Of a DNA stretch of 64,000 nucleotides, positions 1 to 64,000 are shown piece after piece (the stretch's first letter is position 1; every line of letters starts with the position of its first letter). The position numbers and the translations under genes were made by a program. A model generated the notes under the pieces. It worked only from the letters and a program-made list of their open reading frames with translations, made no database searches and was not told the origin of the DNA. Location: contig SAUG01000044.1 of assembly GCA_011316305.1 (NCBI GenBank), positions 62,001 through 126,000 of the forward strand, written 5' to 3'. The DNA is from Rusavskia elegans (Eukaryota; Ascomycota; Lecanoromycetes; Teloschistales; Teloschistaceae).

Positions 1-1353
1 ACTAACGTTCTTATAGTATTAAAGTTAATAAGTCCGATAAATACTATAAAGACCGTAATAAACTAAAAGACTAATTTACGTAATTAGATATATACTTCGT
101 ATTCTATTCTATATCCGAAAAGAAAAAAACGCTTTTCGCCGTATTCTATTTTCGAGGACGAGCCTAGTACTAGATAAAACCTCTCCTTTATTAGTATATA
201 GACGACGACGAAAATAATAAATATATTTTTATATAATTTATAAAATTTAAAAAAACTATTTATAAAATCTTTAGAGTTTTAAACGAAATCTAAACTACTA
301 AATACTTTATTTAATATCTTTAGTAAAAGAACACAGTAGTTAACTATATAGTACGATTTAAAGAATAGGTACTACTAATAGAATAGAATAATAACGCCCT
401 GTATATAATATTTAGACGAAGATTTAAAAAGCGAGTAAGGGATAAATTTATACGTGATAGTCGAGTATATAATACCCTAGATAATCTAATAAAAATATCT
501 ATCGACTTCGATAATAAACTATATAAATAAAATATAAAGTAATACTATAATAGTAGACTATAAAGTAATATAGAATATTATTTAGAACGGTTCTATAAAA
601 AATAGTACCTAAATAAAAAGTAGTCCGAAAATAGTGATTTAGGATCGATATTAATAGAATTAGACTCTATATAATAGCGACGTAAAAGGAAAAACCTTAA
701 AAGTAGTAAAAGGAATAAAAATCCTAAAACGTACTATAACTATAGTAAACTAGACTATTTCGCGAATAAATATCGATTAAATAAGATATAATAACGATGG
801 TTTAACGCTATATTAAAGAAATCTTAAGACTAGTAAAAAATAATCTTAGAAAATAATGATAGTAGCTCTAAATCCTAGAAAACTAATTCAGATAAAAAAT
901 TTATATTTATAGAAAATAATAAAGTATTATAAGAAGCTACGATAAATAATACTTTTCTATAAATATTAATAGAATCTACTAGAAGGAAAGCCGCCTCTAG
1001 AGAGATAATTATAATAATAAAAGACGTTCGTCTAGCCTACCTTTAGACTCTTTATAATAAGGAACTAGTAAAAGAAAGATTTATAGTAATCTATAAAGAT
1101 TTTAAAAACGTTTATAAATATATATCAGCGACGAATATCTATAGAATAATAGATAGAATTAAAAAGTAAATAATATCGTCGATATATTAGAGAAAAAACT
1201 AGAAAGTAACGCTATTAAAGATAAAGTTATATCTAAACCGATATTATAAATGAAAAATATAATAATAGAAAACTAATAAATACTATTTAATTTAATTATC
1301 TACTATAAAAATAACTATAGAATCTATAAATTAGAAAAAAAAGGAATCGGGTA
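1..1353 (+). pseudogene. Gag remnant of element C with CCHC zinc knuckle
   Basis: This is the nucleocapsid part of a Gypsy gag on the + strand. Codons 732-773 read YYNYSKLDYFANKY. With the usual RIP change (TGT/TGC to TAT/TAC, CAT to TAT) this is the retroviral CX2CX4HX4C zinc knuckle, and the flanking residues (KTYY..., ...RLNK) are basic as expected for nucleocapsid. Upstream, 1-700, is degenerate and I can assign it to capsid only by position. Downstream to 1353 lies a Ser/Lys-rich linker toward the protease. Element A splits it from pol at the duplicated GTATC (1354-1358 / 5217-5221). Confidence 0.7.
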
Positions 1354-1358
1354 GTATC

Positions 1359-1770
1359 TGTTACGTCTACCATTCCACAGAGGTATACTAGAAGATTAGC
1401 CAGGCAAGCGAATCTAATTATCTATAGCCGTCTATAGCCGCTATAACCGACCTCTATAATAGAATCTTTTAGCGGACAGCCGCCTATTAGTACTAGCGGC
1501 TATTTTTATTATATATATCGTTCCTTTATTTTTATTAGATAGCTTCTCTCGTTAGTCGTTAATATAATTATTAAATACGTTTCTACTATTTTCTATTAAA
1601 TACTTCCGTAATATAGACGCCTTATAATATTATAACCGTATTTTTACGGCTACGCGGGATTAGTAATAATAACCTACGCTAGAATTCCTTTACTATTTTG
1701 TAGTTCGAACTATATCTATAGCTATAGCTAGGTTTAAACGTAATACCTTTTAATATATAAAGACGTTATA
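1359..1770 (+). repeat. 5' LTR of element A
   Basis: 412-bp LTR with TG start (TGTTACG) and RIP-altered end (GTTATA for GTTACA). It contains the family's hallmark CTATAGCCG direct repeats in its first quarter and the TCGTTAATATAATTATTAA block in the middle. Confidence 0.9.
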
Positions 1771-1789
1771 TTTTAATAACTCCGAAAAA

Positions 1790-4700
1790 TAGATAAAAAT
1801 CGGATTTTTATTTAGTTAATATTATATAGATAACCTATAGAAACTTTAGTTAATTTAGAAACTATTCGAAATATTATATTAGAAAAATATATAAAAAGAT
1901 TTAATATTCCTTTAATTAGGAAAACTATACTTTATTTTATAGAAACTATTAATATAATAGAGTTTATTAAAGTTAAATATTAAACTAAATCTCTATAGAT
2001 ATAAAATAATAGATATAAAAAAAGAATTATTTTCGATATTATAAAAATATAAAAGGATATCTATTTAGATTTCCTATAGTTTATATTATAGAATCTAAAA
2101 ATTATTTAAAAAATAATATAAATAAAAATAGAAAACTACCTATTTAATATATCTAAAAGGTTAGCTGAAATAAAAAAATATATATTATTTTAATTCGAAA
2201 ATAGTAAACTAAAAAGAAAATAGCTACTATAAATAAAATTCTAAAACTATTTAAAGATTTCTAAAATATATTTAAAAAAACTAGAAAGAAAATTACTTTT
2301 ATCGGTTTATATCTAGAAAGATTATAAAATTATTATTATAGATTCCGATAAATTAAAAACTAGACCGATCTATAGATTAAATAATAAATAATCGAAAGTA
2401 CTATAATAGTATATTAACTATAATTTTAAGTAAAGATATATATATTATTTTAAATTAATAATAGAATAGCTAGTAATATTTATTCCGAAAAAAAATAGAA
2501 GTTCTTAACTTTATATTAATTTTAGACGACTTAATATAGTAATATAAAAAGATAAATATCTTTTATCTTTTCTAGTAAACTTTAAAAGCAGAATTAGAAA
2601 AGCTAAGTAATTTATAAAATTCGATTTAAAAGATACTTTTAATTTATTATAGATTAAAAAGGGAAATAAATAGAAAATAATATTTAGAATAAAATATAGA
2701 CTATTTAAATATTTAATAATTTTTTTTAGATTAATAAATATTTCTACGATTTTATATAAAGCGATTAATAAGATATTATATAATTATTTAGATATTTTTA
2801 TTATAATCTATATAGATAATATATTAATAGTTTCTAAAATAGAAAAAGGATATAGTTAATATATTTATAAAATATTATAAAAGTTCCGAAAAAATCATTT
2901 TAGAATTAAAAAAGAAAAATTAGAATTTTTTAAAAAAGAAATTATATTTCTAGAATATATAATTAGACTAGGAAATATTAATATAAGAGCTAATATACTT
3001 TAAATAATAAAAAAAAAGCTAGTTCCTAAAAATAAAAAAGATATTTAAAGCTTTTTAGAATTTATAGGATTCTATTAAAATATAATAGAAGAATATATAA
3101 AAAAGACTATCTCTTTAACGGATTTTCTATAAAACGATGAAACGTTTTAATAGATTTAAATAGAGCTTTATAAATAAAGAAGTATTAGATATATTCAAGC
3201 TAAAAAGATAGGTTATACAATATATAGAAATATTAGATAGAATCTTAGATTTTTATATAGTATAAAAGAGTAAACCGCTAGACTATTATTTAAAAAAATT
3301 TATACCGGTCGAAATTTATTATCTAATAATAGATAAAGAGATATTAGTAATTATTATAAACTTTAAATATAAGAAAATATATATAATCGGAATATCGGAA
3401 AAAGTAATAATCTATACCGACAATAAAAACCTTCTATTACTTTTAATTTATAAAAAATTTAACTAGAAATAAATAAAATAGTTAGAAGAGATTACTTATT
3501 ATAACTTCGAAATATGATATATTAAAGGTATAGATAATATAGTAGTAAATACTTTAAATCGAAAAATAGACTATAAAGCTATAGAAAAAATAGAAAAATT
3601 CTAGAAAGAATAGAAATATTAGAAAAAATAATTAATATTATCCGATAAGCGTATAATTCTATAATAGTAGGATATTAAAAAATAATAAAGATTCTAAAAA
3701 GAATTTAGAAGAAAACTAATATATTAGTATTTAAAAAATATATTAAAAAATATATAAAAAACTATCCCGAGTATTTAATATTTAAAAAAAGTTAATAAGG
3801 ACCTATTAGTAAACTTTACTTTATATAAATACCGGAGTATCTTTATTAATATATCGCGATAGATTTTATTATAAAATTTTCTAAGTCTATTAAATATTAT
3901 ATATACATATTATATAATATAATAGTTATAAATTTAGATAGATTTATAAAATATATAGAATTTATACCCTATAAAATAATAATAATAATAGAGTAGTTAG
4001 CGTTTCTGCTATTAAAAATAGTTTTTTATAAAAATTGTATCGCAGAAAAAATTATATCGGATTAGAATAAACTTTTTATTTTTAAATTTATAAAGAAATG
4101 AACGGAAGTAGTAGGAACTAAATAAATAATATTAATATTATTTTACCCGTAGACCGATAGATAGATAGAAAAAATAAACTGAATATTAGAATTATATTTA
4201 TAAATATACTATTTAGAAGAAAAGGACGATTAGATCTAACTTCTACCGACTATCTAGATAGTAACTAACTCGTTTTATAGTAAAGATATTAAAATAACGC
4301 TAGATGAGCTTCTATACGATAGAAAACTAAAGTATAAAATATTAACTAGAATAAATAACCTAGCAGCGTAAGCGTTTATTAATAAAATAAAAGAAAATTA
4401 AGATAAAATAAAAATAAAAATCTAGAAAGCTAAAGAAAAAATAAAATAGAAAGTTAATAAATTAAAAAGGAACTATATTATTAAAAAAGAAAATAAAATA
4501 CTTCTATTAATAAAAATTCTTTCTAATAAAAAATTAGACAGACTATATATAGGAACTTTTAAAATCTAAAATATTAAGAAAATAATAGTATATTTTAAAT
4601 TTTTAGTAATAGGAGTTTTTCTAAAATTCTATATAGGACTTTTTAAAAAAGTAACTAATAGGGTACTATTAGTAAAGGATTAGTACTATTAGAAAAGAAA

Positions 4701-4795
4701 ATAAAATAATAGATAAATTTCTAGTTAAGTAGAAAGAGTTCTCTAATAAAAATAATATTTAGAAAACTCTAAAAAGATTTAGAAAAATATTATAA
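1790..4795 (+). pseudogene. RIP-killed pol of element A: PR-RT-RNase H-IN-chromodomain
   Basis: This is a Ty3/Gypsy polyprotein remnant of about 1000 codons. Retropepsin comes first (about 1850-2100; LVNLETIRNII where relatives have LVDSGA.RNFI). RT is at about 2490-2900, with LILDDL..., KFDLKD-type and catalytic YIDN (for YVDD) near 2811. RNase H is at about 3290-3570 (IYTDNKNL). The integrase core is at about 3830-4180 (DRFTKY.EFIPY and YPQTD.QTE-like residues). A C-terminal chromodomain is at about 4690-4790 (LVK.K.F.NKNN..ENS-like). Many in-frame TAG/TAA codons stand at Gln/Trp positions. No gag precedes it. It would need capsid from elsewhere, possibly from F/G-type elements. Confidence 0.88.
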
Positions 4796-4804
4796 AGGGA
4801 ACCG

Positions 4805-5216
4805 TATTATATTTATATTTCTATAGAAATACACTAGAGGATTAGATAGATAAATAAATCTAAATATCTATAGTTATCTATAGCTATTATAGCCGATCTC
4901 TATAATAGAATCTTTTAGCGGATAGCTGTTTATCGATACTATCGGCTATTTTTATTATATATATCGCTTTTTTATTCCTATTAGATAGCTTCTCTTGTTA
5001 GTCGTTAATATAATTATTAATTACGTCTCTAATGTTTTCTATTAATTACCTCTATAATATAGACGCTTTATAATATCGTAACTATATCTTCGCGGCTACG
5101 CGGAATTAGTTACGATAACCTATACTAGGATTCTTTTACTATTCGGTAGTTCGGACTACGCCTACGGCTGTAGCTAGACTCGAACGCAACGCTTTTTGAT
5201 ATATAGGAACGTTACA
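4805..5216 (+). repeat. 3' LTR of element A
   Basis: 412 bp, same length as the 5' LTR. It keeps the GTTACA end but has an A at the second base of the TG start. Differences from the 5' copy are mainly C/T and G/A, as RIP produces. Confidence 0.9.
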
Positions 5217-5221
5217 GTATC

Positions 5222-8200
5222 TATTAGAACTACGCCGACGCGTTCCTATAATATCTATTCAAATCGGAGGTTATAATATTTATAACTATTCTGAATATAT
5301 TATATCTAGTAGATACGAATACTAGAAAGAATAATAGAAAAAAAAATAGAACTTTTAATTAGAAATTCTATAGATATATTTCGTAAGTAGATTATAAAAA
5401 CCAGAAATATAAAAACGTAAATAACGATTCGGAAAAAAAGAAATCTTTATAATAATAGGTATACTATAAGCGTATAACTTTATAGCCCGGAAAAAATAAT
5501 TAAATTTACCTAGCTATATATATACTCGAGATTAAAATATTTATTAAAATAAATAACGAATTTAAAAGAAAGTTAAAGTATTTATTAATTTAAATATAAC
5601 CGGAAATCTTATATTAGAGAATTTAGCTAAAAAGAAAAGGTTCCTTTAAACTAAAAAAAAGAATCTATATAATTTAATAGTTATCGATAAAAATAAAATA
5701 TCGAATAGAAACGGAAAGATTATAAAAAAAAAGATACAGTTTTAAATAATAATTAATTAGTACTAAAAAAAACTTTAATTCGATATTATTCGAATAGTTA
5801 ACTACGAAACTATATTTAGAATTCTTTAATTAAAAGATTATAATCTAGTAATAGACTAGAAAAAAAAAGTAATTAGCTTTAAATAATACTTTTATATAGA
5901 AAATATCTAGTCTATACCGAAATAGTAATCTCGGATAGATAAAAAATAGAATATAAAACGCGAATTTATAGCTTCGAAAAAAGATAATTAAAATCTATTT
6001 AGGTCCGATTTATTAGATACCGATAGAAGTTAGCTAGATTAATAAAATAGAAATAGAAAAGAAAATTATAAACCTTTCGAAAACTCTATACTATCTAATA
6101 AAAAGTTAATAGAAAATCTATTAGAAAGGATTCTAAATAAATATAAAAATTAGATAAACTTATTTTAGAAAAAGGTAACTATAAAAATTTTATCTAAATT
6201 TTAATTATAGAATTACGAAGTTAGATTTAAATTAGATAAATAACCTATATTTAGACTAATATATCTATTATCCGCGATAGAACTCGAAATACTCTATAAA
6301 TATCTAGACGAAAATATAAAGAAAGGATTTATTAGAAAATTTTAATTACTAGTAGAAAACCCGATCCTTTTTATATCTAAAAAAGACGGAAAACTCTATT
6401 TATATATTAATTATAGAAAGTTAAACGATATTATAATTAAGAACCGATATATACTACGAAATATTAGTAAACTTTAAAATAGATTTTCTAGAGCGAAATA
6501 TTTTATGAAATTTAATTTTCGAAGAATATATAATTTTATATAAATAAAGGCCGGAAAAAATTAGAAGATAGTTTTTTATATACGATATAGTTACTATAGA
6601 TATACGGTTTTATTATTTAGATTTATAAATACTCCGGTAATCTATTAGAATTTAATTAATAATATATTTAGAAAATATCTAGATATATTCGTTATCGCCT
6701 ATTTTAATAATATTCTAGCTTTTTCTTGAATATTCGAAGAATATAAATAATACGTTAGTAAAGTTTTTAAATATCTAGAAAAGAATAATCTACGCTTTAA
6801 ACCAGAAAAATATAAATTTTATAAAAAAGAAATTAACTTTCTAAAATTTATTATCGGATATAATAATATAGATATCGATTCTAGTAGATTAAAAGCTATT
6901 ATAGAATAGAAAATACTAATAAATATTAAAAAAGTCTAAAACTTCTTTAAATTTATAAATTATAATCGAAAGTTTATAAAAAACTATTTTAAAAGGACTT
7001 TTACTCTAATAGCTTTAATAAAAGATACTATTAAATAATATTAGAGAAAAAGAAATTAATAAATATTCGAAGATCTTAAAAGAGAAAATATAAAAGATCT
7101 AAAATTTAAAATATTCGATCTAAAGAAACTATTAAAAATAAAAATAGATTTATTAGATCTAGCTATAGATATATACCTTCTATAATAATACGATAGTAAA
7201 TAGTATCCGGTAGTATATATATTAAAAGAATTATCGCTAGCGGAATAGAATTATAAAATCTATAATAAAGAACTACTAGCTATAGTAGCTAAACTAGAAT
7301 AATAGATAGTATATATTAAAAAATTACTAGGGTTAATAATTTTTATATATAATAAAAATCTTCTATATTTTATAATAATAAAATAGATTAAAAGAAAATA
7401 AATATAATAGTTTTAACTTTTCGGTTAATATAAATTTAAAATATATTATATCTTATATAAAGAAAATAGAAAGATAGATATTTTAAATCGAAAAAGTAAT
7501 TATATAAAAATAAAAAAGGTTTTGGATAATAATATCTTAAAAGTTATGAAAAAAAAATTACTATTTATAAATTAGTAGAAGATAAATATAATAATATATA
7601 TATTAAAAGACGACTAAAAATAGTTTCCTATTAAAAAAAAACTACGAGTACTAGATAATAAAATCGACGAATATATTAAAGAATACTATAATAGAATACT
7701 ATAGAGATATCTAGGCGTAATGAAAATATTATAATTTATATAATAGTATTATTAATTTCCTATTATAAAGTAATATATCGAGGTATATATTAAAAAATAT
7801 TTTAGTTATTAATAAAATAATTATAATATATATATTTATTATAGAAAGCTCTAATTTTAAAAACTACCGGATTTACTATAGAAAGAAACTATATTAGATT
7901 TTATTATTAAACTTCTAAAATTAAAAGATCCGATAATAAATCTTAAATACGATTCGATATTTAATATAATAGATAGATTTAAGAAGTATATCTATATAAT
8001 TCTATTATAAAAAGACTTTATATTAGAATAATTTAGATTTATTAATCTAGATCGATTATTTCGATACTATAGATTACCGAAAGTATTAATAAATAATAAA
8101 AATAAACTCTTTACTTTTAATTATTAGAAAACCTTTATTTTTCTATTTAATATTAAACTAAAGATATTAATTGCTTTCTATCTAATAATATATTGATAAA

Positions 8201-8960
8201 TAGAATATATTAACTAGACTTTAGAATAATATCTTAAATATTATATTAATAATATTTAGAATAAATAGATTTCGATTTTACTGATAGTATAATTAGTATT
8301 TAATATAAAAGAATTAAATATAATAAAGGAAATCCGAATCTATTTAAATAACCGCTACTATATAAATTAGCGGAATTAATAATTTAAAAAATCGATATTT
8401 AAAAAAAAATCTATAGAAATATCCTAAAGATATAGAAATACTCGGATAATTATTAAAATAAAAAACGAAAAATAGTACTTTAGCTAAAAAAAAGAGACAA
8501 GGTATATCTTTTTATAAAGAATTTAAAGATAAAAACTTTAAGTAAAAAACTTAATTATATTAAAATTAGACTATTTTTAATTAAAGAAATTAAAGGATTT
8601 TAGAACTTCGAATTCGATCTATTTAAAGATATTAAAATATACCCGGTATTCTATATATTTCTTTTAGAACTAGCCGATCCCGGAATATCGCTATAATAGA
8701 TATTTAACTTCGAAATATAGGAGAAAGATACCTTTATAGTCGAGAAGATCCTATAATAAAAAGGTTAGAATTATCTAATTAAATAGAAAGGTTATTTTAC
8801 CTCGAAAAATATTTAGGAATCTAAAAAATATTTAGTAAATTACTAGAAAGCTCTATAGCAGTTCTACTAATAATAGATACTAAAATATTTTAGAAAGAAT
8901 CCGGCAGGTTATCTAAAATATTCTAGGTCTATAGAAATAAATTAAATAAAAGACTATCGG
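5222..8960 (+). pseudogene. Pol remnant of element C: PR-RT-RNase H-IN-chromodomain
   Basis: This is a + strand Ty3/Gypsy pol. The retropepsin part reads FINLNITGNLILENLAKK (relatives FIDSGATGNLIS) near 5580 and ends with FDIIRIVNYET near 5790. RT starts with PIYPLSAIELE near 6245, has SKKDGKLYLYINYRKLN near 6385, AKYFMKFNFRR near 6500 and AYFNNIL (for AYLDDIL) near 6695. RNase H has YNKELLAIVAKLE near 7260. Integrase has the HHCC start near 7690 and DRF-type core residues near 7970. The chromodomain has FIVEKIL...KG.NYLI...KGYFTSKN near 8735. It carries many RIP stops. Followed by about 0.5 kb without recognisable coding, then the 3' LTR beyond element B. Confidence 0.87.
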
Positions 8961-9236
8961 AAGAATCTAGAAATTTAAAATTTTTTTTTTCTAGATACTA
9001 GATACTTTTACTATAATAGCCTCTTTAGTACGTTTATCTAATAAATCTATCTTTTAACGAAGTTATATTTCTTTTATAAAAACGATATATATTTCTATCC
9101 GAATTTTCTTTTAAATTTTATAAACTTTATAGATACTTTTATAAAATTTTAACTTTTTTTTTTTTAAATAATCCTATTCGGATTAGATTATCTAAAAATT
9201 ATATTTTTATCTATAGCGTAAATATTTACTATATTT
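8961..9236. other. Post-pol non-coding part of element C
   Basis: T-rich stretch between C's chromodomain and the insertion point of B. I see no domain in any frame. It continues at 13216-13437 on the other side of B, ending in the purine tract AAAAAAAGAGGGA before C's 3' LTR. Confidence 0.5.
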
Positions 9237-9241
9237 TCTAG

Positions 9242-9651
9242 TATTACGTCCACGACTCTATAGAGGTTCCTTGGAAGGATTAGCTAGGCAAGCGAGTCTA
9301 ATTATCTATAGCCGCCTATAGCCGCTGTAGCCGCCCTTCCTAATAGGATTTTTAATAGACGGCTATCTATTAGCTTTTATAGCTACTTTTACTATATATA
9401 TCGCTTATTATTTCTATAGATAGTTTCTTTTATTAGTCGTTAATATAATTATTAAATACGTTTCTACTATTTTCTTTTTAATTACCTTATAATAAGGATA
9501 TCTTATAATATTATAACCGTACTTCTGCGGCTATATAGAAATAATTATAATAATCTATACTAGGATTCCTTTACTATTTAGTAGTTCGGACTATATCTAC
9601 GGCTATAGCTAGGCTCGGGCGTAATACCTTTTAATATATAGGGATATTATA
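9242..9651 (+). repeat. 5' LTR of element B
   Basis: 410 bp, starts TATTACGTCC (TG mutated to TA) and ends GATATTATA. It contains three near copies of CTATAGCCGC (about 9302-9330). Confidence 0.88.
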
Positions 9652-9724
9652 TTTTAACGATTCCGGAAAATAAATAAAAATCGGATTTTTATTTAATTAA
9701 TATTATTTAGACGACCTGTAGAAA

Positions 9725-12700
9725 CTTTAGTCGATTTAAAAGCTATTCGGAATATTATATTAAAATAATATATAAAGAGATTTAACGTCCTTTTAATTAG
9801 AAAAACGGAATTTTATTTTATAGGAACTATTAATAAGATAGAATTCGTTAGAATTAAATATTAGACTAAACCCCTATAGATACGAAGTAATAATTATAAA
9901 AAAAGGATTATTTTCGATATTATAAAAATATAAAGGGATATATATTTAGGTTTCCTATAGTTTATATTATAGAATCTAGAGATCGTTTAGAAAATAATAC
10001 GGGTAAAAATAGGAAACTACCTTTTTAATATATCTAAAAGGCTAGCCGAGATATAGAAGATATATAGTATTTTTATTAGGAAAAAATAGACTAAAAAGAA
10101 GTTAGCTATTATAGATAAAATTCTATAACTTTTTAAAAAATTCCAGGATATATTAAAGAAACCGAAAAGAAAGCTATCTTTACTGGTTTATATCTAAAAA
10201 GACTATAAAATTATTATAATAGACCCGGAAAAGCTAAAAACTAGAATAATTTATAGATATAATAATAATTAATTAAAAATATTAAGATAATATATTAACT
10301 ATAATTTTAAAAAAGGATATATATAATATTCTAAATTAAAGATAGAATAACTAGTTATATTTATTTCTAAAAAAAATAGTAATTTTCGATTTTATATCGA
10401 CTTTAGAAGATTTAACGCTATAATATAAAAAGATAAATATCTACTCCCGCTTTTAGCCGACCTAAAAAGTAGAATCGGAAAAGCTAAATTTTTTATAAAA
10501 TTTAATTTAAAGGACGCGTTTAATTTACTATAGATTAAAGTTAGAAACAAGTAAAAAACCGCGTTTAGAATAAAATACGGACTATTCGAATATTTAGTTA
10601 TATCTTTTAGATTAATAAATATACTAGCGACCTTATAATATATAGTTAATAAAGTATTATATAACTATCTCGATATTTTTATTATAGTATATATAGATAA
10701 TATACTAGTTATTTTCGAAATAAGAGAAAAATACGTATAATATATTTATAAAATATTATAAAGATTTCGAAAATATAATTTTAGAATTAAAAAAAAAAAG
10801 TCGGAATTCTTTAAATATAAAATTATATTATTTAGACACGTAATTAAGCCTGGAAGTATTACTATAAAGGTAACTAAAATATAAGTAATACGAGAATAGC
10901 TAATTCTAAAAAATAAAAAAAATATTTAAAACTTTTTAGAATTTATAGGACTTTATTAAAATATAATAGAAGGTTATATAAAAAAGACGGTCCCGTTTAT
11001 AAATTTATTCCGGAATAATATATCCTTTTAGTAGATATATATCTAAAACGAAACGTTTAAAAGATTTAAATAAAGTTTCGCGTCTAAAAAAGCCTTAGAA
11101 ATTTTCGATTCTAGCGAGCAGATTATTTTCTATATAGACGCGTCGGACCGAATAATAGGATCTTATATCTTCTAAAAAAAGAATCACTTAAATACTATTT
11201 TAGAAAATTAATACCGGCAGAGGTTAATTATATAATAATAGATAAAGAAATATTAGTAATTATTATAAACCTCGTATATTAGAAAATATATACGAGCGGA
11301 ACTAATAAAAAAGTAGTTATATATACGGACTATAAGAATCTTTTATCGTTACTAGTTAATAAAAAACTTAATTAATAATAGATAAAGTAAGTAGAAGAAA
11401 TAATCTATTATAACTTTAAAATAAGATATATTAAAGATATAGATAATATAGTTACCGATATATTAAGTAGAAAAGCAGATTACGAAGCTACTAAGAAAAT
11501 ATCTAGGTCTCTTTTAAAGAAAGTAGGAGATATTCTTAAAAAGGCCGAAATATCGGAAGAAATAAATAATATAATTCGATAGATATATAACTCTAGTACG
11601 GCTAGATATTAAAAAATTATAAAAATACTAAAAAGAATTTAAAAAAATACTAATATACTAGTCTTTAAGAAATATATTAAGGAATTTATTAAGAATTACC
11701 CGGAATATATATTAGTAAAAAAAAACCGTTAGAAGCTAGTAAATAGATTCTAACTAATATAAATACCGAATATACTATACTAATAAATCGTATTAGACTT
11801 TATTACAGGTTTACTAGAGTCGATCGACCTATATATATAAATATTATATAATATAATAGTAATAATTATAGATAGATTTACGAAATACGTAAGATTTATA
11901 TCTTATAAAATTATAATAACGGCGGAATAGCTCGCTTTTCTACTATTATAAACGATATTCTACGAAAACGGAATCGCGGAAAAATTTATTTTAGATAGAA
12001 ATAAACTATTTATCTCGAACTTTATAAAAGGATTAATATAAGTAGTAGAAACGGAATAGACTATATTAATATTATTCTATCTATAAACGGATAGATAAAT
12101 GGAAAGAATAAATTAAATACTAGAAATTTACTTTAGAATCTACTATTTAGACGAAGGAAAAAACTAGGTTTAATTTTTCCCGATAGTATAAATAGCGATT
12201 AATTTATTATATAATAAGGATATTTAGATAATTTCTGACGAATTACTTTATAATAAAACTATCCGGAAAGAAATTTACTCCGAAATAAAAAACCCGGCGG
12301 TATAATCCTTTGTTAATAAAATAAAGAATAATTAGGATAGAGTAAAAGTAAAAATTTAGAAGATAAAAGAAAAGGTTAAATAAAGATTAGATAAGTTAAA
12401 GAAGTATTACGATATTAAAAAGGGAGATAAAGTATTATTTTTAATAAAAAACTTAACTAATAGAAAGCTCGATAAACTTTATATAGAAGTTTTTAAAATT
12501 TACGATATTAAAGAAATAATAGTATACCTAAAACTTCTATTAATAGAAATTTTCTCTAAATTCTATATTAGCTTACTAAAGAAAGTATCGGAAAGTATTC
12601 TACTAGTAAAAGATTAGTACTATTAGAAATATAAAGAATATAAGATTAAGAAAATCCTAAATAAAAGAAAAGAAATAGATAAATTTTTAGTAAAATAAAA

Positions 12701-12795
12701 AGGATTTCCTAATAAAAAAAATATTTAGGAACTAAGAAAATACTTTAAATACGTTTAAAAAACCCTAAAAAGGTTTAGGAAAGCGATATAAAAGG
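9725..12795 (+). pseudogene. RIP-killed pol of element B: PR-RT-RNase H-IN-chromodomain
   Basis: The clearest pol of this family. Protease reads ETLVDLKAIRNIIL near 9725 and IYLGFP near 9945. RT (about 10380-10770) reads FRFYIDFRRFNAII, LLADLKSRIGKAKFFIKFN, YGLFEYLVISF and VYIDNILV. RNase H (about 11130-11480) carries IYTDYKNLLSLL. The integrase core (about 11790-12160) carries IVDRFTKYVRFI and an LFYL.TDR..ERI-type C-terminal part. The chromodomain is at about 12610-12780 (DKFLVK.KGFPNKKN). Stops are mostly TAG/TAA replacing Gln or Trp. Protein length about 1000 codons, short for a full gag-pol because gag is absent. Confidence 0.9.
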
Positions 12796-12800
12796 GGCTA

Positions 12801-13210
12801 TATTATATCTATAATTCTATAGAAATTCTTTAGAAAGATTAGCTAAATAAATAAATCTAATTATCTTTAGCCGCCTATAGCCGCTATAGCCGTCCTTTTT
12901 AATAGGACTTTTAGTAGACGGCTACCTATCGGCTTTTACGGCTACTTTTATTATATATATCGCTTATTATTTCTATAGATAATTTCTCTTGTTAGTCGTT
13001 AATATAATTATTAAATATATCTCTACTTTTTTCTTTTTAATTACTTTATAACGAAGATACTTTATAATATTATAATCGTATCTCTGCGGCTAAATAGAAT
13101 TAGTTATAATAACCTACGCTAGAACTCCCTTACTATTTAGTAGCTCGGAATACGTCTATAGCTGTAGCTAGGCTCGAGCGTAACGCCTTCTGATATATAG
13201 GGACGTTATA
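12801..13210 (+). repeat. 3' LTR of element B
   Basis: 410 bp, preceded by the AAAAGGGGCTA tract and followed by the TCTAG duplication. Confidence 0.88.
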
Positions 13211-13437
13211 TCTAGAACGGATATAGATTTTATATACTCTTTTATATTTTGTATAGATAGAATAAGCTTTTACTATAATATTACTAAGATGTTTAATAAA
13301 ATCGATAAATTTATAACGACGGAAAGTATTAAATTTAAGACGATATTAGGATATAATATAAAAGAAAGAAAAAAAAGGATTTAAAATAAAAAGGAAGAGG
13401 TTAGCTTCGAAACGAAGCTAAAAAAAAGAGGGAATAG

Positions 13438-13766
13438 TATTATAACTCTAGGCTAAACTCTATACTAAACCTAATATTTAGTAATAAAATCTTTAGTTTA
13501 TATTAAATACTTAGAGGATATTTAGTAATTAGTATTACTTAGTTATACTAATTACTAATTACTACTAAATAAAATATCTAATTACTAAATTATATTTAGT
13601 ATACTAATTATATTAATTATACTAATTATAAGAGATTATATTATCTATATAGATTCTAAATTCGACGCTTTTATAGCTTGTATTTAATTTATTAGTTATT
13701 ATTATATACTATTCTAGTAATTAAATTGATTTATTCTTAAATTTATTTAAAAAGTTACCCGTTATA
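13438..13766 (+). repeat. Probable 3' LTR of element C
   Basis: Starts TATTATAACTC just after the purine run AAAAAAAGAGGGA and ends near ACCCGTTATA, the RIP form of TG...CA ends. It is rich in TAATTAGTA-like short repeats (13510-13640). The 5' partner lies outside the window, so the exact end is uncertain. Confidence 0.6.
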
Positions 13767-13830
13767 TCTCCGTTTATAGATATACTAATAAGTCCAACCA
13801 ACCTTTGGAAATATCAGACTCCCGGTAGCC
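13767..13830. other. Short junction between C and truncated D
   Basis: About 64 bp, including CCAACCAACCTTTGG with several intact CpA sites, unlike the RIP-worn DNA on both sides. It is not LTR-like and appears to be where the left end of D was lost. Confidence 0.4.
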
Positions 13831-14096
13831 CTATAATATTTTATTATAGAAATAATTAAAAAAAGAATAGTAGAAACGTATTAAATAATTATATTAATAA
13901 CTAATAAAAGAAGCTATTTAATAGAAATAAAAAGCGATATATATAGTAAAAGTAGCCGATAGTACCGATAGATAGCTGTCCGCTAAAAGTCTCTATTATA
14001 AAGGTCCGTTATAGCGGCTATAGGCGGCTATAGATAATTAGACTTATTTATATAACTATATTTCTAGTATATTTCTATAGAACTATAGATATAATA
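13831..14096 (-). repeat. 3' LTR of element D, truncated
   Basis: Matches about 267 of the 410 bp of the family LTR; the outer part is missing and abuts unrelated sequence. Confidence 0.8.
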
Positions 14097-14119
14097 TAGC
14101 CCCTTTTATAACGCTTTCC

Positions 14120-17100
14120 TAAATCTTTTTAGAATTTTCTAAATTTTTTTAAAATATTTTTTCGGTTCCTATATATTTTCTTTATTAGAAAATCCTTTCT
14201 ATTTAACTAAAAATTTATCTATTTTCTTTTTTTTATCTATAATCTTTTTAATTTCGTATTTCTTTCTCTTTTAATAGTATTAGTTTTTTACTAATGGTAT
14301 CCTATCTAGTATTTTTTTAAAAAGTCCTATATAGAATTTTAGAAAAATTCCTATTACCGGAAATTTAAAATATACTATTATTCCTTTAATATTTTAGATT
14401 TTAAAAGCTTCTATATATAGTCTTCCTAGTTTTTTATTAATAAAATCTTTTATTAATAAAAGTATTTTATCTCTTTTTTTATTATTATAGTCTTTTTTTA
14501 ATTTATCTATTTTCTATTTTATTTCTTTTTAGTTTTTTAAATTTTTATCTTAGCTTTATTCTAATTTCTTTTTATTCTATTAAAAAATATTTATATTATT
14601 GGATTATTTATTATAGTAGTAATCTTCTATTTTAACTTTCTATTATAAAGAAGTTTTTCTAGAGTTATTCTAGTAACTTCAATATATAAAAAATTAATTA
14701 CTATTTAGATAATCGGAAAAAATTAGATTTAATTTTCTTTTTTAATAAAATAGTATATTTATAAATATAATTCTAATATATAATTTATTTTTTCTATCTA
14801 TCTATCGGTTTATAAATAGAATAAAAATAATATGATTTATTCGGTTCCTACTATCTATTTTAATTTCTTTATAAAGTTTAAAATAAAAACTTTATTCTAA
14901 TCCGGTATAATTTTTTCTGTAATATTATTTTTATAGAAAACTATTTTTAATAATAAAAATACCAGCTGTTCGGCTATTATTATGATTTTATAAAATATAA
15001 ACTTAATATATATCGTAAATCTATCTATAATTATTACTATTTTATTATATAATATCTTTATATAGAGATTAACGGATTCCGGAAATCTTATAATAAAGTC
15101 TATTATAATTTATTAATAAAGCTATTCCGATATTTATATAGAATAAAGTTTACTAATAGATTCTTTTATATTCTTTTTTAATATCGAATATTCGAATTGA
15201 TTTTTAATATATTCTTTAATATATTTTTTAAATATTAGTATATTAGTTTTTTTTTAAATTTTTTTTAATATTTTAGTTATCTTTTAATATATTACTATTT
15301 TAGAATTATACGTTTATTAAATAATATTTTTTTTTTTTCTAATTATTTCGCTTTTTTTAATAATTTTCTATTCCTTTTTAATAATAGTCTATTTATTTTT
15401 TCTATAGCTTTATAATTTATTTTTTAATTTAAAGTATTTATAATTTTATTATCTATACTTTTAATATATTATATTTTAAAATCGTAATAAATAATTTCTT
15501 CTAACTATTTTATTTATCTCTAGTTAAATTCTTTATTAAATAAAAATAATAAAAGACCTTTATAATTAGTATAAATTATAACTTTTTTCGATATTTCTAT
15601 TATATATATTTTCTAATATATAAAAAATATAATAATAGTTAATATTTTCTTATCTATTATTATATAATTCATTTTAGTTTATATTAATTTCTTTAAATAA
15701 TATATTAATAATTTACCTTTTTATATTATATACGAATCTAAGGCTCTATTCGATATTTTTATATAAAATATAATTTTCTTTTCTAGACCGATTATATTTA
15801 AAGCTTTTTTATTTATAAAACTTTATTTAAATTTTTTAAATACTTTATTTTCTATTTATATCTACTAGAATATTTTATTATTTTATAGGAGATTTATTAT
15901 AGAAATAGTCTTTTCTATATATTTTTTTATTATATTCTAATAAAATCTGGTAAAATTTAAAAAACTTTAAATATTTTTTTTATTTTTTAAAACTAGCTAT
16001 TTTTTTATTACCTAAAGTTTATTAGCTTCTATAGTAATTTTTTCTAGTCTAATTATATATCCTAAAAATATAACTTTTATTTTAAAAAATTCTAATTTTT
16101 TTTTTTAATTTTAAAATTATATTCTCGGAATTTTTAAAATATTTTATAAATATATTAGTTATATTTTCTTCTTTATTTCCGAAAATATTAGTACGTTATC
16201 TATATAAATTAAAATAAAGATAATTAAATAGTCGTATAATATTTTATTTACTATTTATTATAAAGTCCGGAGAATACTTATTAATTTAAAAAATATTACT
16301 AAATATTTAAATAGTCTATATTTTATTCTAAATATTATTTTCTATTTATTTCTATTTTTAATTTTTAATAAATTAAATACGTCCCTTAGATCCAGTTTTA
16401 TAAACTATTTAACTCTTTTAATTCTACTTTTAAAATCTACTAGAAAAAATAGGAAATATTTATTTTTTTATATTATTATATTAAGTCGTCTAAAATTAAA
16501 ATAGAATCGGAAATTTCTATTTTTTTTAAAATAAATATTACTAATTATTCCAATTTTAATTTAGAATAGTATAAATATTTTTATTTAAAATTATAATTAA
16601 TATATTATTATAATACTTTAAATTATTTATTATTTAATTAATAGATTAATCGAGCTTTTAGTTTATTAAAATCTATAATAATAATTTTATAATTTTTCTA
16701 GATATAAGCCGATAAAAATAACTTTTTTTCTAGTTTTTTAAATATATTTTAGAAATCTTTAAATAATTATAGAATTTTATTTATAATAGCTACTTTTTTT
16801 TTAATCTATTATTTCCGAATAAAGATATTATATATTTTTTTTATTTCGGCTAACCTTTTAGATATATTAAATAGATAGTTTTCTATTTTTATCTATATCG
16901 TTTTCTAAATAATTTCTAGATTCTATAATATAAATAATAGGATATCTAAATAGATATTACTTTATATTTTTATAATATCGAAAATAGTTTTTTTTTTATA
17001 TCTATTACTTTATATCTATAAAGATTTGGTTTAATATTAAATTTTAATAAACTTTATTTTATTAATAGTTCCTATAAAATAATATTCTAATTTTCTAATT

Positions 17101-17210
17101 AAAAGAATATTAAACCTTTTTATATATTCTTTAAATATATTATTTTAAATAGCTTCTAAATTAACTAAAGTCTCTATAGATTATCCGCGTAATATTAGTT
17201 AGATAAAAAT
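14120..17210 (-). pseudogene. RIP-killed pol of element D
   Basis: Read on the minus strand, the order is protease (about 17200-17050), RT (about 16570-16150; FRFYFNFRRLN, KLDLRDVFNLL, IYIDNVLI), RNase H (about 15780-15400), integrase (about 15350-14700) and chromodomain (about 14290-14130). The layout matches A and B and again begins directly after the 5' LTR without gag. Stop codons are dense; no frame is open for more than a few dozen codons. Confidence 0.82.
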
Positions 17211-17243
17211 CTAATTTTTATCTATTTTCCGGAGTTATTAAAA

Positions 17244-17628
17244 TATAATATTTCTATAAATTAAAAGGCGTTATATTTAGGCCTAGATATAGCTATTGGC
17301 GTAGTCTAAACTATCTAATAGTAAAGAAATCCTAGTATAGATTATTATAACCAATCTCGTATAGCCGCGAAGGTATAATTATAATATTACGAGACGTCTT
17401 CGTTATAGAAGAAATTAAAAAGAGAATAATAGAAATATATTTAAAAATTATATTAATAACTAATAAAAGAAGTTATCTAATAGGAGTAAAAAACGATATA
17501 TATAGTAAAAGTAGCCGATAGTACCGATAGATAGCCGTCTACTAAAAGCTTTTATTATAAAGGTCGGCTATAGCGGCTATAGACGACTATAGATAATTAG
17601 ATTCTCTTATATAGTTAATTTTCTAACG
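17244..17628 (-). repeat. 5' LTR of element D, main part
   Basis: 385 bp of the 412-bp LTR. The remaining 27 bp are at 22993-23019 beyond the hAT insertion. The internal boundary is followed (minus strand) by TTTTAATAACTCCGG, the presumed primer-binding region shared with A and B. Confidence 0.85.
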
Positions 17629-17999
17629 TAGACTGGCCGTCGGGTTACGGTTAAATCTAATCCGACCCGAATCGGGTGGGATTTTTCTACGGTTCGACCC
17701 GACTCGAACCCGGGTCGAGGTTAGGTACCCGGGTTTAACCCGCTAAAATACTAAGATCGCGAATAAAAAAATAATTCTAGTATTAAAGTATAATTTTTCT
17801 TCTATATTATACTGTCTATAAATCCTATTTTTTTTCTAATATTATACTAAAAACTTTAGGTATTTCTAATATTAATATATACTATTTATTATTATCTACT
17901 AAATTATTAATACTGTTCGTATTATTATTTAGTACCTATATATCTATATTACCCTTCTAATTTACTATTATAAAAGCGTAATATAAAATATCTAATATA

Positions 18000-20640
18000 A
18001 ATATCGATCCTCGCCTTTTTATTTTCTAGACCGATATAGCTAGCGAGGGCCTTTCTAATAGGTCCCTATTAAATAATATCTATCCTAGTTAATCTGTAAA
18101 CTAGTTTCTAAGCTAATCTATAACCGGAACTTCGGCTAAATTTAATTACTTATATAGAAAGTAATAATAGGTTATTAAAAATATAGTAGATAAAATTCGA
18201 GCCGACTATCTAGGACTAGTATCTCGAGATAATAATAAATTTATTTAATAGAATATAGATTACTATTAAGATTTCTAATAATAGTAGTCTAGTACTCCTA
18301 TTACTATAGGTATTAAAAATAGAATTCGAAAGAAAATAGCCGATCCCCTATAGATAAAAAAGGCTTTAATATAAAGATAGTCGTTCTAGTAAAATAAATT
18401 CTACTAGATAGCCTTAATAATAGATAGCCTACCTAAAATTATATATAAATACTATTTTAAGATTTTCGACTATTCTATAGCTTCTAGTTCTTTAAATATA
18501 TCTATTATAAAAAAATATCTTTCGACTAATAGTTACTATAGATCTAAGTAACGTAACTTCTAGTCTATTATTAAGGTAATACTTATCCGTATAAATAGTG
18601 AATAGTAATATAAAAAGGTAATATAAAGTTTATTTATTTAATAATAGAAGAAAAGCTATATTAAACTAGATTTTACTTTCGACTAAAACGCTTAGAATAA
18701 ATATCTATATAAGATTTTCTTAAATCTAAATCTACTAGTCCGGACTATTAAAAATACGAACTTTAGAAAACTACTATAAATATTTTGTCTAGATATATAG
18801 CTATTTAAGCGTATATAACTTTTAATAATAATTTTTAATAATTTTAAAACTATCCGCGATAGAATTAAATCTAATTTAAAAACTATAGAATTTTTTTACT
18901 TATATTAGATATCTAGTTAAATTTATAGAAGATCGCGTATTTAGAAATAATCGTATACTAGGTTAATATATAGTTTTAATTTTAGGAACGTCTACTTAGA
19001 TTTATATTTCTATTTATAAATTATTCCGGCCGTTTATAGTATTAAAAGCTATTAATATTTTTAAAGTCTTTCTAGTTTAAATAGTAGCTTTTAGATATTA
19101 TTACCGATTATACTAGCTCTAACTTAATATTAAAAGAAGAGCTTAAAAAGACTTTTAGTTAATTTAATAGTCGATAGAATCGACTATAAAACTCGCTATT
19201 TTACCTAGCTTATATAATCAATCTAATAGTCTAAGACTTTATTAAAACTATTAGATTATAAATATTAGGCGATAGCTTTATCTATTAGCTAGATAATAAA
19301 TAAATTACGACTATCGGTACCGGCCTATTAAGTATTATAAAAAAGGTAATATATATAGATAATATAAATTAAATAATTTTTATACTAATAGTATTTTTAG
19401 ACTCGCGTTATTACTATCTATTCCGGTATTTCTCTTTAATATAAGTTTCGCTTTAAAGAACTTTAAAATAGGGCCGACTCTAATTCCCGTACTAGGAATC
19501 TTATTTAAAATATTTATATTCGATAGAATTCGACTTATTTTATAATTTATAGAGTATATCTATTTCGCTAAACTATTAATAAATTCTTCGAAAAGAATTC
19601 GCGAGACCTATAAATATAAGGGATTACCTTTAATATAGATAAAAAGTAATCTCTTTTCATTATAGATAGTATACTATAGCTATTCTATAAAATTACTTTA
19701 TTAATTTTATAAACTATAGATATTAGAATTTATCTAGTATACCGACTTTATAGTACGTTTTATAATTATCTTACTTAAATATAAGAAATTATAGAAGCTT
19801 TAAACTATCTTTAAAAAGCGATAGTACTATTAGCTTATAAAAAGGCTTTTACTAAATTTACTAAATATTATTTTTATACTAAAAATAAAGGAAGACTAAT
19901 ATATAATCTTATAAATATTTTTAATCCTATAATAAAATTTAGCTTTTATCGAAACTAAGATACCGATAAATAGGAGGAAAATATAAAAAAATATTCGGGG
20001 TATATAGATAAATATTAGGACGAGTTTAAAAAATACTTTAATAAATACTATAGGATTCCTATTAATCTACTAAATTATAGAGCCCGCTATAAAGAGGAAA
20101 ATAAAATAATATATAATAGTAATATATTACAAGTATACTAACTAGTTAATAGTCTACTATAACTATTTTCAATAGTCTTTTTTAATAGTTCTAGTATTTT
20201 CGAATATCTGCTTCCGAAGCTAATCGATACCTTCGCGCTAATATTACCGAAAATAATCTAAACTAGATATTTTAGAAAAATAATACTTCGAACTTTTAAA
20301 AATTAACGTAGATAGCTCGCGATATTTTTTCCTATCTAATATCTTTAGTCGGAATTAAACGAACTTTTAGTTTTACTAGGAAAGTTTATCGGTAAAATCG
20401 AGTTTAAATAACTTTATAGTATATAGAACAGACGATAATAATTAAGTACTATAACTATACTATAGATTTAGATCCCGATAAAGTATTAGAGGAGCTATAG
20501 AATATATTTAATCGGATAGAAATAGAAGATAGCGCTATACTTCTAGAAAGGGATCTATTTAAAGAAGATTTTAAAAATATATATAATAGATTAGCCTAGT
20601 TTACTTCTTATTTAGTATTAGTATAGTAATATATATAGAT
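18000..20640 (+). pseudogene. RIP-killed hAT transposase
   Basis: The dimerisation domain is the anchor: 20312-20389 reads IARDIFSYLISLVGIKRTFS followed by FTRKVY. This corresponds to the hAT signature in which fungal relatives have a LARDIL..P.SSVGVERAFS-type sequence and a downstream R..CHYRR. Upstream the same strand reads through about 2.3 kb of degenerate coding with RIP stops, and 20430-20640 continues with acidic C-terminal sequence (LDPDKVLEEL, NRIEIEDSAI). I could not place the BED finger or the catalytic acidic residues with confidence; the 5' boundary is approximate. Confidence 0.75.
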
Positions 20641-20705
20641 AATATATTATTTCTAGACTATTATTTATCGATTTATATAACTATTTAGATAGTTTAATAC
20701 TCCTA

Positions 20706-20831
20706 TCTATATTTTTATCTTTATCTTTATTCTTATCTTTATTTTTATTTTTATCTTTATCTTTATCTTTATTTTTATCTTTATCTATATCTTTATCTAT
20801 ATCTTTATCCTCTTCTATATCTTTATCCTGA
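20706..20831. repeat. TTTATC-type microsatellite in the hAT element
   Basis: About 125 bp of TTTATC/TTTTTATC repeats just after the transposase remnant. It could be a non-coding microsatellite, or (minus strand) a lysine/aspartate-rich repeat. Confidence 0.8.
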
Positions 20832-21049
20832 CTATTAAAATTAATATTTCTAACTAAACTTTTATGATCTCTAAATTTAGTATTATCCCGTATAGAAGAA
20901 TATATCTCTACTATCTAATCCTTTTTATTAATTTTAATAATATTATCGCTATTCTTATCCTTCTTTCTATAAAGAAACTTAATATATTTATTAGCCGTAT
21001 TCCCGCTATAACCAAATTCCTTAGTAAACGCTATCTATTTTTCTAGAAG

Positions 21050-22000
21050 GTCTAGAGCTCTAGCGGACTAAAGTTTTTAGAGGCCGGTATAATAAATAAC
21101 TCGTTACTAGATAAAATTAATAAATAGAGTTATATACTTTATTAAAATTATTCTACCCGGACTATTAATAGCTATATTAGATTAGAGAAAGTATTAGAAA
21201 TAATTATTTCTATACTAGATAGCTCTATTTATAATCGATATATTACTTTAATATATTACCTCGCTTTACTCCTACTTTATCTATTCGATAGTTATTACTT
21301 TTTCTATAGCTTCTATAAGAGCTTTAGTACGTAGATCGTTTTTATAGTATAATACTATATATAGATTAGTATTTAATATAGTATATATTATCTTATTATA
21401 TTATTATAGATCCTTTTCTCGATTCTATAGTCTATTTTTTAATCTCTAGCGTTCTATTCTAATAGGGCCCTCGTCCCTATATCTACGCTTTTCTAGAAAT
21501 CTATTCCTTCAAATTTCTTAAGGTATTTATATATCGTAATATAGTCCGTACTTTATTTCTTATAGAATTTATATTCGGTATCGAACTATTCTTTACCGCG
21601 TTTATAGCTTATAACTAATTTAGATTTTATAGATAGTAATTTTAATTTAGATATAATAGATAGTATACTAAATAATATAGTAGGGTAATATAATTAGTTA
21701 CTATAGAATTATCTGAAGGTTCTATATATTATAATAGTAAAATACGCTAGAAGCTTATAAAAATATACGGACGTGTTTAAAATTCTAACCTTCTAGCCGT
21801 AGTATAGCCGACGATTACCTTTATCCTACTTCTAATCTTCTATTTATTAATAATTAACTACTATAATAAGATATTAATATACTATATACCGTATCGTATT
21901 ATACTTTACTTTATTATTAGTTTTTCGTTTCTTTTATTCGTTATAGCGTAATATATAGTATATTCGAATCTAAATAGAGGTAATATACTAAAATAATATA
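21050..22000 (+). other. Unassigned, possibly coding, stretch of the hAT element
   Basis: Between transposase and H3-like remnants. One + strand frame (from 21741) stays protein-like for about 50 codons (NTLEAYKNIRTCLKF, then SSRSIADDYLYPTS), with only RIP-type stops. I do not recognise the family. It is in a different frame from the H3-like remnant, so it is either a separate gene, an upstream exon, or frame-shifted. Confidence 0.35.
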
Positions 22001-22044
22001 ATTAATCGTATATTAACGCTAAAACTATTCTAGATAAAAAATTA

Positions 22045-22485
22045 ATTCCGATCTATAGAAGTATAGCGAAGATTCGAGGAAATAGAATCGAGAAAAGTAA
22101 AAGAAAAGGTAAAGGGAAATCTTATAGCGCTATAATACTAGTAATACTCTAAAGTAATATATTCTAAATAGTCTAGCTAATAATCTATCGAAAAAAACGT
22201 AAATAGAAGCCGGGAACCGTCGTATTTTAAAAAATCCGTATATATTAGAAAGGCTTCGAATCTTTTATTTCTAAAGTACCTTTTACTAGACTATATCGCG
22301 AAATCTTTACTAACGTCGCTGCCGTATATATAAATAGGGGGATTAATAGAATATAAAGCGTAGTATTAGTAACTCTATAGGATATAATAGAAGTATATAT
22401 AATTACTTTTCAAATAAATAAATATATTATTTTACTATATTATTATATATATCAGACTATACTTATTCCTTATAGATTATTGACT
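22045..22485 (+). pseudogene. Histone H3-like (possibly CenH3-like) remnant carried by the hAT transposon
   Basis: From 22207 the + strand reads KPGTVVF*KIRIY*KGFES, then FISKVPFTRLYREI. This follows the H3 series RPGTVALREIRRYQKS, LLIRKLPFQRLVREI. After a loop it reads I*SVVLVTL*DIIEVYI, matching FQSSAVMALQEASEAYL. Three stops (in Y*K, I*S and L*D) lie exactly at conserved H3 glutamines (YQK, FQS, LQE), as CAG/CAA to TAG/TAA would give. Loop 1 is about 16 residues, against about 10 in canonical H3, which leans toward a centromeric-type H3, but this is inference. A basic stretch (EKSKRKGKGKS) precedes it like an N-terminal tail. Helix 3 is weak. It lies well inside the transposon ends, on the same strand as the transposase. 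Confidence 0.8.
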
Positions 22486-22789
22486 AGCTATAATCTATAC
22501 TAAATATATTACTATTTAGTAGAAGGACGCCTAGTTTATTAAAAGATTAATATAGAATCTAGAGATATAGTCCGGGATATAATAATAGCTAGTTAATAAT
22601 AAACTCTAAAGAATTAAAAGCTCTAGAGGAAAGATATACGTCTATAGAATTATTTAGAGAAAAATAATACTATTTATATAGTACTAGTATATAAGCTAAT
22701 ATTTATAGGTAACCGTTATATAAACTAGTATTAAATAGAATATATTACTATTTTATATTACCCGTAATTATTTTCGTATTTAACTATCG

Positions 22790-22984
22790 AATACGATTAT
22801 AAGTCGGGTCGGATCGGGTTTTTAAGTCGGGTTTTCGGATTAAAATCTATAACCCGACCCGAAAGTTAGGTTAGAATCTATAACCCGATCCGACCGTTTA
22901 GCGGATCGAACCCGGGTCGGGTTACTAAGACCGGGTCGGGTACCCGACGGTTCGACGGGAACCCGACCCGAATCGGCCAGTCTA
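22790..22984. promoter_or_regulatory. Right subterminal motif array of the hAT element
   Basis: A dense run of CGGGTCGG and CCCGACC motifs in both orientations ending at the inverted repeat; about ten copies can be counted by eye. It resembles arrays bound by hAT transposases. The counterpart at the left end is 17629-17750. Confidence 0.6.
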
Positions 22985-22992
22985 TTCTAACG

Positions 22993-23019
22993 TACTTCTG
23001 TGGAATCGTAGACGTAATA
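22993..23019 (-). repeat. Remaining 27 bp of D's 5' LTR
   Basis: Ends GACGTAATA, the family LTR edge on the minus strand, immediately right of the hAT duplication. Confidence 0.8.
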
Positions 23020-23338
23020 TCTTTATAATAGGGTCTTTTAGCGGACGGCTATCTATTAGTACTATCGGCTATTTTTGCTATATATATTACTTATTACTCC
23101 TAATAAATAGCTTCTTTTATTAGTTATTAATATAATTATTAAGTATCTTTAGATATTTTCTTTTTAATTACCTCTATAATAAAGATATTTTATAATATTA
23201 TAATATTACCTCCACGGCTATATAGAATTAGCTATAATAATCTACGTCTAGATTCTTTTACTATTTAGTAGCTCGGACTACGCCTACGGCTGTAGCTAGA
23301 CTCGGACGTAATATTTACTGATATATAGAGACGTTATA
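23020..23338 (+). repeat. LTR fragment E (family LTR, plus orientation)
   Basis: Matches the last about 320 bp of the family LTR and ends GACGTTATA. It begins abruptly where D was inserted; the front part would have lain left of D and is lost. It is inserted in the internal region of F, probably with GTAAT (23339-23343) as one copy of its duplication, since G has the same sequence uninterrupted at about 54693. Confidence 0.78.
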
Positions 23339-25467
23339 GTAATACCTATAGTAAATATATTCAGACCTAGAAATTATACGATTTTCTAATATCTGATACT
23401 ATCTATATTATATTCTAATTTTTTTTAAAGTTTTAAATTTAATTATCTATAGAGAAACGTTTTAAAGATAAAAAAAATAAGCTCTGTTCTAATATTAAAA
23501 ATATTTTTAAAGATTTTCTAAAATATACCGCTGTATCGAATCCTTTTTAGATTTTAAAAAAGAAATTCGTAATTATCGTTTTATTTAGAAATCGGATTTC
23601 CGTCGGCTTTTTAGAAAATAAAAGTATTTTATTATTTATTATTACGCCTTCAATAAATATAAAAGTAATTTTATTGATTAGATTATATTTTATTTTATAT
23701 TAATAAATTTAATAATCTAATAGTACTTCATTCCTCTATTAATTTTACGATAGCTATATAAAAAGTGTTTATTAAATCGATTCCTATTTTCAATTCGGTT
23801 AATTTTAATTAGTTTCTAAAAAAATTAATTTTTTTTAGCTTTAAAAAGAGATAAATATATAAAAAAATATCTAGTTAAAAACTCCTTTATATTATATCGC
23901 TTTATTTATTTCGAACTATATATTAATATTATAAGTTATATCCGAATCTTTTAATATTTCTACTAATTTTTATTTTTTGGCTACAATTTTTTTATATAAT
24001 AATAGAATTAGAGATTGTTTATCCTTTAGTTATATATTTAGAATACAATCTAATATTTTTTTATTTAGTTTTTTATTTAGTTTTTTATTTAGTTTTAACG
24101 TAAAATTATATCTAGTTTTTTCTATTTCTTTAATAACGTTTCTATAGATTTTTATAATAATATCTATTTATAATTTTTAGGTTATTTTTTTAAATTTTTC
24201 TTTATAGAGCGAATTATATTAGTAAATAATAATACTTCTTCTAGATCTATTTTTTCTATATTTCGCTTCTATTTTTAAGGAATATATCGATTTTATTAAT
24301 TTATTTATAGTTTTTATTTAATCCGATATCTAATTTATTATATAAAGAATTTCTATACGCGAAAAGATATATTATTTATAGTTCTATTTTTTTTTTCTAA
24401 CTATATTTTCCTATACCGATATTCTAGAAATTAATTTTTTCTATTTATTTTCTAAAACAGTTTATTATCTAAAGCTTTCGATTACTATAAAGTTTAATAC
24501 TCCGATAAATTTATTTTTTATTTTAATTTTAACTTCTATAACTCTATTAAGTTAATAAAAATTGTTCTAAAAATATTCTTTAATCTAGTTATATAATATT
24601 TTTATAGTTTTATTTTTCTTTTTTCTATTTACGAGAACTATTATTTTATAACCTCTAATTTTAATTTTAAAAGCTACTATAAAAGATTTTATTATTTTAT
24701 ATATTTTAAATTTTAATAATAGTTTTTTTTCCGCTCTTTTTAGTTCTATAGAGTACTATTCTAACCTATTTTTATCTAATAGGTAAATGAAATAATTATT
24801 ATTATAGCAGGCTGTCTAACATTCTGTTATATATTTTCTAGTTTTCTTTTCTAGATAGTTTTTTTATTATTTAAAATTAGTATTTAGTTATATATTTTCT
24901 CGTTTTTTTTCTAGATAATTCCTTTATTATTTTAAACTAATATTTAGTTATTTCTATTATCTTTTTAGTTAGATTATTGTTTTTAAAATATTTTCTTTTT
25001 TTATATAAATAATAAACTTTAGTCCGCGATCTTTCTATTTTTATAGTATTAAATTTTATCGAGTTTCTTTTAGACTATTTTTTAAAGGGTCTTATTTAAT
25101 TAAATATCTATTTATTAATATATTATTTATACTATCCAGTATCGATTTTTATTATTAGTTTAATTAGATCTATTAGTAAATTTGGTTTTTTAATTACTAC
25201 TATAGCTTCTTTAATTCTATTATTTAATCTTTTTAAATAATAGACTTTTAAAATTAAGTCCTTCTAGTCTATTTTATAAACTAATATTCTAAATTAAATA
25301 GTATAGATAACTACCGACTTCTACTATTTTAGAACTATTAGTTTTTTTATTATTATTTCCGAAAGCTTTTTTATTATCTATAATTGGATTAATGAAGTTA
25401 TAAAATATTTAAAATATTTTATTTTCTTTCTAACTTTCGGAATTATTAAAATAGTCTTCTATATAAA

Positions 25468-26296
25468 TAGACTGGTCGGTTCGGGTCGGATTCTCGTCGA
25501 ACTACCGAGTAGCCGACCCGATTTTAATAATCCGATCCGAATTCGACCCGATTATATTATATATTAAATATATTATTACTTTAATAATTAAATGGCCTAG
25601 GTGGCGCAGTAGCAACGCTGCGTAACCTGGAAGCCCGGCGGATCTAGCGCTCTTCGGAGTTAACGGAGTTAATCCGATAGGTCGGGGGTTCGAATCCCTC
25701 GAAGGCTAACCTAATATTTAAGTTTTTTCTATCGACCCTAGTCGATTTTTATAGAATTTAAAATATAGAAAGATTATATAGTAGATCGTCTCGGCCTAGC
25801 CCGATTAATCGAATTAAATTAAGTTAATCAAAATTAAATAGATTACGGTTTCTCTCTGGATTTTAGTCTAGATCTAGCTCCTTCGGGAGTCTTTAATTAA
25901 GTTTTCGGTAAAGATTCGAGTCTAAATAATTACGTAATCTAATCGATTAGTACCTCTAGTACTAATTCGTAAAAGACAATTAAAAATCCGAATAATTAAT
26001 CGTATATATATATAGAATAATTAAATAAAAACAATATATTTAGATAATCTATTTATTTTTACTATAGACTTTCTAGTTAAAATAGGTAATTAATTAAAAT
26101 CTTTTTAGTAAATTTATATAAATATTATACTAGCTTTATATTTTTATACTAGAGTCTAATAGTTCTAGCGGATCGAATCGAATTATAATTTCGAATTCGA
26201 AATCTGATTAGATCGGATTATATTTTAGTCTAATCCGATTCGGATCGAATTAGATTAGTTAACCCGGATTCGAAATCCGACCCGACGGCCAGTCTA
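25468..26296 (+). mobile_element. hAT-type MITE inserted in F, itself carrying a SINE
   Basis: Ends TAGACTGGTCGG... and ...GACGGCCAGTCTA, like the 5.36-kb hAT element. The flanking 8-mers are TATATAAA (25460-25467) and TATACGGG (26297-26304). They differ only by C-to-T and G-to-A changes, so they are a target duplication of which one copy was RIPped. Without the SINE it is about 400 bp and resembles the MITE at 61641-61961 throughout. Confidence 0.87.
25594..26015 (+). mobile_element. tRNA-derived SINE, copy 1
   Basis: 422-bp element flanked by the 11-bp duplication AATAATTAAAT (25583-25593 and 26016-26026). The head has RNA polymerase III boxes: A box TGGCGCAGTAG (25602-25612) and perfect B box GGTTCGAATCC (25687-25697). 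The body is shared with copy 2 at 31844-32281, including the segment around TTCGGGAGTCTTTAATT. There is no coding frame. It would be mobilised by a LINE; none is visible in this window. The tail is short and AT-rich rather than a clean poly(A). Confidence 0.88.
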
Positions 26297-26533
26297 TATA
26301 CGGGGCTATATTTAATTAAAAACTACTTTTTCTAAATAAATTATTATAAATAAAACTTTAACTACTTTTTTTAGAAACTGATTTATATATAGTAAGAAAT
26401 AGATGTTTATCTAAATAAACTAAAGTTTTAAAAATCTTTTATTTCCTTTATTAATATTTAGCGTTACTATTTTAATAGTATTAATTTATTCTATAGAGTA
26501 GGATACCGAGACTAATATAGTAAATTATTAAAA

Positions 26534-26943
26534 TATAATATTTTTATATATCAAAAGATATTACGTTTAAATCTAGCTATAGCCGTAGATATAATATAAA
26601 CTATTAAATAATAAAAGAATACTAATATAAATTATTATAACTAATTTCGTATAGCTATAAAAGTATTATTATAATACTAGAAAGTATCTTTATTATAAAA
26701 GTAATTAAAAAAAAATAACTAGGGGTATTTAATAATTATATTAATAACTAATAAAAAAAATTATCTAGTAGAAATAAAAAGCGATATATATAGTAAAAAT
26801 AGCCGATAATATCGATAGATAGCCGTCTACTAAAAGTTTCTATTATAAAAATCGACTTTAACGGCTATAGACGACTATAGATAATTAGTTTCGTTTAGCT
26901 AGCTAATTTTCCAGAATATTTCTATAGAATCGTGGACGTAATA
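26534..26943 (-). repeat. 5' LTR of element F
   Basis: 410 bp, heavily RIPped (starts TATAATATTT on the plus strand for TGTAACGTC, ends GACGTAATA). Confidence 0.86.
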
Positions 26944-26948
26944 TTATC

Positions 26949-27540
26949 GTCTAGTAGAAAGTCGTAGAAGCAATAATAGTAGTTTATAATAATACGTATT
27001 TTGAATGAATATAAAGTAAATATAAAATAAAAATAATAATTTAATAAAGGATTTAATAGAATAAAAACGATTAACTGCGCTATAAACCTTGTTTAACTGC
27101 TTTGTAAAAACTTTTTACTATATAAATAACAACTGTTATTACCGTATAGAAACTACGGTAATAAAACGTATATATATAATATTCAATTTTCATTTCGAAT
27201 AGAAATTCTATAAAAGATTATTTATATTATAAATACCAAGATACGAGCCAAAATTGTTTTGGTTATATTATTTGTTTTTGCGCTTATCGCAGGTATATCT
27301 ATCTGAAAAATAAAGAAATTACAAAAATGGTTATCCAAGCCCTTATTACAATAAGTAGTTTTTATTCGATTGCAAAACAAACTCGAAGAGTAGAAAACTA
27401 TAGATTAACCGGTTACAAGGTATTGTATATGGTATTTACCTCGAGCAGTTGTACGACTTCAAGCTCAATCAGGAGCAATAGACGAACTTCACGTAGTAAG
27501 AGGAGATATAGGAAACAATTTCATTGAATTTTGGATATAC
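26949..27540. other. Little-RIPped host-like DNA without a recognised gene
   Basis: Base composition becomes more balanced and CpA/TpG reappear. A small open frame at 27327-27527 (66 codons) has no features I recognise, and the two other plus frames across the same bases are equally open over short distances. I do not call it a gene. It may be the 3' flank of the broken gene to its right. Confidence 0.4.
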
Positions 27541-27544
27541 TATC

Positions 27545-28400
27545 TTTTCCTCCTCTTCTTTTTCTTCTTGCCCGTCTTTTCTCCTTCCATTGCCCGCTCA
27601 TGTAAACCTCCAACAGACCTCAAATACCTACTAAGACCAAGTCAATTGTGGAGCCCCCGTTTTAGTATGGTTTTGAAGGTTCTCAGTTATAAGCCCGGAT
27701 TTCGCTATCCTCCGCAGTAAATCATTATTATTCAATTCGGAAAAATTACGATATTACGAAGTCGTCCGTTCAATTCCACCTAAGTATTAAAATCAATTTG
27801 GCAGATTACGCCACTTATTCAGAACGCCGCGAGAAGATATCCTAGCCGAGAGGACCTTTGATAACCAATCAATATCAATTCCAGCTTTATACCTCGGCTG
27901 TAAAGCTGAGAGGGTATGTAAACCTCTAATAGACCTTAAATATCTACTAAAATCAAGTCAATTGTAGAGCCTTCGTTTTGGTATGGTTTTGAAGATTTTT
28001 AGCTTATAATCCTCAACCGCCTTCTCTCTCGCCGTCTGCTTTCCTTCCATCTGCTTTATCCGTTTATATCTTCTCCGTCAACTTGCTTTATAGACGTGAA
28101 AATCCCCGGAGCCGGCCCTTACTGAGGAGTCTTAGACGTTGACGACGATTTCGGGGTATGTGGCGAGGGTGGAGGGTTTCGAGATGGTGCCATTTGCCGT
28201 GGTGGGGAGAAGAGTTTCAAGTTGGTTTGCTTGCGCGGAGACGTGTGTGAGGGTGCGGCAGCGGCGATTCTCATCTTGGCGACCTTCTCCGCGCGCGCTG
28301 CTGATGGGGAGGGGGGTTGCTGAAGTCTGGCAGGCGTCAGAAGACGAGAAATCTAACTCGTGAATATTCGTAGATACTGTAGGGTTTCGGCAAGTTATAT
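27545..28400 (-). pseudogene. Broken PRKRIP1/DUF1168-family gene, split by a TRIM-like element
   Basis: On the minus strand from about 28400 the frame reads LTHVSAQANQLETLL, YPEIVVNV*DSS, RAGSGDFHVYKAS*RRRYK. This follows the family core (SSAGAGSGEFHVY..RRREY) found in PRKR-interacting protein 1 and its fungal DUF1168 relatives, proteins associated with dsRNA binding and the spliceosome. Two stops interrupt it: TAA where a VQGSS-type Gln is expected, and TGA where Arg (CGA) is. Both are single C-to-T changes. After removal of 27601-28011 and one CTCA copy, the frame continues into a lysine-rich tail (GEKTGKKKKKRRKR) and a natural TAG at 27545-27547. The N-terminus and start are not found. Clearly a pseudogene here. 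Confidence 0.82.
27601..28011 (+). mobile_element. TRIM-like element (411 bp) inside the DUF1168 pseudogene
   Basis: Two direct terminal repeats of 94-95 bp (27601-27694 and 27917-28011), both beginning TGTAAACCTC, flank about 220 bp without coding. A purine tract GCTGAGAGGG stands just before the right repeat, and CTCA flanks both ends (27597-27600 and 28012-28015). These are the marks of a terminal-repeat retrotransposon in miniature. The right repeat differs from the left mostly by C-to-T and G-to-A changes. The repeats end in C rather than CA, and I see no clear primer-binding site, so a different origin of the duplication is possible. Confidence 0.62.
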
Positions 28401-28640
28401 CATTTATGGCGGTCGATATATATCAACTAACGACGATTTACGGGCTATTATTAATTAAATCAGCGCTTTATTTGGAAACAAGTTCCTCCTTGACTCTTAT
28501 CCTCTATTTTATTCGATAGAATACTCTAGTTCCGAGATCATTAGCGTCACTCAGTCATCTGTCGTTCTCTTCGATAATATCAAACGTTCGCTGGCGAATC
28601 ATTTATAGCGCCGTTTGAAATCCAATAAATATAATTTTTA
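28401..28640. other. Host-like flank, nothing recognised
   Basis: Balanced composition with intact CpA sites; it probably contained the 5' part of the DUF1168 gene or its promoter. No start codon, TATA-like box or other feature can be supported. Confidence 0.35.
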
Positions 28641-29329
28641 AACTGAAATATAGTATACTGAAGATGCGAGATAGAAGATAGAAATATAGATAACGAAGAC
28701 TAGGCGTAAGACAGATATAATACTATATTTATTTTATATAATATAGATATATAGATATTAAAATAAAGACTATATTTTTAGATAGAGGCCGATAAAATCG
28801 TAAAAGAAATAAGCTATATAGGAAAGATAATATAAATATTATTATAGAAATTTACATTCCGGGCCAATAGTAAGCGAAGTTCGGATACTATATGATTACT
28901 ACAACGATACTAATCAACGGAACTGTTCGTATCGATATAAATATAATATATCAATAGGATATAAATAGTATTGTAAATACGTACGTTCCTTTGTCATTTT
29001 TGATAGATAGATATATCTGGAAGTGTCAGTATACAGAAAAATCAAAATTTAAATATTAATTATATATTTTTCAAAAATTTATTTGAATTTATTTTATATA
29101 TAATAGTATATACCAAAAGGTAATACTAGTTTAATAAAATAGAAAAAATATTTAATTAGGTGAATTAGATAGTTATAGCGTATTCGCGCGTTAGATAAAT
29201 AGATAGTTATTAGAAATACTATATTTTTCCTCCATTCGCTAGTTTATATAATCTAATAAACTTTTTTACATTCGATCTTTTATTATTAATAAATATATTC
29301 TTGTTTTTTTTTATCGTATCCGACTTTTA

Positions 29330-29895
29330 GCTTTTATATAAAAATCCCGGTAAAGATATATAGTAAAAAAACTCCGGCTATAGGAATAGCAACGTTTAGA
29401 ATTGAATTTAAAAGTTTTAAAATAAAATCTAGTTTACAATTTTATTTTTATAAAATTTTAATAAATATTCTATTTCAAAAAATAATATAATTAGTACTTT
29501 CGTTAGATTATCTATCCGAATATCTTCGAAGGCGGTTTATCTAAATACTAATTACTTTTTTTATAATTTTTAAACGAAGTTAGTAGCGATATATAACTAT
29601 TAAATTATATATATATATATATTATAAAATAGTAGATTTACGATTTCGAATTATCTATATATTATTGTATTTAATTTTCGTAAAAGAATTTATATCTAAT
29701 ATAATATCACTAAAAAAGCGATTTTACTATACAGTATCTTTTACTGTTAATATAATAGTAAGTAAATCTGTTTTAGTAGTATTTATAGTTACTATCTTTT
29801 ATTTAGAGGGTTTCTAATTAATTATACCGCCGAACTATTTAAATCTATCTTTTTAAATATTGAATTCAATATCTAGAATATCGGCGAAAGATAAA
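29330..29895 (-). pseudogene. Copia RNase H remnant of element K
   Basis: Reads GGIIN*KPSK*KIVTINTT (Copia relatives have YGGIIDWKASKQ.TVT.STTEAE), with stops at Trp and Gln positions, and continues through the ALWW..LF-like segment (VQQNRFFSDIILDI). It is cut at 29900 by insertion of J. Confidence 0.75.
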
Positions 29896-29903
29896 TGGAA
29901 TAT

Positions 29904-30118
29904 TGTAGAATTCCAAACTGATTTACTATAACTATAGAAAAGTGAAGCATTTATATATATAAATATTTCTACGCTAGACCTATATCTACTTCTATACCCG
30001 CTCTTGCGATTAACGACCGAATTGGTTAGTATTCGAATTCGTATATAACTATAAGATCTAAATCTATATTCTATAATCTTTTAAACTATTTATATAGTTT
30101 AAGATTTTAATTACTATA
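29904..30118 (-). repeat. 3' LTR of element J
   Basis: 215 bp, same length as the right LTR; it keeps the TG start, while the CA end has become TATA. Confidence 0.87.
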
Positions 30119-31829
30119 CTTTCCTCTTCCTAAATAAAAAATAGAAGGGAAGTAAATATTCTCTAAAGCTAAATAGTAATAGATATAAAACTATAACTAA
30201 TAATAATTAATAAAATAAAGCGAAAAATAAAAGTTTAATTTTATATAATTTATATAGAAGTAAATAAATATATTAGCGGAAGCTCGCTATCGATTATTAT
30301 AACCTCGAACTTTATAACTTTCGAAGTTTTTCTTTTAATAATATTATCGATTATCTATTTTATTAATAGTAATAATAACTATTATAGTATATCGTACCTA
30401 ATCCGGCAGCGTTTAGAATTATTATAAAATCTTTATATAATAATCGATAGTATACTAATAAAGTAGTAATAATTATTTATAGCGATAAATACTATCTTTA
30501 TATAGTATCGGAAACTTTAAATTAGATATATTTAATAAATATAATATTAATATTAATAGTTCCGTTAATTTATTTTAGAAAGTATTACTATCCTAGATAA
30601 TTTCCGGCGTTAGAATATCGAGATTTATATAGGATTATTCGGCGAGTTTAGCCGATTTACTAAAATTATATACTTTTAAGAGTTTAATACTCTTTTAATA
30701 TAAATAAGACGTCCTTTAAATATATATAAATTACTTCTTTTCGAATAATTAACTTTTTTCTAGCTATATAAGATTTAATCGAGTAAGTTTTATAGCTTTT
30801 ATACTAGTAATCTTACTTGTCCCTTTATATATTATATAAGTATATAATAAGAGTTCGGAGGTATATATAGTAACTATTTATAGAAATACCGCTGAAGTAA
30901 ATATTTATATTCTTCTTTATATAGATTATAGTCTATAGTCGGTATAGAACTTTTATTACGGGTATAGATCCCGTAATTTCCTAGAAAATAAACGGGTACG
31001 AGAGCTAGAAACTATATAGGCGATAATCTTCTACCGTTTCCTCCTATTCTACTATAGCTATATCGATTATTATCGAAGCGAATTATAGACTGTAATAATT
31101 TTCCGTCCGATTCTCTATAGAATAATAGGAATTTCGGTCCTTTAGCTTTATCTTTCTAGCCTACTATTAATTACTCTAATAGATCTAGATATAAAAATAA
31201 ACTTTCTATAATTTAAGCCGAGACCTTATTAATAAATATAGCTAATAGAGGAAGAGCTAGTAGTCGTCTGTTAGTTAGATTTCTATTATATATATTAAAG
31301 ACTATAAACTCGTTTAACTATATATTTTTATTAGATATCCATCGTATTTAATTAGAATTTTAATTCGATTCCTTATCTTTTTAGAGATTATCTTTTATCT
31401 TCCCTATATCTTCGGACCTAGAAAATATATTACTTTTACCTCCTATTTTTATTATATAGTACTATATTTATATACTAGAAATATAATATATAGCAATTTA
31501 ATATTGTATAGAATAGCTCTAAAGCGAGAGGGAACGCGAATATATTAACTTCGATTTTACTAATAAAAATCGCTCTAGTCTTTATTAAATACTTTGGCTT
31601 TATCGGAGGCGGTAAATATACTAAAATAGAAAAATAGAAAATTGTTATTTAGACTTCGGCGTAGCTATATTTAAGGTACGATAGTTATATTATAAATGGC
31701 GGCTCTATTATATTTTAACTTTATATTAGAATATAAGAAATCTAACTTTCTAAATATTTAATTTAAATTCTTCCGGTTTAATAAATATATATTATATATA
31801 TCTCGGGAAAAAAAACCGTATCTAAAATC
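30119..31829. other. Region between integrase and 3' LTR of J
   Basis: About 1.7 kb that is longer than a normal Gypsy 3' leader. Both strands contain stretches of about 100 codons with only RIP-type stops; for example the minus strand reads KAKGPKFLLFYRESDGKLL near 31120. I cannot match this to a family or decide the strand. It could be an extra ORF as known in some Gypsy elements, or chance. Confidence 0.35.
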
Positions 31830-31843
31830 GCTATTAAATCTTT

Positions 31844-32281
31844 TTTTTTTTTTTTTTTTTTTTTTAATTATTTTCATTCGGATTTTTAATCGTCTTTCAC
31901 GAATTATAACTAGAGATACTAATCGATCAGATTACGTAATTATTTAGATTCGAATATTTACCGCGAATTCAATTTAGGATTTCCGAAAGAGCTAGACCTG
32001 GACTAAAATCCAGAGGGAAACCGTAGTCTATTTAACTTTAATTAATTTAATTTACTTCGATCGAATCAGCTATTTTAAACCAAGACAATCTAGTATATAA
32101 GCTCTCTATATAAAAACTCTGTATAAAAACCGACTTTATTAATAGAAAAAACTTAAGTATTGGGGTTAACCTTCGAGGGATTCGAACCCCCGACCCGTCG
32201 GATTAACTCCGTTAACTCCGAAGAGCGCTAGATCTACCGGGCTTCCAGGTCACGCAGCGTTGCCACTGCGCTACCCAGGCC
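31844..32281 (-). mobile_element. tRNA-derived SINE, copy 2, with poly(A) tail
   Basis: 438 bp on the minus strand. The 14-bp target duplication GCTATTAAATCTTT is perfect (31830-31843 and 32282-32295). The 3' end has a 22-25 base A run (plus-strand T run 31841-31865). The A box TAGCGCAGTGG (32263-32273, minus) and B box GGTTCGAATCC (32178-32188, minus) are consensus-perfect. Folding by eye does not give a 7-bp acceptor stem, and the boxes are unusually far apart, so this is a SINE head rather than a tRNA gene. It looks younger than copy 1. It is inserted in J downstream of the integrase. Confidence 0.93.
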
Positions 32282-32299
32282 GCTATTAAATCTTTATTA

Positions 32300-35200
32300 A
32301 ATATAATTCTAAAAGTTAATAAAAAGTCTCGCTTTTAATATTATTTTAGAATTATTTATACTTTTATTTCTTATTTTATAAAAAACCTACGAGAATAAAT
32401 TTTTTTTAAAATAAATAAAAGGTAAAAATATTATATTTGATTTAAAAAAAATATATGATTTAACGTATACGAATATATAAAATAATAAATAAAATTAAAA
32501 ATCTAATTAATCTTTCTCTTTTCTAAAAATTTATATTTTATTATTTATTTTTTTATAGAATTTATTTTTAGGTATAAGTTTAAATTTAGATAAATAATTA
32601 TTATCTAGATTTTCCGCTAGTTTTAATTTATAAAATTTTCCTCGCTTACGTTTTCCGTTTAGCGGAAGCTATTCTATAGTAAGTTTCTTTAATTTTCTAC
32701 GCTTATAGAGTATTTTTTATCTAATAATAATATCTTTTTCTATAAAATATTTCTTTATATATTTTCTATTAATTATATATATATTAGCTAATTTACTAAA
32801 AGGTTTTAGATTATAAATATTCAAGATTTCTATTTAAATAACTTTATATAGACTATACTAGTTTATTTAAAAAATTTAAAATTATTTAATTCTAATTAAA
32901 ACTATATTTTCTTTAATGAAAATATTATCTTTTACTTTTAAATTCTATATCTTTTTATTAGCTTTTATTTATACTGTTATATCTTTAAATACTTTAATTC
33001 GATCGCGCGAAAAAAATAGTATAGAATTAATTCTCTCGTTATATCTTTTCGGAGAAAGGCTAGAAATATTAGTCGGTAGTATCGGGTTAATACTATAAAG
33101 TAAATAGAAGGTTAAAAATCTAGTAGTTATATATATACGAAGGCGTATAGTAAATAGAGCCTAGTTTAAATAAAGATTCTAAGTTTTTTTCGGCTTTCCG
33201 ATATAATACTTAGTAAATATTTTCCCGAAAACTCTATTAAATCTTTTAATAGTACTATTTATTCGTAGGTAATAGAGTATTATACCTCGATACTTAACTT
33301 CTAATCGGCGATATACCTTATTTATAGCTAGAATCTAAAGATTTATACCTCGATTAGTAATAATCTCCTTCGGAGAATCGTAATTACGGTAGATCTAATA
33401 GATAATAAATTCGGCTAGTATTTCTACTATTTTTCGCCGGAATAGATTGGGGAAATCTATTAGAGTTTGATATAGTAGACTCTTTTAGATTGGTGTGGTA
33501 TAGGTTTTAGAAGCCTTTAATCCAATCTATTTAAATAGTATGGATTTTTTAAATTGTTCTACGAGATATCCTGTATCTTTTTCCGTTAAATCTATACGTA
33601 TTAGACCTATTTTACTATATTTTTTCTTTAAATCAAACTTCGACCCCTATCCTATTAAAAACCTACACTATTTACGCTCTAATCTATAAAATCCAATACT
33701 TTATTGATATGGGTTTTACAGGCTAAAACCTACACCAATCCAATCTATTCCGGCGAGAATCTACTATTATATTTAGAAGCAACTAAACTATAGACTATCT
33801 GATAGTATAGTTATTTAAAGTTATTATCTATTAATTACCCTATTCGGTCTCTAGTAAAAGACTAATAAAATCGAATCTCTAATATTTAAAAGGATTTAAT
33901 CTATCTTTCTAGATACTAGAGAGATATATTATATCCCGTTTAATATTATAAAAGATAGTAGTAAGCTAATATTGGGGATAGTATTTAATATAATACTTAA
34001 TATTTTTTTTTATCCCGGGCTACTACTATTTTATACGAATAAAATCTACTATTAATTTATATAAATAGTATTTATATTATTTATAGATATCGTCTTAAAA
34101 GTTCATACGAGCCTATACTAGCGTATAAAGTATTTAACTATTCTAAAACGAGACTCGGAACTTTACTATATTATCTTTAATTCAAAGATAATATTTATAT
34201 TTTTATAAAGTAGCTTTTATTTCCGGATTATTAGATAGGGTTTCGGATTCTATATAAATACTAATAGCGTTATTAAATAAAAGCGTATAATTATTAGTTT
34301 CACCGGTAAATAGCTAGAAATCTCTTTTTTAATTTAATATATCCGCTATCGTTATTTTACTACCCGGTTTATATTTAATATCGAGTTTATATTTTCTAAA
34401 ATCTATAAACTAGCGAATAAACTTTTTAGACAAGTTTAGTAGTAGTTTTAAGATATTATAAAACTATATAATCCGTTTTAATAATTATAGTTATTCTATT
34501 TTTAATATAGTAGGGCTATTACTATAGAGATTTTTGAATAGTAAAAAGTTTTTATTTATAGGTAGTATAATTACGTTTTATAGATATAAATACTTTACTT
34601 TCGAAATTAATAGACTATTTAATATAATCGGTTTTAATTTAATAGAAAACGACGTTCTATTTAAAGTCGGAAGTATTCGTTTTAATAATTAAAGATAGAG
34701 TTATATTAGACTAAATAAATATTTTATTATTTATTATAATATTTTTAATTAGTTTATACTTTTTATCTTCCGAGCTCTAAATTAATTTATAGAGAGGCCT
34801 GTATATTAAAATAAAATCTTTTATAAATCTCCGGTAGTAGATATATAATTCTAAAAAGGACTATATATTATATATTATTTATAGTAGTAGCTAGTCTCTA
34901 ATAGCTTTTACCTTCGCTGTATCTATACGGACTTTTCTATTACTAATAATATACCTATAGAATTTAATATACTTCTAGAAAAACAGATACTTTAAAGGTT
35001 TCGTAAATAGTTAGTTTTTTCGATTATTTCTATAATAGCTTTAATATACTATAGTTAATCCTCTTTAATATTTAAATAGATTAAGTTATTATCGAAGTAA
35101 ATAACTATAAAATCGTCGAGAAACGGTTTAATTATATTATTTATTATAGTTTAAAATATTATAGGTATATTCGTTAATTTAAATAGTTTAATTAAAAATT

Positions 35201-37760
35201 TATATTTACTAGCTTTAGTATTAAAAGCCGTCTTTATACGATCTTATTCGATAATATTAATCTACTAGTAACCGCTTATTAGATTAATTTTATTAAAGTA
35301 CTTCGCTGTCTTAATAGTATCTAGATAATTTTAAATTTTAGATAACGGATATCGATTTTTTTTAAATATACTATTAAAGCCCTAGTAGTTAATATATATA
35401 CGCTAGCTACCGTCTTATTTCTTAGTAAAAAAAAACGGACGTATCTTAAGAAAATTAATTTAGTCGAATTAATTTTCGTTTAGTAAAATATTTAATTTAA
35501 CGCTTCTATTCTTTATTTTGCTTAGGAGATAAACTATAATAAGTTCGATTAATAGGTCGAGTATCGCTAGTTTTAATTATATAATCTAATTACTTTTCCG
35601 GTAGTAGTTTTATTAGAAGGTTATTTTAGAAATAATTTAAAAGTTTCGGACTGAAAACTCTATCTAGTTCTATATAACCTATCGTTTTCTAAGCCGGGTT
35701 AAATTATTCCGGAAAATTAGGTTCGGTTTATATAATATATAAGTGGATTTATATACTCTTTCTAATAAATTATTTAAATCCTTTAAAATTAATTTCAGGA
35801 AATTCGGTCGGGATATTTTTAAAAAGTTATAAACGATATATATTCGAGGCGCTATATAAATAATATATAATTCTATTTATCTAGATTCGTACTTCTAGAG
35901 TATTATAGTCAGATATTAAGTTATACTGCTTCTAGAAGTCTTTTTTAAAAATTAGATTATAGTCTATATCTAATACTATATAAGGAATAATAGTAAAGAA
36001 AGTTCTATAAAACTATAAAAACTTCGTCGCTTTTAAAATATCTATAGTCTTACGGCCTTCGAGCTATATTTTACCCGATAATTACTCGAATTCTAATTCT
36101 AGAATATTAATAATACGCCTAGCGATAAAGTAGTTAGTAATACCTAAATTAGCGAAGACTTCGAGGCGATTTCTATTAATTTCTAGATTAAACTATATCT
36201 ATCTATTAAGATCCGGTATTCGACCTATATATAAAAGTTATTTACTATTCTATATATCTTTAAGCGACGATATTATATTACGGAAGGTAGTTAAAACCTT
36301 TTCCGGTATCTTTTTAAAAATTATCTCTAATTTCTCGATCTTTACTTTAACTAAACCGAGCTATTTTTCTACTATTAAAAGCTCTTTATCGGCGTCGTAT
36401 ATATATCGAAATACGTACGATACTATTTATTTTCTATCGATCTACTATTAGCTATCGCTAATAGATTTTTCTTTTTAGAAAAAATTTATTCCGCGGGAAT
36501 ATATCTCGAAATATAAGCGTTCCGGTAATTTTTTTTACAATAGTTAAACTTCCTATAATTATAGTATTTATTCGTACTATTTAATTCCTTTTATCTACTT
36601 TTTTTTCCTCGCCTACTTCGATTTCGGCTACGGCTACTTCGATTATCTCGACTAGTATTTATAGAATTAATCTCGGTAGTACTAGATTATTCGACCGTTA
36701 AAGAAACTATAGTACTTCTGTTACTATAGTATTTAATAGTAACCTTTTCGAATATTATTACGGCGTTTACAATATTTATAAAACTTATTAGATATTTACT
36801 TTTATATTATAAAACGAATTATCTTTTAGTAGCTATCTAGGTAATAGGCTTTAAATAGTCGATAAAATATCTTAAAATAGTCTATTTACTTTTTTTATAT
36901 CTAATATTTACGTATAATTTAATAAAAATAGAATAATAGTTTTTAATATCGCTAAATCTCTTATTCTAGGCTAATCTACGCTAAGTAACTAAAACGTTTT
37001 CTATAAAATTCGATTTATTCTATTATTTTAGAAAGGCTTTTTTAAAGTATTTGTAGAAACATTTATCTAGGTTAAAAATCTATTTTATATACTACGATTT
37101 AGTATCGTTAATAAAATATTAACTATTATAGAAAATAGAGTCCGCGATAGTTATATTATAAGATAAATAGTAGTATTTATAGCGGCGGAACTAGATATAG
37201 GCGAGATAGTAGTTACGTTTATAACTTTTAAAATTAGGAAGCTTTTTATTATAGGCGTCCTATATTATATAGATTATAGAGACGTTAGAAATATTAGAAA
37301 GAATAGATCTACGTAATAGCGGATTAGATTTTCTACTAAAAAGCTCTAGTAGCTCTCGATTAGAGCTACTACGACAGAAAAAATAATAATCGGAACCGAT
37401 ATAACTATTTCTATAATTTATATAATAATAACTAAAAGATCGGTTATATTTACTACTAGACCTACCTTTATTATTACTATTATAAAAATCGTTTTTTTTT
37501 TCCGAAAATACCGGGGATATTTCCGAAACTAACGCTTTTTTTTAAAAATGTTTTTTTCTATAGTAGGGATAGTAGCGAATTAGATTATAAATAAGTTATT
37601 TAAAGGAATTTTCTAGCGAGACTTCTAGTTTATATAAATTTTAGAAAAGGCTGTATTTTTATTATATACTATTAATTACTTTATACTAGCGCCGAGCTAA
37701 AAATAAAAAGAATATTTTATTTAGAAATTTATATTCGAATTTAGAGAATCTCGTTTATAA
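32300..37760 (-). pseudogene. Gag-pol remnant of element J
   Basis: Minus strand. The gag zinc knuckle is at 36556-36515 (YYNYRKFNYCKKNY, with TAT for Cys/His codons; CX2CX4HX4C). RT is at about 35490-35060 (PFFFTKK*DGS, NRYPLSKI, AKYFNKINLISGYY, IVIYFDNNLIY for VVYLDDILIY). RNase H is at about 34900-34300. The integrase core is at about 33800-33150 (SPKEIITNRGINL, KYRG..LYYLRINSTIKRFN, corresponding to the TPYHPRTNG.VERFN type), split by the MITE. All frames are closed by RIP stops. The small open frame at 32916-33098 (plus) is incidental. Confidence 0.85.
33432..33759. mobile_element. 328-bp MITE with 9-bp target duplication (Mutator-like)
   Basis: Inverted ends TTTCGCCGGAATAGATTGG and CCAATCTATTCCGGCGAGAA; the 9-bp duplication TCTACTATT is perfect (33423-33431 and 33760-33768). 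The duplication length suggests the Mutator superfamily. It lies in the integrase of J and keeps many CpA sites, unlike its surroundings, so it looks like a late arrival. Related, more worn copies lie at about 41180-41440 and 49240-49550. Confidence 0.8.
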
Positions 37761-37843
37761 AGGTAGGTAAAATCGGTTTAAAAAAGCTTTAATAATAGAA
37801 TAAAAGTTAAATTATTTATAGCCTAAAAAGTTATTACTACTAG

Positions 37844-38058
37844 TATAAAATTCTAAACTAATTTACTATAATTATCGAAGAGTAAAACATTTATATATAT
37901 AAATATTCCTATACTAGATTTATATCCGCTTCTATACCCGCTTTTAAAATTAGCGACCGAATTAGTTAGTATCCGAATTCGTATATAACTACAAAATCTA
38001 GATATATATTCTATAATCCTTTAAACCGTTTATATAATTTAGAATTCTAATCACTACA
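37844..38058 (-). repeat. 5' LTR of element J
   Basis: 215 bp; it keeps the CACTACA end, while its TG start has become TA. Confidence 0.87.
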
Positions 38059-38560
38059 ATACTATAAATAATATTATATATAATGAAATAGTATCTAATA
38101 TATTTATGGTAACGTAGAATTCGTTCGGCTATATTTTAATAGATCGTTATTAAATTTATTAAAAATTATAGATTGCTACGAGTTTTTAAAAATATTATAT
38201 AGTAAGTTAATTACTATATTAAAATTAGCAGTATCGTGATTTTTATATATATATATCCTTTGGTATAAATAAAATTAGCGGAAAGGATTATTATAAATAT
38301 TTTTAATTTCTAGATATCATTTGATTTTTCCTAAAGAAAATATATTATATACCTCGAAAAATTTAGTTTAAAATTTTCTATCTTTTTGATAATATATTAA
38401 TTAAAGATTACTATTATAACATCGACTATAATAGATAATAAAATATATTATATTACTATAAATATTCGATAATAGATAAATTTTCGGGTTTAAAGACCAA
38501 CGTAAATTCTAGATTGTTAAAAAGTCACTAAATAATTAAACTATAGAGTAAATGACTATA

Positions 38561-40920
38561 TAATACCGTATAATACGCGATATACTAGTAGTGAAACCGG
38601 AGGTTCTTTCTATCAGATAAAGGTTTAATATATATAGAATTATTAATATCGTATTTAATTAAAAATATTAATAACGTTATATTAATCAGTTTCTATTCCG
38701 CAACGAAACAAGAATCGAATTTACGTATAATCTAATACTATTTCTCGTTAATGAAAGTACGGAGATATTTTTATATATAAATTTTAACTAAAATTAAATT
38801 AAATAGAAAATCGGAAATATAGAAGAAATTATAAATTCCAGGTTTATAAAAATAAATAGTATCTAGAATATTAATAATAGAATCTCCGAAATATATTACT
38901 ATATATTTTCTATTGAAATTGGAAGAAATAATCTAATATTTTAGTTTAGAAATAGGCCAATAAATATTTTTCCTCGCTTGAATAGCGATTTATATCGGAA
39001 TCTAAATAGTGTAAATATTTTATAGTTTATAGTATAATCTAGCGGAACTATTAGTATGCCATCTATATTTTAATAATATAAATATCTTCGTTATATTTAT
39101 ATTAATTTATTATAAACTATTGAAACTTTTTGGAATTTAGTAGATATAGAAACGCTGGCCAAAATCTCGTCAACCAAAATTTATTAGCACTGCGGGATTT
39201 ATTGCCTGATGAAGTCTGGCGTTCAGAACTATATATTTATATATAGAAGAACTTTCCATCTATAAAAATAAATTAAGTCATTATTATTATAATAAAATCA
39301 TCTACAACAATTAGTAATAATTAAATATTTTCTAAAATATACTATATAATATATATATAGCGTTTATAAATATCAAATCCCGTTTATAAATACTAACAAT
39401 ATATTATAAGCACAGGCGGCGTGCCTTCGAGAACGCGGTAGTATTTAGTATAGTACAGATGAACAGCTAATATTTCCGCTATATCTATTTACTATACTGC
39501 GAAGAAATTATAAATAGTTATCGTTTAAACTATATATATTATATAATCTATATCTAATTATTCCGTTAAATTATAAAAATACTATTTAATATATATAGCT
39601 TTAATAAAGCCTCTAGCCGAAGTATAGTCGCTAGCTAGTATACTAGCTACTATAGCTGGAAGTCTTATTCGGTCTATTAAATTAAAAAGAAATAGAAAAG
39701 TCGGATAGTATATTTTAAATACGGTAAAAAAACTATTTTTATCGAAGTCGGAATAGTTTACTCTAACTATTATAAAATAGTCGATATCCGCGCGGATAGA
39801 TACAGTTATTATAGATAAAGATACTATCGTCTAATATAGCTGCGGTATAGCTGTTACGGGAATATAAATATATAATAAAGGTTTTATAAAATAGTAGTAT
39901 TTATATAGAGTATTATATAGCTTTTATTACTTGTAAATAGAAAGAAAAAGCGATTACTACGAGGTATACTTATCTATAAAACTTCTATATTAATTTATCG
40001 ATGGAAATATATATTATATTGTTAAGTAAATTTAAACTAAAATTCTGAAAAACTATTATTTATATTAACTAAACTAGAATATAAATTCTATTACCGTATA
40101 TTTAATAGTAGTATATTAACGTTCAATTTATTTACCGAACTACAAGTTTACTATATACAAAAATCATAATAGATAACTAAATATATAACCGATTTATACA
40201 AGTCAAGACAAGATTAGAAATAGAAAAGTTAAAAAAAAAAGAAAAATCTATTATAATAACAATAAAAGTAACATTCTAAAGAATTTTAATAAATAATATA
40301 GTTAATACTATTTTAAAAAAAATATAAATAGAAAGTTAGAACCGTAGTTTTTCGCGAGATTCGTCGCTACTAAAAAGTATTTAAATATCTAATTCCAAAA
40401 GTACTATTAATCAGTTTCTTCGGCGAAATCTTTATAGATATCGCTTTTAACTCTAGTAAAAAAAGGTATCTAGAATATAAAATACTATAGAAATTCTTTT
40501 TATTATTTTTCTAGTAAGTAAATATACTATTTTATTGGATTATTTTATATATACGACTATATTTATCTATTTCGATATTAATCTAACTATAATCTATATT
40601 ATAAAAATAATTATTTTAACTGAAAACTTCTAGTTTAATTAAAATCTAATATCTAACCTATATATATAGTTAGGACTTTAATAAAAAGTTAATAATAGAA
40701 TTTTAAAAAAATAAAAGAATCGGAAAAAGATACGGGATAATAGAATTTATCTAAAAGAAAATTAAATTAAAAAAGATAATATTATTTATAGCCGTTGTAC
40801 TAACTAGTCATAAATAAAAATAATACCGTTTTATATATTTAAACTTTAGCGATTATAGTTAAATTGTAAAATTTAAACTAAATTTTATTTTTTATTACTC
40901 CAAAATTATTCCATATAATA
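38561..40920. other. Unassigned AT-rich repeat DNA
   Basis: No domain could be read in any frame. A block at about 39485-39720 is repeated with strong divergence at about 62120-62330 (shared GCTAGCTAGTA...ACTACTATAGCT and GAAAAGTCGGATA), so it belongs to an unidentified dispersed repeat. A short stretch at about 39140-39240 retains CpA sites (GCCTGATGAAGTCTGGCG) and may be late or non-repeated DNA. Confidence 0.45.
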
Positions 40921-41038
40921 TAATTATAAATCGGGTCGAATCGAATTTTCGGATCGGATTTTCTAATCTAATTTTATAATCTAATCCGATTTTTAAATCT
41001 AATATTAGGATTCGATCAGACTCGAAATAGCCAATCTA
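40920..41038 (+). mobile_element. Right-end fragment of a hAT-type MITE
   Basis: Shows the CGGGTCGAATCG...ATAGCCAATCTA subterminal and terminal series of the hAT family, with no matching left end nearby. Confidence 0.6.
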
Positions 41039-41179
41039 TTCGAAGCTATTTTTTAAAGTTATAAATATTCTCGTAAAATTAATCTATCTTTTAATATATT
41101 ATTAATGATTTTATTAGTTTTAAATATCTATAAACTCGTTACGATTTTAATTTTTTTTCTAATAAAAAATAAAGTTTTG

Positions 41180-41440
41180 GATTAATTTCTTTAATGGAAT
41201 AGATTAATTGTTTAGATTAATATACTATAAATTTTAAAATTTTTTATACTAATCTATTCGAATACTATATTTTTTTTTTTAGTATTCTACGAATTATTCT
41301 ATATCTTTTTGGGTAAAATATATATCTAATAAATAGATCTATTTAAATATTACTTTGATTTAAAATTCTATTCTTTTAAAAAATTCATATTATTTATACT
41401 TTAAAATATTTTTATTTACTTTCTATTTATTTGACTTACT
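41180..41440. mobile_element. Degenerate copy of the 328-bp MITE
   Basis: Begins TGGAATAGATTAATTG and follows the 33432-33759 element through the CTACGA.TTATTCT block; the right end is lost. Confidence 0.55.
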
Positions 41441-41799
41441 AAAGCGTTGCAAAGTACTGAAATACATTAAAAGCAGTCCAGCAGAAAAATACAGCTTCGT
41501 TCCATATTAATTTATAGTCGATAAAGTAACGAAATATAAATTATATAACCGGTAAATATTTTATTATTCGATACGATATTTATTTCAGATTCTACTAATA
41601 TATATTTAGAAAATTTAAATACGATCGTTTTAGATTTACGTCGTAGTAATTTCTAAAAGAAATTTATTAAAATATTATAAAATTATTTATATTATTTTAC
41701 TTTTTTTAAAGTTTATATTCGAGATTATATTCTATATTAGATATTGGAAGTATATAGATAATAAAAACGCAGAAATTATAATATAATTAAATTTTCAAA

Positions 41800-44700
41800 T
41801 TTTAAAAGTTAAATAAATCTTTTATAATTTAATCTAGAAAGCGTTTTCGTAAATCTTTCGGCTAGAATTAATACGGAAGCTATATATTTATTACTAATAT
41901 TTCTATTTCGAATAATCTGATAGAGTTTATAGTAGTAAATATCTATATAGCGCAGTTTAGAAATAATCTACGAGTTTTCGCTTTTTATAATCAAGATTAT
42001 CTATATATTTTCTAATTCGTCATGGATTTAATAATCTATATCTAGAAATACTTTTTTAAAAATATTCAACTTTTAAATAAATTTTTTATAGTTATTATAA
42101 CGGCGAGAAATTAAACTACTATGGAATTTATAGTAATAGTCTTTTATTTAGAGACTTTCTAGTTGATTATTCCCGCTAAATAATTTAAAATCGTAGCTCT
42201 ATATACTATATCTAGTCGCCGGATTATCTATAAACGAAAAAACTAATAATGAAATAAAAGTAATATAGAAATCTAAAATCTAAATATTATAAATAATAGT
42301 ATTGATAAAAGTATATTCTAAATATTATATATCTAGTAAAACAGCTGCGTAATAGCGTTCCGAAAGATTAGTAAAAAATTCTAAAAGTTTAGAGATAGTA
42401 AAAATACTATCGGCGCGGGTTATAATAGCAGCGAAATCTAATAAACTAACTATTTGCAAATAGGCAAGAATCTGCTACGGCGAAACCTAGTCTAAATTTT
42501 GAACGAAGATTTCGATACTAACTAGCAGCGCGCGTTTAAAATATTTTGAAAAGAAGATAAACTTTATATTTATTTATGATCTTGTTTATATATAAATTTT
42601 AATCTAGGCTAAACAAATAAATAGATCTATTATATATCTTCCGAATATCTAGAAATTAAAAACCTTTATCTAAATAGTTCATCTCGTACCTTTTATATAA
42701 TTTCGTTTAAAATTCTTCGACCTTTTTAGTATATCGTATCCCGTAAATTACGGTAATATTATCAATAAAAAAAATATTCCATAAAAATAGATAATTAAAT
42801 ACTCTGTACTAAATATTTACTAAAAGTCTAATTCGTCTAGTATTTCCGATAGATTATAGTACTATATCGCTAGCGACTATTTAAACCTATATAGAATACG
42901 AAGTAAGAGGAATAGAATTTCTATCGATTCTTTCTATCCTTTTAATAGTCTATAGTAAATAGATTCGTTAGTATCGCTATTAGCGAAGGTATTAACGATA
43001 TTATATTAATCAATTTAGAGCCCGAAAAAAGTAATAATCGCTATTAAAAAGCAGAAGATCCGAATAGCTAATATGGTTGCGAATATATTTACTTTAATAT
43101 TCTAGAAAACGCCTCTAATATAAAAGTATATTTTAAATTTAACTAAAATTCTCTAGTTATTAAAACTGTATTTTAATATCTAGATAGTAGAAATCGGGAT
43201 TTGATTAGCTTTTATAGTATAGTCTTCGGTTATTTTTTTTAGATTTTCTTTTTTCAAAGATTTTTAGATTCTATCTATATAGTTTCTATAAAGTCTGGTT
43301 TAAAAGAATATTTTAATCTTTTTTACCAGAATATAGATTCAGGCGGGATTTAATCTCGATAGAAACTTATTTCTAAAAGAAGAGATTTAATAAATAGTAA
43401 TAGAAAATTCTTTTTATAGAACGTTCGAACAGCGATAAATATCTCGAATACTATATAAAATATTTAAAGAACTCTATTTATCATTTACTAGAGAAATACT
43501 ACGTATATTATAGTTCTGTTTTTATTTTCTTTTCAGCGGTAAATTATATTTTCTAGTAGATTATTTTCGCTTCAAACTTCTGGTTTTTAAAAAAACTCGA
43601 GGCTTTTTTATCGGCTATAATATAGATTTCTTCCATTTATTAGAATTATTATCATCGAATATTATTAAAATATAAATATTATTTAAAGTATAAATATCCG
43701 TTTATATTAAATTATTTATTTATTCCTCTGTTGCTATAAAAGAAATTTTTTTTCTTTAACTAGAATTTATTTATTATCGGAACTATTAAATCTATAATCG
43801 TTAATATTATAATATTAAGACGATATATTACTTTCTATATTGGAAAAGTTCAGAAAAAATAGAAATAGATTTTATTTTTTTTTTTATTTTAATGATTTAG
43901 AATTTAATGTAGAAATTACTATTATTTTATAGGTTTAGAAATAAAAATTTTGTTTTCTTTTTCGCTATTACAAAATTCGATAATCAAATAAATAATACTT
44001 TTGTTAAAAGCGATATTATAAACTCTAATTACTTTACGTCAATTTAAAATACAGATAATAAAGATATTCGTACTATTATATTATACTAAAAAGTAAATAT
44101 AGATTTTCGAAAACAGTTTTTTCTTTCGTATAATATTTTTATTAAGAGTTTAGAATCTATAGCTATAGATTTATAGATAGTCTAAACAAAAAAAAAGTTT
44201 ATAACTATCTAAAAGGATATCTTCTAGAAAAGTTCATTTTTTTAAATATAATTTATTAGGAATCCTATCGTTATAAAAATCCAAGACTATTTATAAACCG
44301 GGAAATAAATTGTAATCTTTATTATTTTTATTCTAACTACTAGAATATAACTAAATCATTCGGATAAACCTTTTTAATCTAATATATTTTATACCGAAGG
44401 CTTCTATTTAATTTCTATTTCGCGAATAAATTTAGTAAACTTTTTATCTAATACTTTCTCGCTATCTAATCGAATTAATACAATCTTGCTATTATAGCGA
44501 GTTTCATTGAATTTTATTAAAATATAAAGGCTACTAATAGCATCATATTTATAGTAATATAGAAATACTTAATAAAACTCTATTATACAATAGACGATAT
44601 ATAAAATCTTTTTAATTTTATAAAATGTAATTATTTCTAGAATTATTTTATTGATAATTCGATAGAAAGATTTATCCGAAATCTTTAATATATATTGAAC

Positions 44701-46100
44701 TCTAGCCAGCGTAAATATAGAGTCTATTAGTATAGTTTTCATTTTTAACGAAACGATAAACTATTATATTATTTTAATTATTAATTACTAAATCTCTGTC
44801 GTAAGTCTTTAATAGCCGCGGGTAGAAATCTCTAGTAAAGTTTTTAGAAAAAACTGCGAAGATTACAGTAGATTCTATTTATTTATCTTATTTTCATTTT
44901 TTATTTTTTTATTTTTTTATAATATTATCTTTAGATTTCCATTTTTCAAATTTGATCAAATAATTATTTATAGGATAGTAACCAATATATTAGCGTTTTT
45001 TCAAAAAATACTCTATTTTATAGAAATATAATAGAGATATAAAACTATTACCTCGAAAGAATAGATTATTTTTAGATTTATTCGAATCTTTATTATCTTT
45101 ATTACTATCTATAGCGGAAAAGGCTACGGACGCTATAGTAGCTATTTGATATCGTATAGCCGAATATTGTTTCGAAACTATTTAATAAAATAGAAAGAAT
45201 TAAATTTATAATCTATAATAGAGTTTATCTATAGTATAGTAATTTAAACCAATATTAGAATATATCTTTTAATAGTTAGAATTAAATTACAGTAGACTTA
45301 TTATTTATTATTATTTTCTACTAATCCGATAAATTTTATAATTAGATATATTTTAACGTATTTATCCATCTATACTTTTAGATTTTCCTTTTAAATCAAA
45401 CCGGCTGCGAGTTTTTTCTAAAGTTATTTTAATTCGAAAAATCTGGCGGTTCCTATTAATACTAGTTTAGATTACAAAATAGAAAGTAGATTCTATAGAT
45501 AGACTTTAATATATTAAAGTAAGGTAAAATTACCGGCGGTAGTAGACACGTAAATATGGTTAAAATTTTCGCGAAGAAATTTTATTAATAGTACTATTTA
45601 ATATTGTCGGAATTATAATTTCGCTTTACTTATTTATAAAGGATACTATTACTACTATTACTACTAGTATAAAACGTGATGGAGAGATAAAATCTAGATT
45701 TTCTAGCTTTTCTAGATATATAGGTCTATTATTTTTAGAATGATTAATAAAGTTTCAAATATAATATTCTACTACTTTAGTTTTAATAACTATAAACTAT
45801 CAGTTCCAGTCTTTAGATATAATAAATTTATTATTTCGATTGGTTATAATAATAGTATTTTTTATTAAAAAGAAAAATAATCAAAAGTATTAACGCTACT
45901 AGATATCGGGTCTAGCTAGTTTCAATCGATATAAATAGTTTCGGAAGGTTTAATAGAGTATTATATAGTATAAAAAATCAAAATTTTAGACGAAGAATAT
46001 TTTCTTTTATTTTTAAACTTATAATCGAATAGTAAATAGTTATATTCTAAACGAGATAGTAAATTATCTTTTAGATCGATTCTATAGTATATAATTTAAT
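41800..46100 (-). mobile_element. Element L: decayed Copia element
   Basis: Minus strand. RNase H at about 42190-41820 and RT at about 43100-42540 are recognisable. The remaining about 3 kb to the right, expected to hold integrase and gag, reads only in fragments. I could not define LTRs; limits are approximate. It is less uniformly RIPped than the Gypsy elements, with scattered CpA sites. Confidence 0.6.
41820..43100 (-). pseudogene. Copia RT and RNase H remnant of element L
   Basis: RT: IFFIDNITV (relatives VYVDDI) near 42770, then KRYEMNYLDKGF*FLDIRKIYNRSIYL, which follows the Copia FEM.DLG...FLGI...R...I.L series (shown here in two parts: KRYEMNYLDKGF and FLDIRKIYNRSIYL). RNase H: LAGIIN*KVSK*KTITINS near 42180, then TALYRY...YK...N.NI..KYIAS.LILAERFTK near 41880, corresponding to the HVDIH..WLR...VPT..M.ADGLTK end. 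Stops lie at Trp and Gln sites. Confidence 0.75.
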
Positions 46101-46520
46101 AAATTATAAAGTAAATGACCGATATAACTCGAAATCGATTCTATATATTAGAAAATATAATAATTATAAATTTGATAATTATAGTACAGAGTTTTACGAT
46201 ACCGGATTTATAACTAAAGATATAAAAGCAGTAGATACGTAGAAATTAGAATATAATTAAATAATTTAGAAACGAAATCTATAGTGTAGCTAAATTATAA
46301 AAAAGAATTATAAACGCTAAATTCGATCCGGGTTACGCTAAACCTTTAGCAAAAGATCACGTAACTTTTTGTCAGAAAAATAATAACAATTGATCTACCA
46401 CATACAGGTTTTCAGATATCAAATCTTTGCTATCCGGCCAAACCACAAGGTCTATAAGACGTCAGATTCTTTAATTTATAAGGACTGCCGTCGCATATTC
46501 ACCAAACAGAAAGCTCATTT
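46101..46520. promoter_or_regulatory. Upstream region of the DPBB gene
   Basis: Composition changes from RIPped to ordinary at about 46330-46400. A frame open from a TTG at 46390 joins the gene in phase, but the first ATG that gives a signal peptide is 46528, so I take 46390-46527 as 5' leader. No clear TATA box or other motif. Confidence 0.4.
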
Positions 46521-46527
46521 GGTTACA

Positions 46528-47303
46528 ATGGGAAAGTTGTCCAATACCATTGCAATCGCCTCTCTTATAGGCTTCGCCAATACGATTTCATTGGAGAATT
46601 GTATCCTAATGGACCATGACGTGGACCGAGAGTTCACTAATAACAATCACTATTCTCAAACCTCCAAGCTGAAGATAGAGCTCGTGACTTCGACCGCGAC
46701 TTCTACTCCATACGTAGCTCCATTATCAATCCAATCTTTCACTTTCTCGACAATCTCCTCCACCAGCACCGAGGTTCTAATTTACACACCCACCAAGCTG
46801 GTCGACACGCCTCCTGTACTGTTATTCAGCGCCACATCCACCTCGTCTTCCCAGGACGGGTTACCAGGCGGTGCTTGTGGAATTGTTGGCGGTCATTGCT
46901 CTGGAGATATGACCTATTACGAAGCTGGACTGGGTGCTTGTGGCTGGACCAACGATGGCAGCACTGAAGATGTCTTTGCTCTTGCTCATGGTATGAGCAC
47001 ATGGGTATACGGAGTACATTCTAATACAAGATAGGTATGATGGGCGAGCAGTCCAACGGTAATCCCTTCTGCGGCCGTATGGCGACTATCAAAGTTCTCG
47101 GCAAGCCAACAGTCTCTGCGAAACTTGTCGATAAATGCATGGGCTGCGTAAGTTGGTTGATCGTTCTTTGGAGTTTTCTATGCTGATGCTAATGGCGACT
47201 CGAGAACGGCGAATCCATCGATCTATCCATACATCTTTTCGATCAGCTCTTCGATAGAGCTATTGGGCGTCTGCATAACGTTGAGTGGTCGTTTACATCA
47301 TAG
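46528..47303 (+). CDS. Secreted double-psi beta-barrel (RlpA-like/expansin-related) protein, three exons
   Basis: Exons 46528-46990, 47035-47147 and 47205-47303 give 224 residues. Introns of 44 and 57 nt start GTATGA and GTAAGT, end TAG and GAG, and hold branch-site-like CTAAT. Splicing keeps frame and restores the family pattern. The start ATG gives MGKLSN followed by a hydrophobic stretch to about residue 20: a signal peptide. Residues 22-125 are Ser/Thr-rich, likely glycosylated. The DPBB domain follows: [56 protein letters not shown], then IDLS...[11 protein letters not shown] and VEWSF at the C-terminus. Relatives include small secreted barwin/RlpA-like proteins of fungi; the expansin-type HFD catalytic motif is not seen, so it is more likely a carbohydrate-binding or effector-type protein than an enzyme. 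No RIP stop is present. Confidence 0.87.
46991..47034 (+). other. Intron 1 of the DPBB gene (phase 1)
   Basis: 44 nt, GTATGAGC...GATAG, with branch-like TTCTAATAC 11 nt before the acceptor. Reading through it would hit TAG, so splicing is required to reach the C-terminal half of the domain. Confidence 0.85.
47148..47204 (+). other. Intron 2 of the DPBB gene (phase 0)
   Basis: 57 nt, GTAAGT donor, GCTGATGCTAATG branch region and CGAG acceptor; it joins ...DKCMGC to NGESIDLS. Confidence 0.85.
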
Positions 47304-49239
47304 AGACGCTATCTTCCATGCGGGAGATCATCCCAATAACGGGAGCCCCACACGGATTTTTAGGCTTGCTTGGTACTTACGGTTCACTTGGAGATTTATA
47401 TATTCTTTGAACTTTGCTAGTCGAAGCGGTAAAGCTGGATGTGTATCTTTAAAAAATCTTCAGCTAGAACCTTCAATTATATTTTAGCGAGTTCTAATCT
47501 AGCGATTTCAGCCTATCTTTTCAATAGCGTTCCGCGATGTTTTTAGCGTTTAAAACGTTCGAAAAAATCGATTTGGTATTTAGATAAATTTGAACTTTCG
47601 ACCATTTTGACTTATTTTGGCAATGGCTTTTTACTACGAATTATAGATTTATATAGAACTCTTTTTGCCTTTATATAGGTAATTTATCTTCAATCATTTT
47701 ACAAACGATTGCTAAACGTAAAATTGATTGATTTAAACTATATTCATTAGAATATATATTAAACGTATCTACGCTCTCTAAATTTACTAATCGAAGACGT
47801 TGAAACTATAGATATTAATCGATACTACGTTAATTTTAACTCTAGTATCAGCGTTAATACCAACGTTGTTAATACTAATATCATTTTCAAAGTTTATATC
47901 TATTTTTTAAATCAATATATTTTCTAAATATATAATCTATAGAATTTTATCACACTAGCTATTAAATTAATAAAGATAATTCAATTCCTTTATCGATATA
48001 AAATAGCAATTACGCTAGAAATACTCGTATAGAATCTTCATTTAAAATGATATAAATTGACAAATTTTAATGAAAATCAATTAGATTTGCTATAACGTGA
48101 TTTTTTTATATTATATTTGATTTTAGAGTTTTCCGGATTACTTTTTAATATCTAACGCCGAAAATTAAAAAGATTTGTTAGAAATTTGACGAATCTTTGA
48201 ATACAGCTGGCGGTAATATCAAAAGTCGAATTTATAATAATCGCCTATTTATAACGATTATCAATAGCGAAAAAACGTTTATTACCTTAAAAGTTTTTTA
48301 GAAAATTGATATAGCAGATATAAACTTTATTTAGAAAGAATTATTTTATTTAATCTGTATCTATAAATCGTTAACGTAATATTTGATCGTATATTCTAAT
48401 AGACTTTTTACTTTCGATTTATTTTATTTTAAAAAATTAGAAGATATTTCGTATTTTAATATTAGAAATGAACAATTTATTATTATATATATAGTATATA
48501 AATATAAATCTGTTAATTAATTTTTATTGGCTAATGAATATTAAATTATAAAAATAGAAACGACTATAAAATGGTATAAATTGGTTTAAATTATAAAAAA
48601 TAAATTATTTCTAAAATTTAAATAGTATTAATTCATTCAAAGAGTATAATCGTTAGTAATAATAATAATAATTTATAATTCTATTAATAATATTCGATTC
48701 ATTAATAAACTTCGATATTTAATTCGAAAATATAAAAAAACATATGGACTATCAATATTCTTGCGTAAATATTAAAAAGATTTAAATTTAAAAATTAAAA
48801 AATAAGTTTTTTCTATAGTTTTCGTCTATATATCTCGAAATAAAAATAGATTAATCCGTTTTAAATTTAATTCTATAAAAAAAAATCTAATATTGGTTCT
48901 AACTGCTAGCGAATCTATTATATAATATCTACTAGATAAAATAAATTTCAATAATCGTTAGAAACTTTTATTGAAAATTTTACGAATTTAAAAGATTTAG
49001 ATAAAGACAATAATATTATTAATCTCATTATCTATAGTTTATAAACGTATAAAGTTTTGAAAATTAAATAGCGTTTAATTTATAAATGGATAACTTTTTA
49101 ACTCTCGACTATTTAAAGATAATATTATTGATAAATGTATTAAAAATCGTTAATAGATAACTAGAATATCTAAAAATCTAAATAAAATCTATTTATTTCA
49201 TTATATCCAATATAGATCAAAAGAAATTAATAAGATATA
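47304..49239. other. Downstream flank of the DPBB gene, no gene seen
   Basis: The first about 200 bp keep ordinary composition and probably contain the 3' UTR; the sequence then becomes AT-rich with moderate RIP. A 74-codon frame at 47263-47487 overlaps the last exon in another phase and is not a gene. From 48 kb on I recognise no domain or repeat. Confidence 0.45.
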
Positions 49240-49550
49240 TTTTCGCCGAAATAGATTTAATAAAAATCTATTTAAATAGTACGAATTGACTATTTTAGAT
49301 TGGATTAATATGGATATTAGAAATTTTACTCCAATTCATTCGAATAATATAGATTATTTAAAGGATTCTGCTAATTTTTTATTTTTTTAATCAAATCTAT
49401 ATCTAATAGATTTATTTAAACGTTTCTTTTCTATAATTTTTATTCTACTAAAAATCTATATTATTAAAAATCCTATCTTTTATTAAAATTTTTCTATTAG
49501 TTTAGGTTTTACAACCTAGAATTTATACCAATCTAATTTATTTCGACGAG
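49240..49550. mobile_element. Third copy of the 328-bp MITE family
   Basis: Starts TTTCGCCGAAATAGATTT and ends ACCAATCTAATTTATTTCGACGAG, close to the ends of the 33432-33759 copy, with the same interior order. More RIPped; no clear target duplication. Confidence 0.65.
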
Positions 49551-49660
49551 TAAATTAAAATAAACTAGTTTTCTTCGACGTAATATTAACGATATATACG
49601 ATTTTAGCTAGTAATAATTTCGATAGAAAAATTTTAAAAGCGATAGAAATCCAATATTTA

Positions 49661-50374
49661 TAGATTAGCTATCGGATCGAATTTCGAATTCGATATTACG
49701 ATTCGAGTTTAATTCAAATATACTGGCCATTTCAGATCGGATCTCGATCGAATCCGCGGATATTAGATCGGATTTTACCAGATCGGAACGGATCGAATTC
49801 TAATATTAGATTCGAAAATCGTATAGGATTATAAAATTAGATTCGAAAATACGATCCGAAAATTCGACCCGATATAAAAATAATGGAAATAGTATTTAAA
49901 AAATTTAAAAAATTTAAAATTCGGAATCCGATCCGACGGCCAGTCTAGACCCGAGTCGTATTCGAGTAAAATAGGACCAGGCTAGAATCCGAATCGAATT
50001 TAAATATTCGGGTTCGACCCGCTAAAACTAGTAGAACAAAGTTATACTATTAGATTTCTGATACTAAATTTTAGAATTGAAATTTTAAAAATTCTTTTTT
50101 AAATATCCATATTACTATTTTATATTTCTTTTTTTTATATTAGAATCTTTTTATACGTGGAAGATAGAGTTAGCTATAGATATTATATCTTACTAAATCC
50201 AGTATTTTCGGATCGAATCGGATTTTCTAAACGGATTTACGAATCGGAATTTTAAATTTTAATCTATAATCCGATCCGAAACTCGAATTCTAAATTAAAA
50301 TTCGACCGGGCTGGCTAAAATCGGATCGTATATACGAAAATTCGATCCGAACCGAATTTGAAATAGCTAGTCTA
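49661..50374 (+). mobile_element. hAT-type MITE (outer), containing an inner MITE
   Basis: Begins TAGATTAGCTATCGGATCG, a RIPped form of the hAT end, and ends ATAGCTAGTCTA. Interrupted by the inner element at 49719-49947. The subterminal zones hold the GATCGGAT/ATCCGATC forms of the motif array. Confidence 0.7.
49719..49947 (-). mobile_element. Inner hAT-type MITE (229 bp)
   Basis: Ends TATACTGGCC and GGCCAGTCTA. Its flanks AATTCAAA (49711-49718) and GACCCGAG (49948-49955) differ only by RIP-type transitions and lie in the outer MITE, so they are one duplication with one copy RIPped. Confidence 0.7.
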
Positions 50375-50377
50375 ATT

Positions 50378-50824
50378 TAGACTGGCTGTCGGATCGGATT
50401 TCGAACCCGAATTAGAGGAACCGATTCGACCCGAGTCGGATTCGACTTTTCTAGATATTAAATCGAATCGGATCCGACTTTTCTAAATATCGACCAGATT
50501 CGGTTCCGAATCGAATACGAGTTTCTAGATTTAATCCGCTATAATCGCTAAATTCTAGTATAAAAGTATAATTCCAGTATAAAAAATATAAACCCGTCGC
50601 TATTTAGACCCGATAATAATTTACTCGCTCGTATCTCGTCTCGTAGATTATATCGGGTTTAAAAAGATTCCGAACTCGTTTTGAAAATAGATTTTCGAAA
50701 ATATTTTAATATTAAAAATATAATTTCTATTTATAGTAAAACAATAATAGAAATCAAATTTATATATTAATTAGAACGAATATATTCTGCTATTAAAATT
50801 TATTTATTTAATTTTTTAATGGAT
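50378..50824 (+). mobile_element. hAT-type MITE fragment, left end only
   Basis: Starts TAGACTGGCTGTCGGATCGG three bases after the previous MITE. The left subterminal array is clear to about 50540, followed by AT-rich DNA with no matching right end before the next MITE. Confidence 0.6.
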
Positions 50825-50832
50825 ATTCTATT

Positions 50833-51225
50833 TAGACCGGCCGTCGGGTCGGATTTCGAACCCGGGGTCGAAAAACCGACCCGACTCGATTCGGAACCGC
50901 TAAAACGTCAAGCTCTAGTATAAAAGTATAATTCGAATATAAAAATTATTCCTAAATAATAAAAATAATTCTAGTTAATTAACTACGCTGGCTAGAAAGG
51001 TCCTAGTTCGACTAAATAGATTACCTAGATATATTACTATTATAGAAATTCAAATAGTTAAGTAATTATTTAATTATTATATTTATAATGGTATAACGGG
51101 TTCCCGTCGGATTACCGGGTTCGAACCGTCCCGAATCGCTTAGCGAGTCGAACCGGTTCGACTCGCTAAAAATTCGGATCGGTTTCTAGATACCGACGGA
51201 AACCCGTATCGAAATAGCCAGCCTA
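50833..51225 (+). mobile_element. hAT-type MITE, 393 bp
   Basis: Ends TAGACCGGCC and GCCAGCCTA with a perfect 8-bp duplication ATTCTATT (50825-50832 and 51226-51233). It contains the GCTAGAAAGGTCCTAGTT segment also present in the next MITE. Confidence 0.88.
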
Positions 51226-51289
51226 ATTCTATTATATATTAATTTTTTTTAATAGTTATTAAAATAATTTCAATATTTTTTATATTATT

Positions 51290-52760
51290 TTAATATTTCA
51301 ATTTCAATTTTATATTAGTTCGAATTTCAATCTATAACGTCAGATATATATTGCGTATATATAATAGAAAGTTGACAGTATTGGATTTAGATAGACTGGC
51401 CGTCGGGTCGAATTTTGAACCCGGGTTAGCTAACCCGATCCGACTCGAATCGGATTAAAAAATAGTCTAATCCGACCCGAGTTGGATCGGATTTTTCTAA
51501 AATTCGATCCGATTCGGATCCGGGTCGAATCCGGATTCCCGGATTCGATTCGCTAAAACACTAAACTCTAGTATAAAAGTAAAATTCTAATATAAAAATA
51601 ATTCTAATTCTTTTCAAAAATTCTAGCTAATTAACTACGCTAGCTAGAAAGGTCCTAGTTAATTTACAAGTATTATCTAAATGTATTTCTTCTATAGATA
51701 GTTAATAAATTACTTAACTATTTATAAATAATTAATTAATTACTTTTTAAATCATTAATTATACAATTTTCTAATAATTTATTGATTTTTTAAACAAATA
51801 TATATATTATATTACTATATATTAAAGATTTGGCGAATCGGGTCGGATTTCCGTCGAATTTTATTTTATAACCCGACCCGACTTTCGGATCTAATATAAA
51901 GATTCGATCCGATCTAAAATGGCCAGTCTAGATTTAAATACGGTTTAGCGCCGGCCTAGTAGAACTGGTAGGGCTGATAGAGCTGCTAGAAATATTATTA
52001 ATAACTATTTTCTAAAGATCTAATTATTAAACGCCTATTGGTTAGAATTTGGTTATTTATACATCGTTCGAAAGCTTCAAAGAAACTCTTTAATTTATAC
52101 GAGTTCTAATCTATAATATCAGATACGTATTACGTATATATACTAGAAAGTTAAAAGTATTAGATTTCAGTAAAACTTGGTATTTCTAGTAAAGCTATCA
52201 GGAATATTACCAATAATCCTATTTTAAACATCTAATTTCTTAACGCCTATTAGTTAAAATTTGATTATTTTCGTATCGTTCGAAAGTTCTGAATAAGTTT
52301 TTCGATTGGTATAACTTCTAATCTATAACGTCAGATATATATTGCGTATATATAATAGGATGTTAGAAATACTAGAATTTATTAAAGATTAGTATTTTTG
52401 GTAGAATTGTCAGGAATATTACTAATAACCTTGATTTAAATATCTAATTTCTCAACGCCTATTAGTTAGAATTTGATTAGATTTATATTATTCGAAAACT
52501 CTAAATAAGTTGTTTAATATATATAATTTCTGATCTATAACGTCAGCTACGTATTACGTATATATAGCAGGAAGTTAACGCTGGATTTAGATAAAATTTA
52601 ACGCCGGTCCAGTAGGCCTAGTAACTATTACTATCTATACGGTCGTAATAGATAAAAGTAATCTATACGTCTAAATTCTAAACGTCTATTAGTTAAATAT
52701 AAATACAATTTTGATATATTTTTAAAATTTATTAAACTTTTTAAATAAAACTAGTTTTCA
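51290..52760. repeat. 212-bp satellite, four to five degenerate units, split by a MITE
   Basis: The anchor AACGCCTATT recurs at 52030, 52242 and 52454 (exact 212-bp steps) and as AACGTCTATT at 52681. A second anchor (ACGTCAG...TATTGCGTATATATA) recurs in each unit and also before the MITE near 51338. Units start near AACGCCGG.C.AGTAG. There is no coding frame shared between units. A distant unit lies at about 63180-63310. Confidence 0.85.
51392..51930 (+). mobile_element. hAT-type MITE, 539 bp, inserted in the satellite
   Basis: Ends TAGACTGGCC and GGCCAGTCTA; flanks GATTTAGA (51384-51391) and GATTTAAA (51931-51938) differ by one G/A change. The subterminal CGGGT/ACCCG motifs are well kept. 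Confidence 0.87.
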
Positions 52761-53010
52761 GCCAATTATATTCGTTATCGTAAAAGTTATTTTATATAGA
52801 AATTTTAATCGAGTTTTAATATTCAATCACGTTACTATCAATATATTATTTAATATCTATCTATTTAAAAAACTTCTATTTAGGCTAGATATATTAACTA
52901 AATATAATATTTTAATAAAAAAAATTTTTTTTTTTATATTAAATAATATATTAATTAATTATAATATTACTCCATATATAAAAGTTTTAGTCAATTAAAT
53001 CGGATTTCTA

Positions 53011-53418
53011 TATAACGTCTCTGTATATTAGAAGGCGTTACGTTCGAGTTTAGCTACAGCCGTAGACGTAGTCCGAACTACTAAATAGTAAAAGAGTCCT
53101 AGCGTAGACTATTATAACTAATCCTATATAGCAGTAGAGATATAATTACGATATTATAAGATATTATTATTACGAGATAATTTAAAAGAGAATAGTAGAG
53201 ACGTATTAAATAATTATATTAATAACTAATAAAAGAAGCTATCTATAGGAAAATAAGGAATTTATATATTAAAAGTAGCTATAAAGGTCGATAGATAGCC
53301 GTCTACTAAAAACTTTATTAAAAAGGGCGGCTATAGCGGCTATAGGCGGCTATAGATAATTAGATTCGCTTATCTAGCTAATTTTCTAAAGTATATCTAT
53401 AGAGTTATAAATATTATA
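53011..53418 (-). repeat. 3' LTR of element H
   Basis: 408 bp, TATAACGTC at the left and AATATTATA at the right edge. Confidence 0.86.
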
Positions 53419-54046
53419 CAACTCTTTTTATAGCGTTCTTCTAAACATTTTTAAGGTTTTCTAAATATTTTTAAAATACTTTTTTAATTTTATATATTTT
53501 CTTTATCCGGAATCCTTTTCTATTTAACTAGAAATTTATCTATTTTATTTTGTTATCGATAATTTTTTTAACTTTATATTCTTCCCGTTTCTAGTAATAT
53601 TAATCTTTAGCTAGTAGTATATATTCGGGTATTCTCTTAAATAAATATATATAAAATTTAGGAAAAAATCCGATTATAGAAAATTTAAAATATACTATTA
53701 TTTTTCTATCTTCTAGATTTTAAACGCCCCGATAAATGGTTTATCTAATTTTCTATCGGTTAAATTTTTTATTAAAAGAAATATTTTATATTCTTTTTAA
53801 ATATTATAATATCTTCTAGGTTTATCTACTTTTTTTAACCTTTTTTTTTATTTTTTAGATTTTTACTTTTACTTTATTTTAGTTATTTTTTATTTTTTTT
53901 ATAAAAGTCCATACTATAGAATTCTTTATATCCGAATAGATCTTTTATCGTATAGATTTACTATAGAATAACTTATCTAGTATAATCTAAATATCCTTAT
54001 TATATAATAAATTAATTACTATCTACGCCGTTAGATAAAGCTATAT

Positions 54047-54454
54047 TGTAACGTCCCTGTATATTAGAGGGCGTTACGCTTGAGCCTAGCTATAGCCGTA
54101 GACGTATTCCGAGCTATTAAATTGAAAAGGAATCCTAGTATAGATTATCGTAACTAATCTTATATAGCCGCAGAGGTACGATTACGATATTACGAGGCGT
54201 CTTTATTATAAAGTAATTAAAAAAAAATAGTAGAGACGTATTTAATTATTATATTAATAACTAATAAAAGAAACTATTTATAAAAGTAATAAGTAATATA
54301 TATAATAAGAATAGCTATAAAAGCCGATAGGTAGCCGTCTACTAAAAATCCTATTAAAAAGGACGGCTATAGTAGCTATAGACGGCTATAGATAATTAGG
54401 CTCGTTTATCTAACTAATTTTCTAGAGAACCTCTATAGAATTATAGATATAATA
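54047..54454 (-). repeat. 3' LTR of element G
   Basis: 408 bp. Its plus-strand left edge TGTAACGTCCC is one of the best-kept ends of the family. Confidence 0.88.
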
Positions 54455-54479
54455 TAGCCCCCCCTATATTACTTTATAC

Positions 54480-56960
54480 CTAGCGTAAAAACCGTCTACG
54501 GGGTATAAAGAGGATTTTCTACTTCCTTTTTCTTCCTTCCTTTATTAGTACCTTTATTATACGTTTTTAAAGGGGAAATTAACTAAAATTATTTTATTAT
54601 ATCTAGTTAAGAGGAATTATAATACCTTTTCTTTATTTATTATATATCTATAATCTTTTAAAAGAATATAAAGTCGAGGTTAGTAGTAATATTTATAGTA
54701 AATATATTCGGGTTTAGAAATTCTGCGATATTCTAATATCTAATATTATCTATATATTATTTATTCCGTTTCTTATTCCTACTAACTCTATATAGAGAAA
54801 TATTTTAAAAATAAAAAAAATAAACTTCGTTTTAATATCGCAGGTATTTTTAATAAATATTCCGAGGTTTATTATTATATCGAATCCTTTTTTAATTCTA
54901 AAAAGGAAATTTATAATAAACGTATTATCTAGGAATTAGATTTCTACCGATTCTTTAATAAATAAAAGCGTTTTATTATTTATTATCGCGTTTTAGATAA
55001 GTATAAAAGTAATTTTATTATTTAAAAGTAATACGTACTTTTTTATTTTAATAAATTTAATAATCTAGTTTAGTTTTATTTTTCCGTTAATTTTATACTA
55101 GCTATATAAAAGGCGTCCGTTAAATTAATACCTAGATTTAATTTAGATAATCTAGATTAAATCTTAAAAGATTTTAACTTCTTTTAATCTATAAAAAATA
55201 TAGAGTTTTAAAGAAAATCTAATAAAAGATTTCTTCGCTATTATTTTTATAGATTCCGGATTATATATTTATATTATAATTTATTTCCGGCTTTTCTAAT
55301 AGTCCTACTAAATTTTATTTTTTAGTAACTATTTCGTTCTATAATAATAAAGACGGGTACTAATCGAAATTTTTATTTCTAGATTAAATACTAAATATTA
55401 GATCCGAAATTCTTTTATTTTAATCTATTTAATTTAATTTATAGTATTCGATTTTATCTATAGCTTTAACTATATTCTAGTCTATCTTTCTAATATAGTT
55501 TATCTAAAGCTTTTAAATTATTTTTTTATTTTTATTATATTTTTTAATAAGTTATTAGAAAAGATAATAGTATTTTTTTTTAAATTTTCGTTTCCTAAAT
55601 TTTTCCGCTTTCCTTAAATTTTTTATTAAAGTCTTTAATTTCTTTATAATTTATTATAAAATTAACGTCTATTTTTTTATATAAATAGTTTTTATAGGCT
55701 AGAAGATATATTATTTATAGTTTAATTTTTTTACTAATAGTATTTTTTTCTATTAATTTTTCTAAAATTAATTCTTTTTTTTTATTTCCTAAAATAATAT
55801 AACTTCTCTAACTTTCGATTATAGTAAAACTTATTATTTTAATTAATTTATATTTTATCTTAATTTATATATCGAGAATTCTATTATTATTTATTATTCG
55901 TCTATAGAGATATCCTCTAATCTTATTATAAAATCCTTTTATAATTTTATTATCTTCTTTTCTATTTACGAAAGCTATTATTTATTAACCTCCGATTTTA
56001 ATTTTAAATACTACTATAAAGGACTTTTCGGTTTTATATAATTTAAAATCGATTATCGGCTTTATTTTTTATACTTTTTTTAGTTTTCTAGAATAATATC
56101 CTATCCCCTCTTTATCCGATAGATAAATAGGGTAAATATTATTATAATAGGCTAACTAGCTTTTTACTATATATCTATTAGGTAATTCCTTTATTATTTC
56201 GAAAAGATATTCGGTTACCTTAATTATTTCTTTAGTTAAATAATTCTTTTTAAAGTATCCTGTTTTTTTATATAAATAATAAACTTTAGTTTATAATCTT
56301 TTAGTTTCGGTAGTATCGAGTTCTATCGGATTTTTTCTAGGCTTTCTTTTAATAGATCCTATTTTACTAAACGTTTAATTATTTAAGTATATTTTATACT
56401 ATCTGGTATTAATCCTTATTATAAATTCGATAAAATCTACTAATAAATCTAGGTCTTTAATCGCTATTATAGCTTTATTAACTTTTATTTAAAGTCCTTT
56501 ATAGAAATAGGCTTTTAAAACTAAATTTTCCTAGTTTATTTTATAAGCTAATATTCTAAATTAAGTAGTATAGATAGCTACCGATTTCTATTATTTTAGA
56601 ACTATTAGTTTCCTATCTATTATACTATCTTTATTATTATTTCCGAAGGCTTCTTTTATAACTATAATAAAATTACCGAAAGTATAAAAGATCTATAATA
56701 TTTTATCTTCTTTTTATCTTTCTAGGTTATTAAAATAATCTCCTATTTAGAGCTATACCTAATTAAAAGTAGTCTTTTCTAGATATAATATTATAAATAG
56801 AACTTTAATTACTTTATTTAGAAACTAGTTTATATATAATATAAAGTAGATATTTATCTAAATAACCTATAGCTTTAGGGATCCTTTATTTCTCTTATAG
56901 ATACTTAATATTACTACTTTAATAGTATCGCTTCGATCTATAGATCGGGATAATAAAACT
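54480..56960 (-). pseudogene. Gag (plus retropepsin-like part) of element G
   Basis: Minus strand. The capsid part at about 56740-56330 reads KIFYTFGNF-like (IFYTFGNFIIVIKEAFG), then VLK..KSVAIYTT*FRILAYKIN and FYKGL*IKVNKAI, matching the Ty3 gag series F..W......A..F..L.Q.GSVA.Y...F..LA. The zinc knuckle at 56281-56240 reads YYLYKKTGYFKKNY (CX2CX4HX4C after undoing TGT-to-TAT and CAC-to-TAC). Toward the C-terminus, near 54890, GFDIIINLGIFIKN resembles the end of a retropepsin domain. Roughly 800 codons in all. RIP stops throughout; the F copy supports the same frame. Confidence 0.82.
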
Positions 56961-56980
56961 AATATAGTAAATTATTAAAG

Positions 56981-57389
56981 TATAACGTCTCTATATATTA
57001 AAGAGCGTTATATTTGAGCCTAGCTATAGCCGTAGATATAGTCCGAGCTATTAAATAGTAAGGGAGTTCTAGTATAAGTTATTATAACTAATCCTATATA
57101 GCCGTAGAGGTACGGTTATAATATTATAAAGCGTCTTTATTATAAAGTAATTAAGAAGATAATAGTAGAAATATATTTAATAATTATATTAATACCTAAT
57201 AAGAAAAACTATCTATAGAAATAATAAGCGATATATAGAGTAAAAATAGCCGTAAAGGCCGACAGGTAGCTGTCTACTAAAAGTCCTATTAGGAAGGACG
57301 GCTATAGCGGCTATAGGCGGCTATAGATAATTAGGCTCGCTTGTTTAACTAATTTTCTAGGGAACTTCTATGGAGTCGTGGACGTAATA
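56981..57389 (-). repeat. 5' LTR of element G
   Basis: 409 bp, edges TATAACGTC and GACGTAATA. Confidence 0.88.
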
Positions 57390-59797
57390 TATATCTAATT
57401 TTTATATTTTTCTAAATAATAGATTTTTAAATAGATTTCTAATATTTAATTTCTTCTTTCCGTCTAACTATCTATTTATAGAAATAACGACGATGATATT
57501 ACCTATTCTATTTCTACTATCTATATTAGTAATTTTATAAAATTAGAAATAAAGTGTTTATCTCTATCCGATAGAATTTTTTCTACGATTCTATTTTTAT
57601 AAAAAACCGTTCTTAATAGTAGAAATAAAAACTACTCCGCCGTTATCATTCTATTATATAGTATAAACCTTATATATTTCGTAAATCTATCGACTATTTT
57701 TACTATCATATCGTATAATATTTATATATAAAAGTTAATATTTATCGTAATTTACTAGTAGGGCGCGCTTAGAGTTTATATCGGCTAGAGTTTATCTATC
57801 TATTTCTATCGACTTTTCTTTAATATTACGTATTATAGACAGTTTTTAATATATTTTTCGATATACTTCTTAAATATTAGTATATTAGTTTTTTTTAAAT
57901 TCGTTTTAGAATCTTTATAACTTTCGAATAGCCTACTATTTTAGGGTCGTATATTTATCGGATTATTTTATTAATTTTTTTAGAAAATTCTATCTTTTCT
58001 AGAATATTTCCGACTTTCTTTAAAAGTAGTCTGGTTATTTTTTCTATAGTTTTATAGTCCGCCTTCCTATTTAAAATATCGATAACTATATTATCGGTAC
58101 CTTTAATATATTTTATTTTAAAGTCGTAGTAGATTATTTTTTCGGTCTATTTTATATATATTTTCTAATATACGAAACTAGCAACTATTACTAGTATTTC
58201 TTTATCTATCGTCGTATTATTAACTTCCGCGGGGGTTAACTTTCTAGAATCGTATTCTAGAGGTTTGCTTTTTAATAATATATATAATCTAAATATCCGA
58301 TCCGAAGCGTCCGTATAGAAGATAATCTATTTATCGGGATTAAAAATCCCTAGGGCTTTTTTAGTCGCGAAACTTTATTTAAATTTCTTAAATACTTTAT
58401 TTTCGACTCGATTCTACTAAAATACGGCATTATTTCGAAGTAAATCTATTAATAGTAACGTTTTTTTATATATCCTTCTATTATATTCTAGTAGAACCCC
58501 GTAAATTCTAAAAATCTTTAGATATCCTTTTTATTTTTTAGCGTCGGCTATTCTCCTATTATTTATAATTTATTTACTTCTATTATAATTTTCTCTAGTC
58601 TAATTAAATATTCTATTAATATTACTTTCTATTTAAAAAATTCTAATTTTTCTTTTTTAATTTTAAAATTATATTCCCGAAATCAAAATATTATTATTTA
58701 TAGATATATTATTTATATTTTTTCCTTGTTTTCGAAAATAATAGTATATTATTTATATCAACTATAATAAAAATATTAAAATAGTTATAAAGTTCTTTAT
58801 TAACCGTATATTATTAAGTCGCCGGTATATTTATTAATCCGAAAAGTATAACTAAATATTCGAATAGTCTGTACTTTATTCTAAACGCCGTTTTCTATTT
58901 ATCTCCTATCTTAGAATCTAATAGATAAAAGGCGTCCTTTAGGTTAAATTTTATAAAAGATTTAGCTCTTTTAATTTTGCTTTTTAAGTCGGTTAGAAAA
59001 GAGAATAGATATTTATCTTTCTATATTACTATATTAAATCGTCTAAAGTCGAAATAAATTTATAGGTTACTATTCTTTAATAGAATAAATATTATCGATT
59101 ATCCTATTTTTAATTTAGAATATTATATATATTTTTATATAAGAATATAGTTAATATATTATTATAATACCTTTAACTAGTAATTATTTAATTCTAAAAT
59201 TAGCTTAGCTTTTAGCTTTTCCGAAACTATTATAATAATTTTATAGTCTTTCTAGATATAAATCGGTAAAAGTAGTTTTTTTTCCGATTTCTTTAATATA
59301 TTCTAGAAATCTCTAAATAGTTATAGAACTTTATTTATAGTATCTAATTTCTTTTTAATCTACTATTTTCGAATAAAGATATTATATATCTTTTTTATTT
59401 CAGCTAATCTTTTAGATATATTAAAAAAGTAGTTTTCTATTATTATCTATAATATTTTTCCAATCGATCTCTAGATTATATAATATAAACTATAGGATAT
59501 CTAAATATATATCTCTTTATATTTTTATAATATCGAAAATAATTTTTTTTTATATATATTATCTTATATCTATAGGAATTTAGTAAAATACTTAACATTA
59601 ATTAACTCTATTCTATTAATAGTTCCTATAAAATAAAGTTCCGTTTTTCTAGTTAAAGGGACGTTTAATCTCTTTATAAATTTTTCTAATATAATATTCT
59701 AAATAGCGCCCGAGTTAAATAAAGTTTCTATAGATTATTTAAATAACTTTAGCTAGATAAAAATCTGACTTTTATTTATTTTCCGGAGTTATTAAAA

Positions 59798-60206
59798 TAT
59801 AGTATTTCTATATATTAGAAGACGTTACGTTTAAGCCTAGCTATAGCTGTAGATATAGTTCGAACTACTAAATAGTAAAGGAATTCTAGTATAGATTATT
59901 CTAATTAATTTTATATAGCTATAGAAGTACGGTTATAATATTATAAGATATCTTTATTATAAAGTAATTAAAATACGAATAGTATTAATATATTTAATAA
60001 TTATATTAATAATTTATAAGAGTAACAATCTATAGAAGTAATAAGCGATATATATATTAAAAATAGCTGTAAAAGCCGATAGATAGCCGTCTACTAAAAT
60101 CTTTATTAGAAAGGGCGGCTATAGCGGCTATAGGCGGCTATAGATAATTAGATTCGCTTGCTTGGCTAATTTTCTAGAGTATTACGGTGGAGTCGTAGAC
60201 GTAATA
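59798..60206 (-). repeat. 5' LTR of element H
   Basis: 409 bp, edges TATAGTATT and GACGTAATA. Confidence 0.86.
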
Positions 60207-60258
60207 TTCTATTAGTATCTATTTTATATTCCGATTTTATTTTCTGTTTTTATATTAG

Positions 60259-61294
60259 TATAACGTCTCTATATATCAGAAAACGTTACGTTCGAATCTA
60301 GCTATAGCCGTAGATGTAGTCCGAGCGACTAAATAGTAAGGAAATTCTGGCGTAGATTATTATAACTAGTCCCGTATAGCCGTAAAAGTAAAGTTATAAT
60401 ATTATAAAACGTTTTTATTATATAGATAATTATAAAATAAAATTCGGATTAGTATTGAATAACTATATTAATAACTAATTATAAAAGCTATCTATTAGAT
60501 ATAAAGAGCGATAACTTTTAAAGCAAAATTTTTCTAGTCCGTTTTATATATTAATATTCTAAACTAAATAGTATAAATAGCTACCGACTTCTACTATTTT
60601 ATAACTATTAGTTCCATTTCTATTATCTTATATTTATTATTATTATCGATAGTTTCCTTTATAGCTATATTTAGATTACTAAATTTATAAAAGATCTAGA
60701 ATATTTCGTTTTCTTTTTTATTTTCCGAATTATTGAAATAGTTTTCTACTAGAAACTTTATCTAATTAAAAGCTATCATTTCTAGATATAATATTATAAA
60801 TAGAAATTTGAATAGTTTATTCGAAAACTAGATTACGTATAATATCAAATATATATTTATCTAAATAAACTATAACTTTAAAGATTTTCTATCCTTTTTA
60901 TAGATATTTAGCGTAGCCGTTTTAATAGTATCGGTTCGATCTATAAATCGGGGTAACGAAATTAATATAGTAAATATTAAAGTATAACGTCTCTATATAT
61001 TAGAAGATACTACGCTCGAGTCTAGCAATAGCCGTAGGCGTAGTTCTAGCTATTAAATAGTAAAGGAGCTCTAGCGTAGATTAGTATTTAATATTTATGT
61101 TGATAACTAATCAAAAAATCTATCTAATAGATATAAAGAGTGATATATATAATATAAAGACTATTATACCTGACGGGATCGACCTACTAAATAGAGGCGA
61201 CTCTATAGCTCTAGCGACTCCAATTGAATTAAGCTAGTAGTCCGTTTATTTAATTGATAAACGTAAATACTTCTAAAGAATCGTTGACGTAATA
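60259..61294 (-). mobile_element. Element I: 1.04-kb deletion derivative of the gag element
   Basis: The 5-bp duplication ATTAG is perfect (60254-60258 and 61295-61299). The left LTR is complete only for its first about 250 bp (60259-60512) and then joins gag sequence (60513-60982) homologous to G at about 56528-56980. The right LTR (60983-61294) lacks about 100 bp internally. Since both outer ends and the duplication are intact, the deletions arose after insertion, or the small form moved as such. Confidence 0.85.
60513..60982 (-). pseudogene. Gag N-terminal fragment in element I
   Basis: Aligns with the first about 470 bp of G's interior, including the part before the capsid; no zinc knuckle is present. 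Confidence 0.75.
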
Positions 61295-61299
61295 ATTAG

Positions 61300-61398
61300 A
61301 AATCGATCCGAACCGTTTAATAAATCGAATCGAACAAATTTACTAAAATTCGGATTAGATTTCTATAATACCGACAAAAATCTATATCGAAATAAATT
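61300..61398 (+). mobile_element. Right-end fragment of a hAT-type MITE
   Basis: RIPped version of the last about 100 bp of the MITE at 50833-51225 (shared GATCCGAACCG, TACCGAC.AAAATCTATATCGAAATA). Confidence 0.6.
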
Positions 61399-61640
61399 AT
61401 CTACTATAATTATTTAAAATAGTATTCTTCTAGTAATATTCTGTAGATAATATATTATAATTATTTAATTTTGGTTTTCTCTTTCTAAAAAGATTCTATC
61501 GGAAATTATATTGAATTTATATATATATTATTAACGGTATATACGGTAACGAATATTATATTTTATATATAAGAAAAATTTCGCAGCTGAAAATATATAG
61601 TTTTTCAGATAGAATTTATAACGTAGTTAATTACTTCTAT

Positions 61641-61961
61641 TAGACTGGCCGGTTCGGGTCGGATTTATATCGAATTGTCGGATATCCGATCCGATTTTAG
61701 TAATCCGATCCGGACTCGCCCCGATTAAATTATATTAAATATATAATTATTTAATTACTTTAATAAAGATAATATATCGAGATAATATATTTAGCTTTAC
61801 TACGAACTTTTCAACTAGCGTAGTTATTTAATTAGAATTTATTTAGTTAATTCGTATAAAAGTTATACTAGCTTTATACTTTTATACTAGTATTTAGCGT
61901 TTTTTCGGGTCGGATCGGATTAGCCAACCCGGGTTCGAAACTCGACCCGACGACCAATCTA
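61641..61961 (+). mobile_element. hAT-type MITE, 321 bp
   Basis: Ends TAGACTGGCCGG and GACCAATCTA; flanks ACTTCTAT (61633-61640) and ACATCTAT (61962-61969) agree at 7 of 8 bases. It is the empty version of the MITE that carries SINE copy 1. Confidence 0.82.
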
Positions 61962-61969
61962 ACATCTAT

Positions 61970-64000
61970 TTTACTATTTATTTTTTTATTTGATTACGAA
62001 TTCTCTACTATATAAATATAATTTCGTTTCTCGTAGTCTTCGATCTATCAATCTTTTTTAGACGTTATAAATAATTATAAATATCTAATATAAACGCTAT
62101 AGCTTTTTATTATATTATAAAAAAATAATTTATAGTTATCGTTTCGGCTATATTTATTATATAGTTCGTATTTTAATATTCCATTAAAGTAGTAAATATT
62201 CTTTTATCTATTTAGTTTTAAAAGGATCGCTAGCTAGTACGCTGACTACTATAGCTAAAAGATTTACTCGGTCGATTAAAATAAAAAAGTATGGAAAAGT
62301 CGGATAATACGTTTTTAAAAATAAAATTTAAAATCTATATTCTGAAAAATTTACTACGTTTTAGAAATATAGTTAAAGAAAAAATTAAAATAAAAATAAT
62401 GTTATTAAAATAAAGTTTCTAACTATTAGCAATACCAATTTATCGTAATTGAATTATTTATATATTTTACTAATATTGAAATAACTTTTTAAATATATCT
62501 AGAAACAATTATAATAATAAACTAAAAGATCAAACTCTAGAAATTTTATCCATTCAAATAGAAACGTTAGAGAAATATTCTAAATAAATAGATTCGTAAT
62601 AAATTTCGACAATATTTAAAAGATTTTGATATATAAAATCCCAGAATATTATCGTGGTTTATTGATGGAAATTCTATATATATCAAGCTATAGTATAGAC
62701 TGTTACGGAGAATACGTACGTCAGATCGAATATTATAAATCAAATCAGTCAGTAGTAGTTACAGATACTAGTAGTTACAGATACTAGTAATAGAAAACGA
62801 AAATGAAGCAACGATAAAGTCTATATATATATACGAAATTCCTGCTACTATCTTGAATAATCTATAGAAATATATACCACGAACGTATTATAGAATAGAT
62901 TCGAGTCAATTTTATATAATCTTTTAATTTAAATCAATTGAACTGAAATACCAATTTTTATACCGTGTATCAATCATAAGCGTACCAATACTAAATTATT
63001 TACGGAACCGACGGTAAACCGAATATCTAAAAAATTTATAAAATAATATAATATTCCGAATCGTTTGAACTCTTTTAAAAAGATATCTTCTATCGATTTT
63101 ATTAGTCGAAATAGAATATTTCCGGAAATAGAATTGATAGAACTAGTAGAAAAATATATATATTAAATTTGGATAAAATTTTATATAGATTTCGTAGAGT
63201 TGGTAAAATTGTCGACGAATATTACTAGAAATTATCTTTGATACAAGTCATTTCTCTATCTCTATTAATTAGAATTCAATCATCTTCGTATCGTTTAAAA
63301 TATTTTATTACATTTTTATATTTAAACGATAAAACTTGATTTAATATATATAATAGAGAGATATTTTACAAAAATTAGATAAAAATAATATCTAAAATCC
63401 TTCGACTCTTACTAGTTGAGACTATATATATACTAGATATATTTAATACTCTAAATAGATTTTCTAATTATATCCAAAACTATTTTAATCTAATATATAG
63501 TTTAGAAATTATTATTTATAGCAAAATCGACTATCAAAATTCGAATTTTATATTTTACGGCTAAATTTCGGTTAATTCAAAATTAAATCCGATAGCTAAA
63601 ATAATAGCAGTTGTTTAATAAAATATAATTACTTTATAACTTCTTTTATAATAAATTTAAATATATATCGAACCTTAATTTTAATATGGAACTTACAGTT
63701 ATCAATCAAGAGAAATTAATCTATATTAATTCGGTATCGATAGATTATAGAATTTAAACGAGCAAATCTTTAGATTTATATCTAATAGTAAAAATTATAC
63801 GTTTTTACAATAAATAAAATATAGTAATATTGATATATCAATATAATTTAATTTTTGCCGACTATAACGCATTTTCGAAAATTATTTCCTTTATAGCGAG
63901 TTTATATCTTTTTATAATATTGCTTTCAGTTTGAAAATATTTATTTTTTATAAATAACCAAGTATTTTTTACAAATTCAAAATTTATAAAAAACTCTATT
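61970..64000. other. Unassigned AT-rich DNA to the window end
   Basis: Contains the diverged copy of the repeat seen at 39485-39720 (here about 62120-62330), a small tandem repeat of TAGTAGTTACAGATAC (about 62750-62790), and a worn unit of the 212-bp satellite (about 63180-63310). No coding region recognised. RIP is moderate, with some CpA kept. Confidence 0.45.

What the first reader, a model, noticed from the sequence alone, without database searches (positions are those of the whole stretch)
1359..61294. One LTR family exists as complementary gag-only and pol-only elements
A, B, D and H carry PR-RT-RNase H-integrase-chromodomain but start protease within about 100 bp of the 5' LTR, leaving no gag. 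F, G and I carry gag with zinc knuckle and no RT or integrase. All share the about 410-bp LTR, the first bases after it and the GGGGC-type polypurine tract. A, B, G, H and I each have perfect 5-bp target duplications, so these units integrated as such. No complete gag-pol copy of the family is in the window. Gag-only (TR-GAG) and gag-deficient (BARE-2) elements are known separately in plants; a family split into reciprocal halves would be a two-component retrotransposon.
Basis: partly seen in the sequence, partly recalled or inferred. Interest (0 to 1): 0.9.

Follow-up and report, generated by a model that had tools for sequence, protein, structure and literature searches.

The report
A retrotransposon split into two halves
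In this fungus-like genome one family of jumping genes was found only as two separate kinds, one carrying the shell protein and the other the copying enzymes, with the same end sequences, which suggests that neither moves without the other.

Summary
One Ty3-type chromovirus family exists as LTR-pol-LTR elements (PR-RT-RNase H-IN-chromodomain, starting about 18 nt after the LTR) and LTR-gag-LTR elements (capsid, zinc-knuckle region, ~400 further codons). They share the LTR, ~13 nt after it and the polypurine tract. Of 178 gag and 118 pol places found, no pair lies at gag-pol distance; the closest is a gag element nested in a pol element. All 21 family loci chosen by RT have the LTR directly before PR. 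Transversion-only counts, which RIP cannot produce, show third-position bias in both frames, also within group X, younger than the split. LTRs of the two kinds are fully mixed (distance 0.032 between, 0.032-0.033 within), and the major gag and pol groups pair up by LTR (0/5000 permutations; not significant outside group X). Best reading: a two-component LTR retrotransposon whose halves are copied in shared particles. The partnerships I read of (Cereba/Quinta, Athila, BARE-1/BARE-2, TR-GAG) each include a gag-pol member. Mutual dependence is inferred; every listed gag or pol hit of the family has stops; candidate lists were only partly scored.

The parts
1359..5216 (+). Element A, pol-type: LTR 1359-1770, interior 1771-4804, LTR 4805-5216; TSD GTATC 1354-1358 / 5217-5221
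1789..4783 (+). A: broken pol frame (PR, RT, RNase H, IN, chromodomain), matches P0005 1-1027 in pieces
9242..13210 (+). Element B, pol-type, TSD TCTAG
9670..12785 (+). B: broken pol frame, matches P0005 1-1039 in two pieces
13840..17625 (-). Element D, pol-type, LTRs cut at their outer ends; pol matches 17225-14112
53011..60206 (-). Element H, pol-type, TSD TAGAA, interrupted by G; pol matches 59779-57374 and 54040-53480
54047..57389 (-). Element G, gag-type: LTR, about 2.5-kb interior with one long broken frame, LTR; TSD ATATA; inserted into H
56099..56857 (-). G: capsid and nucleocapsid region matching P0001 1-257 (52 % identity)
23341..26943 (-). Element F, gag-type: 5' LTR 26943-26525, gag interior with a ~0.8-kb insertion, no own 3' LTR
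60259..61294 (-). Element I, gag-type, internally deleted (interior 60974-60515), TSD CTAAT

Best explanation
A two-component (bipartite) Ty3/chromovirus LTR retrotransposon. One element is the source of Gag, the other of protease, RT, RNase H, integrase and chromodomain. Both are transcribed from the same LTR, both RNAs are packaged in particles of the first element's Gag, both are reverse transcribed by the second element's enzymes from the same primer site and polypurine tract, and both cDNAs are integrated separately by the same integrase. Strand transfer between the two RNAs in one particle keeps their LTRs and the primer-site bases alike while everything between evolves apart. Shown here: the two architectures, the shared cis-sequences, separate insertion with target duplications, coding constraint on both proteins after the split, mixing and group pairing of LTRs, no gag-pol copy found. 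Inferred: co-packaging, mutual dependence, LTR homogenisation by template switching.
For: No gag-pol copy among 178 gag x 118 pol places (0 at 0-1700 bp); the closest pair (1735 bp) is a gag element nested in a pol element (L040). Of 104 scored gag hits 102 run to query residue 395 or beyond, i.e. into the part that follows gag only in gag-type elements. Family loci chosen by RT: 18 of 18 (30 RT loci held, 12 not counted as family) and 3 of 3 (19 loci, 16 without a family match) have the LTR directly before PR. 9 of 10 gag loci fetched at length have both LTRs. Separate insertion: 12 of 15 elements with both outer ends found have perfect 5-bp TSDs, 2 more differ by one transition, 1 fails (D, F and L055 could not be tested). 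Coding constraint on transversions only, codon positions 1/2/3: gag-type 141/154/242, pol-type 201/140/410; within group X gag 14/13/51, pol 39/14/124; LTR control 61/51/47, p=0.37. LTR distances G-P 0.0322, G-G 0.0333, P-P 0.0318; nearest LTR of same kind 32.2 of 66, 32.5 expected; nearest pol by LTR is pol X for 13/13 gag X, pol Y for 3/3 gag Y, pol Z for 11/15 gag Z; 0/5000 permutations; within X alone 6/5000. Same leader in the 17 aligned pol copies, same 3' half in the 10 gag copies that reach it: one split, older than X/Y/Z. P0005, an open 1040-aa protein of an unnamed source, begins where the pol frame begins and ends with the chromodomain. Control: L024 and L032, other Ty3 families here, have a gag-end motif, a PR motif (read by eye) and RT within one 1.5-kb stretch.
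Confidence: 0.72

Rival explanations
1. Deletion products: a gag-pol family, rare here or lost, gave rise to gag-only and pol-only copies and mobilised them as in ordinary autonomous/non-autonomous pairs.
For: The known pairs that I read of look like this (PMC11302176, PMC2410132, PMC3735527). Candidate lists were only partly scored.
Against: No gag-pol copy found. Each kind has one structure over three groups, so the split is old and single; the gag kind has ~400 further codons, most of them with third-position bias, that match no Pfam family or PDB chain; constraint on both proteins continues within group X.
Confidence: 0.14
2. Two parasites of a third party: another Ty3 family in the genome supplies what each kind lacks.
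For: Other Ty3 families with gag and pol together are present.
Against: Then gag of the gag-type and pol of the pol-type need not stay constrained, yet both do. The two kinds share LTRs with each other; LTRs of the other families were not compared.
Confidence: 0.08
3. LTR likeness comes from gene conversion between scattered copies, and the two kinds do not interact.
For: LTR groups are only partly resolved outside group X.
Against: Likeness follows groups in the major split and within X, stops ~13 nt after the LTR and ~20 nt before the PPT, borders that strand transfer would give, and the two LTRs of one element differ by 0-2.1 % transversions in 14 of 15 pairs, 4.6 % in H.
Confidence: 0.06

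Closest known systems
RLG_Cereba / RLG_Quinta of wheat (PMC11302176; abstract, outline and passages seen)
   Same: Two LTR elements share LTR ends, primer site and PPT; one gives Gag (plus a domain of unknown function), the other enzymes; the authors propose mutualism
   Different: Cereba still encodes Gag and is called autonomous; here the enzyme element has no gag
RLG_Sabrina / RLG_WHAM / RLG_Wilma of wheat (PMC9744471; passages seen)
   Same: Gag-coding elements without RT and IN that co-evolve with a partner
   Different: The partner Wilma encodes GAG, RT and IN
Athila of Arabidopsis (PMC2410132; abstract, outline and passages seen)
   Same: Gag-only families with gag under purifying selection
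BARE-2 with BARE-1 of barley (PMC3735527; passages seen; Tanskanen 2007 seen only as a reference)
   Same: A pol-coding element that cannot make Gag and is packaged into particles
   Different: Copia type; a deletion removes the gag start codon, not gag itself; BARE-1 makes Gag and Pol
TR-GAG (PMC8704663; passages seen; Chaparro 2015 not held)
   Same: LTR element with a single gag frame; transposition seen
   Different: Its proposed helper is a related element with a full set of proteins

Membership tests
Ty3 chromovirus LTR retrotransposon | PR-RT-RNase H-IN order with a C-terminal chromodomain | tested here: met
   RVT_1, RT_RNaseH, Integrase_H2C2 and Chromo over cut-off in pieces of L055; the IN catalytic core model was not hit; PR weak in decayed copies and under the cut-off in P0004 (25.9 of 28.2 bits)
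Ty3 chromovirus LTR retrotransposon | gag and pol in one element | tested here: not met
   part of the candidates scored
TR-GAG | LTRs, a gag frame, no RT or IN | tested here: met
   gag-type elements; they carry ~400 further codons
TR-GAG | related autonomous gag-pol element as helper | tested here: not met
   none found; part of the candidates scored
BARE-2-like gag-deficient element | pol without usable gag, packaged by an autonomous relative | tested here: inconclusive
   gag absent; no autonomous relative found; packaging not testable
Autonomous / semi-autonomous pair (Cereba/Quinta criteria) | same primer site, LTR termini and PPT in both partners | tested here: met
Autonomous / semi-autonomous pair (Cereba/Quinta criteria) | one partner is autonomous | tested here: not met
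Two-component LTR retrotransposon (proposed) | each half needs the other to transpose | not testable with these tools
   needs living active copies

The most novel reading that the evidence does not exclude
An obligate bipartite reverse-transcribing element: an LTR retrotransposon whose genome is permanently divided over two separately integrated elements that have co-diversified into matched gag and pol groups, held together by LTRs that strand transfer in common particles keeps alike. The pol half also exists as an open 1040-aa protein in another public sequence of unnamed source.
Probability: 0.57. Interest if true: 0.93.

Novelty: new variant of a known kind. Interest (0 to 1): 0.83.

Why it matters
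LTR elements are thought to persist because at least one member carries gag and pol together; gag-only and gag-deficient copies are read as parasites or helpers. A family that lives only as two reciprocal halves, both under coding constraint and sharing LTRs, would be a divided genome among retroelements, as known for some RNA viruses (recalled). It would set the dose of Gag apart from that of Pol without frameshifting and make template switching between partners testable from LTR sequences.

Tried and rejected
Deletion-product reading: no gag-pol copy found. The one pair in the first cross with RT less than 2.5 kb downstream (C14, 2035 bp) is nesting. The 40 best hits of an LTR-end-to-PR query were all unbroken, but that query selects for the junction, so I give it no weight; the same holds for most of the 10 pol loci. 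The stretch after the zinc knuckle in gag-type elements looked like a dead protease to me (so written in my notes); profile comparison with the pol-type PR does not support it (hhalign probability 1.8). Self-priming from the LTR: no better than control windows. tRNA primer: not tested beyond finding no tRNA gene in the window. PF03732 against the genome found nothing and rang in no control, so it says nothing. Gag pieces and the C-terminal piece of L043 had no Pfam domain of note, and a first homolog search with L043 gag found none; gag was then identified through the 7-row profile A3 (1 of 7 rows PF03732 at 8.7e-4; PEG10 the only PDB hit, E 0.14) and the relatives P0001-P0003 that it found. 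The gag-type C-terminal part has no Pfam or PDB match. Scans of viral and prokaryote contigs for P0001/P0004 found no relatives. Nine literature searches listed no reciprocal gag-only/pol-only family that I recognised; lists were seen, not whole papers; only open-licence papers are held. PMC9910759 passages do not mention gag.

Full report
What is there. The window is C160:62001-126000 of an unnamed 44.16-Mb assembly in 217 contigs, very AT-rich (15-36 % GC in 2-kb steps), with transition decay that I read as RIP; I did not test RIP formally. One LTR of 412 bp in A occurs many times. Two kinds of interior follow it. A, B, D and H carry a pol frame; F, G and I a gag frame. A, B, G, H and I have perfect 5-bp target duplications. 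G sits inside H.

Identity of the proteins. Pieces of genomic copy L055 match RVT_1, RT_RNaseH, Integrase_H2C2 and Chromo over cut-off. Protease is weak in the decayed copies (Peptidase_A2_2 0.012 in 1 of 6, gag-asp_proteas 0.16 in 1 of 6). The relative P0004 (67 % identical over 96 % of the query) starts just before a DSGA motif, with gag-asp_proteas 1.5e-5, under its cut-off. Gag: single decayed copies mostly fail Pfam (1 of 7 rows hit), but a 7-row profile finds P0001-P0003; P0001 has Retrotrans_gag 2.8e-12 and Ty3_capsid 2.1e-7, both over cut-off, and its only PDB match is the PEG10 capsid, 4.6e-5. P0001 aligns to F, G and I. The zinc knuckle is read by eye.

Architecture in the genome. 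In L055 one frame runs from just after the LTR to the chromodomain. P0005 (1040 aa) begins about 18 nt after the LTR in A, B, D and H; about 700 bp lie between LTR and the RT match, room for PR but not for gag. In gag copies L043, L044, L045, L046 and G one frame aligns over about 2.5 kb. Of the 104 gag hits scored (950 candidates), 102 run to query residue 395 or beyond, into the part that follows gag only in gag-type elements. Of RT loci L010-L038, 18 belong to the family and all 18 have the LTR directly before PR; the other 11, of which 5 have short weaker matches, and L009 were counted as other families. Of 19 further RT loci taken at even steps through the list (a twentieth was already held as L056), 3 belong to the family and all 3 do. 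All 18 gag loci taken at even steps and all 10 lie beside a matching LTR. Of those 10, 9 have both LTRs. The 10 pol loci all show LTR then pol, but most were chosen by LTR or junction. Merging the gag hits (252) gives 178 places, the pol hits (119) give 118; no pol place starts 0-1700 bp downstream of a gag place on the same strand, the nearest being the nested case at 1735 bp. As a control, L024 and L032, of other Ty3 families, carry a gag-end motif (2.7e-5 and 9.5e-5), a PR motif read by eye and RT within one stretch, in different frames.

What the halves share. LTR, then about 13 nt, then abrupt divergence; at the 3' end about 20 nt and a G-run polypurine tract. These are the places of the signals for minus- and plus-strand priming and integration (established retrovirology, recalled).

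LTR history. With 66 five-prime LTRs (34 pol-type, 32 gag-type; five duplicate loci and partial LTRs left out) transversion distances are 0.0322 between kinds and 0.0333 and 0.0318 within; the nearest LTR is of the same kind 32.2 times of 66, 32.5 expected. Trees of interiors, made without LTRs, give pol groups X (support 92), Y (95) and Z (an unsupported grade here) and gag groups X (98), Y (62) and Z (two groups of weak to fair support). By LTR the nearest pol of gag X is pol X in 13 of 13, of gag Y pol Y in 3 of 3, of gag Z pol Z in 11 of 15; the unmatched-matched difference is reached in 0 of 5000 permutations, and the correlation of gag distance with partner distance is 0.38 (0 of 5000). 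Within X it is 0.34 (6 of 5000); among all others -0.03 (2573 of 5000). I set the group labels from the same trees, and permutations do not remove relatedness. The sure statement is complete mixing plus pairing of the major groups; fine matching is shown only in X.

Mechanism. The simplest account is mutual complementation: Gag of one element packages both RNAs, Pol of the other copies and integrates both, and strand transfer between the RNAs keeps the LTRs alike. Co-packaging, transfer and mutual need are inferred.

Comparison. Cereba/Quinta, Wilma/Sabrina/WHAM, Athila, BARE-1/BARE-2 and TR-GAG are close in working, but in what I read each has a gag-pol member (PMC11302176, PMC9744471, PMC2410132, PMC3735527, PMC8704663; passages). 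Quinta, like this gag-type, carries Gag plus a domain of unknown function. Here the autonomous member was not found, which is the new point.

Noticed in passing
gag-type interior from about 1 kb after the LTR to the 3' LTR (G: about 55970-54450, minus strand): About 400 further codons after the nucleocapsid region show third-position bias over most of their length but match no Pfam family or PDB chain; a parallel to the unknown domain of RLG_Quinta.
   Followed up: partly
window 6091-8349 (+): Another decayed Ty3-type pol, about 27-30 % identical to P0004/P0005, lies between A and B.
   Followed up: no
window 34726-35441 (-): A further distant RT fragment (23-27 % to P0004/P0005).
   Followed up: no
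window 52013-52578: Tandem array of a 212-bp unit, 2.7 copies, 77 % matches.
   Followed up: no
window 46390-47034 (+): The only ORF of at least 150 aa in the window, in a 2-kb step of 36 % GC; no Pfam match.
   Followed up: partly
L009 (G000:C209:918969-919742): An open 847-aa frame with an RT domain, without a match to this family.
   Followed up: no
L040 (G000:C14:126600-134100): A gag-type element inserted inside a pol-type element, the same nesting as G in H.
   Followed up: yes
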